Positions 1 to 64,000 of a stretch of DNA of 64,000 bases are shown here, one piece after another; positions within the stretch are counted from its first letter, which is position 1; the number at the start of each line of letters is the position of its first letter. This DNA comes from Micromussa lordhowensis (taxonomy: Eukaryota > Cnidaria > Anthozoa > Scleractinia > Lobophylliidae). The translations under genes and the position numbers were made by a program. The DNA is taken from the NCBI GenBank assembly GCA_964020085.1, contig OZ026601.1, forward strand, positions 28,508,118 through 28,572,117, given 5' to 3'. The notes beneath the pieces were generated by a model. It worked only from the letters and a program-made list of their open reading frames with translations, was not told the DNA's origin and searched no databases.

Positions 1-224
1 TGTCATAATCGTTGTCTTCTCCGGTGTTTGGTAAGGTGTCGAATATTTCATCTACGTCTGGACCAGCATAATGGAGCAGCAGGGCTCGTTTTCGTTTCGG
101 AATTGTAATGTTCATTTCCAATGAACATTCGCTCTAATCGTGCAAGCCATTTTTTCCAGTGGGGACCCGCATTGCCGTCGGCATGGACATCGAACGCTGC
201 AAAATTTGGTAATGAAACCGCCAT
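1..224 (-). pseudogene. Gypsy-type gag fragment, frameshifted, runs off the window edge
   Basis: On the minus strand an ATG at 222-224 opens a reading frame resembling the gag N-terminus of animal Ty3/Gypsy elements: a short hydrophobic leader, FAAFDVHADGNAGPHWKKW near residues 8-26, then the LARLERMF segment. Near base 120 the frame shifts by one nucleotide. In the other frame the family sequence continues (KRKRALLLHYAGPDVDEIFD, then an acidic stretch) to the window edge. The shift and the missing zinc knuckle, protease and reverse transcriptase mean only a damaged 5' piece is visible here; the rest, if present, lies to the left of the window. Family assignment is from remembered similarity. 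No LTR is seen upstream (225-510). Confidence 0.6.
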
Positions 225-509
225 GAGGTTTGATCGCAATTGACAGGGTTGAGCGCGTCGCAACAGCACGTGCTTGACACGAAAACTTTCTACAGGTACA
301 CAGGGAATTCTTCGATGAAAAACCAGTGTTCTTGTGGCTATGAGGTGGATGGCTACATCCTCGTCGCCAGATGTGGTATCGGGACCAAATGTGGGTAAAA
401 GAAACACAACGCCATTCTTGTATATCTGAAAAACTCTCTCTGTATTTTTACTGACTGATCACGTGACCTAAACATGTGTTCACTCATGAATATTAACAAC
501 ATTACAGTG

Positions 510-935
510 AGTACTCTGTGTTTTGATATAATCTGCTCCATCTTTAGACCACTGCCTTGCATAATTCTCATCCTGACAGGGGCTGCTCCTGCAAACAAGA
601 TTAATATGCTTGTAAATTGTAGTCGTGATTAAGCTGTCGGGGCAGTTACACACATACATATGCACACAGATGTTGCACTCTTGGCACTTCAGCTGGCAGT
701 GTTCTTACTCGTCACAGGCATCCAATAGCTTTGATATAAGAACTTCTCCCGTCCTCTCCAAATACCGTCCAAGTATTGGGACCCTCGGCTTTCACTGAGC
801 CAGTTGAGAGAGTCAAACTGTGTAGATGCCTTTCTTGTATTATATTTATGGGTGTCGTAACTTTTCCCTTAGTCAGTTTAATCAGACAATGAAAGGTTTT
901 ATATCTAACATATTTTAAAAGATCAAGGAGACAGT
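510..935 (-). pseudogene. SWIM-type zinc-finger tail of a transposase-like gene, broken
   Basis: The minus strand encodes a segment resembling the C-terminal SWIM zinc finger of MULE-like and related cnidarian transposon proteins. A basic stretch (KLTKGKVTTPINIIQERH) and a W-VFGEDG motif are followed, after an in-frame stop near 700, by a Cys-rich block (CQECNIC, then VCNCPDSLI) and an H-x-x-L-V end. A SWIM motif needs CxC...CxH. Here the third ligand is Tyr (IYKH where CKH is expected), so the finger is probably dead. The stop and the lost Cys mark this as a relic. No transposase core is visible next to it. Confidence 0.5.
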
Positions 936-964
936 TGTCTAAGCGTTTGTTAGTTTTCCCTTTC

Positions 965-1205
965 AAGTATGACAACATTCCCATGTCTATTATAAAACGA
1001 TCAATTAACAGTATTTCCACTCCATTAACACATATTGTAAATCTCTCTATCATTCACGGTATTGTCCCAAATGAATTGAAATTGCTCGTGTGGTTCCTAT
1101 TTTTAAATCAGGTGACAAAGCTCTCCTCAGCAACTACAGACCTATTTCAGGTCTACGTTGCTTTTCAAAGATTTTGGAACGAATAATTTATAACCGTATT
1201 TAACA
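965..1205 (+). pseudogene. LINE reverse transcriptase fragment
   Basis: The plus strand shows a short N-terminal piece of a non-LTR retrotransposon reverse transcriptase. STPLTHIVNLSIIHGIVPNE is followed, after a frame change near 1080, by a PIFKSGD-like motif, SNYRPIS and FSKILERIIYNRI. These are the conserved first palm/finger blocks of CR1/Jockey-like LINEs. The frame change and abrupt end at about 1205 make it non-functional. It lies head-to-head with the SWIM relic on its left. Confidence 0.7.
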
Positions 1206-1213
1206 AATAAAGA

Positions 1214-1376
1214 AGCCTCGACTGTGCTCTGTTCTGTTGTAAAGCATGCAGGAAGTGGTAGAGCACGAAGGAAGTGTAGGGGAAAACACGAGACGTAGTT
1301 GAGTGTTTTTCCCTACTTCTTGAGTGCTCTACCGCTTCCTAAGTGCTTTACAACAGAACAGAGCACAGTCGAGGCT
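1214..1376. repeat. Near-perfect ~160-bp hairpin (foldback MITE)
   Basis: GCCTCGACTGTGCTCTGTTC near 1217 is repeated inverted at the right end (1355-1376). The arms continue through the central loop near 1290-1305 with few mismatches (AAGTGGTAGAGCAC against GTGCTCTACCGCTT). No coding sequence lies inside. It is a foldback or MITE relic; a transcript would fold into a long stem. Confidence 0.85.
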
Positions 1377-1845
1377 TATTTATTTGCTTTATGGTAAAGA
1401 ATCCAACAAATTCTCCGCGCATTCGGCTGAATTTTCAAGCCAAACTTTATTTTTCCAAACGGGGAAAAGTGGCGTCGGCCATTCTCTATTCTCTGATAAA
1501 GCACGCTGAAATAAGCCAATCACAGTCCTTGGTAGAACTGTTCAAAAACTTTGATGGGCTAACGAGACGACAGCTGTCAATCACAACGCGTCTGCTAAGC
1601 TTTCAGCGTCGAGTTGGTATCAAGGAGAAGAACGATGCCTTGAAGTTCGTCTTTTAGTTTAATCCTTAAATAATGATCTAAAGGTTTCTACTACAAAGGA
1701 ATCCGGCCGCATTGTGGCTCATAAAAACGTGCATCGTTTCAAATGGAAATTAACACACAAGGAGCTCAAAACTAGCGAATGCTGAGTTGTATTTCAAAGG
1801 AGCTGCCAAGGAGCGCAGAACAGTTGTTTACGGCTTGCAGTATGT
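1377..1845. other. No recognisable gene
   Basis: AT-rich flank between the hairpin and the large element. It has short open frames with no family resemblance and is the pre-insertion flank of the 35-kb transposon. Confidence 0.5.
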
Positions 1846-1849
1846 ATTA
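1846..1849. repeat. Left target-site duplication ATTA
   Basis: ATTA immediately precedes AACAAGGGTCAG at the left tip and is repeated as ATTA (37095-37098) immediately after CTGACCCTTGTT at the right tip. A 5-bp TATTA reading is possible if the element is taken as one base shorter at the right end. Confidence 0.75.
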
Positions 1850-4800
1850 AACAAGGGTCAGATTGTTTTCGGACTGTCAGATTGTTTCCGGACACCATTT
1901 TTTTTGGTGTATTAAACAAATTGCATGTCTTTTTTGTTTAATAAGCAATTTTGACACATCAAGTTTGATTATTAAACTAAAAAGTCGTTATTTTTGGCTT
2001 ATTAAGCAAGAAAGGTTGCTTATTAAGCAAGAAAGGTGGCACTTCATGTTTATTAAACATGTGACTTTCGCTTAATAAGCAAGAATGGCAGGTATTCTTG
2101 CTTATTAAACAAGTGTCACACAACACTCTGTCACACTAAGTTCGTCCGCCATTACGGATAAAAATATCGACAACGAAAACAACGCAACGGATAAATCATT
2201 CCTATTGAAAACCTTCAAATACAAGTCTTGACTGGTCAGGCCTTCAATGAAAGCCATAATTAAGTGACGACTTTCCTTTTCTGGACAGATATTTTTGTGT
2301 AAGTTTTCTTCACGGCGTGATCGATCGGCAGCCGGCGGCCGTGAACGACTGCATTTTCGATGTTCAAGTTTTCAAACGAAAGTGAACCTGTTCAGTCGAA
2401 TTGCACAACATCAGCATTTTAAATAAATAGGTCTTTGAATACACAACGGACGGATATTTCATTGAACACAGACTATCCATATAGGTGGTCTCTACGGACT
2501 GCATCTGGGCTTACTTCAAACATGTCAAATTACAGCGCGGGTCAATTTTGTCAACATTTACAAGATTACTGTTGTCATCAATTTGCGCTTTCCTCTTGAT
2601 GCACTTATTGCCGAAAGTTTGGGCTGAATTTCGTTGAAAAAACTCGGCTGAACATAAAAGAGTGAGAATTAAAGTTTATCTGAACAAAACCGGCGGGGTT
2701 TTTCACCGAGAAACTACTAAAACTTGAAATGCCATTTTTGGTTATTAAGCGAAAAAAGTGACACTTTTTGCCTATTAAACAAGGCACTCTTGTTTATTAA
2801 ACAAAAAAGTTAGTTTTTCTTGCTTATTAATCAAAAGCGTCCCACAGTAAGTTAGGTGTTAGTGTTCAACGGCTACTAGACGCCTTACATGTAAGCTTAT
2901 TACCGAAATCGGCATATCAGAACAAAGAAAATAGTGCTAAGCTTATTTAATATTGTGAAAAACTCTTTTTGTGTACTGTTCTTATATGCTAAGCGATCAC
3001 ACTTTAAGGCATGAATTTCCTTTTCGACAGTTAATTCAGGGAAAGATTTTCGATTAAATTTTCCCGAAGCGTTTGAATGGTGAAAGCCGCGAGCGACTAT
3101 TGCTCGTTCAATGTTTGAAGTTTTAAACGAAATAACGATGAGCCTTGTTCTCTCAAAATACTGAGAAATATGAAGACAGCAAGAACAGAACACTTCAATG
3201 AAGGTGGACAATCGTAGAACTATGTTTCTAAGAGATTAAAATCTATTTTGGGTACGATCGGTCTAAAATAAACAACACCACGATCCGCGCCGCCTTTCAG
3301 TCGATTTAGACCGAAAATTACCGGAGTCAGAGAAATGTTCTGATTTCTGCGTTCTGCGTTGCCTTTCGTGTTCTGATTGAACCCGTAAAAAATCTCACAC
3401 AGACGAAAATGAGTGATAGGTTTTCTTTTTCAACAAAGCTGTTTGTCCACTTTCGTGAGTTGCACAATCCACCCACGGACAATATGAAAAATCATTTTTA
3501 GGTTATCAAGCGAAAAAGGCATCAATTCTTGGTTATTAATCATGTAACTTTTGCTTTTTAGACGAAAATAGAGCTCTTCTTGCTTGATAATCAAGCCTCG
3601 CAACACTTCCACGAGACCTCGCCGACGCGGGTTACCGCCGAGAAATTGTGGTCAAAGATTACATGCATACTTTTTGCGGGACTATTTCACGGCATTTACG
3701 TTTAGTCGTTAGATAAATAAACTTCCAGCTGAAAGAGTGCAAATTTATGCTGTTATCAGAAGTTCTTTTCTCTCGGCATAAAAAGTTTTCGGAAAAAGAG
3801 TTTTTCATGATTTGAAGTAGGCTTACTTGCTAATCTGAGTGAATCACACTGTCACACAACCTGTGCGACTTTTCTCAGCCTCTTGTAAGCTGGTCACGTT
3901 CCATGCTATTTAAATAAAATTCAACGGATTGAAGCGATGTAAAAGTCATAGATTTTCATTTAAAGTACGCACTTAAGCTTAACGTTTTTTACTTTATCAG
4001 TCACCTGCAGAAAATAAGCTTACAGTCGCTTATAGTGAGATATGCAAGCCGGGAGCCATTTACATCTCGCGGTGCACGAGTTTCGTTTTTGCTAAACTTG
4101 TTTAACCGTAGCTACCAAATCTCTTGACGTATGTAATAATAATTTCAGTTTTGGTTAGAAAGAAACCTAGAACTGGACACTCCGCCTGGGCGTTAAATGA
4201 TTAAATTGGCCTTCCGGCCGTACAAGTTAGTACAACACTCACTCGCACCAATAAGCTTGTCCATGCGTGTTTTGCGGGTCTGGGCGGAAAAATTATAGAG
4301 AAGTTATTAAAATGTTTAAGATCAATGTCCTTGCGAATAAATCTCGTGGTCCTTTCGGTTTTTAGTCAAAATTTATTGTTTTTGGGTAACGATAAAATCT
4401 GTCGATGAAATGAACAACATTACCAGCGCCGTCGGATTGAATACAAAATCTCAGACAGACCAAAAGGAAGCGGTAACCGTTTTTTTACTAGCTTGTACTT
4501 AAGTATACACAAATACAAGAAATTTGCAACAAACAATCCACTGAACGAAAATATCAGCTCTTCTCGGTTGACAATTTTTCCTTCAAAAAATGTCATGAGA
4601 CCCCACCACACCGCGCCGCGAATTTCACGTGCAGAAAACTGCCGAGAATAGCGATCGAAAGATAACAAAATTTGCATATTTCTTCGGACTCTGTCACGGC
4701 TTAATTACTTCCAGTGGTTGGATAAATACATTTCCAAGAGTGAAATTGGTAAGCTTATGCTGTTATCAGCAGCTTGCTTTTTTTTCTTTTGGTATGAGGA

Positions 4801-6746
4801 GATTTCAGCGACAGAGTTGGCATGATTGAAGCACCTTTGCTTTCCTTCACACAACGGACCCGAGTGTTGCTGCGTTTGGCAGTGTAGTGTTTTTGAAATA
4901 TTCAACGGTATGAAACGATTTTTTAGATTTTCATTTGCAGTACAGACTAGTGGTTTAAACTTAAGCTCAAGACTTAATCGGTCACCTGCTACACTGCTGC
5001 ACTGAGGTATGCAAGAGATTACTACGTGTGGATGGGGTTTTCGTATTTCAATCTCGTTTGTTCCAAACTTGTTAAACAACCGTAGCTTCCAACCTCTTGA
5101 AACGTTATCGTATGTTAGAATATTTGTTTTGTGGGGAAAATCTCAGAGCTAGCTAGACAGCAAAAGGCACCCGTTGGTACACTCGCTCAACTCAGGACAA
5201 CAGTATATTCTCACTCGCGTGCGTTTTGCGCGGGAAAAATGTCAGACAGCTTTCAACCGCTCTAATATCGGCCGGTGCAGTCTAAATCAAAACGGCAATG
5301 AATAGACAACTTTTTAGCATCAACATACAATTATTTTAATTAACGATAATGCCAGTTACCAAAACTGACGAAGACAACTGAATGATCTCACCTTCTTCTT
5401 TTTGGTCTTTACAAGTAAAGAACACAACACCGGAGCCATGCATCTTTATCACGCCGTAATGTACTTCTAAAACTCATCTTGCCCTTTAAATATCCGATCT
5501 TTCAATGCCCTTGCGAATAAGTCATCAGTGACTTGAACCGCTATAAGTGATGATTTTCCTTTTACAATCACTTCCTCGGCCTCGTGCATATGTACCACAA
5601 GCATATACGCAAAGCGATCTCCCGAACTCCTTCGGTAAACGGATAATGCTGGACGTTTTTAGTCAGTGATTTTGCAAGATCACTCTTGTTTTCCTGACTA
5701 ATGTCTTCCATAATTTAGCGGGGCAGTCACACATTTTCAGTCGCTCTCTGTTCTTTTTACTACAACTGCATTGCAAATTCCGGACCGGCCTAAAACTAAT
5801 GGAGAAGTCATCAAAGTGATTGCGTTCAACGGACTTGCGAATAAATCTCGATTGTCGTAGCGTTAAGTTGAAATTCGACGAACATTTCCTCTGCACTTGC
5901 CAGTGTCATGATAAGGTGATCACGTTATTAAAAGTGGTTGCTATTTTCAAACGGCGGAAAAACCTTTGGGAATAAAGACAGATCTCACTGCCAAAATCTG
6001 TCCAATCAAACTCGTGGCTGTCAAACTGTCAAACTTGGGCACGCCCTAGACCAAAGTTGTTTGCCGGTTGTAAATTGAAGCGTTATAAAAAATCTCCTAC
6101 CGACGAAAAGGGGCAATAGTTTAATTATTGATCATTATTGGACAATAAAACCGTTTTTCCGCTGCCAAACCGTACTGTGCCACGACTAGACAATACTGCA
6201 ATGAAGAATCCGTGTACTTGAAAACCATCTTTTAAGTATCAAGCGAGCACGGCGTCAATTCCCGTTAATTATATATAAGTAGCCGATTGACTCTTCTTCT
6301 TGCTTGATAATCAAATCTTAAAAGAATTTCATGAGACCACGCCATTCCACCGCAAAGAGTGGAAAAATATTCCCGCTATCATAAAGGCTCTTTTCTCTCG
6401 CGTATTAAAAGAGTTTCAATCGCTCCCTGACCTATCTATTGCAACTGCTATGAATTTTCGTGCAGCTCAAACCCGGCCGCCATTAACTCTCTCCTGCAAT
6501 TTGTATGTCAAGCACTACTCCTTGCAATCTGCAGGATTAAATATACTAAATAACATAACAAATGGGTGTCAGTGTTGTACACTACAATGTGAGGGTTTTT
6601 CTTATTATTTTTTTGGTCTCTTGGATAATAACCTAGTGTATTTTCATTTTTACCATTAGGTCGCTCAGGAAGCTACAGATTAGCAGCCATGGTAGCTTGG
6701 AGTGCACAGCTAGTCAGTTTAGAAAGTTTTAGACAGAAGAGTGGTT
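1850..6746 (+). repeat. Left inverted arm of the 35-kb element (4,897 bp)
   Basis: Reverse complement of 32219-37094 with only scattered differences. The length difference is 21 bp, which is explained by one extra 21-bp copy of the array unit (GCTTATTAAGCAAGAAAGGTT) near 1998-2040 in this arm. The arm contains palindromic arrays (1900-2113, 2735-2840, 3495-3600, 6295-6315). It also contains at least two diverged ~1-kb internal units (about 3578-4555 and 4555-5290) that share the CATGAGACC...GCCG start, a TGCTGTTATCAG segment and a GCGTGTTTTGCG-like segment. I recognise no protein in it; short open frames are shared with the right arm simply because the arms are identical. Confidence 0.9.
1900..2113. 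repeat. Subterminal palindrome array, left end
   Basis: At least eight variants of CTTGCTTATTAANCAAG occur at 20-35 bp spacing, the clearest at 2097-2113. Related sites recur at 2735-2840, then with TTATCAAGCG / CTTGATAATCAAG variants at 3495-3600 and 6232-6315. The regular spacing and dyad symmetry look like binding sites for a transposase or its cofactor. Confidence 0.75.
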
Positions 6747-8005
6747 GATGCTTCAAACATGTTGTTTTAGATTAATTTATCTCAATCCATAAGTTATTTC
6801 TCTCAGGAACTTCCGATATCTTCCATTAAAGAACGATTGTGAATAAAAAAATTCTTTCCTCCGGTTTTCTTTACATGTAAAATGAAAACCACAAGACGTT
6901 GAAAAAGTGACAGAGATAATAACGTGGTTATTAGGGTAAGAGAAAAAGGTGCGACATCATGACTAGCACTTCCTAAATCAATTCATTTTTCAGAAAGACT
7001 GATAGCCCCAGTCGGGATGTGCTCAATAAATGTATGTATGTATGTATAGTACCACAAATTAGAACTTGAACCGTGTTTTGAATTCAACTTTATAAACTGA
7101 AAGATCCCTGAAAGATCTGATGAAGACAGCGTTCCATTTCTGCCAGAAAAACAAAAAAATAGGATGTAATTGCTACATAATCTGATTACTGTTATTTTTT
7201 TGAGCTGCAAGCAGCTGAGTGCGTTTGCGCATCTATAGTGCTAATTCGAGAAACCTTTCGTCTGTACAGTTACATTCTTCAGACTGTACAATTACATTCT
7301 GAGCTATTTGTAGCCGATTTCGGAGGTTGTCACTTGTAAACTGGAAGTGTAGAACTCTATGCTAGGGAGGGGGCCGAGGTCCTTGGCTAGGGTGTTCTGG
7401 GAGCTGTGGAAAACTCCGGGTCTGTTTGGCCACGTTATTACGTCATACTGCTGTCTATAATAAATATGGGTAAATACCCTACAATAGTTACCATTTCTTG
7501 ACTCTCTTAGTTTGGCTCTGTCTATTTGCCCCTTTTTTTGGTCCAGCTTTTCGCTTTTTCGTTGTAACCTTAAATTGAATAGTAGGAACAACAGATTGAA
7601 CTAATTAATCAACTAGCATGCCCCAGGTTACGGCATGAATTTAGCGGGACTAGTGGCTAATTAAATAAAATAATTGATAAGAAAACGCGAGATGAATTTA
7701 TTGAAACAAAACTATTTTTGTATATGCAGTACTGTAGCCGTATGATTTCAAAGGTTCTCACAGAAGTGTTGAGCGTTGCTGACGTATATTCTACCGCATA
7801 GATCTTGGAACACTGGCCACTGCGGACTTCTGTAAAGCAACCTTTTTTCCCCTCATCTTGGTCTCTAACGTTTGCCTTTATTTTTTTTTCTGTGAATGAA
7901 AGTCCATAAAGAGATACAGAGCTCGTGTGCGATTTCCACGCGTTTCATTTCATTTGATTTGATTTCATACGATGGGTTCAACAAAATTTCAATGGAACTA
8001 ATCAG
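6747..8005. other. Inner border region: decayed arm extension, no gene seen
   Basis: Bases 6760-6975 still resemble the reverse complement of about 31335-31545 (TTAATTTATCTC-ATCCATAA, GATATCTTCC, GGTTATTAGGGTAAG, GCGACATCATG), so the inverted arms once extended further inward. A short TGTA microsatellite lies at 7030-7050. No coding family is recognised between 6980 and 8005. A minus-strand poly(A) hexamer, TTTATT on this strand, occurs at 7877-7882 and could serve the transposase gene. Confidence 0.55.
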
Positions 8006-11000
8006 TTAAGCCTGCGTAGCTGGCAGGATTTCGCTTATATTTAGATATATTATTACCTCCACCTCCATTTCCTCCCTCTCTACCAACTTGAGGAGGGCCT
8101 CCTGAATGTGAGGAAGTGCAGCTGTCGGAGAGGCGTCTTCTTCGGCACACAACGGTTTCAGCAGAGGCAGCACCCACCTCCGTCTGTGGGGAAGTACGCC
8201 TTTACATGCAATAAAGTTCTCCCACCACTTATTAGTTGCCTCGTCAAAATTGAGCTGAAACTTCGGCAGTGCTTGCTGCAGCTTCTCGAAATCAATTTTG
8301 GTCTGGTCGGGATCTAAAACACTGGGCTGGCCTGATGGCGTCTTATCCAAGAGTTGTAGCCCCTCTGCTGGGGCCCAATCGGGGCTAGTCGACCACTTTT
8401 TGTAGTAAAGAATGGCATGTCCGTCCGAACCCTTGACGATCTTGAACTGGTGTTGGTGGACGTGACCCGAGAGTTTGGGAACAGCACACCCCTCCAGCCA
8501 TTGCTTCACATCATACATGAAATGTATGATCTTTGTTTCAACGGCTGGAGAGTAGCTGTTTCCAATCTCTCGGATCAGCTCGACAAGGGTCCGGACATGG
8601 ATCTTCGCCAGTCTTCTTGAAATGCACGAAAATAGTTGGTCTATGTCTTCGTGTGTATGGCCAACCATGAGGAATGAAATCTTTATCTGCCAGTAAAACA
8701 AAAAGAGAATTTTAACAGTGAGCCACTGTTCAGCCAGTTATCATATCAATGGGAAGTACTGAACAAAAGAAACTGCACCTATAACAAGGAGCTTTTATTA
8801 GCCTTTTTCAGTGAGGGACTGTGTGTCTGGATACATTTAACAGGAGCTAGTTTGACGAAAATTCAATGCAAAAATATTTTCACAAGGCTCTTTTTCGATG
8901 TTTTCAGCTTTTTTTGGCAGTGGGCGTATGTATTCCAGTTTAATTCGCAACTACATTGTATAATGGGAACGGCACGTCACGTGAAGAGAAGAAAACGCGA
9001 TAGGAGATTCTCGCATGTGCCAATATAATCCAAGTGCACACTATTAAAAAGCCTTTTTTCTCACCTTCTTAAAAATCCCCAGCTCCACAAGTAAAGCCAA
9101 AAAACAGAGAACAAAACGGTTTTTGTTCTCCCTCCAACAGTTGTCCATTTGGAGGTACAAATTTGGAGGAAGTTTGCCAAGCTGTAGAAACCAAAAAGCA
9201 AAAATATTTTTCTAATAGGTCTGTTAACTTGTCGGCATTCTTGTAACATTTAGTGTAGAATCTAAGGTTCCCTAGTTATCAATAGAGCAACGTTTAGACA
9301 GAAATTGTAGTAAAATTGCTGTCATACGTGAAGGTGTGGCCTCTACTTCTGTGGGCAAGAGGTGCAAATTCATTCTTTCCCTATCGCGATGCCATTGTTT
9401 GGGAAATAGTTTACTACAATCCCGACCAAAAGTAGTTGGGATACTTGAACCGTATCATGTATCCCCTATCCCCCCTAATCAATGTTGCAACATGTCGCGG
9501 TTTTTTCCAACAAAAAAATAAAAAAAATAAACTGAATATACACATTGGTGGGAAGGGGAGAACTTGCTTCGCTCTTCCCAACTTTTTTGTCTGGGATTGT
9601 ACCTATACTGTGTTGTCATATATTATTGACAGCTATCGTACCGTTGTCTGTATCCACAGCAAAATGTGTAGAAGAATATTTATAGTGAGGTTGCTGTCAT
9701 GTGGCCACTGACAACAGTCAATGAATGCAGCCGCTTTTGAATGGTAATTCGCCAGTGCGCCGGTAACGTGCGTTTTTAATTTCCAGGCATGATCGTCAAT
9801 CTACAAAGAAGAAAATGCCAGGTTATAGATGGCTTGACGTCATAAGTTTCAAATAAACATTTACTGTATTTGATCTATTCAAAAATCTGAGTAACATAAA
9901 TAATAGGAAAATGCATGTAGCCAGTTCACGGTTTTGCGTCATCCCTGCCATGTATGTATTAAATAGCGTTAAAACATCAGTAGTTTTCAATTTTAGTTTT
10001 TATTTATCTTTAAATTTCATTCACCTTGGTGGTGGTTGTGAAATGTGGCAGGTTATGTTTTGATTGGTCCATCCCATCGATGGTCAGCGAAAGGTACTTG
10101 TCGGGTTGGGCTTTAGCCTTCAAACCATGCTTGTAGTATTTCTTCCTCTCTGCCCTGTTGCATCATAATTTATAAGTTAGTAATGGTACTTTTAAGCCCT
10201 GGCCAAACGGAGTCGCAAGTAGACCCAAGTTTAAAACTTGGGTCCTCTTGGTACTCTGTTTGGCGATGACTTGCGCTCACTTTGGTCGCGATCAAATTTT
10301 CACGCAAGTCAGAGCAAGTTCTTCGCCGTTTGGCCACCCAAATCAAGTCAACGCAAGTGTACGTAATGACCTCCATTAACCTATTGGCCAAGTAAATAGA
10401 GTATACTCTAATTAAAATGCTTTTTTTGCGACTTGCGTGTACTTGCGAGTAAACTTGCGAGTCCGTTTGACCACCTAACGCAAGTCTCTAGGCAAGTTTA
10501 ATTTGCGTCCTGTTGCGACTACTTGACTGTTCGTTTGTCCTGGGCTTTATGTTTTAGATTCATTTTTATTAGTAAAAATGACACACTCGCGATGTACTAG
10601 TTCAATTACTTACAATTGTTGTGTTAGATGTATTTTCCTCATGATAGCCAACTTTCGTCTGGTTGAAGCATCAACATTCGGCTTGCTTATTTCTTCTTTT
10701 ATGTGTACACAAATAGTACATTTCGTGAACCGGCTTTGCTGTAAAATAGAATGATGAAAACGAAATGTCAATTCAAAGGTTGCCATATTGGCATCATTGT
10801 TTGCACTTACGTATCACGGTAAACTTGTGGCCCAATCCCCAACCTGGGGCCAAGGAACTGAACGTCAAACTTAAAGATAAGTTAGAAGTTATAAGGGAAA
10901 GTATATACTCTAATGGGTGTGAGTATGAATGAATGGTTTCCGTGTTTGAGCAGAATTTCGTTGTTATGCATCATTCTAAAGTATCGCTAAAACTAAATTG

Positions 11001-14000
11001 AATTAGCATTTCCAACACCGAATCTTAGAGTTTAAACTCTCTGAGCAGATTTCTTCAAGGAAAGAATAGCGCACTGATGACTTTTTACATTTTCAGATAT
11101 CAAAGAACCATATCCCCTTGAGCATACATTGTAGTAGAAGAATACAAGAAAAATAAGTTGCAATCCCGAGAATTTACCTTTGGGATTACGACATCCGGGA
11201 ATTTATCCTTCCACATGTTGTAAAGGAATGTCGATTTTGCTAGGCAGGGCCTGTCCTTCTCCTTCATTTCTTCTTCGTAAATTTTGAACACGGCGTCTTT
11301 TGTAAGACAAGACGGTAGATTTCGCACGCCGTTGGTCGGCATGCTATCTGCGTTCAGAGCAAATTTGTTCATCCAACTCACAGCGAAGTCGAACGCAGCA
11401 CTCCTCGATCTTCCCCTTTTTGCATCTTCGTTCATTGCAAACTCGCAGACTTTTGCACTCTCAAAGTAACTATTTCGAGAAAAATAACAGCAACAATGAA
11501 GGAATGTGAGAACCTTCAACTAACATAGTTATAAGAGGGATCCATAGGGAAATCATTTGTCGCGTTACAACAAAAGCCGTTTACACCTAGTCCTCTCAAC
11601 AATAAAATTCACTGACAGTATTAAAAGCGCAGATTACTTAAGCTTTCGACCTCAGTTCGCGAGCGATAGGCGATAGTAAATAGGGATAGAGATAGGGAGT
11701 CACATTTTTGGTCATTCTGCTGTCCTGAGTCTTACCGCCGTCCTGTTGTTAGTATTATCGGAACCTACCTCGATCTCGCAATGCCATAAACTTTGCACCA
11801 CGCTGTGGTACAAGCTTGTACACCCTCCAAAAAATGTTTTTTCTCTGCTGGTCCACTGCCGGGGGGTCGTATGTCGGCTTTTAGGACCTAAATCAAGAAA
11901 ATAGAATGACTAAAATGAATATACTGAATACATCAACCGGCAGGTCCATAGCAGGAGAAGGAATGGGTCCTTAGGCAAGTCTTGAAATTGTTTTTGCTTA
12001 AATTTGATTAATTTAAAAAAAAAAGCAGGAAACAATATTTCCCCACAGATTTCCTTATTATTCGCCTTTATTTACAGAAAGGAAAACACATTTAATGGCA
12101 AAAGGTAACATTTTTTTGTACGTTCTTATTGACACTAAAATCGTTGCCAGACTTCTTTTTGTTCAGCTAAAATACAGTCTAAATACAGTCTAAATACCTT
12201 TTGCTCTCAACCAGAAACTAATCATATGTTGAATAGGCTTGCCCTTTGTGTACCTGTTGCGCTAAACTGTTAGCTTCCAATATGATAAAAGTAGCATACC
12301 TTACTGGCCGATATGGAGTTTATGAGAAACTCTTTTGTTGTTTTGAGTTTTTACCCCTCCAGTAGTGTTTTCTCCGCCTGGCAATGTAACTGATTGGCAG
12401 CTGATGAAGGCAATTATCCTGACAACAGGAATCTTCTAACTCTCGAATAATCGTTAACGAGTCTGTTTTCTTGGCATATTTTTCTGCAACGAACGTACAG
12501 GCTAAATATTAACCGATGACCAAAAATATTACAACCTATGAAGCCATAAAGTGAATGTTACTCACTTCCACTCGTTCCTACAGTGGCCCATATATGCAAT
12601 GCACAAATAAAAATTTCAGTGCATATATATTGATCTGAACACATTACGAACATGTTTTTGAGTGCACAAATATAGATTTTCAGTGCACAAATATGTTTTT
12701 CAGTGTAGAAATAAGTTTCCCAGTGCACAAATATATTTCCAGTGCACAAATAAGTTTCCCAGTGCACAAATATATTTCCAGTACACAAATAAGTTTCCCA
12801 GTGCACAAATATATTTTTCAATGCACACATATGTTTTTCAGTGCACAACTATGTTTCCCGTGCACAAATATGTTTCCAGTACACTAATATGTTTCAGTGC
12901 ACAAATAAATTTCCCAGTGCACAAATAAATTTCCCAGTGCACAAATAAATTTCCCAGTGCACAAATAAGTTTCCCAGTGCACAAAATTATTCCTGGCACC
13001 TAATGGGCTAAAAATGGTTGAAAGACCCTGGGACTAGAATATGTCAATGCCTTGTTTGCTGCGCTTTCGTTATAAGAAATCAGTTTTGGTCGCAAATAGA
13101 AGCCATCTCTGATCGATTAAGCATGTTTTGCCGGAATTGCGGCAGAGGTTTGGAATCTTCAATTGCTTTTTTCCCAAATTGCGGAGCAAAAATGGGAAGC
13201 GGAGACATCTTCATCCGCTGGGGATAACATTGTTGGCGGTGCCTCACTCACGAACCAGACGAGCCGCAAGCCGATTACCACCTTCGGAGCCAGCAGCTCC
13301 TGCAGCAATCCCTACGTTCAAGCAGTTTCCTCAGTGTTTAAAAAGTCTAAAAAGTGTCGACGGACCTCACGACTCCTGCAGTTCGCAAGGAAAAGATTGT
13401 TTCGCCTTTATAGCTTAGCTTTGACAAGAATGTCTTTCAGGGATTTTCCTTTGCGAGTGTAAAATGAGGTGACTAGCCTACACGACTCCTACGGTTCGTG
13501 ACATTTGTACATTTGCCGTTCTCTTTTCGGTCTCTCGACCTTTTTGTTGCTTCACTCGTGTTTATGAAGGGCACTTCACGTTGTGTTTTCAAGAGGAATT
13601 TTTAGTAGAGCTGAGCAGCACGAATTAATTGCTCTAAACAAATAGTTTGGCGCGAACCGAATCGCAGTGTTTGTTTAGTGTTGGTTTCAGTTCTTTGATA
13701 AAAAACATTTCAAAAATAAGACAGTCAAATTTGTTCTGACACTTTCTTAAGATTCGAAATCTCTGTGCGATGTCTTCTGGCTCCATATCGTGCTGCTCTC
13801 TGAAGTGGTTTCCGATTGCCGATACAGGCCACACTGAAATGAATACACCACGCACTGTTGACTCACAAGTGGCGGCTTGTCTTCCCTGACCTTAATTTCA
13901 TCCTTGATCTTTCTGCTTGTGTAAACTGGGGGTGAGAGGTCGAGAGGAGAGGTCGAAACGTCGTGACTTTTTAGCGTTAGTTTTTATTTCAAAATCCAGG

Positions 14001-15915
14001 AAATACGACAAGAAATAATTAAGAATTTGAACGGACCGGGATGTTCAGGAGGATATCGTTCGTATCGGCATGCTCTCAGGTTGAAAGGTATTCAAGTACC
14101 ACGACGAGTGGTGGAATAAACCTAAACCTAAACCTAAACATCGAGCGCGAGAACTCGATCAGATATATGCAAGAAACATAAGAACGACTCTAGACAAACG
14201 TATAGCTTTCTCGAAGTAAAGCTACGGCGTCTCCGAAGAAAAACGTATAAAGAGGACAAATATGATATCCGTGATAAGAATCTACATACTGTACTTGCAT
14301 GCAGTTTTAATCAAACAGCCGGGACCGGCGTCACACTATATGATGCAAGTAAGCAACATGTTCACGGTAAATTTCATATTTTGTCCCTCGAAAGCATATT
14401 CTTAGAGACATATCTTGCATTAGAGATGAGCCTAAGCAATGTATAAACACATGGCAAATTACAGAGGTGTCAAACTCTGCAAAGCGACATGCCGATAACA
14501 GCCAATAACAGCACACCAATGACCTCTAAATTTCCTATAGCACAGTCTAACAGCTCAGCTCTACTAAAAATTCCTCTTGAAAACACAACGTGAAGTGCCC
14601 TTCATAAACACGAGTGAAGCAACAAAAAGGTCGAGAGACCAAAAAGAAAACGGCAAATGTACAAATGTCACGAACCGTAGGAGTCGTGTAGGCTAGTCAT
14701 CTCATTTTACACTCGCAAAGGAAAATCCCTGAAAGACATTCTTGTCAAAGCTAAGCTATAAAGGCGAAACAATCTTTTCCTTGCGAACTGCAGGAGTCGT
14801 GAGGTCCGTCGACACTTTTTAGACTTTTTAAACACTGAGGAAACTGCTTGAACGTAGGGATTGCTGCAGGAGCTGCTGGCTCCGAAGGTGGTAATCGGCT
14901 TGCGGCTCGTCTGGTTCGTGAGTGAGGCACCGCCAACAATGTTATCCCCAGCGGATGAAGATGTCTCCGCTTCCCATTTTTGCTCCGCAATTTGGGAAAA
15001 AAGCAATTGAAGATTCCAAACCTCTGCCGCAATTCCGGCAAAACATGCTTAATCGATCAGAGATGGCTTCTATTTGCGACCAAAACTGATTTCTTATAAC
15101 GAAAGCGCAGCAAACAAGGCATTGACATATTCTAGTCCCAGGGTCTTTCAACCATTTTTAGCCCATTAGGTGCCAGGAATAATTTTGTGCACTGAGAAAC
15201 TTATTTGTGCACTGGGAAATTTATTTGTGCACTGGGAAATTTATTTGTGCACTGGGGAATTTATTTGTGCTAAAAGGGCCGAAGAACTTCGCGCGTCACG
15301 GCTCAAGTGCAATTGTACAAACGTGTTTAATAAACAAAAGTCACTGTCGAATAGTTTGGATTGATCTCATACTTGTAAACAAATACAACGTAGAAATTTT
15401 TGCGCTTTGTCATCTGCAGAAAGAAGTTCTGAACTCTTCTCCTCTCCCTTCAAAATAAAAGTAATTAAGGCTAAGGGGTGAAATACCTTGTCTCCTTTTT
15501 TTCCCTTTTCGGCCCAAAATGCAGAATGCGCGGCAGCTTCGTCCATTGAGTAGTCGTCATGAGGAGAGATATTGTGATCAATCTAGGACCATATAAAGAG
15601 GGATTTAGAACCTGGCAGGATACTATCTATGATTTGAAATAGATTCTTGCAAAACTAGCAAAACAGAAATAGATGTACCTCTGATTCTTGCTCCTCTAGC
15701 TCAGTGAGCTTTGATAAGGCCTCTTGGATCTCAATGTCCAGTGCGTTTTCTATCCAGTCGTCTTCGGGTTCAACTACCTATACGGATGGCATGCATCTTT
15801 AGCATTAGTTAAATCGTCATTAATTAACATAAATAAAAGTGCCAAACTAACGCTGGGAATTGTAGTTTACCTCTTGTTCATCTGCCCTTTTACGGCGTTC
15901 TTGGTCCGCGTCCAT
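8006..15915 (-). CDS. Spliced RNase H-fold transposase of the 35-kb element (10 exons, about 620 aa)
   Basis: Reading the minus strand and joining GT/AG introns gives exons 15871-15915 (ATG), 15679-15777, 15487-15582, 11769-11887, 11178-11469, 10614-10738, 10025-10154, 9642-9800, 9065-9181 and 8006-8686. They total 1,863 nt, all phases match and no internal stop appears. The N-terminus is acidic. A Cys pair (KCTIC, C224/C227) precedes the core. Candidate acidic residues are D285 in TIDGMDQSK, D368 in MDNCWRENKN and D410 in GHTHEDID; LKTHVTGAL and FIDCCQWPHD fall between them. The family is a DUF7869-type nuclease fold seen in animal transposons; cleavage and joining of the element ends is the inferred role. 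Intron 3 is expanded to 3.6 kb by the zinc-ribbon insertion, and intron 6 holds a 352-bp element. The last exon's end is the least certain; its final ~20 residues may be intronic read-through. An additional small exon near 12300-12430 is possible. Confidence 0.8.
10195..10546. mobile_element. 352-bp TTA-flanked MITE in a transposase intron
   Basis: The inverted termini AGCCCTGGCCAAACG and its partner CGTTTGTCCTGGGCT are flanked by TTA on both sides (10192-10194, 10547-10549). The interior is filled with ACGCAAGT / ACTTGCG motifs in both orientations. A 3-bp TTA duplication fits PIF/Harbinger-type insertion. No coding capacity. Confidence 0.75.
13123..13420 (+). pseudogene. Zinc-ribbon protein fragment, left-arm copy
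   Basis: ATG at 13123 begins FCRNCGRGLESS followed by FPNCGAKMG, a CxxC...xxC zinc-ribbon layout in which the second knuckle has lost one Cys (FPNC where CPxC is usual). Near 13195 the frame shifts and continues as a Ser-rich linker (AETSSSAGDNIVGG). A later segment (AVSSVFKKSKKCRRTSR) resembles the basic stretch that often follows this ribbon in cnidarian transposon genes. The identical copy in the other arm shares the same shift, so the damage predates duplication or was spread by conversion. Confidence 0.5.
13640..13995 (-). pseudogene. Penelope-like retroelement 3' end (GIY-YIG region)
   Basis: The minus strand encodes the end of a retroelement protein: PVYTSRKIKDEIKVR-like and QCVVYSFQCGL pieces (13840-13930), then SAIGNHFREQHDMEPEDIAQ and FRILRKCQNKFDCLIFEMFF, ending IRAKLFV-like near 13640. 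These match what I know of the C-terminal GIY-YIG endonuclease region of Penelope-like elements. The YVGYT core expected after QCGL is missing, by deletion with a frame change, so the nuclease is broken. It lies between the two zinc-ribbon arms and is probably a passenger. Confidence 0.65.
14035..14110 (+). pseudogene. Integrase-like N-terminal scrap next to a TAAACC microsatellite
   Basis: The plus strand reads GPGCSGGYRSYRHALRLKGI then QVPRRVVE, resembling the helix-turn-helix stretch that precedes a DDE integrase core in cnidarian transposon proteins. At 14110 the frame runs into about three copies of TAAACC and stops. The expected integrase core does not follow. Bases 14130-14550 show no recognisable gene. 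Confidence 0.45.
14744..15041 (-). pseudogene. Zinc-ribbon protein fragment, right-arm copy
   Basis: Inverse duplicate of the left-arm copy with the same predicted residues, the same degenerate second knuckle and the same frameshift. The identity reflects the paired arms rather than evidence of selection. Confidence 0.5.
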
Positions 15916-16167
15916 GTTTCACCTCGGGTAGAAAGACAACTAAGAGTGCGAGAGAACTTGCATGGATCGGACCAAACTCTGTGCGTATATTCTAAACCGG
16001 CTGCATTCAGGTCCTATTAATTCAGGTCAAGAAATTGTTTTTTCCTTTTTTGGTAATCGTTGCTTGTGACGGCCGGAGTGATTGGCAGATTTGGGTGTGG
16101 GGACTCAGCTGGTGTGAGGGAGAAAAAGTGTATCGATCAGTCGGGGTTGGGGTAGTAGTTGGCCAGC
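15916..16167. promoter_or_regulatory. Shared divergent promoter region
   Basis: 252 bp separate the ATG of the minus-strand transposase (15915) from the ATG of the plus-strand accessory gene (16168). No other gene lies between, so both genes probably start here. No clear TATA box is seen. GC content is higher than the surroundings, for example around GTGACGGCCGGAGTGATTGG at 16068. Confidence 0.6.
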
Positions 16168-19100
16168 ATGGAGTATTCCCCGGTAAAACCAAGCGACAAG
16201 GATTATTGCCAGGAAGAAGAACGTGAAGAAAGGGAATCCGAGTCCCAGTACGAAACGCAGTACGCGGAGGATGCCGTAGAATACAAATCTGATATGGAAT
16301 TCATGGACAACTCAGGAGATGTTGTTGTGGAAGAAGAAGCCCTCCCCGTTCGTCGCCTAAAACGACGTCGAAAAGCGGGGGAAATTTCCGGACGCCAGCT
16401 GGCGCTGAAAAAATTTGAAAAAGAAGGAAGTCGTGAGTGGAATTATCCATTTCCTCCCCCATTTCTTCCTACCGTCAATGCCATGAGGAAATCCCTGATA
16501 GAATTTTCCGATGGCAACTCGGAAAATTTTCACAACGAAGCTGCTTCCGCCATGCGTATATATATCAGCCAAAAGCTTGGAATTGACACCAGGGTAAGCT
16601 CTTGCTCTTTTAATCTACATGATTAATATTGACTTTTTGCACACGTTAGTTATGTTAGTCTCATTTCATCATGAGCTGTTGAAAAATTTTGGTCAGTCAC
16701 TCGTTAGCCGTCATCCCATCCTGGACACTGGTTGCAGTTATCCCCAGTCATCCCCAAGTATTTCTCCAAGATGTTGTCATGGCCTGTGCAGGTCTGTGCC
16801 TTGTTCCAACGCTGCCTCGGACGGATGGCGTCATTTCAAACATCCTCAAAGAAAGTCAAAGTTATCACACTAGGTGATACCCTAAATTCCCTTTTTTCCC
16901 GTTAGGATCCAATGCGATTTTTTTTTTCAAACAGCTAGTAGTTCTGCCGTAGCTTTGAATTTCACGGCTTCTCCGTCGATTTGGAACGGCGATGCTTTCG
17001 CCTTTTTGACAAAAAAATTGACACACAGGATCGGTGTATTTTAGAAAATCTCTTCTACAAATGGAGCAGGATAGTGCCAAAAAATTCTCAAGTGATTGGT
17101 TTACAAATGTTGTGTTAGACTGATTTGAAAATGGCCCGTCGCGTCCGTGTCTGTCATCGTCGTCTGTCGCCGTAACTCCCCGTAAGCCCTGTAAGCTCCG
17201 TAAGCTTATTAATATTTAATGAATGAAATGGCGCGTCGCCGTCCTCCGTAGTCCCAGCATCCCAGGCTAGAGGAGGAGGACTAAACTGGAGTCAGACATA
17301 ATGGTTCAGTGTCTTGTTGATCATGAAAACATTCAACCATCAGCCTTTGAAGATGATTCCGACTGGCCGTATCCTTTTGAAACTATAAGCTTACTTTTAA
17401 CCTAAAAACTTTGGAGCAACTACAGAATGCAGGGCCACTTACGAGCCGGCTCGTTTGGCTCGGCAGTGGATGAAAGAACGACTCAGTAATAATTGAATTG
17501 TATGCACGTTAAGTGTTGGATTCATATATTTAGCGGCTCGTTTGGCTCGGCAGTGGAAAAATTTCTATGGCGTTAAGTGTTGAGTTCATATATTTAGTGG
17601 CTCGTTTGGCTCGGCAGTGGAAAAAATTCTATGGCGTTAAGTGCCGAGTTCATGGCTCGTTTGGCTCGGCAGTGGAAAAATTTCTATGGCGTTAAGTATT
17701 GAGTTCATATATTTAGTGGCTCGTTTGGCTCGGCAGTGGAAAAAATTCTATGGCGTTAAGTGCTGAGTTCATATATTTCGCGGCTCGTTTGGCTCGGCAG
17801 TGGATGAAAGAACGAGGAATAATTGATATGCATGTAAGAGCAAACGAGCCAAACGAGCCGGCTCGTTTGGGTTCATATATTTAGTGGCTCGTTTGGCTCT
17901 TTTGGCTCGGCAGTGGATAAAACGAGGAATAATTGATATGCGTGTAAGAGCAAATGACCCAAACGAGCCGGCTCGTTTGGTGCATGGTTAAAATTGGCCC
18001 TGTATTCTGTAGTTTAGCCAAAACTTTGGTTTTGGTTTACAATTAACCTTTTTTGCACCTGGCTAAATTATACTCCGATACCCGATGTAAGAACTCTCTC
18101 CAAACTCGAACTAAAGGGTTATCTTGGTGAAATATTCAATTTATTATTAGCAGTAGTACTGTATTAAAATAACTGATCTGAATGCAACCTTTTAATTTTG
18201 CAGGATGGAAGTACTACTGTGCTTACCAACTATTTTAAAATTGCTTTGCTACCGCAGCACTTGTTTGATATGGCCCTGAACATAGTGGAAATGTATGAGG
18301 ATGGAGAGCTGATTCCTCCTTCTGACAGTAAGCAAAGACAGAGGAGGTCCATCTCTCCATCTTCATTCAATTTCCTCAGGGGCTTGAACCCTCTGAATGA
18401 GGCAGATGTCCAAAAAATTGAAAGAATGATGAGAGAGTGGTCAGACACCGGGATTAGGCCAATCAAGCAAAAGGTACATTACTCCTAAAAAAATCTGATC
18501 TGATTTTAGAGCAATATGCAATAAGCCAAATACAATAATTTTTCTATGTTCTTAAATTATATAGGATTCTGTAGCACAAAAGAAAAAATGTGGCTCTCCA
18601 GATGTAAGTACATTGTTTTGTTTTTATTATCCTTTAGATACCAACAGTGTTCTTTTGTGGCTGTACAGCTTCACCCATAATAATGTAACTAAGATCTTCT
18701 GCAAGGATCCTATAAGATCTCAAAAAATTTGGCAACATATTTGAGCAAATCTTTGTGTCAGGAATGTGGTGGGAGATCCTTGCAAGAATTGAAAAGATGT
18801 CTAGAGATCTTGGTAAGAAATTTTGAGGGTGATTCCTGGATAAGATGCTCCAGGATCCTTTGAAATAATTATTGCACCAGGGCTGTTCACATGGTGAGCA
18901 GGGTTATTATGTAAGATGTTTGACAAAATAGAGATGTAGTGTGCTATTGTTGTTGTGTTTTAACTCTCCATAGGGTACAAGGGAATTAAAAATAAATGAG
19001 TTACAAAAAACAGTGCAAAAAGAGAAAGAGGTAAAGATTGTGTTAATTCATAATTTTTGTAAATAATCATCAGGAAGTAATGTTATTGTCAACTACTTGT

Positions 19101-22100
19101 ATCTTCTTTGTGCCAAGTGGCCATGATACCCAGATGGCAATGCCTCTCCAAATTATATTACTGTTATACTAGTTTAAAAGCTGACAGTCAACTTGATTTG
19201 ATACAGTTCAAACTTATGAAAAGGCCTTCTCTTTTTATTCTAGGGACTGAAGGAAGAAAGGAGAAAATGTGCACGGTTAAGTGCGGATATAAAAATCTTG
19301 GAAAAGGTGGGTTAGTGTTTGATGCATGCAAAACATTAAACAAGAGACTTTATCATATTATTATTATATGGAGGAGAGTGTTTTACTGGGAACTAAACCA
19401 CTCATAGATTCCATACGCCACTTCATCCGGGACCCGAGTGGCGTATTTTCCGTATGTCACCTTTGTGAGTGTTGTATCATTCAATGACGTCACGATTCCC
19501 GCCTTTTGCTTTTGTTGAATTGATTTCTCGCGTCACATCTCCAATATCTCACTCGTTCGCTTCACTCACTCATAAGATATTGCTCTTGCCACTCGAACAT
19601 AAAATTCATATCTTCTCGCCACCGTGTAATATCCTCTATGTATCGATTGATATTGATTCTGATTAATTATCTATTTCATTGTTTGGATACCCAGGTGATA
19701 ATTTAACTCTCATGCTGACATTATTTAAATTTATTTATTTATTATTTTCAACTTATTTCTTGTCAGCAAAATGAAGGAAATATAAAAATAATAAAATTTC
19801 TAAAACAAGAAAATCAAAAGCTGAAAGAAGTAAGTAATCTGACTGTTATTTTCTTGTTTTTAGAATATACATCCTCACAAATGCTAAGCAAGTGTCTTCC
19901 ATAAAGGGAAACCCAAGTCTAATGTTACTTACCTTGCCATGAATCTGACATCCACATGTACTGGAAGTTTTTTGCTGTCTGCTAAACCTACTTTTCTTTA
20001 TTTAAACATCATTAGTTTTACCTATTGGTAAATGCCAACAAGCAAATGAGACCTTGAACTACATCTCAATAATTATTGCAAAACACTCTCACTGCAAGAC
20101 TGAAATAAGTTACTAGGTAAACTCTGATCATTTTTCTGCATAATCTTTAAACTATGCCATCTTATCTGGCTTGCGTTTTCGCCTGTTGGCAGGAACACAT
20201 ACTTGATTACAGTCAAACTCAGAATACTGTCAACTCCTTACAACTTGTCTGAAATGTTTATTGCATAATAAAGTATCATTGGCAAAATCATCAACTGGAG
20301 AATCCAAAGAAAACAGATGTATTCCATCTGTCATGGAACTTAATAAATTTTTTTTTTTTTGGTTTTTGTATGTTTTTGTCACAAGATACATCCTCCATCT
20401 TCATACATGTTTGTCTGACATTGTGTATGTGACACCATGCATATAGGAAAGAATTATTTGATTGTATAATACATTGAATATGCGAGGACTCAATAGGTTG
20501 TATTACTGTTTCAGGATTTAGAAGCAAAAGATGACCTCCTGAGAAAGAACAAAGTAAGTGTTATGAGATGATCTCCCTTCCATGTATGATATTTCATGTG
20601 CCAAATCGGCCAGTAAGGTATCAGACATGAATGCACGGCAGTAACTGGAAATTAAAACGAGTAAAGTGATCAATCAAAACAGTTTGTTGCTTTGAAATGT
20701 TACAGTAAATAAACAGCAGAATCCATTAAATTTATTATTAACATTATTTTTTTGGTACACAAAATAATATATCTAGAGAACAGAAGTCCAAAAGAAAACA
20801 CCAGATGATGTGAGTATAACAGTATTAGCTTTATACCAGTCTTGTATAATTATTTCAACAGAAACAGATCACCATTTTGATAGTTTGTTCTCAATTATTA
20901 TAACATAAGAAAAACAGTGTTTGAACCAAGAAAGGAGTTGACAATATGTGACCTTCCACGGGAAAACATGCAATTAGGGTTAACCGTTCAAACGGGCAAA
21001 ACTAAACGGGAAACGAACGGCAAAGAAACACTACGAGAAAGCGTTTTAACGCTTTAATCAACGGTTCGAACGGCCAAGAAAAATTTTCGAACGGATGAAC
21101 ATAACCGTTTAAACGGGCAGCCAAAGTAAACGAACGGCAAAGCATAAGCGTTTAAACGGGCAAACAAAAATGAATGGGTAAACAGATGACAAAACCGTTC
21201 GAATGAAACCGTTCGAACTGATAGCGAATACTGAACAAACAGCTAGCTAGTTTTGATTAGGAACGGTAATCTAACTGTTAGAATTAGCATGGGAATGGAT
21301 AAACACAATCAATTTTAAGCTTAAGGCTTACGTTTGGAAGTGCTAGTGAAGATGAGAGCATAAACAAGCAGATTTATTTTAAAACTTACATCACTCAGAA
21401 GCTTCTTTAGTTTGACATTCCATCCATTTTGAATCGAGTCGCGATTTACATAGTTTTTAGTCACGAACAATTCACTCGGCTTAAGAGGCCAAGAAGCCAT
21501 CACTTCGACTCGCGAGCAACTCGACCGCATCCTTTTTGACTGCCTCGTTTTGATGTAAAAAGAGCAGCAGCCCTGGAACTTAGTATTGTTGTTTCTATGA
21601 CAACGACTAACAAGTCACTACTTAGCTTTACTAGCTACGACTTCAAACAACATGGCAGACGTTCATCTAGAAACCGAAGAAAATCCAAACCAGTCAATCG
21701 AAAAAACTAAGAAATTCCTGCGCGATGGCTGTGCTTGTTCGTATGGATCTAAAGGGGGACCTTGTTCCAGAGAATTCCAAGAAGAAACGGTGTTATCCAA
21801 TCTGAATAACTGCCTCGAGCTGACTAGCGGAGAACTTGACTTGGTTATCTTAGCTAATATCCAAGCGTTTACTCGCAACGAAAGCTCTGGATCGAAGAGA
21901 AGCAGAAGCACGCGATGCTCTTTCCAGTTTCAGTCCGTCACTATATGCAAAGACACGTTCCTTCATCTTTACGGCCTCGGTTATTCTCGATTTCGTCGTC
22001 TCAAAGAGCATTACAAGCAACATGGACTCTTTCCACGAACCCATGGCAACAGTAAAAGGCTACCTAGTAACACGCTTCCTCAGCGAGTTACGGAGAACGT

Positions 22101-25100
22101 CCACAATTTTCTTACCAACTACGTGGAAGAGAACGCGATAGTCTTACCTGGAAGGATACCAGGATTCAAGCGAGATGATGTTCAAGTACTGTCCTCGAAT
22201 GAAACAAAGATTAGTGTCTGGCGCGTGTACACTGATACTTGTAAAGCTTCTGATGAACAAGCAGTATGTTACAGCAAATTCGCTGACATGTGGCAACAGT
22301 TCCATCCAAATGTTGTTGTTTCAAAACCAATGTCTGACCTTTGCTTTACCTGTCAGCAAAACACGACTAAGCTTTTGCGCGCAGCAAACCTACCCGAGCA
22401 AGAAAAATCGGACTGTATTAGAGCCCAGCAAGATCACTTGGACTGTGCACAGCGTGAGAGGGAATTTTATAGAAGCACTTGTTCGGTCGCGGCAACAACT
22501 TTCAAGCGCATAGAAGCCGAGACAAACTTCAACGAAAGCCGCGAAGCTTGTTCTTTTGATGGCACCATGCACTACGCATTTGATTACGCACAGCAGGTCC
22601 ACATTCCTAGTAATCCAATGCAGCCGGGTCCCATTTATTTTAAGACTCCCAGAAAGTGTGGCATTTTTGGAGTCTCCTGCGAAGCAGTTCCCCGTCAAAT
22701 TAACTATTTAATCGACGAGGCTGGCGCTGTTGGGAAAGGAGCTAATGCAACGATTAGCTATGTCCATCATTTCTTCGCTCGGCATGGACTGGGAGAAAAA
22801 CATGTACACCTTCATGCGGATAACTGTTCTGGACAAAATAAGAACAATTATTTCCTCTGGTACTTTGCGTGGAGGATTGCGACAAAACTCCATCAGTCTG
22901 TCAATTATTCTTTCCTCGTGGCAGGGCACACTAAATTTGCACCTGATCGATGTTTTGGGCTGCTCAAGAAATCTTACAAGGTCACGTTCATTTCATCACT
23001 GTATGAACTAGCCCGAATGGTTGATAACTCAAGCAACACAGGAGTAAACAAAGCCCAACTTGTTGCAACGCACGATGGACGCACCATTGTACCTGTATAT
23101 GACTGGGCAACATTTCTTGGACAATATTTCAATAAAATCCCAAACATTAAGAAATTTCATCATTTCCGTTTTTCCATTGAGCGACCTGGAATTGTTTACT
23201 GCAGAGAATTTGTTTCATCGCCTGAACAGGAATTTACTTTGTTGAAAAACCGTGCTGTAATTCCACCGGCTTCAATTCTCCCACAGAAGATCCAACCAGA
23301 AGGCCTGAGTGAGGAACGTAAAAACTATTTATTTAGGGAAATACGTCAATTTTGCAGACCAGGAACTGAAAACTTAGTTGCCCCAGCCCCATAAGTTTCT
23401 AGCAAAGAGACAAAACCTTTGGAAACGTGTGTTTTAATTGTAGTTATCTTACTTCATAATTAGTAAATACACACTAGTATTGAAGGTCTTTGTAGTGTTC
23501 TCTCAAAATAGCCTTGCGTTTTTATCAATTTTGTAAATTTTAGGAAATAAAATGAGTGTTATTGCATATTGTTGTTACAGTAAATTGAGATGGACTAGAC
23601 TACCTTTCTTTCAATTCGAAAAAAAGGGAGACAAAAATTAATCGAAAAATGCGTGATGGATCCTTCATAGTTTTTTATTTCGCGTCACCTAACACTTTTC
23701 TGACTTTTTACCGCCTCACGCATTTCTTACAAAAGCGTCATGAAGAATCTTCCCTTTCGTTTATAATTTCGAAAGCGCGCGAGAAAAAAACTAATGAGAA
23801 CGAAAGATTAATGCTTCGTAGTTTTTTCCTTTTCGTGCCGCTTAACACTTTTTGCCGCCTCGTGCATTTCTTATTAGAGCATCATCAAGCGATTTCTCTT
23901 GCTTTTATCATTTCGAAAGCGCGCGAGAGAACAATGAGAACGAAAGATAATATTAATAAATAAATAAATGCTTAAATAGATAAATGCTTCGTAGTTTTTT
24001 TTCTCTTTTTGTACCGCCTAACACTTTCTGCCGTCTCGTGCATTTCTTATTAGAGCATCATCAAGCGATTTCTCTATCATTTCATTTTTTTATTACTAAT
24101 AACATGTCATTCCTTAATGTTACAACTAGACTGAAGCTGTTTACATCTCATCAGTTACACAATACTTAATTGGAGCGATTGTTAATACTTTGATTCCTTT
24201 CGAATGCAAATCTTTGTGACCTACACTTTGCATTTATTTTTGTCTTAATGTGACGCCACTGCTTCTCTTCATCACTAGCTGAGTGAGCAGGGAATTTGGT
24301 GAAGAGCAAAACTGAAAAACAAAAACGAAAGAGAATGGTTATGTTTATTAATCAAAGATAAAAATTGCACTAGCAAATAGAAAGGGTAAATAAATGTTAC
24401 TGTTCTTACCTTTCAGGGAATTAAGCTTTGTAGTGTCCAGGCATTCTTTATTGTGGGAGCCGTCTGTATTGCTATGTGATAATTCCTCTTTGGAGAAGAA
24501 GTACTGCAGCAGTTTCAGAGCGCACATGTGTCGTTGAATAATGTGAAACACATAACTGTTCCAGTTCATAACCTGCGAGGAATAAACTGCATACTGGTAT
24601 GTCCTGTGCATGAATCCATTGTAGGATACTCAAAAGGTCTCGTAAATAAATTAATTTGAAGCGCTAGTGTTGTGTTTGAGTTGCTGTCTTTTTAAATGAA
24701 GAGTGATTGTCTTTTAGGAAAGGCTTTGATTTGTGAACTCTAAGTGGTTTGATTATGTTCTTTCGAAATAAATTGTGAGGTTTTGAGCGGCTAAAGGAAA
24801 TGCGTACTGGATGACCTGTTACTCTCTATTGTGCATGAATCCATTGTAGGATACTGAAAAGGACTTGTAAATTTCTTAATTCAAAGTGCTTGTGTGTGTA
24901 TGTCCCGCAATAACCTTACAATGTCAACTCCCACATAAATAACACCGGCTGTAACTCTCTCTCTCTTTCAAAAATGTTATTTTATCGCATAGTTCGGTAC
25001 TGACTTATTTCTAGTTGTGGAAAGGTCAAAAGATATAACGCATGTGAAACTTCTCCCAAGTTTAGCGGCAAAAATTTCGGGCATTTGCGAATGTAAATGT

Positions 25101-28100
25101 CAATAGTTTATTTACTGTTTACATGCGAGATTCACAACACTCGTCATTTGCATGCTGCGTAATTCTGCGTATGTTTTGTCTCAACTAATTCTCAAGCTTT
25201 ACCAAGAATTTTAAATTAGGTTATCCGCTTAAACTTTTTGCTCGTTACAAAATGGTGGATTTGAGCGATTTGATGGGTTTTGCGTTGACTTTTACTGCAC
25301 GTTACAAGGAGTCAAGGGTGGAAAGTTCATTTTCGACCGCCCAGCGCCAAGCAGATTTTCACCCACAAATTTGAATCGCCCGGCTTCCAAATCGAACACC
25401 AGATAAATGGAAGATTGATGCTTCTTCTCGTGGCATTCAATCGAAGATCCATTTAAAATCCAAGTGCTAACCACCAAATAATTTTCCAGAAATACACCTT
25501 TCGAAGCGACGATTTCGTGTGCTAAGAGCAACAGTCACGCTGTTCGCTCCACGCTGATTGGATGCATTCTTTACCATCATCCAATCAGCGTGGAGTATCA
25601 GCGTGCCTGCGGATGAGCTTTCAGAACAAACGCAAGTCGTTCGAACGCTAAGTTATCAAGAAGCATTTAAACATCTAACAATAGTTTCGTCAGTTTAACG
25701 GAGGGGCGTTTCAGGGAAGATCAAAACAGCATGGTACAAAATACCTTGTCATAAATTAATCGTGATGTGATGCAGTCGCGGTAAATAAATAATTTGAAGC
25801 GCTCGTGTTGTTTGAGTTGTTTACTTTTTACATGAATGGTGCGTGATTGCCTTTTACAAAAGGCTTGCGATTTGTTTTTGAGTGGTTCACTTCTTAAATG
25901 AATGGTGCGTGATTGCCTTTTACAAAAGGCTTGCGGTTTGTTCTAAGTGGTTTAACTTCAGTCTTTCGTCATTAATATTTGAGGTTCGAACGGCTAAAAG
26001 AAACGTTTTGAGCGGTAAAGAGGAGGCCGTTTGAACGGTGTAGAACAGTAAAGACGAAGTGTTGAACGGTTTACAAACAAACGGATAGAGCTCGCCGTTC
26101 GAACGGGGCCGTTTACAGTGGAAGATTCAAGCGTTTTAAACGGCTGGATTTATTTAATAAACGGGGGAATAAATTAACCAAACGGGCAGAGCTTGCCGTT
26201 TGAACGGGCGGTAAGAAATTTTAAACGAATAAACTAACGTTTCGAACGCTTTTTCCGGGCGTTTAAACGGCATACAAACGTTTATTGAACGCCAAGAGCC
26301 GTTTGAACGGTTAACCCTAATTGCATGTTTTCCCGTGGAAGGTCACATATGATGTAGGCCAGCAGAGTTTTTTTGACACACTAAAATGAGTTTGGAATAA
26401 TTATTGTGGTCAAACACTGTTTTGATTGGTATTAGATTCGGACCTTTAAGTTCAGTGGACGTGATGCTCCTCCGAAATATACAAATTCCATGGTAGTAGA
26501 TGTCTACATCCATGGAATTTGTATACTTAAGACTAGGCTGTCAAAAACGTTGTACCAAAGTGCAGGTTTTTGTTTTGCAATTTGTCTCCAAATAATGTTC
26601 TGGTGATTGCTTTTCGTGAGCCATGTTACATGGAGCCAAACATGCTACAGACTCCAAAATGATAGCTTTGAAGATTGTGAAGTGGATACTGCTAGTCCCT
26701 TTGAAAAAAAATAGATTTTGCTGACCTTGTGAAGAATGCCAAGTCAGTCACAGGATTTTGAATGTGTAGTTCCAGAAAATATCCATGCCCACCCCATGGA
26801 AGGTTAATGGAAATTCAAAGGGGGAGGGGGTTTCATAAGCCAAATTTTTTGAATGAAAGTATGACACTAAAATGGAATTTCCAGAGAGGTGGGGGTATTC
26901 AATTTAAAAAACCTTCCATGGGAGGGGTATGGATATATTCTGGAACAACAGAATGTTTACTAGCTTTTAGGTGTGACCTTCTTCTCAAATACTTCATTTA
27001 GAATTCTTCAAGTGGTCTCCAAAGAGCTCACAAGGCCAGTGCAGTGGAGCTGGCAAATCTCCGCAAGGTATTTGAAGTAGAACTAACTAACTAATGTGCA
27101 GTTCCAGTTCCAGAAAATATCCATAACCACCCCATGGGAGGTTAATGGCAATTCCAAGGGGTAGGGGGTTCAAAGCCAAATTTTTTGAATGAAAGTATGA
27201 CACTAAAAGGGAATTTCTGGAGGGGTGGGGGATTCAATTTGAAAAACCTTCCATGGGAGGGGCATGGATATTTTCTGGAACAACACAATCCTCATCGGCC
27301 CCATGGGGACTCTTAAGGCCGGCCAGGAGATTGCGCCATCCATCCCGGACTTCCACCGATGCTGCCGCAGAAAGAAAGAAAGTTCTGCTACAGTGTATGT
27401 GTATGGCATGAAGCAATGTGAACTGTTCCTAAATGTACTTTTTTACTCTGTAAATTCCCTGTATTCCCTGTACATACACCCAGGCCATTTGGCGTAAGTA
27501 ACCCTAAGCAGAAACGAAATCACTTCAGCACTCGAAAGGCGTTAAATCACTTCGGTATAAGTATCAATAATTTCAAACTCCGTTCAAAGATGTATTTAAG
27601 CCTAGGGCCAAAAAAATATGACAAAAAAGCTATATAAAGAACCGCTAAAAGAGCTCTGATTTATTTCATTTATCTTTATTTTGCAAAACCCCTGTCACAA
27701 TCAATGGGGAATTTTTGCAACGTTTACCCAAATTTTATTATTTAAACCTGATTAAGTTTTTAAGGAAACTGCTGATTATACTTTCTTTACAACATTTTTG
27801 CAGGCTTCTGTTGAAGCAGAAGAAGATGATTTAGAAGTGAGTTGTAGTAACTGTTAGTAGTACATATTAGGTACCATGTTTACAAAGTGCGCCAAGTATG
27901 TTAATGGTGGATTAATTGAATTGATGATTTAACTTGCTCTAAGAAACATTTAAATTAATCATGCACAGCCATATTTTCAAAAGAATTTTACAGCTGATTT
28001 CAGCAAAGTTTCTGTGTCCCTTGGACATGCCTTGACCATGGTACATACACAGAATAGCGGGTTTGTTAAGTGACATAACGTGACCATTGTGAGACATTGA

Positions 28101-28619
28101 TGAAATGCTTATTCTTGATATTAATTATTTCTATGTAAAGATGTATTTTATGGGAGCACTATTTTGAGGCTTTGCTAAAGGAAGTATAACACCAAGTCTA
28201 CTTTAAGTTTATATATAATTTTTTGAAAGAATTCCATTAAATTCCATTAAATTTCATTCAATCAGTTGAATGCAGCACAATCAAAAAGGAAAAAAGATGA
28301 TCGTCCTGTCCAGGCAGACAAGGTACTTATATAAAATATTACTCCTCAATGTAAAGTATTTTACTTGTTAATAGATATAAGATCTGTAATAGCTTGGAAA
28401 ATATGCTTTCATTTATATTATGTTAAACTGTTTAAGTCTTGACAAAGGAAGTAAACACCAAGCCTACTTTTAGCTTCTATCTAATTTTCCTTTTTGGATT
28501 TTCATTGAATTTTATTCAATTAGTTCAATGCAACACAGCCAAGACAAAAAAAAGATGCTCCTCCTGCCCAAGCAGACAAGGTACTTTTCTTAGGTTGAAT
28601 CTCTAGATAACTTTGTTAG

Positions 28620-28656
<37 letters not shown>

Positions 28657-29986
28657 CAGTGGGCCGTACTCTCCTGTATGGCCCACTAAAATTTAAAGTT
28701 GGTTCTGTTGCAAAACTGTTTTGTTACATGTATTTATCGCCAACTGTTCTTGACCTTTATAGCAAGTAAGAGTTTAAAACTTTCAGTCTCAATTATTATG
28801 TGTATTATGAATAATTGGAAATTTGATGCTGGGGATTTATGCACAATTCCACAGGGCTCAAAATAATTTTTGAACGGTGGCCGGTCGTGTTGACAGCTGA
28901 TTTCAGCAAAGTTTCTGTGTCCACTGGACATGCCTTGACCATGGTACATACACAGAATAGCGGGTTTGTTAAGTGACATAACGTGACCATTGTGAGACAT
29001 TGGTGAAATGCTTATTCTTGATATTAATTATTTCTATGTAAAGATGTATTTTATGGGAGCACTATTTTGAGGCTTTGCTAAAGGAAGTATAACACCAAGT
29101 CTACTTTAAGTAATGATCCAGATAAGAACTACAGCATTTTCTATTGTTCTGCGGCAATAAGCTTTCCCCACATTGAAACGGTTATGTTTTCAGACCAAGA
29201 ATTTATCAACTGATGGAAAGCACGTTTATGAAATAAAATTTATTTAAACTCTATTTTGAAAGGTAGTTTCCTTTGTGTGAAAACATTTCAGCCAATCACA
29301 ACAGTCGTAAACAAAGACAATAAAAGCTTCCAATTTTCCAATGTTCCCCACATAGGATTTCTATGGTATTTAGACTCAGGAGGGATTTTGATGAAAGGAA
29401 AATAGTTGATCAATTAAAGATAAATAAATTTACAGCTACCTGAAGTTTTGTTAGATTTTGCTGATTGAGCCAATCAGAGGTATGATAGAACAATGGCAAA
29501 GTTGTGCAAACGTTAGCACCTTTCTGCATTCCTTGCGGCATGTGCTTTCCTTCTTACATGGACCATTACTTAAGTTTATATATAATTTTTTGAAAGAATT
29601 CCATTAAATTCCATTAAATTTCATTCAATCAGTTGAATGCAGCACAATCAAAAAGGAAAAAAGATGATCGTCCTGTCCAGGCAGACAAGGTACTTATATA
29701 AAATATTACTCGTCAATGTAAAGTATTTTACTTGTTAATAGATATAAGATCTGTAATAGCTTGGAAAATATGCTTTCATTTATATTATGTTAAACTGTTT
29801 AAGTCTTGACAAAGGAAGTAAACACCAAGCCTACTTTTAGCTTCTATCTAATTTTCCTTTTTGGATTTTCATTGAATTTTATTCAATTAGTTCAATGCAA
29901 CACAGCCAAGACAAAAAAAAGATGCTCCTCCTGCCCAAGCAGACAAGGTACTTTTCTTAGGTTGAATCTCTAGATAACTTTGTTAG

Positions 29987-30023
<37 letters not shown>

Positions 30024-30677
30024 CAGTGGGCCGTACTCTCCTGTATGGCCCACTAAAATTTAAAGTTGGTTCTGTTGCAAAACTGTTTTGTTACATATAT
30101 TTATCGCCAACTGTTCTTGACTTTTATAGCAAGTAAGAGTTTAAAACTTTCAGTCTCAATTATTATGTGTATTATGAACAATTGGAAATTTGATGCTGGG
30201 GGTAAGCTCCTTCCCATACAAGGGGGAGTATAAATGCTTCTATTCCCTTCAGTCTTTTCAAATAGGGCAGTATGGGCTGGCCTGATAGGTCTTTGGCTTT
30301 TATGTGGACTATAAATAACTGTTATCAGTACTGTACCTTAGTGTAAGTGATATCGTGGATATGCCAACTGTTATCTATCTACTGTCTATTAAAGACAAAA
30401 AACAGCTTTCTTTGTGTGATAGCCACTTGTATTTAGCTAGCACCTCATATATACACTAGCATTTTAAAATTAATCAGGGAAAGAAATTAAAGGCAATAGA
30501 TCACAGGAAAATGCAATATTGTTCAGTGACAATCACATGAATTTTTTAACATTGTTTTTTTCCCAGACACAGATAAGAGGATGGGCATATGTGCCGGAAG
30601 AGTCATTTAAAGAAGTTAATGTCTTTAATGTGGAAGTATTTAAGGAGGGTCGCACTCGAAGTGGACGAAAAAAGTGA
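16168..30677 (+). CDS. Spliced coiled-coil accessory protein of the 35-kb element (about 475 aa, 15 exons)
   Basis: Proposed exons: 16168-16593, 18204-18473, 18565-18603, 18974-19030, 19244-19306, 19767-19829, 20515-20553, 20777-20809, 27002-27067, 27804-27836, 28266-28322, 28524-28580, 29633-29689, 29891-29947 and 30567-30677 (TGA). Every exon is a multiple of three and every junction is phase 0. The N-terminus is acidic, followed by a basic patch (RRLKRRRKAGEISGRQ) and a compact domain over exons 1-2 that I cannot assign (REWNYPFPPPFLPT; ALLPQHLFDMALNIVEMYED). Exons 4-7 are charged helices (INELQKTVQKEKE, KFLKQENQKLKE), typical of coiled coil. Exons 11-14 are two 19-residue Lys-rich exons, duplicated together. 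The C-terminus is GWAYVPEESFKE...RTRSGRKK. A DNA-binding or transposase-partner role is inference. The intron after 20809 carries a 5.4-kb transposon. Small exons could be missed or extra. Confidence 0.65.
17423..18009. mobile_element. 587-bp TA-flanked non-autonomous element with minisatellite core
   Basis: Termini CAGAATGCAGGGCCA and TGGCCCTGTATTCTG are inverse and flanked by TA, as in Tc1/mariner-type insertions. The interior is a tandem array of ~60-80-bp units built around GGCTCGTTTGGCTCGGCAGTGG, with about seven copies. Two perfect dyads, CCAAACGAGCCGGCTCGTTTGG variants, lie near 17853 and 17960. It sits in intron 1 of the accessory gene. Confidence 0.75.
20980..21250. repeat. Left CCGTTYRAACGG palindrome array
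   Basis: About ten full or half sites of CCGTTYRAACGG occur at 20-35 bp spacing, for example CCGTTCAAACGG at 20984 and CCGTTTAAACGG at about 21108. Confidence 0.8.
21652..23394 (+). CDS. Intact single-exon RNase H-fold transposase (580 aa)
   Basis: An uninterrupted frame runs from ATG at 21652 to TAA at 23392-23394. The N-terminus is Cys-rich (CACSYGSKGGPC, residues 27-38), then VTICKDTFLHLYGLGYSRFR and a basic RTHGNSKRLP segment. A Cys pair sits in SDLCFTCQQN (C231, C234), followed by a Glu/Arg-rich helix with HLDCAQREREFYR. Candidate acidic triad: D303 (SFDGTMHYAFDY), D390 (HADNCSGQNKNN) and D432 (AGHTKFAPD). The second-to-third spacing is 42 residues, exactly as in the spliced transposase of the surrounding element. 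This DUF7869-type core is inferred to cut and join the 5.4-kb element. A poly(A) hexamer follows at 23546. The gene looks potentially functional. Confidence 0.85.
   Translation: MADVHLETEENPNQSIEKTKKFLRDGCACSYGSKGGPCSREFQEETVLSNLNNCLELTSGELDLVILANIQAFTRNESSGSKRSRSTRCSFQFQSVTICKDTFLHLYGLGYSRFRRLKEHYKQHGLFPRTHGNSKRLPSNTLPQRVTENVHNFLTNYVEENAIVLPGRIPGFKRDDVQVLSSNETKISVWRVYTDTCKASDEQAVCYSKFADMWQQFHPNVVVSKPMSDLCFTCQQNTTKLLRAANLPEQEKSDCIRAQQDHLDCAQREREFYRSTCSVAATTFKRIEAETNFNESREACSFDGTMHYAFDYAQQVHIPSNPMQPGPIYFKTPRKCGIFGVSCEAVPRQINYLIDEAGAVGKGANATISYVHHFFARHGLGEKHVHLHADNCSGQNKNNYFLWYFAWRIATKLHQSVNYSFLVAGHTKFAPDRCFGLLKKSYKVTFISSLYELARMVDNSSNTGVNKAQLVATHDGRTIVPVYDWATFLGQYFNKIPNIKKFHHFRFSIERPGIVYCREFVSSPEQEFTLLKNRAVIPPASILPQKIQPEGLSEERKNYLFREIRQFCRPGTENLVAPAP
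23546..23551 (+). terminator. AATAAA poly(A) signal of the nested transposase
   Basis: The hexamer lies 152 bp past the stop codon, followed by a GT-rich stretch. Confidence 0.5.
23640..24085. repeat. Three imperfect ~170-bp tandem units
   Basis: Each unit has TTCGTAGTTTTTT-like, CCGCCT-AACACTTTTTGCCG, CGTGCATTTCTTA and GCGCGCGAGA segments. Copies begin near 23645, 23815 and 23990, the last truncated. It lies between the convergent transposase and BEN genes. Confidence 0.65.
24166..24572 (-). CDS. BEN-domain protein, C-terminal two exons (5.4-kb element)
   Basis: Minus-strand exons 24410-24572 and 24166-24311 join in phase (54 codons plus 1 nt, then 2 nt plus 48 codons including TAA). Together they form a full-length BEN-like domain: ALKLLQYFFSKEELSHSN, a Gly/His-rich turn and LDTTKLNSLK in the first exon, then LLFTKFPAHSASDEEKQW and IKTKINAKC in the second. 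The ALxLLxxFFSxEEL start and the FP...E...W...I..KI..KC end are BEN hallmarks. BEN domains are known DNA-binding modules of chromatin factors. Upstream exons are not resolved; one candidate open stretch is 25292-25531. The gene converges with the transposase within the same element. A role in recognising the element's palindromes is inference. Confidence 0.7.
25546..25598. repeat. Short perfect hairpin
   Basis: CTCCACGCTGATTGGATG and CATCCAATCAGCGTGGAG are inverse copies around a ~12-bp loop. Confidence 0.7.
25780..25960. repeat. ~75-bp tandem duplication
   Basis: ATGAATGGTGCGTGATTGCC and TTTTACAAAAGGCTTGCG-type segments occur twice in a row; a diverged copy lies near 24690-24730. Confidence 0.65.
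25983..26313. repeat. Right CCGTTYRAACGG palindrome array
   Basis: Mirror of the left array, with about ten sites including CCGTTCGAACGG near 26094 and CCGTTTGAACGG near 26189 and 26300, at similar spacing. Confidence 0.8.
26765..26951. mobile_element. ~187-bp MITE, copy 1
   Basis: Termini TGTAGTTCCAGAAAATATCC and GGATATATTCTGGAACAACA are inverse. The interior has ATGGAAGGTTAATGG and a G-run, and ends CCTTCCATGGGAGGGG. Two more copies lie at 27099-27289 and 48013-48204. Confidence 0.75.
27099..27289. mobile_element. ~190-bp MITE, copy 2
   Basis: Same family as copy 1, inserted about 30 bp downstream of the accessory exon at 27002-27067; the two copies bracket that exon. Confidence 0.75.
27990..28834. 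repeat. Duplicated segment A with two accessory exons
   Basis: 845 bp closely matching 28893-30201 once a 459-bp insertion in the second copy is removed. It contains the exon pair at 28266-28322 and 28524-28580. Confidence 0.85.
28893..30201. repeat. Duplicated segment B with two accessory exons and a MITE
   Basis: Direct copy of segment A carrying exons 29633-29689 and 29891-29947. Few substitutions separate the copies, so the duplication is recent. Confidence 0.85.
29111..29569. mobile_element. ~459-bp MITE inside duplication B
   Basis: Present in copy B but absent from copy A, so the empty site is visible. Ends TAATGATCCA and TGGACCATTA are near-inverse; flanks TTTAAG and CTTAAG suggest a short TTAA-like duplication. 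No coding sequence. Confidence 0.75.
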
Positions 30678-30845
30678 AGTGTGAAATGTAAGTGTGTACC
30701 CTTCAGAGATGCTGTTACTCTGGCAAATGGAACAAAACTTCAGTTAAGCTCTGAAGGAAATCAACACAGGGTTTTTCTTTTTTGAATAAGCCATTGTGCC
30801 AAAATGCTGTCTATAAAAGTAGGGTAATTTTGAAGAATAGCTACC

Positions 30846-30893
30846 CAAAAAACCTGTCGGCCGACAGTTGACCAACAGTTGGCCGACAGGTTT
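30846..30893. repeat. Strong hairpin in the 3' region of the accessory gene
   Basis: AAAAAACCTGTCGGCCGACA is followed by its inverse (GTTGGCCGACAGGTTTTTT) after a few bases. If the donor at about 30687 and the acceptor at about 31053 are used, it would lie in a 3' UTR intron. Confidence 0.75.
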
Positions 30894-31119
30894 TTTGAAG
30901 AGCTCTTCTTCACAATTACCAAAAGTAGCATTTCAATTTATAGTTTTTCAATTTGTAATGGCAACCCCTGAGAATTATGATGATGCCTCAATGAAGCTTA
31001 AAAACAAGACTGCAGTAGTAATTACATTCTATTTTTGTTCCTTTTCTTGCACAGGTGGAACACCGTCTTCCAAAGATCTTCTGGAGCTCTGACTTCTGAC
31101 TTTACGGCCTCACTTGTAA

Positions 31120-31125
31120 AATAAA
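31120..31125 (+). terminator. AATAAA poly(A) signal of the accessory gene
   Basis: The first good hexamer after the TGA at 30675-30677. A probable 3' UTR intron (GTAAGTG at 30688, CACAG near 31053) shortens the distance. Confidence 0.5.
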
Positions 31126-32218
31126 GTGAAAATTTTTAATTCATGGCTTCTTCCGTAAACTTATAGTACTTTCAGCTTTAACATTCTTGTTCTAGCATTT
31201 AACAGTCATGCCTCAGCTCTCGTTACTGAGCCTTTCTAAACTAGATTACCTTCCATTTTGTTATCATGTAGCTAAAAATAATGTCACAAATTGACCACAA
31301 AACATTTTTTACTTGAAATCTCAAATATATGCTGAACATGATGTCGCATCTACTTATCTTACCCTAATAACCATGCAATTATCTCACTCTTTCAATCTCC
31401 TGTGGTCTTCATTTGAAGGGAATCGGATAAAACATTTTTTTCCTACAGTACTTCTTTGAAGGAAGATATCAGACTAATGTGCCAGACAGGAATAATTTAT
31501 GGATAGAGATAAATTAATTTCAAACTGTATGTTTTTTGCATTATGCCTGCCAACAAAAATAATAAATGACTGCAACAACTTGGCTATCAATGGCATGCTC
31601 TGTTTGCTGGGCAGAAAATTAACAAACACATCAATGTGGGAAAATTTTAGCTTTGTTAAAACAAAGCCACTTTAATTTGAACCTTGATTATAAAGTTACA
31701 TTCAAAGTACCGTCTGCCTCGCAAAGGTGAGGACATCGCAATTGCCATCTGAAGTCAAACTCAAGCTGGTTCTGTCCTCGTGTACCGGTTCACAAGAGCC
31801 GATACAACAGACCAAACAATAAAAAACAGCTAACCAATGACTTCTAAACAAAGAAAGAACAATCATTCCCTTATGAGCCTGTACACCAGGACAGAACCCT
31901 CAAGCTCATCAAGATAAAAGCAAATGCAAAATAAATAGTTTAGATAAAAAGATTAAAGTAAAATTTGAACTGCATTCCAACAACAATGTCAAAATGATCC
32001 AAAATTAGGGAATTCGAGTTTTTGAAAACGAAGAAGGCAAACGTTAGGGTGGATTTTTGTTTGTTTATGACAGCACATACGCCATGTACGCAACACCAAA
32101 TCAAACTAAGACCTTGACCGCTAGCAAATTCGCGAAGCTCAAGGTAAGAATTGAATAAAATAGGCAGGGCAGTGGATAAATTCTTTCTTAGTGAAACAAG
32201 TAAATTCCTTTAAGTATA
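31126..32218. other. Inner border of right arm: decayed repeat plus ~650-bp insertion, no gene
   Basis: 31335-31545 is a diverged inverse copy of 6760-6975. From about 31550 to 32218 there is sequence with no counterpart on the left. It includes an inverted pair, GGTTCTGTCCTCGTGTAC near 31768 and GTACACCAGGACAGAACC near 31880, which looks like a small MITE. No coding family recognised. Confidence 0.55.
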
Positions 32219-35200
32219 AACCACTCTTCTGTCTAAAACTTTCTAGACTGACTAGCTGTGCATTCCACGCTACCATGGCTGCTAATCTGTAGCTTCCTGA
32301 GCGACCTAATGGTAAAAATGAAAATACACTAGGTTATTATCCAAGAGACCAAAAAAATAATAAGAAAAACCCTCACATTGTAGTGTACAACACTGACACC
32401 CATTTGTTACGTTATTTAGTATATTTAATCCTGCAGATTGCAAGGAGTAGTGCTTGACATACAAATTGCAGGAGAGAGTTAATGGCGGCCGGGTTTGAGC
32501 TGCACGAAAATTCATAGCAGTTGCAATAGATAGGTCAGGGAGCGATTGAAACTCTTTTAATACGCGAGAGAAAAGAGCCTTTATGATAGCGGGAATATTT
32601 TTCCACTCTTTGCGGTGGAATGGCGTGGTCTCATGAAATTCTTTTAAGATTTGATTATCAAGCAAGAAGAAGAGTCAATCGGCTACTTATATATAATTAA
32701 CGGGAATTGACGCCGTGTTCGCTTGATACTTAAAAGATGGTTTTCAAGTACACGGATTCTTCATTGCAGTATTGTCTAGTCGTGGCACAGTACGGTTTGG
32801 CAGCGGAAAAACGGTTTTATTGTCCAATAATGATCAATAATTAAACTATTGCTCCTTTTCGTCGGTAGGAGATTTTTTATAACGCTTCAATTTACAACCG
32901 GCAAACAACTTTGGTCTAGGGCGTGCCCAAGTTTGACAGTTTGACAGCCACGAGTTTGATTGGACAGATTTTGGCAGTGAGATCTGTCTTTATTCCCAAA
33001 GGTTTTTCCGCCGTTTGAAAATCGCAACCACTTTTAATAACGTGATCACCTTATCATGACACTGGCAAGTGCAGAGGAAATGTTCGTCGAATTTCAACTT
33101 AACGCTACGACAATCGAGATTTATTCGCAAGTCCGTTGAACGCAATCACTTTGATGACTTCTCCATTAGTTTTAGGCCGGTCCGGAATTTGCAATGCAGT
33201 TGTAGTAAAAAGAACAGAGAGTGACTGAAAATGTGTGACTGCCCTGCTAAATTATGGAAGACATTAGTCAGGAAAACAAGAGTGATCTTGCAAAATCACT
33301 GACTAAAAACGTCCAGCATTATCCGTTTACCGAAGGAGTTCGGGAGATCGCTTTGCGTATATGCTTGTGGTACATATGCACGAGGCCGAGGAAGTGATTG
33401 TAAAAGGAAAATCATCACTTATAGCGGTTCAAGTCACTGATGACTTATTCGCAAGGGCATTGAAAGATCGGATATTTAAAGGGCAAGATGAGTTTTAGAA
33501 GTACATTACGGTGTGATAAAGATGCATGGCTCCGGTGTTGTGTTCTTTACTTGTAAAGACCAAAAAGAAGAAGGTGAGATCATTCAGTTGTCTTCGTCAG
33601 TTTTGGTAACTGGCATTATCGTTAATTAAAATAATTGTATGTTGATGCTAAAAAGTTGTCTATTCATTGCCGTTTTGATTTAGACTGCACCGGCCGATAT
33701 TAGAGCGGTTGAAAGCTGTCTGACATTTTTCCCGCGCAAAACACACGCGAGTGAGAATATACTGTTGTCCTGAGTTGAGCGAGTGTACCAACGGGTGCCT
33801 TTTGCTGTCTAGCTAGCTCTGAGATTTTCCCCACAAAACAAATATTCTAACATACGATAACGTTTCAAGAGGTTGGAAGCTACGGTTGTTTAACAAGTTT
33901 GGAACAAACGAGATTGAAATACGAAAACCCCATCCACACGTAGTAATCTCTTGCATACCTCAGTGCAGCAGTGTAGCAGGTGACCGATTAAGTCTTGAGC
34001 TTAAGTTTAAACCACTAGTCTGTACTGCAAATGAAAATCTAAAAAATCGTTTCATACCGTTGAATATTTCAAAAACACTACACTGCCAAACGCAGCAACA
34101 CTCGGGTCCGTTGTGTGAAGGAAAGCAAAGGTGCTTCAATCGTGCCAACTCTGTCGCTGAAAACTCCTCATACCAAAAGAAAAAAAAGCAAGCTGCTGAT
34201 AACAGCATAAGCTTACCAATTTCACTCTTGGAAATGTATTTATCCAACCACTGGAAGTAATTAAGCCGTGACAGAGTCCGAAGAAATATGCAAATTTTGT
34301 TATCTTTCGATCGCTATTCTCGGCAGTTTTCTGCACGTGAAATTCGCGGCGCGGTGTGGTGGGGTCTCATGACATTTTTTGAAGGAAAAATTGTCAACCG
34401 AGAAGAGCTGATATTTTCGTTCAGTGGATTGTTTGTTGCAAATTTCTTGTATTTGTGTATACTTAAGTACAAGCTAGTAAAAAAACGGTTACCGCTTCCT
34501 TTTGGTCTGTCTGAGATTTTGTATTCAATCCGACGGCGCTGGTAATGTTGTTCATTTCATCGACAGATTTTATCGTTACCCAAAAACAATAAATTTTGAC
34601 TAAAAACCGAAAGGACCACGAGATTTATTCGCAAGGACATTGATCTTAAACATTTTAATAACTTCTCTATAATTTTTCCGCCCAGACCCGCAAAACACGC
34701 ATGGACAAGCTTATTGGTGCGAGTGAGTGTTGTACTAACTTGTACGGCCGGAAGGCCAATTTAATCATTTAACGCCCGGGCGGAGTGTCCAGTTCTAGGT
34801 TTCTTTCTAACCAAAACTGAAATTATTATTACATACGTCAAGAGATTTGGTAGCTACGGTTAAACAAGTTTAGCAAAAACGAAACTCGTGCACCGCGAGA
34901 TGTAAATGGCTCCCGGCTTGCATATCTCACTATAAGCGACTGTAAGCTTATTTTCTGCAGGTGACTGATAAAGTAAAAAACGTTAAGCTTAAGTGCGTAC
35001 TTTAAATGAAAATCTATGACTTTTACATCGCTTCAATCCGTTGAATTTTATTTAAATAGCATGGAACGTGACCAGCTTACAAGAGGCTGAGAAAAGTCGC
35101 ACAGGTTGTGTGACAGTGTGATTCACTCAGATTAGCAAGTAAGCCTACTTCAAATCATGAAAAACTCTTTTTCCGAAAACTTTTTATGCCGAGAGAAAAG

Positions 35201-37094
35201 AACTTCTGATAACAGCATAAATTTGCACTCTTTCAGCTGGAAGTTTATTTATCTAACGACTAAACGTAAATGCCGTGAAATAGTCCCGCAAAAAGTATGC
35301 ATGTAATCTTTGACCACAATTTCTCGGCGGTAACCCGCGTCGGCGAGGTCTCGTGGAAGTGTTGCGAGGCTTGATTATCAAGCAAGAAGAGCTCTATTTT
35401 CGTCTAAAAAGCAAAAGTTACATGATTAATAACCAAGAATTGATGCCTTTTTCGCTTGATAACCTAAAAATGATTTTTCATATTGTCCGTGGGTGGATTG
35501 TGCAACTCACGAAAGTGGACAAACAGCTTTGTTGAAAAAGAAAACCTATCACTCATTTTCGTCTGTGTGAGATTTTTTACGGGTTCAATCAGAACACGAA
35601 AGGCAACGCAGAACGCAGAAATCAGAACATTTCTCTGACTCCGGTAATTTTCGGTCTAAATCGACTGAAAGGCGGCGCGGATCGTGGTGTTGTTTATTTT
35701 AGACCGATCGTACCCAAAATAGATTTTAATCTCTTAGAAACATAGTTCTACGATTGTCCACCTTCATTGAAGTGTTCTGTTCTTGCTGTCTTCATATTTC
35801 TCAGTATTTTGAGAGAACAAGGCTCATCGTTATTTCGTTTAAAACTTCAAACATTGAACGAGCAATAGTCGCTCGCGGCTTTCACCATTCAAACGCTTCG
35901 GGAAAATTTAATCGAAAATCTTTCCCTGAATTAACTGTCGAAAAGGAAATTCATGCCTTAAAGTGTGATCGCTTAGCATATAAGAACAGTACACAAAAAG
36001 AGTTTTTCACAATATTAAATAAGCTTAGCACTATTTTCTTTGTTCTGATATGCCGATTTCGGTAATAAGCTTACATGTAAGGCGTCTAGTAGCCGTTGAA
36101 CACTAACACCTAACTTACTGTGGGACGCTTTTGATTAATAAGCAAGAAAAACTAACTTTTTTGTTTAATAAACAAGAGTGCCTTGTTTAATAGGCAAAAA
36201 GTGTCACTTTTTTCGCTTAATAACCAAAAATGGCATTTCAAGTTTTAGTAGTTTCTCGGTGAAAAACCCCGCCGGTTTTGTTCAGATAAACTTTAATTCT
36301 CACTCTTTTATGTTCAGCCGAGTTTTTTCAACGAAATTCAGCCCAAACTTTCGGCAATAAGTGCATCAAGAGGAAAGCGCAAATTGATGACAACAGTAAT
36401 CTTGTAAATGTTGACAAAATTGACCCGCGCTGTAATTTGACATGTTTGAAGTAAGCCCAGATGCAGTCCGTAGAGACCACCTATATGGATAGTCTGTGTT
36501 CAATGAAATATCCGTCCGTTGTGTATTCAAAGACCTATTTATTTAAAATGCTGATGTTGTGCAATTCGACTGAACAGGTTCACTTTCGTTTGAAAACTTG
36601 AACATCGAAAATGCAGTCGTTCACGGCCGCCGGCTGCCGATCGATCACGCCGTGAAGAAAACTTACACAAAAATATCTGTCCAGAAAAGGAAAGTCGTCA
36701 CTTAATTATGGCTTTCATTGAAGGCCTGACCAGTCAAGACTTGTATTTGAAGGTTTTCAATAGGAATGATTTATCCGTTGCGTTGTTTTCGTTGTCGATA
36801 TTTTTATCCGTAATGGCGGACGAACTTAGTGTGACAGAGTGTTGTGTGACACTTGTTTAATAAGCAAGAATACCTGCCATTCTTGCTTATTAAGCGAAAG
36901 TCACATGTTTAATAAACATGAAGTGCCACCTTTCTTGCTTAATAAGCCAAAAATAACGACTTTTTAGTTTAATAATCAAACTTGATGTGTCAAAATTGCT
37001 TATTAAACAAAAAAGACATGCAATTTGTTTAATACACCAAAAAAAATGGTGTCCGGAAACAATCTGACAGTCCGAAAACAATCTGACCCTTGTT
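32219..37094 (-). repeat. Right inverted arm of the 35-kb element (4,876 bp)
   Basis: Inverse of the left arm, ending CTGACCCTTGTT at 37094. Palindrome arrays mirror those of the left arm (36838-37045 and inner sites). It has one array unit fewer. Only sparse substitutions distinguish the two arms. Confidence 0.9.
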
Positions 37095-37098
37095 ATTA
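37095..37098. repeat. Right target-site duplication ATTA
   Basis: Matches ATTA at 1846-1849 directly outside the opposite tip. Confidence 0.75.
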
Positions 37099-37299
37099 GC
37101 GTTTTTTGTATGGCTAAAATTAGATTATTTGTTAAGTATATATGTGTGTGTGTGTTCGTGTGTGTATCTTAAGGTTTAAGTTAGCTGTCGTAAGTCCATA
37201 TTGTAATTATTTATATTAAGACCTGTTTTTTCTTAAGTGAGGAGACCTGACCTAGTATAAGCCCCGTGGTTTCCTTCAGGTCTCCTCACCATTTCAATT

Positions 37300-38935
37300 T
37301 TCTTTTCTGTTAATCAATTAAAATTACTGTAAAATATTGAATATATGGCAAATAAAAAATAAATGAAAAAATAAATGAAGTACTGATACTTGAAAACCTT
37401 ATGGAAGGCTTCCACTAACATGTTTGTGTTGATCCCAAGGCCAACTCTGAAGCAGTAGGCCCACTGTTCTTTTCGGCTTGCCCACTCCGGTTCAAAGTAT
37501 TTCTTGAATGACGCTGTTTTTGTGGAGAGGCTAAGGCATTTGAGAAAACCTTGCAAGCAGTCGTCAAACAGTGTTTCGTCAGTTTTTTCTTGTAAACCTC
37601 GAGTGCTGTTGCTGTCACCAATTTTTTCCTTAATTCATGAGTGGTTGCTTTATCCACATGCCACATGCATAATAACTTCTACGGACGTGGACATTCATCC
37701 ATAACTCACACCCAAGCATTATAGAATTGTGGGGCAATGTCGCTCATGAACCAAGAGCTGGAAATAGTATTAGTGTTCTTCTTAACCTCGCTGAAGAAGT
37801 TACACGTTGTAAAGTCTTCTTGGTTTGAAATACACCATGCAGCTGGAAATCTGTCTCCAAACTCATTGATCAGCAAAAAGGTCATTAGGAGGAAGTCATA
37901 CCCATTAGTTCCATGTGTGCTGTCACAGGACACACCGTTGGGCCCAAATTTCCTCAGCATGCTCCTTTGAAATGAGCTCTGGGTCACTATCACAATATCA
38001 TCTTTGGCCAGGTCATAGCCCTCAAGGGCATTTTATGGAAGAGAATGGGATTTGCGTCCGGGGACCCTCTCCATTCAGTTATCCAGGCCAAGACACTATC
38101 TAGGTCATTTTGATGTCTTTGATAGTTTTTAAGGCCAAATGCTTGTTGGATGTTAGAGAGATCTTTTCTTTCCATTAGATGTTCACATGATAAGTTATCC
38201 TCAGTCACACTTTCTCTAATGTCACTGAGGATCGTGTTTCTTGGTACCCCTTGTATTTTGGCTGCCAGCTGTTGCTGTTTTTCTTTAGCAAGCCTTATGT
38301 GCTGCAGTTCTTTTTCGTGGCCATAGTGGGTATAGCAAACGTCAACTGTGATTGAACCATCATCTACGTACGTCACAACTAAAGTTGACGTGCAATTCCT
38401 TTCAATCTTGCAGCTTCCTGTTCAAAAAGAGCAAATTGATTATATTTGTCACCTCGGGTACACTGCGATGTGTCTCTGAGTTCATTTTAATTAAGGGCGG
38501 ATTTTTTCTTATCTCTGGTACCGACTCCGCACAGGAGTGAATCTCCTGTCATGAACAAAGAAAACACCAGACTGCCATATCTAAGTGCAGTAGCCCCTAT
38601 CCCAAAACAGTTAACAGGATAATGCCTCTCATTTACAATATTACTTTTATAATGACTACTGTTCATTTACCTTGCAATTTTAGACGGCGTTTTCCATTCC
38701 GGCGTGGTCTGTAGGTACCACATCTGGTGCACTGGGAATATTCCACTTTCTGCCTGCTACTTTCATTTTTCTTGGATCCTGTGGTAATAAAAATTCAGAT
38801 TTGAACTGCATCTTTTCCCACATTATAGACAATACTTTCTATTAAATATAGCCCTCTTTAAACAAACCCACCTGTTACTTTGACAAAAGAAGAGCCTTCT
38901 TTTTCCTCAATTTCTGCTTTCCATGCTGGAAATTC
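37300..38935 (-). pseudogene. MULE-type transposase, frameshifted
   Basis: Minus-strand pieces follow MULE order. An N-terminal exon near 38869-38934 (EFPAWKAEIEEKEGSSF) and a Cys exon near 38673-38779 (CTRCGTYRPRRNG) lead into a FAR1/FLYWCH-like stretch from about 38417 (CKIERNC, then VCYTHYGHE). This is followed by SCEHLMERKDLSNIQQAFGL and SVLAWITEW. The catalytic region has IVTQSSFQRSMLRKFGPNG, SCDSTHGTNGYDF and FPAAWCISNQED, typical of the MULE DDE fold (D in CDSTHGTN). Near 38030 a frame change separates ILFHK from NALEGYDLAKDDIVIVT, so the product is broken. C-terminal pieces continue to about 37314. It abuts the right end of the 35-kb element, which may have inserted nearby. Confidence 0.75.
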
Positions 38936-39117
38936 TACAAAGAAAGTATAACATTATTGATATCTCTAAGAAGAGTGAAATACATTAATATATAGGATTG
39001 AGCAGAATAGTAAGAAGAACAAATGTTGATGTTTTTGGCATCTAAAAAAACTAATTTGAGGCTTTCTCCTTTGCGAAACATAACAACACTTGCTTTGTTT
39101 TGTACCTCGTAGCCCTC

Positions 39118-39362
39118 AAGGGCATTTTATGGAAAAGAATGGGATTCGCGTCCGGGGACCCTCTCCATTCAGTTATCCAGGCCAAGACACTATCTAGGTC
39201 GTTTTGATGTCTTTGATAGTTTTTAAGGCCAAATGCTCGTTGGATGTTGGAGAGATCTTTTCTTTCCATTAGATGTTCACATGATAAGTTATCCTCAGTC
39301 GCACTTTCTCTAATGTCACTGAGGATCGTGTTTCTTGGTACCCCTTGTATTTTGGCTGCCAA
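39118..39362 (-). repeat. 245-bp duplicate of the MULE pseudogene
   Basis: Direct copy of about 38020-38275 with a few changes, including the same region that carries the frame change. Probably a local duplication, since nothing else of the gene is repeated. Confidence 0.8.
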
Positions 39363-39474
39363 CTTTTGGTGTCAAGAAAGCCAGATCTCCACAGAGTAGA
39401 AGTAAGGCAACTTATGGCACCCATGACAACAACAGTGATTCCACAAATGTTACCACAGGATTGTAAAGGGACAA

Positions 39475-40860
39475 CATGTCTTTATTTGTGCCCAAAAAAT
39501 ATAATAAGATAAATAAATACCAAGAAGAAAAAATTACATGATAAAAAGAGCACAGCCACTTAGAAATAGCTGAAGCTAATCGAGCTAAGTGGCTGGGCTA
39601 AACAGAAAGACATTTGCAAAAAGACATACTGAATATACACACACACACTCACACACATAAAGAACAGTAGACAAGGGATGTGCTAACGCAAAAGTGAAAA
39701 ATACAAAGTACATCAATGAACCAGTCAGTAGTTGGAGATAAGTAAATCTTTTAGGAGATTTTTAAAACAAGTACGACTCTCGGATTTTAGTGAGTCTTCA
39801 ATGGAGTTCCAAACTTAAGCTCCAAAAAAACGAATATTAAATTTGCCATAATTAGTCCTGGCTTTAGGCAGATAGTATGAAATCTTATTCGCCAGTCTGG
39901 TCTGATATTGATGCACTTTATTGATACTCTCAAAGAAATTGTTAAAAATTAAGGGCAGTCTATTAGAGTAATAGTCGTACATGAAAAAGCACAATACAAA
40001 TATACTAAGTCACTTACTTTAAGTACTTTTAATATCTGAAAGAGTGGACTAGAGTGGCAATTATATTCTGAGAATGTTATTATTCTGACAGCTCTTTTTT
40101 GTAAGGTGATGAAAGATCATCTTTGATGTAGAAACCAACACCACCAGCATTAGACATAGATGGTTAAGACAGAAAATAATAACCAGGAAGATTAGTGTTC
40201 GAAAAGGGATCAATTCCAACTTTGATTTTAGTTTCGGAGAGACCAATAACAGAAAAGGAATATTTCATGTCACTCAACATATGAAAGAAATCATCAAAGT
40301 TTGCTGAAAGACTTCTTATATTAAAGTGCAGGGCAGAGAATGCCCTATCAGAGATAGTTGATTTAATATCTTCATTACAATGGAACTCATGAGTTGAATA
40401 ATAACCAAAATTAGTCACAGAGGGTAAATTCAAGTCAATATCAATGCTGGATAAATTAGGGTTATTATTGATAGATGTAGATAGATCAAAACATGGTAAA
40501 GACTCTAAATTCATTCTGGAAATTTTAACAGAACAGAGACAATCTGTATTGGAATTTTAGACCAATAGCTCAGCCAGCTCATAGTCTTCTAAAGAATTAA
40601 AAGGAAAAATTGCATTACGACAGTGCAGGCAGAGCCACAAGTCATGAGTTGTGGCGAAATAATTGTATTCCTTAGCAGATAACACAGGAAAAAAAATACA
40701 TTTTCCAACATGGGAAATCATTGGAAAATTTGAGTTCAAAAAATTCCAACTTTGGAAAATCATTGGGGAAGTCTTATAGAACCAATAAAATTCCAATAAA
40801 GTTCCAACAAAGATAAATATATTTTTTTTTCCATCTATCAGTTGGAATATCATTGGAGTC
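39475..40860 (-). pseudogene. LINE retrotransposon with internal deletion
   Basis: The minus strand begins with a Cys/His piece (LWLCLHCRNAIFPFNS near 40600). After a stop comes an APE-type endonuclease N-terminus: FSALHFNIRSLSANFDDFF, then SVIGLSETKI and GGVGFYIK-like residues (40514-40110). It jumps directly to the C-terminal tail of a LINE polymerase ORF (LANKISYYLPKARTNYGKFN, then VWNSIED after a stop; 40045-39730). The whole reverse transcriptase is absent. The 3' region ends with AATAAA-like sequence near 39490. This is an internally deleted, dead copy of a CR1-like LINE. Confidence 0.75.
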
Positions 40861-41300
40861 TAATTGGAGCAAAATATATTTGGTCTTCCATTGTTGGTAG
40901 ATGATGTAAAATCCTTGGAATACATTTTCTCACTTTCCAAAGATAGCACAATGATATACCACACTTTAACAACAGGCTGGTTGTGATTGGAATATCATTG
41001 TGCTATCTTTGGAACCAAGTGTTCACAATTTTCCAAGGTTGAATGATCTTGTTAAATCATTGGAAACTATTTTATCAGTTTCCAAAGGAAGCACAATGAT
41101 CTACCAAAGTTTAAAACCTCACAGGTTTATTGGAATATCATTGTGCTACCACTGGAACTAACTGTTCACAGATTCCAACACAGGATGAATATATGAAATC
41201 ATTGGAAAAAATATTTTTAGTTTCCAGGGATAACACAATGACACGCCATTTAGTACAAAAACTGCCATGTTATAATTGGAATATAACTGATGTTTACAGA
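40690..41300. repeat. Tandem ~143-bp hairpin repeats
   Basis: Units start at 40934, 41079 and 41221, each TTTCC...GATAGCACAATGA...loop...GGAATATCATTGTGCTA. Within a unit the two halves are inverse copies, so each unit folds. A degenerate array of TTCCAAC / TTGGAA motifs precedes it from 40690. It lies just outside the EnSpm-like gene and could be that element's subterminal repeat. Confidence 0.75.
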
Positions 41301-41630
41301 TGATTATGTGAAAGGAAAAGTAGTACAATGATAAATCAATGAAAATTAACTCATCACTTCACTTGTTTACCTAACAAACTGAGGTGATGAAAACTATGGA
41401 ATGATTTTTCACGAGTTTCCAAATCAGCAACATTTCATTGATTAAAAATGTATAGGGAACGTCACTGGATGCAAAGTAGAATTCCCTATCGTTAAACTGA
41501 AATGAACTCAAAATGAATAATAACCATTTCATTCAACTAACAGGAGGTAAAAGTCAATAAACAAAACATGGAAGTTCTTGTCAACATACAGTTTAATGTC
41601 AAGTTTTTAAACAGGAAAACACATTAAGTT
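41301..41630. other. No gene; 3' flank of the EnSpm-like gene
   Basis: AT-rich sequence with no recognised family. It includes a minus-strand poly(A)-like region near 41560-41600. Confidence 0.4.
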
Positions 41631-43330
41631 CTAATAATCCCGCCATCTGTCGAAGTCTCTAAGCCAGTTGCCATTAGCAATGCCAAGTATACTGGCAAAA
41701 AAGATCCTCTGATTCTGAGAGCCTCTTTCAGGAATCCAGATCTCATCCTCCTTTGTAAAAAATCGTCCTAAAATGAACTTTCGAGGAAGATCATAAGAGA
41801 TCACCCTTGCTCTCCAGACATCATTAACGGCTGCTCCCCTTACGATGACCATGTCATTGACAACAGGATAATAGGGCAAAACAACAGTTCCTGGTACAAC
41901 AGGAAAAATTCTTCTCATAAAGTCAATCACAAGAAAGCTTCCAGGGTCAGTAGTTAACTCCAGTAACATAACCTTCCTGCTCACATTATCCAGTTCTGCA
42001 AATATGCGGTCTTGAGTTTCTTTAACTTTTCTGTGCCCACTGTTGATTGAATATCCGTCCCACTCAAACTTCTTTCCTCTAATAAAGGCTCTCCTCTGAC
42101 CCAAAACAGGAACTTTGTATATTGCCTCAATCGAAGTGACGATTTCACCATCATCAGGAACTATGACAATTACATTTTCTTCTTCTCTATAAAGCAAACC
42201 ATTATAGCCATGCTCTGGCAACCAAAAACTGCGACAATAGTGTCCATCTTCCCCAACTTCGGACTATTCACTTGCACAGCACTCAGCTAGTTTCCTCCTT
42301 GTTGCTTGAGACAAGTCATAGTTATTGTGAAGACACCCAACAAGAATACCTCTGTGACCTTGATTTTGGACATCAGCATTCATGGCATAGAACAGCTTTG
42401 CTTGAGAAAGTGACTTTGCCCATAACTTGAAAGGAATAAAATAAACTAAGGGTCAGGAAATTCCTAGACAAATTAGACCTAATCTGTATTGGAAGACCAG
42501 ATGTAGAGCCAGTTGTACAATGTTCACTAGAATTTTATACCTGTAGGAATAAAGCTTCCGGCTCAGTCACAAATCTCCAAGTAGGCATCAAAGCATTAAG
42601 TTGTATTGTCAAGTTAAGTGTTAGACTGCAAATCACTTTTTCTTATGACATCGATGTGCAGAAAATTCCAATTTTTTTGCATTTATGTATTTTGTATTGT
42701 TTCTGTCTTTAGAAGAAGGAACGAAAAAGACAATCATATACAGTACCTGTTGTAGGTTGACTTTATCTTTGTCAGGGCTTTCCTCCTTATTATTCCTTGC
42801 TTTCAAGACCTCATGCGTCATCTCAGTGGCTGCAAAAGTTACTTCAATATTCTTATGATTGTTGGACTGTCGTATATATCGCTTCACTGCCCTTTCTTTC
42901 ACCCAACAAGAGTAGTTGTCCAAACCACTGAATCTCTCAATATCTTCTCTGAAGTGCTGGAGGTTATGAAGAGATATGACACAGCGCTGGGGGCCATAGG
43001 TTTCTTCCACAAGTACAGTATAACGAAGGGCAGCTTGATGAAAGGTATTTGCATCAGCCTTGGTCCAACCACTTCGAGAGTGGTTTTGTATAAACTCTTC
43101 AATTCTTGCAACACAAGACCAGCACTCTGTTTGTGACTGTGTAAGAAGACCAGCAAAAACAGCCTCAGATGCTGGCCATGCAAAGCGAGAATATTCCTCG
43201 GCTAAAAAGAAATTCAAAATGTTTCAATTATATCAACAACTAGTTTGGTCTACTTTTACCTCTGTTTTCAGTTTAGCGATAAACATGATCAGATGCATGG
43301 CTATAAACATTTGAAGCTCACATGTAAAAC

Positions 43331-43507
43331 AATAGGCCATTTCCGAATTACCTTAAGCCTCTTTCTCAAAGCGAGTCTTGGTGCCCATCCTTTCATATGA
43401 AAATGAGATTTCATTCACAAGTAAATTAAACTCATTTTCATATGAATGGTTGAGCACCAAACCTCGCTTTGATAGAGAGGCTTAGGTCAACTCGGAAATG
43501 GTCTATT
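43331..43507. mobile_element. ~177-bp palindromic MITE
   Basis: ATAGGCCATTTCCGA at one end and TCGGAAATGGTCTAT at the other are inverse. The arms continue through AAGCCTCT / AGAGGCTT and CTCATTTTCATATGAA. It sits in an intron of the EnSpm-like gene. Confidence 0.8.
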
Positions 43508-45112
43508 GAATGGCATATCTACACTTTCAAAATATGTAAATAAGTACATGTAAGACTATAACCTTTCCAGTATCCAAGGTGGGTTGTAATTCCTTTGGGA
43601 AGTCTGGATGCTCTGAATTCTGTGAACAAAAATGTTAAGTAAAAAGTAAAGTTATGAAGCAGAGACAAAATATTATTTTTGACAGCAAAGCTAGTACAGC
43701 TGTACATGTACATTTAAATTCAATGTCCAGCTGGGGCACATTTTAAGGGCAAACTGAAAACTTCAGCTTCTTGAAATTTGTTCCCAGGCAGATACCATAA
43801 AGAGAAAAGTTAACCTATTGACTGAGGATGCTTCAGTTAATTTCAAGTAAATACCTGCAGTCCATGGTAACTGCTGTAATCTTCTGTCAACCTCACACCA
43901 ATCTACAGGATGATCTTCATCAGACAACAGATGGTCAAGAGCTTCTTTCACAACATTGAGTTGCACAGCATGCATTTCATCAAATACCAAGTCCTTATCA
44001 TAGCGAAATCCATACAGTGGCCACAGCCTGTGCAAAATTGAAAGTCCAGTGTAACCACATTCCTTAGACCTCTGCTCTCTAACAGTAACCCTCTCCTCCT
44101 CTTCAATTTCTTTCAGAAGTTCAATGTTTGTTACAATGTCCTTTGACTGTGGGGGATATCTCACATGGTAGCGATTATTTGTGTAATAATAGTGGCGAGA
44201 GGCTGGAAAATATACACCTACAGGAAAAATACAGAAAAGTTGAATAGCCTACACTACGTACATGTATGTCCGAATTTATTTGCATAATCATGAAAAAGGG
44301 TATACCTGAATGTAGGTTGTAACACAGGCAGAGAAATGGTACATTTGTTAGTTCTTGACATAGCAAACTGCATATAGTACTCAGAAAAAAAATGAGTTCA
44401 GTTTACAAGTTGTTGGCTAGGGTTATTCTCCTGCTGGTTTATTAAATGTTTCTCCCCGTGCAAAACAACAATTTGAAACCAAAAAATAATCCTGAAGAGC
44501 GATTTAGAAAAAGGCATCATGTAGGATAAAATATTGTTAGTAACAGATGTTATTAACTTCCCCTCTTAACCCTTCCAAGAAACTCAAATAAAGGAAACAT
44601 ACTTGTTGTTTCACAGCGCCTGCAGCCTTTCTTGCCACATTTGATAAATTTTCCCAATTCACAAAGTCCCATGTGGTCACCTGAGCAGCAAAGAACAAGG
44701 TGACGCAAGATGCATGGTCCTGCAGGCATTTCACATACAGGTGCTGCATAGTTTACTTGAATCCCTATTAAACCAATGCAAAATTTTCATGGATTAAAAC
44801 CACTCTTGTTTCAAAATAATATTCAAAGTCAATACTAATGAGGACAAATATAGTACTGTATTGTTTTGAACTTGAAGTGAACTTGTGAAAAACAACTTTC
44901 AGCAACTTCTCATGAACTTTCATAAGCCAAATAATATTTACCATTTATAAAACCATCCTCAATGTCTCTTATGAACGGTTCCATGAAAGGATCCAAGGAT
45001 GCTGGACGTTTTTTGGGCAACAGGTAGGACGGAACAAAACCAAACACGTATACTTCAGTGACCTGGCAGCGATTCTCCTTTGACATAGTTGCTAATCCAA
45101 CTTCAAAGGCTC

Positions 45113-46086
45113 CTTTGGAATAAATGATTAATTTGCAGCTATTGCAAAATTACATAAAGTAAAAATAAGCAAGATACAGCTGTACAGTGAATGTTCATGA
45201 CAAATTGACATTGAGTTTTTCAATGGTCTTGATAGAATGTGTCTGCCTATAGTTCTTACAGTTTTTAAATTGCATGACTGTATAAATACATGTCTATATG
45301 TTGCCATTTCTTTTTCCTTGGTTTGATAAATTTTCAAGCAATTTGATTTTAATTTTCTTTTCTTGTATTCAATATCATAATCTGGAACAAAGGAATATAT
45401 TATGTGTATATAAGCAACAAATTTTATAAAGAAATTACTAAAACTGATAACACTCATACAATATATCTTCCTTTTAAAATATGCAGTAAGCAAAATTAAC
45501 CCTTAAATATTGGCAACATCCTTTGAAAAATGTCATGCATCAGCTGGGTAACACGTGCTCCATACGATAAAACCAATAATTGTTTAAAACAGATCATATT
45601 TCATGAGAGAGAGTAAGGCAACTGAGTTAACTTGTGTTACGATAAGCAGAGTGATTTTCTTACCACATCCTCTGGATGTTGATGAGAATGGCTGCCAGCC
45701 ATCCCAATGTACTGAAATGCAATAATTGTGAAAACAAACATCAAGTTTTCCGCCAGCGGAGGAACGAAAGAAGCAGAAAACGTTTTTCTCACACACATCT
45801 GGGAATCTTAGTACAGGTGTGCGGGGGGTTTCAGGTTACATGCCTTTGTAAGGTTTCAGTTTTTGTTTGCCCGACGTGCCCCACCCACCCGTGAAGTACT
45901 TGTAGAATGTGCTAAGTTGAGGTGAGATCATTCTCTAGACACTTTTTTGTGTCATTACAAGACAATTAATATGCTCTTATGTTAGTACAGGTCAGGCTGT
46001 GTGGTTCTGCTTGGCATGGCTTCCAGAAATGTGTGAGAAATACATTCTATACTCTTTAAAATAAACATCCTTTTATAGCACTTCCA
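45113..46086. other. Intron sequence, one small exon, nothing else seen
   Basis: Apart from the 48-bp transposase exon at 45664-45711, no feature is recognised. Confidence 0.4.
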
Positions 46087-46301
46087 TTCTCGTCCCAAGA
46101 GCCCACGATCCTTCTGGCCTGGAGCAGGAATCAAGAGCTCTGAGAGCAACCATTTCAGGCATGCACCATAGATGCAGACTGCATGAAACCGGATGGGCAG
46201 AATTTGGTTATTTCCTTTGTTAATTCAAAATGGTTGCTCCCAGAGCTCTTGTTTTCCGACTGCTGGTCAAGGGGTACAAAGACTCTGGGAACGAGATTGC
46301 A
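46087..46301. mobile_element. ~215-bp MITE in an intron
   Basis: ATTCTCGTCCCAAGAGCCC pairs with AGACTCTGGGAACGAGATT at the other end; inner segments CAAGAGCTCTGAGAGCAACC and GGTTGCTCCCAGAGCTCTTG are also inverse. No coding sequence. Bases 46302-46932 are featureless. Confidence 0.75.
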
Positions 46302-47400
46302 ACACTCCTCTTTGTTTGTTGTTGTTGCTTTGCTTTATAAACCTGTAGCTTTTAATGTCAATCTACTTGTAGCTTAGTTTATTCTCCTAATTCTGAAGTA
46401 AAGTGAAATGTAGTTTGTTGGGATTTTGAACACTACATCATACTACTGTATGTTTACCTAAATGATGAAATTAATTTTATTATAATTATTGATAGCCATA
46501 TGTATTTTTACAATGGTTGTTGTTGCTTTGCTGTTGATACAGAATAGAGCAAAATCTGTGTGAAACTCTTATACATCTATTTCTAGATAAAAATGAATGT
46601 TTTATTAACAAATTGTATGAATAAACTACATTACTGTAATTTAGGAATCTCTGTCTAAAATATTTACTAGTTTTTGAGATTCTTAACTAATAATGGTAAT
46701 TTATTATCACTAACTTGCATGAGCAGCTATGCATTTTAACAACCACACACAAGATGTCCTTTGTGATCAGCAGCTTGTGAATTTGATAAGCAAGGAAATG
46801 TAGTGTTGTAAAAATAATGTGACAGGCATACATGTATTAATGTATAACAGTGGCCAGTATGTCTTGTAAAATTATCCTTAGATTCACCCTGTCATATCTC
46901 ACAAATTGTTACCTTTAATTTCATTCACTTACCATCATAGGCTAAATTTCTTGGGTCACCATTGACCTTTTGTGGAGTATGCTGAAAGATGTTGCGGCAG
47001 TTAGTGCACTCAACTACCCTCAAGTCACCATTAAGGACTGGGCATGTAAGCAGGTACTCAGCAGAGATAACACAACCACAACCATTTACTGGACACCTGG
47101 CGGGAAGAGTCCACTCAGTCTCAGGGTCCCAAAAGTATGCCAGCTGAGCAAAACGTGTACCATCCCAGAACTCTTTCTTGAGTTCCCAGCCCCATTCCTC
47201 TTGTCTTACTCTGGGCATCCAGTGGGATTTTTCCTTCCAATGAGCTGTCATCCTTTGACACATGGAAGGCGATGAACACCATCTCTTAACTTTGTCTATC
47301 ACATTGAGATAATAATAAGGGATTTTTTCCCTGCTGGCCACAGTGAGGACAAAATTCATTTTTTGCAGAAAGAAGACCAAAAAGGTAAGGATGCCCACAC

Positions 47401-47870
47401 CAAATTTCAGGTATGTTGTTAGTATGTACAAGGCATGTCAATGATATTGTTTAACATACCAAAGACATAACATTTACATACCAGAAACATACATACGACA
47501 TACTGAAAAAATACATTCAGTTACTATGTTAGGGGTATATCACTGATATGTTTCTGCTACTTGTAACATACCAAAAACCCACTTTTAAGTATGTATTTGG
47601 AACAAATTTTATATGCCAAAAAAGTACCCAAAACATACCACTTGAGACCTACGTAAAACATACCTTACTTGTAAATCGAAAATGTATGACTTTGGTATGT
47701 ATGACATACTGAAAACACACCAGTGACATATCAAGGTTATATCTGATATGACATACCTAAAACATAGCTGGTGAATACCAGAAACATACAGATAACATAC
47801 AAAATTTAGGTATGTTTTTTGTATGTTACTAAATACGATTATATATCCTACTTCATACAAACCAAAAAAA
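47401..47870. repeat. ACATACC/GGTATGT dyad-rich array
   Basis: About twenty ACATAC(C) or GTATGT motifs in both orientations, spaced roughly 15-30 bp, many forming local dyads with TTTTAGTATGTATTT-like surroundings. It lies directly upstream of the EnSpm-like first exon. Confidence 0.65.
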
Positions 47871-48012
47871 GTACCTTAAATTGTAACGTAAAACATAGAA
47901 TTACATAGGTCTGACCTAATCTCCCACAGATATTACATTTACTTAATAATTATTATATGTACTTGGGAATGTATGACTTATAGACAGTTTGTACCATGCA
48001 GTGACCTTGTGT

Positions 48013-48204
48013 ATATAGTTCCAGAAAATATCCACCCACCCCAAGGAAGGTTAATGGAAATTCCAAGGGGGGGGGGGATCTTAAAAGCCCAATTTTTTAA
48101 AGGAAAGTATGGCACTAAAATGGAATTTGGAGAGGGGGTGGGAGGTTCAAGCTAAAAAACCTTCCATGGGAGGGATATTTTGATATTTTCTGGAACAACA
48201 CATT
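48013..48204. mobile_element. ~190-bp MITE, copy 3
   Basis: Same ends as the copies at 26765 and 27099 (AGTTCCAGAAAATATCC / GATATTTTCTGGAACAACA) with a run of nine G inside. Confidence 0.75.
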
Positions 48205-48395
48205 AACTCGGGACAGTTGAGTAATCATATATAAAACAGCATAGTTATTTGTCACCCCTTTTTGCATACAAGTCTCACAACAACATAAAAAGACTGGTTG
48301 AACTAAATTTTTTTAATTGGTGATATTAACGCAATCTTGACAACAGGCCAGAAACTAGATCTGAGGACAAGTGTTTAAGATAATAATATTAATTA

Positions 48396-51300
48396 TTAGT
48401 CATCACAACTATCATATGAATCACAGTTGCTGATTGACTCATCTGATGTTTCCTCAAGATCACTTGACTGATCTTCATTGTGATCACTAGCTGCAGTCCC
48501 TGATGTTGCGCTGACAGTTGGGGCAGCCAATTCAAGGTTGGCCTGGGCCTGGGTCTTTTTGAGAGCCCTTTGCCTGAATTGTTTGATGCTTAGGGCCATA
48601 GCATGCCCAAGCCCTTTCTTGTGGCCCTCCTGTAGAATTTTGTCAGCTTTAAAGGTGGTAGAATTGGAGTAGGCTGAAAATATAATAGGCTATAATTAGC
48701 ATGATGCATTAATAATTTTAATCTATATATATGCCACTCATATTTTTGAATTTAGCTAATTAATATAAATATATTCAATTTCTCCACTTTATGATTGTGT
48801 CACTCCTTATTAATTTTTGATATAGAGCTAATTCTAAGTTAACATTGACATTAAGTACTGTAAATCCTCTCAGGGGTGTTATTTTTTTCAACGGGAAGGG
48901 GGGGAGACAACTTATTCAATTTAGCAAAATGTAAGGTTTCTCGAGGATGGACTTGTGTGGTTCCTAGTAGGCGTTATACTGCTATTTCCAACTATAAGAA
49001 AATGGTAACAATTCTCCAAAGAGAGCAAGTAAGAGTGTATAAAGTTGAAAAAGTTAAGTACATGAAGTCGGAGGTTATGCAGCTGAAGGCAAGAAACAAT
49101 TATGATATGAACTTCCAAGCATAACTGATCAGTGCACCTTCACTGTTGCAAAGCATAAGGATGAAGGGGAGTACTGGAGGGGGTTTTTATTACAAGAATG
49201 GTTACAACAATAACAGCAGCAACAACAACAAAAAATGTATATAAAGAAAACTTCTCCATATGAAAAATCTATGCATTTCAGTCCTATTTCGGTTACCGTT
49301 TTTCCGTACCTAATGGTGTTTGATTGCATAAACATTTATGTTACACGGCAACCCAAGAGAATTACATTAAATTGCGAATGATACATGTCTGTTTCCTTTT
49401 TCTCTCTGACAATCAACTGAGAGATTATACTTAATTAATTTATTACAGTAGCTAACTTTAAGAAATAATATATAATTATTATGTGCACAAGAGAATTAAA
49501 CCTACAAATGTTGATATTATAAATGATGATTTTACCTTTGATAATATTTACAATGTTGGGATCCAGTAGGGAAAGCTCATCCCCGCCACCCCGGTTGCTA
49601 AGTTTCCCACAAATAAGCTGCTCATCGGTGAAGAAGACCCTGAGCAGCTGACAAGCCAGGGAACTCCTTGATTTACAACTGCTCTTACACATGGCAAGTT
49701 GGGCCTTGTAAAGGAAAACCCCACTTCCTACAATTAGCTCGACCATCTGCAAAACAGTATTTAAAATCTGTATTAACCATTTCTGAGAAATATTCAGAAA
49801 TGTGTTGTTATTAGAAGTGTAATTACCTTTCTCTCTACAGCTACCTCTGGTGATACTCTTCCAGGTGCAACTACATCTTCAGGAGCATTTCTATTGACGC
49901 TCCCATTTGATTCTGTCAATGCAAGTTCATTAAATACTGACCTTAGCTCATTATAGTAGTACTGGATTTTTTTCCTGAGACTTGCACTAACATTTATTTA
50001 AATATATTTAAAACAGTTTGTGATAGTCATCGTGATATTCTTAAGCTAGTATTGGGTATGTGATCAGGTTATGCAGATTTGGCACCCATTTGCACAACAC
50101 GTCTCGCAGATTTTTAGCAACTCCAACTTCAGATGGAATCCAATACATGATGTACCTGATAATTAATTCAATACAAGAACCCCCTATCGTTTCATGCCTT
50201 ACCGCCACCTGACAGTTCCAAAAAGAAAATATTGCTGAAATTGTAATTGGTTAGTTGTAAAAAAAAAACATTTATTGAGCTTCCTTTCGATATATAGTTT
50301 GTCGGGTCATTTTATTGAAACTGGCTCGCACACGATTTGTTTTCCCAACGGACACCCAGGGAAGGTGAGAAGTAACTTGAACATCTGTAGATTAATAGGT
50401 ATCCTTATTTTTCTGAAACAAAGTTTAAACAAAGTTTTTTTCAAATACATTTTTCATAGTGACTAATGTAAACATACCCAGCTCCTGCTGTCGGTTCGCT
50501 AGTAATCTTCTATATTTCGCGTCCAGTTCCCCACATCGCTCTTTTAACTCGGCTAGTTCTTTACGCATTTCCTTACAGCTACTTCGGGGGCAGGGAAGAG
50601 TTGATTTAGGTTGTTTCTCTGCCCATCCACGAGCATGAGCACTGTCTCCTTTACTTTTGTCAGTGTTTTTGGATGAACTTGCAGAGCTACAGAACAGCTT
50701 TCTCGGAGAAGATATAGTGGCTACCGGCTGCTTGTTTGCTTTTGGAGTCTCCTTGACTGATTCTTGTGGAGAAGATCTAGAGGCTGCCAGCTGCTTTCTT
50801 GCTTTTGGAGTCTCCTTGACCGATTTTTGCGGAGAATATCTGGTGGCTACTGGCTGCTTTTTTGCTTTTGGAGTCTCTTTCAATGATTTTTGTGGAGAAG
50901 ATCTAGTGGTGATCAGCTGCTTTCTTGCTTTTGAAGTCACTTTAACTGATTTTTGCAGAGAAGATCTAATGGCTACCAGCTGCTCCTTAGCTTTTTGAGT
51001 CTCCTTGACTGATCCCCGCGGAGAAGATCTAGTGGCTACCGGCTGATTTCTTGCGTTTGGAGTCTCCTTGACCGATTTTTGTGGAGAAGATCTAGTGGCT
51101 ACCAGCTGCTTTTTTGCTTTTGAAGTTTCCTTGAGTGATTTTTGCGGAGGAGATTTAGCAGCTACCAGCGGCTGTTTTGCTTCTTTCATCTCCTTGACTG
51201 ATTGGTTTTTTGATGCAGCTGCAATTTAAACAGAAGCTTCAATGCATTTTATCAACTTTGTTCACTAATTCATGGAATTGATGTCTTCATGAGCATGATT

Positions 51301-53831
51301 ATTAATAATTTAATTGCAATACAAATACAACATTCATGTCAGTGTGCTGGACAGTTTTTTAACATTATTAACATAAAACACTCAAAAGTCAAAAAATGTC
51401 TCATGAACACATGATTATTTCAACGAATCAACTAAATAAAACTTATACTGACTTAAAGAGCAGCAAATAATTACTTAGCCTGAAATGTCAGCTATCTACT
51501 TGGGGAAGGAGACAGATGACATTTCAGACTAATAATTGCTAAAAGATTAAAATGTTTGTCAGTAGATATCCACAGTAAATTTAAAAGCAGACCAATATAT
51601 TCTTGACATATAAGCAATTCCTAACAATTTATCTAGAGCCAGCTCTCTGTGATCAATATCAAGACGCACTGTCTACAATAATTTTAAAATGCCATGACAG
51701 GGTTTCCTTGACCAAGTACCTTGACTTTCTGCTCTGGTATTTGAGCTTGAAGCACTGGGTGCAGTCCATGTACTCAGCAGTGGAGCATCCTTTGTTAGGT
51801 CAACTGCCTGTGTGTAATTTACATTTGTTTTAATCTGATACTTGTTGGTTAAATTACCAACTAAATTACCAATAATAATTACGAGGTTAAAGAACAAGGT
51901 TTATTTACCATTTTTACATTAATTAATGCATCTTGTTTACCCTCCCCGCTCCCCCCCCCCCTCACATAATTCATGAACATTTGTCTTTGACGACTGTAAT
52001 ACCCAGGAGAAATTTAAAACAATGGTTATGCAACATTTTAGGGGGTAAACGAGATGCACTACACATGTACAGTCTATGCAAAAATGATGAAGAGAGTGAA
52101 AGGATTACACATGCATGGAGTTTATAGCTATATATAGACTAGTAAGAAATAATTTGTAAATATCGCTTGGAGAAACCTCTAACTGAAAAACGTTAACTGC
52201 ATGCAAACCCCATTTATAAGGGCCTGTTTACATGGAGGTGGGTAACCCCAGGTAGGTGAGGTATTACCCACTTATAAAAAAAGTGAAGCCTTGGAGCCAG
52301 TACTGACTTATAGCTGCCGGAGCGTATCCCGGTTTCTGTAGCATGAAGTGGCTAGGAGTATTTCTACTCGCCCTGGACAGGATGCTTAAGTTCATCGCAG
52401 GTCACTCCCCCGTAATTTGTTAGGTTTTTCCCAACAATTCACTGGTACCCATTTATACTCCTGGGTGGAGAGAGGCACTGCGAGAGTTAAGTGTCTTGCC
52501 TAAGAACACAACACAGTGTCCCCTGGCCAGGGCTCGAACCCGGACTGCTCGATCCCGGGACGAGCGCACTTACCATGAGGCCACCGCACCTCCACAAAAA
52601 TCTTTTGTCCTTGGTGGAAATCGAACCCACGACCTCTGGATTAGATCTACCGTTACTCTGCCGACTGAGTTACCAGGTCGGACCCACTTAAGTGGAGTTA
52701 AACCCACCTGTCCATACAATCACTTATTTTAATTTTATCACCCTTACATGATAGGCAGGGTGACCATATGAGAGATTGTATGGAAAGGCATGTTACCTCG
52801 CTTACCTGGGCTCCCCCACCTCCATGTAAACAGCTATAGGCCCTACATGTAAATGTGTGAATTTTTTCCTGCATAGAAAATTTAAGTTGATTACTTCAAA
52901 TGCTTTGTCCAGTAGCCAAAGTTTACAAAATTAGCCAAAAAACCCTTTCCTATATTCATTGACATTTATTAACAAAATTCTTTTGAATAAATATAAAGGA
53001 TTCAGCCTTGCTTCCTCTTCCAAAGTTTTTATATTGCAAGTGGTGAGTATTACATATATCTTAGAAAGGGAAAACATTCACTGTTTATCAAAACCACGTT
53101 AATTGTTTTGGTTAATTTTTATATAAAAGCACATTAATATACTTAACATCCATCAGCTATAAAAATATGCACATATCAACATGAAATTATATTATTTTCT
53201 TAGTATCCAAAAAACAATAATAATTAATTTATTACCAACATCAAATACCTCTATCAGTGATGCTTCCTCATCATCAATGCTTGTGTCTGGAAGAATGGTA
53301 AGCTTTCTTTTCTTCTTTTTATCTTTTGTCACAGTATTTGACAATTTTAAGTCAGTGGGTGTAGCCTTAGTTGTCTTTGTTGTGGACTTCTTTTTGTTGG
53401 AAGTTGATTTTTCAGGTGACTTTGCTTCTGAACAAGACTCCAGATTTACAGCCAAGTCATTATCATGATCACTTAAAGAATCATCTGTGAATGCACAAAA
53501 CACAATGCATTTACCACCATACTGGCCCTTGAAGATCTCATTACAATACTTTTTATATGGAATGTGTTGATTATATATACACTGATAAGCTACCTACCGA
53601 TTACAGCATGAAAGAGGTGATATAAAAGATAATTTGCAGAATACTATCCAATCCTTACAAACATTTCAAACTTTTAGCCTTCATGATCATGAGTATTACC
53701 ATTGTTTCTGTAGTCCACTGCTTTACGCTTGCGTCCTTTGCTTGATTTCTCTGTAGAGGAGACTTCTGTGCTTGGGATTGGCAGGGAACTCAAAAGAGTT
53801 TTGACAACATTTGATTGCCATTCCGGGCCTA
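48396..53831 (-). CDS. BEN-domain/coiled-coil protein upstream of the EnSpm-like transposase
   Basis: Likely minus-strand exons: 53699-53831, about 53230-53486, about 51710-51810, 50478-51218, 49827-49961, 49536-49746 and 48396-48673 (stop). The 3' pair joins in phase. The 741-bp exon carries about eight 21-residue repeats (consensus SSPQKSVKETPKAKKQPVATR-like), then a coiled-coil run (CKEMRKELAELKERCGELDA). The 49536-49746 exon is a BEN-like start: VELIVGSGVFLYKAQL, then RSSLACQLLRVFFTDEQL and LLDPNIVNIIK. The last exon is basic then Ser/Asp-rich. The second half of a canonical BEN (FP...W) was not found. The phase between the 741-bp and 135-bp exons does not fit, so an exon is missing; 50035-50160 is a candidate. 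Same strand as the transposase and 1 kb away, so it may be its partner gene. Confidence 0.55.
51219..52218. other. Intron with one probable small exon
   Basis: Minus strand 51710-51810 reads DLTKDAPLLSTWTAPSAS with plausible splice borders. The rest is AT-rich; a C-run lies at 51945-51960. Confidence 0.4.
52219..52845. mobile_element. ~625-bp MITE carrying tRNA-derived SINE sequence
   Basis: Ends AGGGCCTGTTTACATGGAGG and CCTCCATGTAAACAG...GGCCCT are inverse. The interior (52490-52690) holds two minus-strand tRNA-like B boxes (GGGTTCGAnYCC-type at about 52532 and 52620). One has an A-box-like GGTAACTCAGTCGG about 50 bp before it. The cloverleaf does not close, so this is a SINE-type relic and not a tRNA gene. 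Confidence 0.65.
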
Positions 53832-54429
53832 TTGATATTGTAATTAATACATAGAATTTGTTTTAATTTCTGAAGTTTCAGTGCATTTCATTCCCGGGGA
53901 TACATCCCTACAAAAATGATGGGGTGATTGTTGCAACTTTTAAGGACTCTTTAGGGTTATCATCCAGGGTTATCAATCTGAAAAATGTATTAGTGACACA
54001 AATAAATTAAATTTCTATTTATTTGAAAAGTAGAGGGTTCTTGCTAAATTGCTACCTCTTAACAGAGCTCAGTCACGGTATTGTGAGTAGCAGTTTAATA
54101 AAATAGGGAAACACCAAAGAGATAATGATACATGGTAAAGGAACAAGGATGCTAAGGATGGACACGGGTTGCAAACGGCAAATTTGAAAAAAATGAGGCT
54201 AAACTTTTTAATCTGCACAAGGTGTGACTGAGCTCCTTTAAGGCTGGAAATGAATTTGGGACATGGCCCTTCTGGTCCCTTTAAGGGGCACCCAGTCAGT
54301 TTTATAGGGGCATACCCTGTTCGGTGAAAGCGTTAAGCAGTCAAACGGGAGTTTGAAAGAATCTGAAAAAAAAACAACTGGAATTTCCGGAGGGGAGGAG
54401 GGGTTAACAATTTTGGAATACGGAGGACA
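53832..54429. other. No gene recognised
   Basis: Region between the BEN gene's first visible exon and the Gypsy 3' truncation point. Any first exon of the BEN gene further upstream could have been separated by the Gypsy insertion. Confidence 0.4.
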
Positions 54430-54449
54430 AAAGGAGGGGGGGTTTGGGT

Positions 54450-56673
54450 CATAGTGAACCAAAACATTCGAAGACGTCAGTGATTCCTTTGCCTTATTGA
54501 ATGCTTCCTCGCACTTGGGGGACCAGGCGAATTCCTGATTCTTTTGAAGAAGCTGGTTAAGCGGTTGAAGGATGGTACTCAGGTTACGGATGAATTTGCC
54601 ATGGTAGTTGACCATTCCAAGGAAGGCTCTCAACTGTGTGGTGTTTTCTGGGCGTGGTGCCTTCTTGATTGCTTCCACCTTGTCTTCAGTGGGTGAGATA
54701 CCTTCTGCGGAGATGATACACCCCATGTAGGTGACTGATTTTTGCATGAACTTGCATTTGTTAAGTTGCAGCCTTAGTCCATGGTCGTCAAGACGTTTCA
54801 GGACAAGATTCAAATTTGCAATGTGTTCCTCATCATCCTTTCCGGTGATCAGGATGTCATCTTGAATGCTTGCTACATGATCGAGGCCCTGGAGGATGAT
54901 GTCCATTGTGCGCTGAAATATCGCTGGGGAAGAAGCGATGCCAAAGGGTAACCTCTTGTAGTGGTAGAGACCACGATGAGTGTTGATAGTGACATACTGC
55001 TGACTCTCTGGGTCCAGTGGCAACTGCTGGTATGCACTCTTTAGGTCCAATTTGGTAAATCGCTTCCCTCCACGCAACTTAACGAAAACATCCTTGGGTA
55101 ACGGTATGGGGTAGCGTGGTACATTGAGTTGTGGGTTGACAGTGACAGCATAATCTCCACACGATCATGTTGTGCCGTCGGCCTTGGGAACATGAACCAT
55201 GGGTGTCGCCCATTCGCTGAACTCCACCTTTTCAACAATGCCTTCAGACTCCATGCGGTTGTACTCTGCTTCCACCGCCTCTTGAAGAGCATAGGGCACT
55301 GGGCGTGCCTTGCAGAATTTTGGCTGAGTATTTGGCTTCATTTCTAGCTTGGCAGTGATGCCCTTGATAGTTCCCAAACCAGGCTGAAAAACACTTTGGT
55401 GGGATCGAATTGTGGCGTTCAATTTCGACCTCACAGTTCCTGATAAGTCAGAATTTAAGATACGGATGCTGCAAATTTTCTCCCAGTCGAGTTTCACTTG
55501 AGTCAACCAATCTCGTCCAAACAGAGATGGCCCAGAACCTTTAACAACCAGAAGAGGCAAGGTGGTGCTCTGGTCTTGGTACTTGAGGTGAACATTAAAC
55601 TGGCCCGAGACCTGGACAGGATGACCAGTGTAGGTGTGTAAGCGAGTGCTGGAGGGCTTGAGAGGAGTTCCGCTGAAGTGCTTATCGAATGTCTCTTGTG
55701 AAATGATTGAAACTCCAGGTCCGGTGTCCAGTTCCATCACGAGGCTGATTCCTTTCAGCTGAACAGGTATTTCAATTCCATTTCTATCTGTACCAAGGGT
55801 GTACAAGGAGAATGAAAATGGATCTGTCGAGCCCGATTCAGAGGTGCTCTGCGACGGCTCTTCGACCTTGTGAAGCTTCTGAGATTTGCTCTTACATGTG
55901 TCAGCAATGTGGCCGGCTCTGCCACAGGAATGACAAGTATACTGCTTGTATTTACACTGCGATCTCGGATGGCCAGACTTTCCACAACTTAAACATGCTG
56001 AACCGTTGGTTGGTTTGTTTGGAGGGGGCCTTGTCTTGTCTTGGTCGTTGCCTGGAGGTTTGGGACCTTTAGGTTTACGTGAGCGTCGACGAAATCCACC
56101 TCCGAGTTTGTTTACTGGAGTCGAGTCAGGCGAGTCTTCGTGTGAGAACGCAGCCACGTCTTTTTCAGCAGCTTCGAGGCTGAGAGCAAGCTTCAGTGCT
56201 TCGTCAAAATTGTGTTCCTCGGTCAGAAGTTTCTTTTGAATTTCCTTACTTTGGAGTCCACACACGAAACGATCGCGCAGCGCTTCGTTGAGATGAGCGC
56301 CAAATTGACATGTGCTCGCCAGATGCTTTAGGTTCGCTGCGAACGAAGACACGCTTTCTGCCTCACGTTGCGTGCAGTTGTGGAACCTGTAGCGTTCGGC
56401 AATTACCAGTTTCTTCGGTGCGAAGTGGTCCTTCAGAATAGTAGAGAGCTGAGCGTAGGTTTTCTGTGAAGGAGTTGCAGGAGAGCACAAATCCGAAAGG
56501 ACGTCGTAGGCCTTAGCGCCGATGACAGAAATTAGTGTCGCTCGCCGTTTGTGAGATTCTGCTGAATCCGCTGGAACACCATTCGCTACAAAATACTGCT
56601 CGAGTCGCTCTAAGTAGCGATTAATGTTCGTCTTGTCTAGAACAAACTCTTCGATCTTCCCTAGGCTAGGCAT
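54450..56673 (-). pseudogene. Gypsy gag-pol open frame with one nonsense codon
   Basis: ATG at 56671-56673 opens a 502-codon frame. A gag-like N-terminus (residues 1-190) is followed by two CCHC knuckles (CLSCGKSGHPRSQC, CHSCGRAGHIADTC) and an aspartic protease with ELDTGPGVSII in place of the more usual DTGAAV. Near 55165 a TGA interrupts ADGTT*SCGDYAV, where an Arg codon is expected (CGA to TGA fits). The frame then continues as reverse transcriptase: FTKLDLKSAYQQLPLD, LPFGIASSPAIFQR and IQDDILITG (the catalytic DD pair intact). After LVHYDPN the family sequence ends. One nonsense change plus truncation make it inactive. Confidence 0.85.
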
Positions 56674-56695
56674 GATCCGGTCCTCGTCGCCAGGA

Positions 56696-56833
56696 TGTTA
56701 TGTTTTTGAAGAGACTCGACAAGACACACAAGATGGCGGACTCAATCTGTATTTCTCGCACGTGTTCAACTACATATCGCGGGCGCACATCCGGGCAATA
56801 AAACACTATATGATTACATCATGAACTATAACA
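56696..56833 (-). repeat. Gypsy 5' LTR (138 bp)
   Basis: On the minus strand it begins TGTTATAG and ends ATAACA, the TG...CA pattern with short inverted ends, directly followed by a primer-binding-type sequence. It contains AATAAA-like sequence on the opposite strand only. No second LTR is visible. Confidence 0.75.
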
Positions 56834-56840
56834 GAAAGCA

Positions 56841-57250
56841 AACCGTCAGGTATTGTATGGGTCCAGTTTGATCACTCGGATGTTGGTCATAAAACTAGAA
56901 TTGAAAACAGACATCTCTTTGTTCGAGGAATTGACCAGGCATGGACTACAATAAAACCTGTTACTACACAATTTGGAGTCGGACAAAATAAAGCAGCTCA
57001 AGTTGTAAGAAAACAGTTTCCATTGCGTCCTACAGCTGCCAAAACTATTCACTGCTCACAGGGTGATACTGAAACTAAAATTGTTGTGAACTTTAGTACC
57101 AAGTGAATTATTACACATATACCTTATATGGGGCTCAGTAGAGTTACTACTCTTGAAGGCCTAAATATCACTGACCTGTATGAGAACAAAATTACTGTTC
57201 ATCAAGATGTTGCAAAAGAAGTGGAGTGCTTAAGAACAAGTGCATTGTGT
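56841..57250 (+). pseudogene. PIF1-type helicase C-terminal fragment
   Basis: The plus strand reads HKTRIENRHLFVRGIDQAW-like, then QFPLRPTAAKTIHCSQGDT, an in-frame stop, then YMGLSRVTTLEGLNITDLYE. AxTIHxSQGxT and YVGLSRVTxLEGL are the late helicase motifs (V and VI) of PIF1 proteins, including those carried by Helitron elements. The stop at about 57104 and the missing N-terminal ATPase make it dead. The Gypsy LTR abuts its 5' side, suggesting that insertion cut it. Confidence 0.8.
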
Positions 57251-58239
57251 ATCCCAGCTTTATTTTTTTTTAAATTTTTTATTATATTAAATAATAAATG
57301 AATAAAATATACAACAAAACGTACGGTAAAGTAAATTCCAGGCATAAAAGGAAACTACAACACTTTAAAGACTACAATAGATATAGAATAAATTAATCGT
57401 AGTTACTAAAACAAGGAATGACCTAAAATGACCTAAACAATGATCTACCAGGAATCTAAAATGACCTAAGATGATTTAATGATCTAAAATACACTCGACT
57501 CAGATTGCTACATTGACCTGAAATGGCTTTTAAACTTTAAAAATAGCATAAAAAAACTTAACTGGGATGATTTCAAATACTTCTTCCCAGTGATCTACAA
57601 CGAATATCAGAACTGAGTGCTTTCGTAACTAAACTGAGTGACTCGAATACTAGCGAAATTTTCCAAAAATTCCAAATGAAACTCCCGGCGAAAGTTTGCT
57701 GGCCTCTGGACCACGGGAGATTGTTACCGCAGGTTTTGGAAGACTTTCAAAGGTTGCCGATATTTTCTTGACCTCCACAAATGATTCTGAGGAGCATTGT
57801 CAAAGGCTTTTGCAGATTCTCAGAGTTTTCAACCACTTGTTACACTGTGTAGAAAAATAGCCGAGAGGAACTTGAATGACCGCTAGCAGTGAAATGAAAG
57901 CGCGCTCGACAACCCTTCATGCGCAAGGTAATTTTTTTGGTTGGGAATTGATGCACTTCAATATACTTGGTCATGTGATTCCTAGTCTACTCCCTTATGA
58001 GATAAAGCGCGAAAAAAATCGGAAAGCCACGCGAGCCAAGGCTTTGCGAGATCTTCTTCCCTACCCTACGCTTGGCTGACTCCACTTGCTAATAGTGATT
58101 TTTCGTTCGACCCCACTAGGTAGTCTGTCTACCGGCTAACAAACAACGATGGGCCCTGATCGTCTCGAAATATGCTTTTTGGATACAATTGAAGCACATC
58201 TATGAAACTCTTTAATTATCTGTAAATGGTCTTGGGAAC
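57251..58239. other. No gene; AT-rich with AATGACCTAAA repeats
   Basis: 57415-57495 repeats ATGACCTAAA/ATGATCTA motifs. The remainder contains no family I recognise. Confidence 0.5.
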
Positions 58240-58241
58240 TA

Positions 58242-60180
58242 CAGTACCGGTCAAAGGGATTGCAGCATTACACGCGCGTAAAGCGCGTGTACTACACGCA
58301 CATTACACACGGTGTCCACGCAGTGCCCACGCAGTGTCCACGCACCTTACACGCAAATACTCAAAACTGCGTGTAATTACACGCATGTAATTTCTACGCT
58401 GTATACGTGGAATTGCGCGTAAAATTACACGCAGTAGTTCAACTGGAACTCATTAAGTGCGTGTAATGAGAATAGAATATTAAAAGTGCGTGTAATGTAA
58501 ACAAAGCAATTTACCGTGTAACATTTACGGTGCTGGACTACCCTGCAATAAAGTTTAGTCTTTCGTCTTCTTGCTTCTGGTCGTCAAACGTCTCAGATAG
58601 AATCGACTAGTTTCCTTTAAACTGGTTTAATACAGTGAAAGTATCTTTTGTCCGTAGTAGTTTCAACAAGCGGCGCCAGCGACTGGCAGGCATGCTCGGA
58701 TTCACTGCGATAACAGAACATAAACGCACGATGTTGCTTTCAATTTTGAATTACGGCAATCATTCTACTTTAAAATAATCCAAACATTCAATCACTGAAA
58801 ATACTTCGTACCCGAAGCGTTCGTAATTTATCGGTGTTCCGTCGAAACAACAACGGTGCAAGCGGCTGACGAACTGAGGCTTGATTGACACGATATAACA
58901 GCAATAGACCTTTCGCTCGAGATTTTCAGCATTTTTTTAAAACCAGTTATCCTTAATTCTTTAAGTTTAAAAAGCCTTTGAAGATTCTTCGTTAATATTA
59001 CTTTCTCAGAAGCGAAAGTTGTCTCCCTGAAAAAAGTTGTTTTGATCTCATTGAAATGAAATTCGATCTGTTTCTGGAATGTCGTTGCCTAGCACGTGAC
59101 CAAAATCTGCCCAAGCGGAAGCTAAAGTTGTCTTATATTCCATCTGTCAACCCGACCACGGAAATCCGAATGTTTTTCTTTTGACCTAATTAGCACGTAA
59201 AAACTCAAGGCGATTAAGTCAGTGAAGTGCACAACAAATTCAAATGAAACGGGTGCCATTTATTTAACAGTATGCTTTAACAAAATTATCTACAGTTACT
59301 AACTAATTTTTATTGCGTTCTCTTACGGCAGCTTGGTCGACGAAGATACTCGTCGATTGCCTTTCTACATTCCCGCCATGCGGACAGCTCATCACATGCA
59401 GATGTAGGAAAAAAACTGTTTACAATTCTCTTAATTTCGCTGACTTTAGCAGCGTTTAGTTGCCCTTTACCTTGAGCGCCTGCAACATTTTTGCCCTCTA
59501 ACTCACTGGGCTCGAAGAGCCGTTTTAATAAAAGCACTGCAAAGTTCGCTCGCGATCTTGACCTATTTTTTATTTGATAAAAAATTTTTGATTCTTCGCC
59601 GTTTAAGCAGAAGTGTGGACAGATTAAGAGAGAGAGTCCATGGTTTCTGTTTGAATCCCTATTTCATTTTTATCCAAGGAACAGGAGTTGAAATGACATT
59701 TTGTGCGTGGGTAAATATTACGCTGCGACGTACATGTACGTCGTTCGTGTTTTAACGTAAACGAAAGCTTAGAGATCTTTAAGAAGTGCGGGCTACTACA
59801 GATTAAGAAAGAGTGTTTGTTTGATAGGTGCTCGAGCTAGGCCACTAATTTACCAATGCTTGTCGGCTTTTAAGTTCACTTATTGTTTTGAACAGATTTG
59901 CGTGTTTCCAATACAAGTTACGTGCAGTAATGGCTTTTTGTTTTGCAAACTACACGCAAATGCGTGTATGAATAACAAAGGTTTTGGTTCCTCCAATTTA
60001 AATACACGCATATGCGTGAAATTACACGCAAATGCGTGTCACTACCAGATCAGTAAATTTTACACGCGTGTAATTACACGCACCTTACACGCACAGTCCA
60101 CGCACTGTCCACGAATACTACACGCAGACTACACGCATTTTACGCGCGTGTAGGTGCTGCAATCCCTTTGACCGGTACTG
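58242..60180. mobile_element. 1.94-kb TA-flanked element with BEN exon and palindromic arrays
   Basis: Ends CAGTACCGGTCAAAGGGATT and its inverse are flanked by TA (58240-58241, 60181-60182), as in Tc1/mariner/pogo insertions. Both ends carry arrays of TACACGC / GCGTGTA forming dyads: GCGTGTAATTACACGC near 58370, ACACGCATATGCGTG near 60004 and TACACGCGTGTA near 60061. There is no transposase inside; the only coding piece is a BEN exon. Bases 58480-59300 are otherwise empty. Confidence 0.8.
59308..59571 (-). CDS. BEN-domain exon in the 1.9-kb element
   Basis: Minus strand, beginning after an AG acceptor near 59571: SRANFAVLLLKRLFEP, then SELEGKNVAGAQGKGQLNA, AKVSEIKRIVNSFFPTS, AWRECRKAIDEYLRR and a stop at 59310. 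Both halves of a BEN domain are present: LLLKRLFxxSEL with GKG, then I...V...FFP...W..C..AID. No upstream exon is found, so it is either a remnant or a captured 3' exon. It is the only coding material in this element. Confidence 0.65.
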
Positions 60181-60867
60181 TATGAACAACATGAACCATG
60201 GACAACAACAAATAAAGATAATAAACGTCATTTTTATTTGAAAAATCAAAACATTTAACACTTCCAATGATAGCATCGTAGTCACGACCATCTCGAGATC
60301 AATACAAATTTCAGAAATATGAAACTTTTGCCGTCAATGCGTTAAAATTCATGCATCAACATAAAACAACTGTTTTCAGTTATACCAAAAATATTTCCCA
60401 AAACAAACAGCCTTTGTAAACAACATGGAAGTTTCACCCTTGACCCAATATAAATGAACTACCGCAAACAAAGTTGACTTCGCTCCATGTCGATTAAATT
60501 TCTATTTTTCTTCAATAATTTAAAAATATTTATGGAGCGCTCTAGCTCAGAAGCGCAAGGCACGTATACAACAACAGTTCTTCAAAAGCTCAAATTCTGT
60601 TTGCTTAGAGAGAATAAAAAAGATCTTCGTAAAAAGTTGAAGCGATTGACTTAGAGCAAAATTATTTATGGTTTTTCAGTGACTAGTCCACTGACCGATT
60701 CTCTATTTCTTCTCTACGTGCTTCTTTGGTAGCTTTTATTTTGAAACTTGTTAACTACTCTACAGTTTACAATGATAGCTCTTGTGCAATAACAGCAATT
60801 CAGAAAGAATGAAATAATTAATAACAACAACTTTTTAAACTTGAGCTTTCACAAGAAAATGCAGTTT
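60181..60867. other. No gene recognised
   Basis: AT-rich spacer between the TA-flanked element and the next relic. Confidence 0.4.
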
Positions 60868-61269
60868 TTAATTATCAGCTTCCGGCTGAACCTGGAGTCC
60901 CTTGGCTACAAGGGTCTTCCTGCTTCCTTTTGGGAGTAAATTTATGGTTCTGGAGGGCACGTTTATGGCGTTGAACGCAAAATTTTTGTCGTATTCCTTC
61001 AGGCAATTGGTGAGGTAATGTAGGTATACATTTCCTGTATACTTTACTATTTTCCCTGACTTATCGGTCCTTTCACGAACCCCTACACTCTTTATTATCA
61101 CTTTACCTGAAGTGTTAAATGCTACCCTGCACTGCTCACACCTCGTAACTGATTTAGGGCAGAGCTTGGTGTCATCTTTATGTACAAGATCGTACTGTTT
61201 GCCAATTATTCTGTCCGGGTTCACGATATCCCCTTCAGTCGATGAGCAACTGGACCGGTTCAAATTCAC
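60868..61269 (-). pseudogene. Conserved C-terminal exon with CxxC motif, function unknown
   Basis: The minus-strand exon starts after an AG at 61270-61272 and ends TAA at 60868-60870 (133 residues). It is open throughout, with CEQCRVAF, KSVGVRERTDKSGK, YTGNVYLHYLTNCLKEYDK and INLLPKGSRKTL. I recall it as a recurrent cnidarian segment, possibly the last exon of PHD/FLYWCH MULE-like genes, whose remains lie upstream here. The CxxC could bind zinc with further ligands. Marked pseudogene only because the linked exons are broken. Confidence 0.4.
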
Positions 61270-61494
61270 CTGTGGAAGAGAGGAGAAAATTTGCAACAAA
61301 AACATTCCTGTAACTAATCCACAGAGATGTTTTTCCCTCTCACAATTGAGAAATCCAACCAACTCTTTCAAAAATAAGTTGTTAGACGAGTTGTTAGATG
61401 TGACTTACTTTGATAGAAAAGATGTAATTTCTCTAAACATCGTGTATCGAAGAAATGGAGAACTACACTGATATTCGTAAGACATGTTTGTATG

Positions 61495-61665
61495 AATGTC
61501 GGTCATTTTGCTAACAAGTCGTTTCGCTAACGTCCAGTTCGCTAACGTACTGAGATGATTCACTAATGTGTTCAGTCGATTCGCTAACGTTGTCAAGTTG
61601 TTTCGCTAACGGTTTAAAAAGTCGTTTTGCTAACGTGTTCGATAAGCTCGCTAACGCTGGAACCC
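61495..61665. repeat. TTCGCTAACG array
   Basis: About nine copies of TTYGCTAACG at 17-25 bp spacing, all in one orientation, followed by GGAACCCTAAC. It has the same layout as the subterminal arrays of the transposons above, but no partner end is seen. Confidence 0.7.
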
Positions 61666-62465
61666 TAACTCTTACTGGTTGACATTAATCAAATTCTTAG
61701 AAGCCACTTGCTTCTCCTGTCGAGCCGCCATTCATTCTCGTCCCCAGAGGCCGCGACAGAATGGCCGCCATTTTGTTTATCTGGTTGTTATAACGCGTAG
61801 CCAGCCCCGCTGTATGGCAGTCAGAACTATTTAAAACTGACAACATTTGGTGTCCTAAATTTATTTACAAAGCTTGTTACACACTTACTATGAAAAAGGT
61901 TGTGCATTTGTTTTCCTAAACGTATTGCTAGTACAACATTTCGTTTCTTAAAGTTGATTTACAAAGCTTACTACACTCTTACTGCACCTAGAAATGTAAT
62001 TAGAAAATATCTTAACTTATTTGGTTTCCTTAAATTATTTACAAATTTACATCAATTTTCTGATGTAGCGGTAGACACCATCCTCGCTTGTATAAGCTGC
62101 TTGAAGTCCCAGCTCTTGAACCTTTGACAAAAGATATATACCAGTGAGTAACATTATCAAAGTAAGTAAAAAGGTGGTTTGATTGTGGTAGGAAAAAATA
62201 CCGCTTGTCTTAAAAAATATCTTGGATGTTTTATTTTAATCTCAGCGTTATTTAATCTCTGTAGTCTCCTTAAGCATCTATAATGCATGGTAACAGTATC
62301 ACCTTAATTATCGCCCAACTTCATTCAATTGTAAAGTCGTCAGTATTAATCAAGTTTCTCGTTCATATGCGCTTTAAGTTTAAAATAATGCACAGAGAAA
62401 TGCAAACTACGAAATACCCAACTTCATTCAATTGTAAAGTAAAATAATTAAGTAAGCACACTTAC
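61666..62465. other. No gene recognised
   Basis: AT-rich. AACTTCATTCAATTGTAAAG occurs twice (near 62318 and 62420). Confidence 0.4.
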
Positions 62466-62816
62466 CTCGTCTACTATAGCTGCCGCTGATCTAAACTTTT
62501 CATGTACAGCCTTTGCCTTCACTTTCATGATAATCTTCGCGGCTACAGCGGTCCCGACCTCTGCTGGGTGGTTGTGGTTGTTTTTCCCTGGCTGAAAGGT
62601 CCCATCCCTTTCTGTGACTTTCTTCTTTCTAAGTCCCCTGTTCCACGAGCTGAAACGTTATTTTGGCGGCCTCTTGATGGACGGTAAAGTCATGTCCGGG
62701 AACTGGTTCCCCGATCAACTGTTCAGCTACATGCATTAGGGATGCGTCATCGAGTTCGGTTGGTATCACGTTCGGATTTTCCATGCTAACGTCACTCGTT
62801 TCTAAAACAGACATTG
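62466..62816 (-). pseudogene. FLYWCH/WRKY-like zinc-finger exon of a MULE-like gene, internally deleted
   Basis: The minus strand opens MENPNVIPTELDDASLMHVA and TVHQEAAKITFQLVEQGT, then loses frame. In the next frame KKKVTERDGTFQPGKNNHNH appears, followed by PAEVG and AKIIMKVKAKAVHEKFRSAA, ending at a GT donor (62463-62465). The HNH finish is the His end of a FLYWCH/WRKY-type finger; its Cys-bearing first half is missing. In related genes a MULE catalytic exon follows, which I do not find here. Confidence 0.6.
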
Positions 62817-63358
62817 GTGAACTGTAAATACCACACAAACATGACTTAAAAAGGGGGGAAATTTGCAACAATGGCTTGAGCCACCACAAACTATAAGCGC
62901 AAACTTAGAGAATTTTTCAACTGGTAGAGAGAGAGGCTTTCTTGTTAAAGTGGTACTATGACGAAAATCACATTTTCCTATCTAAGCCATTTTGAAACGT
63001 GGAACTCATGGAACTCTATGTGATACACTCAAAAAATCAAGGGGCACAAATTTGATCATAGTACCACTTAAAGAAATAGAAATTCCAAACCCACAATTGA
63101 ACCTGGGCCCTTTTCTCGCTATGATCTTAACTTGTGCTAATTGACTTACGTTGTAAAACTAATTATAATTAATGAAACGCAGATAACTTTCACAATAGTT
63201 ACTCCATCTACTTGATCATTAAGGCAACCGTTGAATAAAAAATGAGTGTAACTAGTAGCAAAATGAAAAAGTTCCTCAAGTTGAATTTACCAACCCAATG
63301 TTACTTTCAAATATAGCATTGGCCTTCCCTAACAACAAACCATAAAATGGCAATACCT

Positions 63359-63638
63359 GCTTCCTGATTTACTGAGATCGAGTCAGCAAACGATACCGGT
63401 ATGACAAATCCGACTGGTGTGCTCTCAGCGACTGGGAGGGAATAGTCTGCAGAATTGTCACTGCAGTACAGGCATCACCAAATAACTTCAATCCCTGATC
63501 GGACTGCAGACCTGAACTGGTCCCTCGTGATCCCCGTTTCACAACACCGGTGCTCTCACCTGTTGCAGCCGTCACATAACAGTGCCTCTTCACAAGACGT
63601 TACTTCGTTGGTGCAGAAGATGCAATAAGAACTATCCA
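63359..63638 (-). pseudogene. PHD-finger exon with two Trp-to-stop changes
   Basis: ATG at 63636-63638: YCIFCTNEVTSCEEALLCDG, CNR, stop, EHRCC, ETGITRDQFRSAVRSGIEV, IW, stop, CLYC. The ligand order C-C-C-C-H-C-C-C of a PHD finger is present. Both stops are TGA where Trp (TGG) is expected, just after CNR and just before CLYC. The exon ends at a GT donor. It precedes the FLYWCH exon on the same strand, as in PHD-FLYWCH-MULE genes. Confidence 0.65.
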
Positions 63639-64000
63639 TTTCTGATAATAATTTGACGAGTTGTCGCGTGAGTTTTCCAAAAAGCTTAGTGGAATGAAAT
63701 GAATAAGAAACTATACCCCTTTTATAGCAGTGCTTAATTTCAGAACGGATTGAAATCGCAGCAATGTGATTGTCAGATATTGTTGGCATTTTCTTGTCTT
63801 TGTTGAGGATGCATAATCATTAAACTCTTGAGACAATATCCCATTGAAGTTGAAAAAGTCACACCTTCTTTGCTAAGTGCCGCGTAAGCGACATTTTTCA
63901 GGTTTGTATTGTTTTTAGTGGTACCAGTTTTATTAAAAGAGCGAGTTGTGCTCAAACATTTTTGGTTTAAGAGTATTTTTAACGTCGAACGTTGAATTTC
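63639..64000. other. No gene recognised
   Basis: Upstream flank of the PHD relic. Confidence 0.4.

Follow-up and report, generated by a model that had tools for sequence, protein, structure and literature searches.

In this study, we describe the organisation of a large repetitive unit in a stretch of 64,000 nucleotides (hereafter the window) from Micromussa lordhowensis. Positions 1850-37094 of the window, itself part of contig C7 in a genome of 581 Mb, are a terminal-inverted-repeat DNA transposon (Table 1). Its tips read AACAAGGGTCAGATTG and the exact inverse, with an ATTA directly outside each of them. The two arms are inverted and co-linear; 17 substitutions set them apart, as does one 21-bp indel whose bases (1997-2017) occur in the left arm only. 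From the tip, the first substitution is reached after 2,338 bp. Inverse tips, flanking ATTA and 4.9-kb co-linear arms with a single 21-bp indel had been recorded in a preliminary description of this DNA and are borne out here, the 17 substitutions being newly counted. Inverse arms arising by chance are excluded because of the length of the arms and the recurrence of the tips in the genome. That the arms might be an artefactual palindrome of the assembly had been named as one case against the element. This explanation is unlikely and was dropped, as the arms are not identical (17 sites, 21 bp) and the duplications differ among independent copies. Rfam and tRNA scans over the window gave no match.

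Table 1. Features of the transposon in the window. Positions are those of the window.
Feature	Position	Strand	Remarks
Target site duplication ATTA, left	1846..1849	.	Single ATTA in 5/5 fetched paralogous empty sites
Left arm (terminal inverted repeat, ~4.9 kb)	1850..6757	+	
Two direct copies of CAGATTGTTTYCGGAC at the left tip, starts 19 bp apart	1859..1893	+	Mirrored at 37051-37085
TTGCTTATTAAGCAA-like palindrome clusters	1933..2835	+	Mirrored in right arm; <=2 mismatches
Gene 1, last exon, GHTHEDIDQ motif and stop	8006..8686	-	Pfam DUF7869, E 2.3e-31
Gene 1, exon with second acidic motif MDNCWRENKN	9065..9181	-	
Gene 1, exon	9642..9800	-	No counterpart found in the C653 copy
Gene 1, exon with first acidic motif IDGMDQ	10025..10154	-	
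Gene 1, exon	10614..10738	-	
Gene 1, most upstream joined exon	11178..11426	-	5' edge by homology only
Gene 1, further upstream exons	~11768-11830, ~12326-12490	-	By homology only
2.7-kb piece, window copy only	12579..15272	.	718-bp inverted arms next to 20-bp repeats; 383 different bases at this place in the C2 copy
Gene 2, exon 1	16171..16593	+	dN/dS 0.43 vs family 2
Gene 2, exon 2	18198..18485	+	dN/dS 0.15 vs family 2
Nested 5.4-kb transposon	20948..26346	+	52-bp inverted ends; duplication ATAT at 20944-20947 and 26347-26350; C2 copy is the empty site
580-aa single-exon DUF7869 ORF inside the nested transposon	21652-23394		Pfam 70.5 bits vs cut-off 26
Right arm, inverse of left	32208..37094	-	
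Target site duplication ATTA, right	37095..37098	.	Same 5/5 empty sites

The preliminary description spoke of a DNA transposon of 35.2 kb; the transposon stands, but 35.2 kb does not hold as its unit size. A 24,912-bp copy on contig C2 corresponds to the window element minus the nested pieces, with 98.7-99.7% identity over six main blocks, and in turn lacks about 1.57 kb from one of its arms, so that about 26.5 kb is obtained for the intact unit. Judged from this comparison of copies, the core of the element is about 26-27 kb and the remainder of the 35.2 kb consists of nested insertions. Besides the two nested pieces, the window copy holds internal duplications relative to the C2 copy. The 580-aa ORF was considered as the transposase of the giant element and rejected: it belongs to the nested element, which has its own 52-bp ends and ATAT duplication and is absent from the C2 copy.

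A search of the same genome with the tips had been set beforehand as a test of the transposon, and paired copies with target duplications do recur. With a 121-bp tip query, at least 26 tips were found at 98% identity or more, namely 11 convergent pairs (window included) and 4 single ends (family 1). A second set of at least 11 tips is 88-90% identical to this query (family 2). These counts are lower bounds, the best 40 of 46 candidates (and the best 40 of 52 in another tip search) having been scored. Both ends were read in 13 copies, 11 of family 1 and 2 of family 2 (C9:22.0 Mb and C653), with sizes of 5.9, 7.0, 8.7, 9.4, 10.3, 10.6, 11.6, 11.8, 15.1, 24.9, 35.2, 48.5 and 50.0 kb. Family 1, with its nearly identical ends, spans 5.9-48.5 kb; the 50.0-kb copy (50,004 bp, C653) is of family 2. 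Several of the short copies are made up largely of arms. Of the 48.5-kb copy on C6, the tips and two 10-kb pieces were read; one of these pieces matches the window in the arm only while the other carries window positions 4928-9979. On contig C1280, left tips occur three times and a right tip once, with the same flanks as in C653; this contig was taken as another haplotype or a duplicate of the C653 locus and excluded from the counts.

Exact 4-bp duplications flank 11 of the 13 copies, each of them different, and exact 5-bp duplications flank 2 of the 13; the four single-ended family-1 copies and the remaining family-2 ends are left out of this count. As a control, left and right flanks were swapped between copies, which gave matches in 0/156 combinations at 4 bp and 1/156 at 5 bp. 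Sola1 and Sola3 elements generate duplications of 4 bp, and the 11 copies are Sola-like in this respect, the likeness being judged by duplication length. According to the cited section of one report, Sola2 duplications are also 4 bp long, and amoebozoan Sola2 targets AT-rich AWWT (PMC3627910). Unlike these targets, none of the 11 four-bp duplications of the giant elements fits AWWT. The ATAT of the nested element does fit, and the AAAT found next to the single tip of a copy on C1250, of which one end is known, would.

For the window copy, the two flanks were joined and used as a query against the genome, and the best 40 of 339 candidates were scored. A dispersed repeat starts with the last 11 bp of the left flank and continues through the right flank; the remainder of the left flank is a different repeat. 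The junction is spanned by 10 of the 40 matches listed; five of these were fetched, and all five read AGTATGTATTAGCGTTTTTTG uninterrupted, with one ATTA. Empty ATTA sites, looked for at the suggestion of the preliminary description, thus exist for the window copy as paralogous sites, but an allelic one was not found among the best 40 of 339 candidates. For the single-ended C1250 copy, the flank is uninterrupted at two other loci, which are 98.8% alike across the insertion point.

The interior of the element is conserved as well. In the C653 copy, 3.0-24.3 kb is co-linear with window positions 6565-31544 in 22 main blocks of about 11 kb in total (75-89%); another 22.7 kb seems to lie within the right arm of this copy. 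By these alignments, the diverged families 1 and 2 keep one interior in one order, and a chance composite is therefore unlikely. In such a composite, two short long-armed elements would have landed inversely and would frame non-transposon DNA that is carried along. Arm-rich short copies could indeed frame foreign DNA, and a nested element is present in the interior. We nevertheless judge this origin to be very unlikely, given an interior that is common to the C2 copy (98.7-99.7%) and, in the same order over 22 blocks at 75-89%, to family 2, and that contains a gene under purifying selection.

When the C2 and C653 copies were compared in a synonymous-excess scan, two regions stood out, gene 1 and gene 2; the parts of the left arm that are alignable to family 2 showed no coding signal. 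Gene 1 is located on the minus strand from 12.5 to 8.0 kb and has six exons with 486 open codons and GT-AG at all five joined introns. It is common to both families, spliced, and with a dN/dS of 0.114 against C653 over 422 codons it is, by this measure, under purifying selection. Damage to the gene was noted in several copies. In C653 one exon is missing and the last is interrupted by a 13-nt gap, C2 has a 3-nt deletion, and gene 1 matches on C8 and C1280 contain stops. As to gene 2, we infer that its two exons belong to one gene. It has no Pfam family above cut-off, and none of its 14 relatives is informatively named.

The last exon of gene 1 matches DUF7869 (PF25273) with 109.3 bits at a curated cut-off of 26, and in this exon as in five gene 1 relatives DUF7869 is the sole Pfam family above cut-off. 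The Pfam entry, found in animals and plants, describes a domain of unknown function, and the literature searched contained no paper naming DUF7869. Relatives of gene 1 occur in anthozoans, molluscs, echinoderms, amphioxus and a liverwort; for the proteins of the window, the nearest named relatives are from stony corals. In the gene 1 relatives the three acidic residues are in place, and these residues and the fold predicted for the relatives would fit a DDE/D transposase. The Foldseek matches for this reading of the fold are weak, and a sequence search against solved structures yielded nothing convincing. Based on these predictions, gene 1 is most likely the transposase of the giant element. 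A different role, with gene 1 as cargo or regulator of a real giant transposon that is mobilised in trans by the transposase of another element, is in our estimation unlikely. Short copies without full gene 1 must move in trans, and the nested 5.4-kb element offers its own DUF7869 ORF along with a 4-bp duplication. What speaks for gene 1 itself is that it is one of two regions singled out by the selection scan, that the acidic residues are present in its relatives and that further repeated units of the genome contain members of its lineage.

Polintons (Mavericks) generate target site duplications of 6 bp, and the duplications seen here are of 4-5 bp. This difference argues against an integrated virus or a Polinton-like self-synthesising element with the long arms as replication ends. 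So does the Pfam scan, which covered 27 of the 42 listed ORFs of at least 90 aa and found in these 27 no DNA polymerase, including protein-primed DNA polymerase B, and no capsid, packaging ATPase or viral protease. Sizes of 25-50 kb and long inverted ends do recall Polintons and Teratorn, the former being given as 15-40 kb with inverted ends in the cited part of a review (PMC6431247). All in all, such an origin seems extremely improbable to us. Teratorn resembles the present elements in being giant and in having long inverted repeats, with a transposase there and a candidate here. It differs, as far as the cited portions of two sources describe it, by 18-bp TIRs, a piggyBac-like transposase and herpesvirus genes (PMC6431247, PMC10175614); no such transposase or viral gene was seen in the ORFs scanned here.

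Regarding possible binding sites, the tip of C653 has the same paired arrangement of CAGATTGTTTYCGGAC as the window tips, with at most 3 mismatches, and we propose these paired repeats as a putative transposase site. The TTGCTTATTAAGCAA-like clusters lie about 85-255 and about 890-990 bp from the tip in the window copy and in similar places in C653; across both families the ranges are about 85-275 and about 890-1010 bp. They are proposed to be putative subterminal transposase binding sites.

Over the first 1540 bp of the arm, families 1 and 2 show 496-501 differences at 1453-1472 sites in a global alignment; in local blocks their arms are 21-29% different. When the two arms of one element were compared, 0-6 differing sites were counted in seven family-1 elements, and in family 2 there were 8/1596 in the C9:22.0 Mb copy and 29/1580 in C653 (or 56 sites over its 2.7-kb arms). 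Arms are a quarter to a third apart between families and about 2% or less within an element. As they are homologous across both families yet alike within an element, their likeness was restored after the split of the families, and one arm appears to have been copied onto the other within the element. Private variants are present in both arms of two family-1 elements (3 of 22 variable columns). In the element at C5:37.2 Mb, a 1,862-bp insert flanked by TTAA is found at matching positions of both arms, in mirror image and with 100% identity. Two observations speak against arm copying. Owing to the young age of family 1, differences within an element are barely fewer than those between elements (median 3, range 0-8). 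In addition, the same TTAA has received an unrelated 3.9-kb insert in the element at C1:23.46 Mb, and the site is therefore a hot spot.

Taken together, we consider it probable that these copies represent a giant terminal-inverted-repeat DNA transposon family with a core of about 26-27 kb, with gene 1 as the likely transposase and with arms that are copied onto each other. Apparently, the family was recently active. The preliminary description had proposed a giant, possibly undescribed, cut-and-paste family. That the family is giant is upheld; it is undescribed in so far as the literature searched contained no paper on DUF7869 by name; cut-and-paste rather than replicative movement is what we infer from the anatomy and the predicted transposase fold. 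Gene 1 would encode a DUF7869 transposase with an RNase H-like DDD catalytic domain, which would recognise the paired repeats at the tips as well as the subterminal palindromes of both arms. The element would then be cut out and inserted at a staggered cut of 4 bp, sometimes 5 bp, giving rise to the duplications. Through internal deletions, the element would give rise to non-autonomous copies of about 6-15 kb in which both ends are retained; other copies would grow to 35-50 kb by nested insertions. In the course of transposition or after it, gap repair or conversion would copy one arm onto the other, leaving kilobase arms that are nearly identical. A bolder proposal, which we regard as possible though doubtful, is that DUF7869 marks an undescribed DDD transposon superfamily in animals and plants. 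One lineage would have specialised for units of 25-50 kb, with arms of several kb kept identical by copying in each transposition cycle (e.g. through a hairpin or gap-repair intermediate), and the arms would serve as a self-repairing multi-site docking platform.

Giant terminal-inverted-repeat elements with nested insertions (PMC12477816) and long-armed elements (PMC3573991) are already known from the cited parts of two reports. The giant DNA transposons of Ectocarpus comprise Sola-1 of 21.5 kb, KDZ of up to 30.3 kb and EnSpm of up to 15.2 kb (PMC12477816). Like the family described here, they are elements of more than 10 kb with TIRs which go on transposing with fixed nested insertions and contain accessory genes of unknown function. 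In contrast, the cited text on Ectocarpus mentions no kilobase arms, and copies here reach 50.0 kb. Galileo, a member of the P superfamily in Drosophila, has arms of up to 1.26 kb that are longest on copies without transposase, 7-bp duplications and a P-type transposase, as stated in the cited sections (PMC3573991). Long arms, arm-only deletion derivatives and exchange or chimeras between Galileo copies are the points of likeness. Unlike Galileo, the family described here has 4.9-kb arms on a copy with an open transposase-candidate gene, 4-5-bp duplications and DUF7869.

According to the cited portion of a review, cut-and-paste elements of eukaryotes become less efficient once their cargo exceeds about 6 kb (PMC6431247). 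The copies described here are of 5.9-48.5 kb in family 1, with one of 50.0 kb in family 2. If gene 1 is the transposase, the system would allow direct study of how large DNA can be mobilised, why multi-kb arms persist and how two arms stay alike. Many 'uncharacterized DUF7869 proteins' of animal genomes would then be explained as transposases.

Concerning the wider lineage, a search of the same genome with the gene 1 protein revealed further families at about 66% and about 42% identity among the best 88 of 547 candidates. One of these families, a third repeated unit with a gene-1-type gene, is found at C4:23.49 Mb and C2:36.28 Mb. Between these two loci no match was obtained in slices taken 5 and 10 kb leftward; rightward, 10 kb and two slices over 20.7 kb are 99.5-99.9% alike. 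Judged from these slices, the third unit may be another giant element, or it may be a segmental duplication.

The 5.4-kb transposon nested in the giant element, a family-1 transposon with terminal inverted repeats, contains an ORF of 580 amino acids with a DUF7869 domain, and public data hold a protein 97% identical to it. Its empty site is supplied by the 24,912-bp family-1 copy on contig C2, which lacks the nested pieces of the window's element. At the place of the piece with long inverted arms, whose adjoining 20-bp repeats are AGTGCACAAATAAGTTTCC-like, the same C2 copy has 383 different bases, and this piece is therefore no clean insertion. The right flank of the giant element abounds in other mobile elements.

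Features inside and to the right of the giant element (window coordinates)
Feature	Position	Details
Piece with inverted arms	12579-15272	arms of 718 bp, 99%; next to 20-bp repeats
Tandem repeats of 119 bp and a 65-bp repeat	17471-17980	inside giant element, between the two exons of gene 2
Nested transposon, 5.4 kb	20948-26346	inverted ends, 52 bp each; ATAT duplicated (4 bp)
ZSWIM/MULE RNase H-like ORF fragment	37709-38032	right flank
Retroelement: gag, protease, reverse transcriptase	54241-56697	right flank

Inserts were also seen in the terminal inverted repeats (arms) of other family-1 copies. The element at C5:37205999-37221137 harbours a TTAA-flanked insert of 1,862 bp with the ends GGTGGATGGTACC, which is present in both arms, mirror-image and identical. 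One arm of the C1:23.46 Mb element carries an unrelated TTAA-flanked insert of 3.9 kb at the same TTAA site.

At C1280:183995-275834, four tips, three left ones and a single right one, share the flanks of the 50,004-bp family-2 copy on C653. This locus probably represents either another haplotype or an assembly duplication of the C653 locus; the unit at C1280 would span 87-92 kb.

A third repeated unit was sampled at C4:23488000-23508700 and C2:36281600-36302500. The stretches compared over 20.7 kb are 99.5-99.9% identical between the two loci. The unit carries a gene of the type of gene 1, the spliced DUF7869 transposase candidate of the giant element, at approximately 66% identity.
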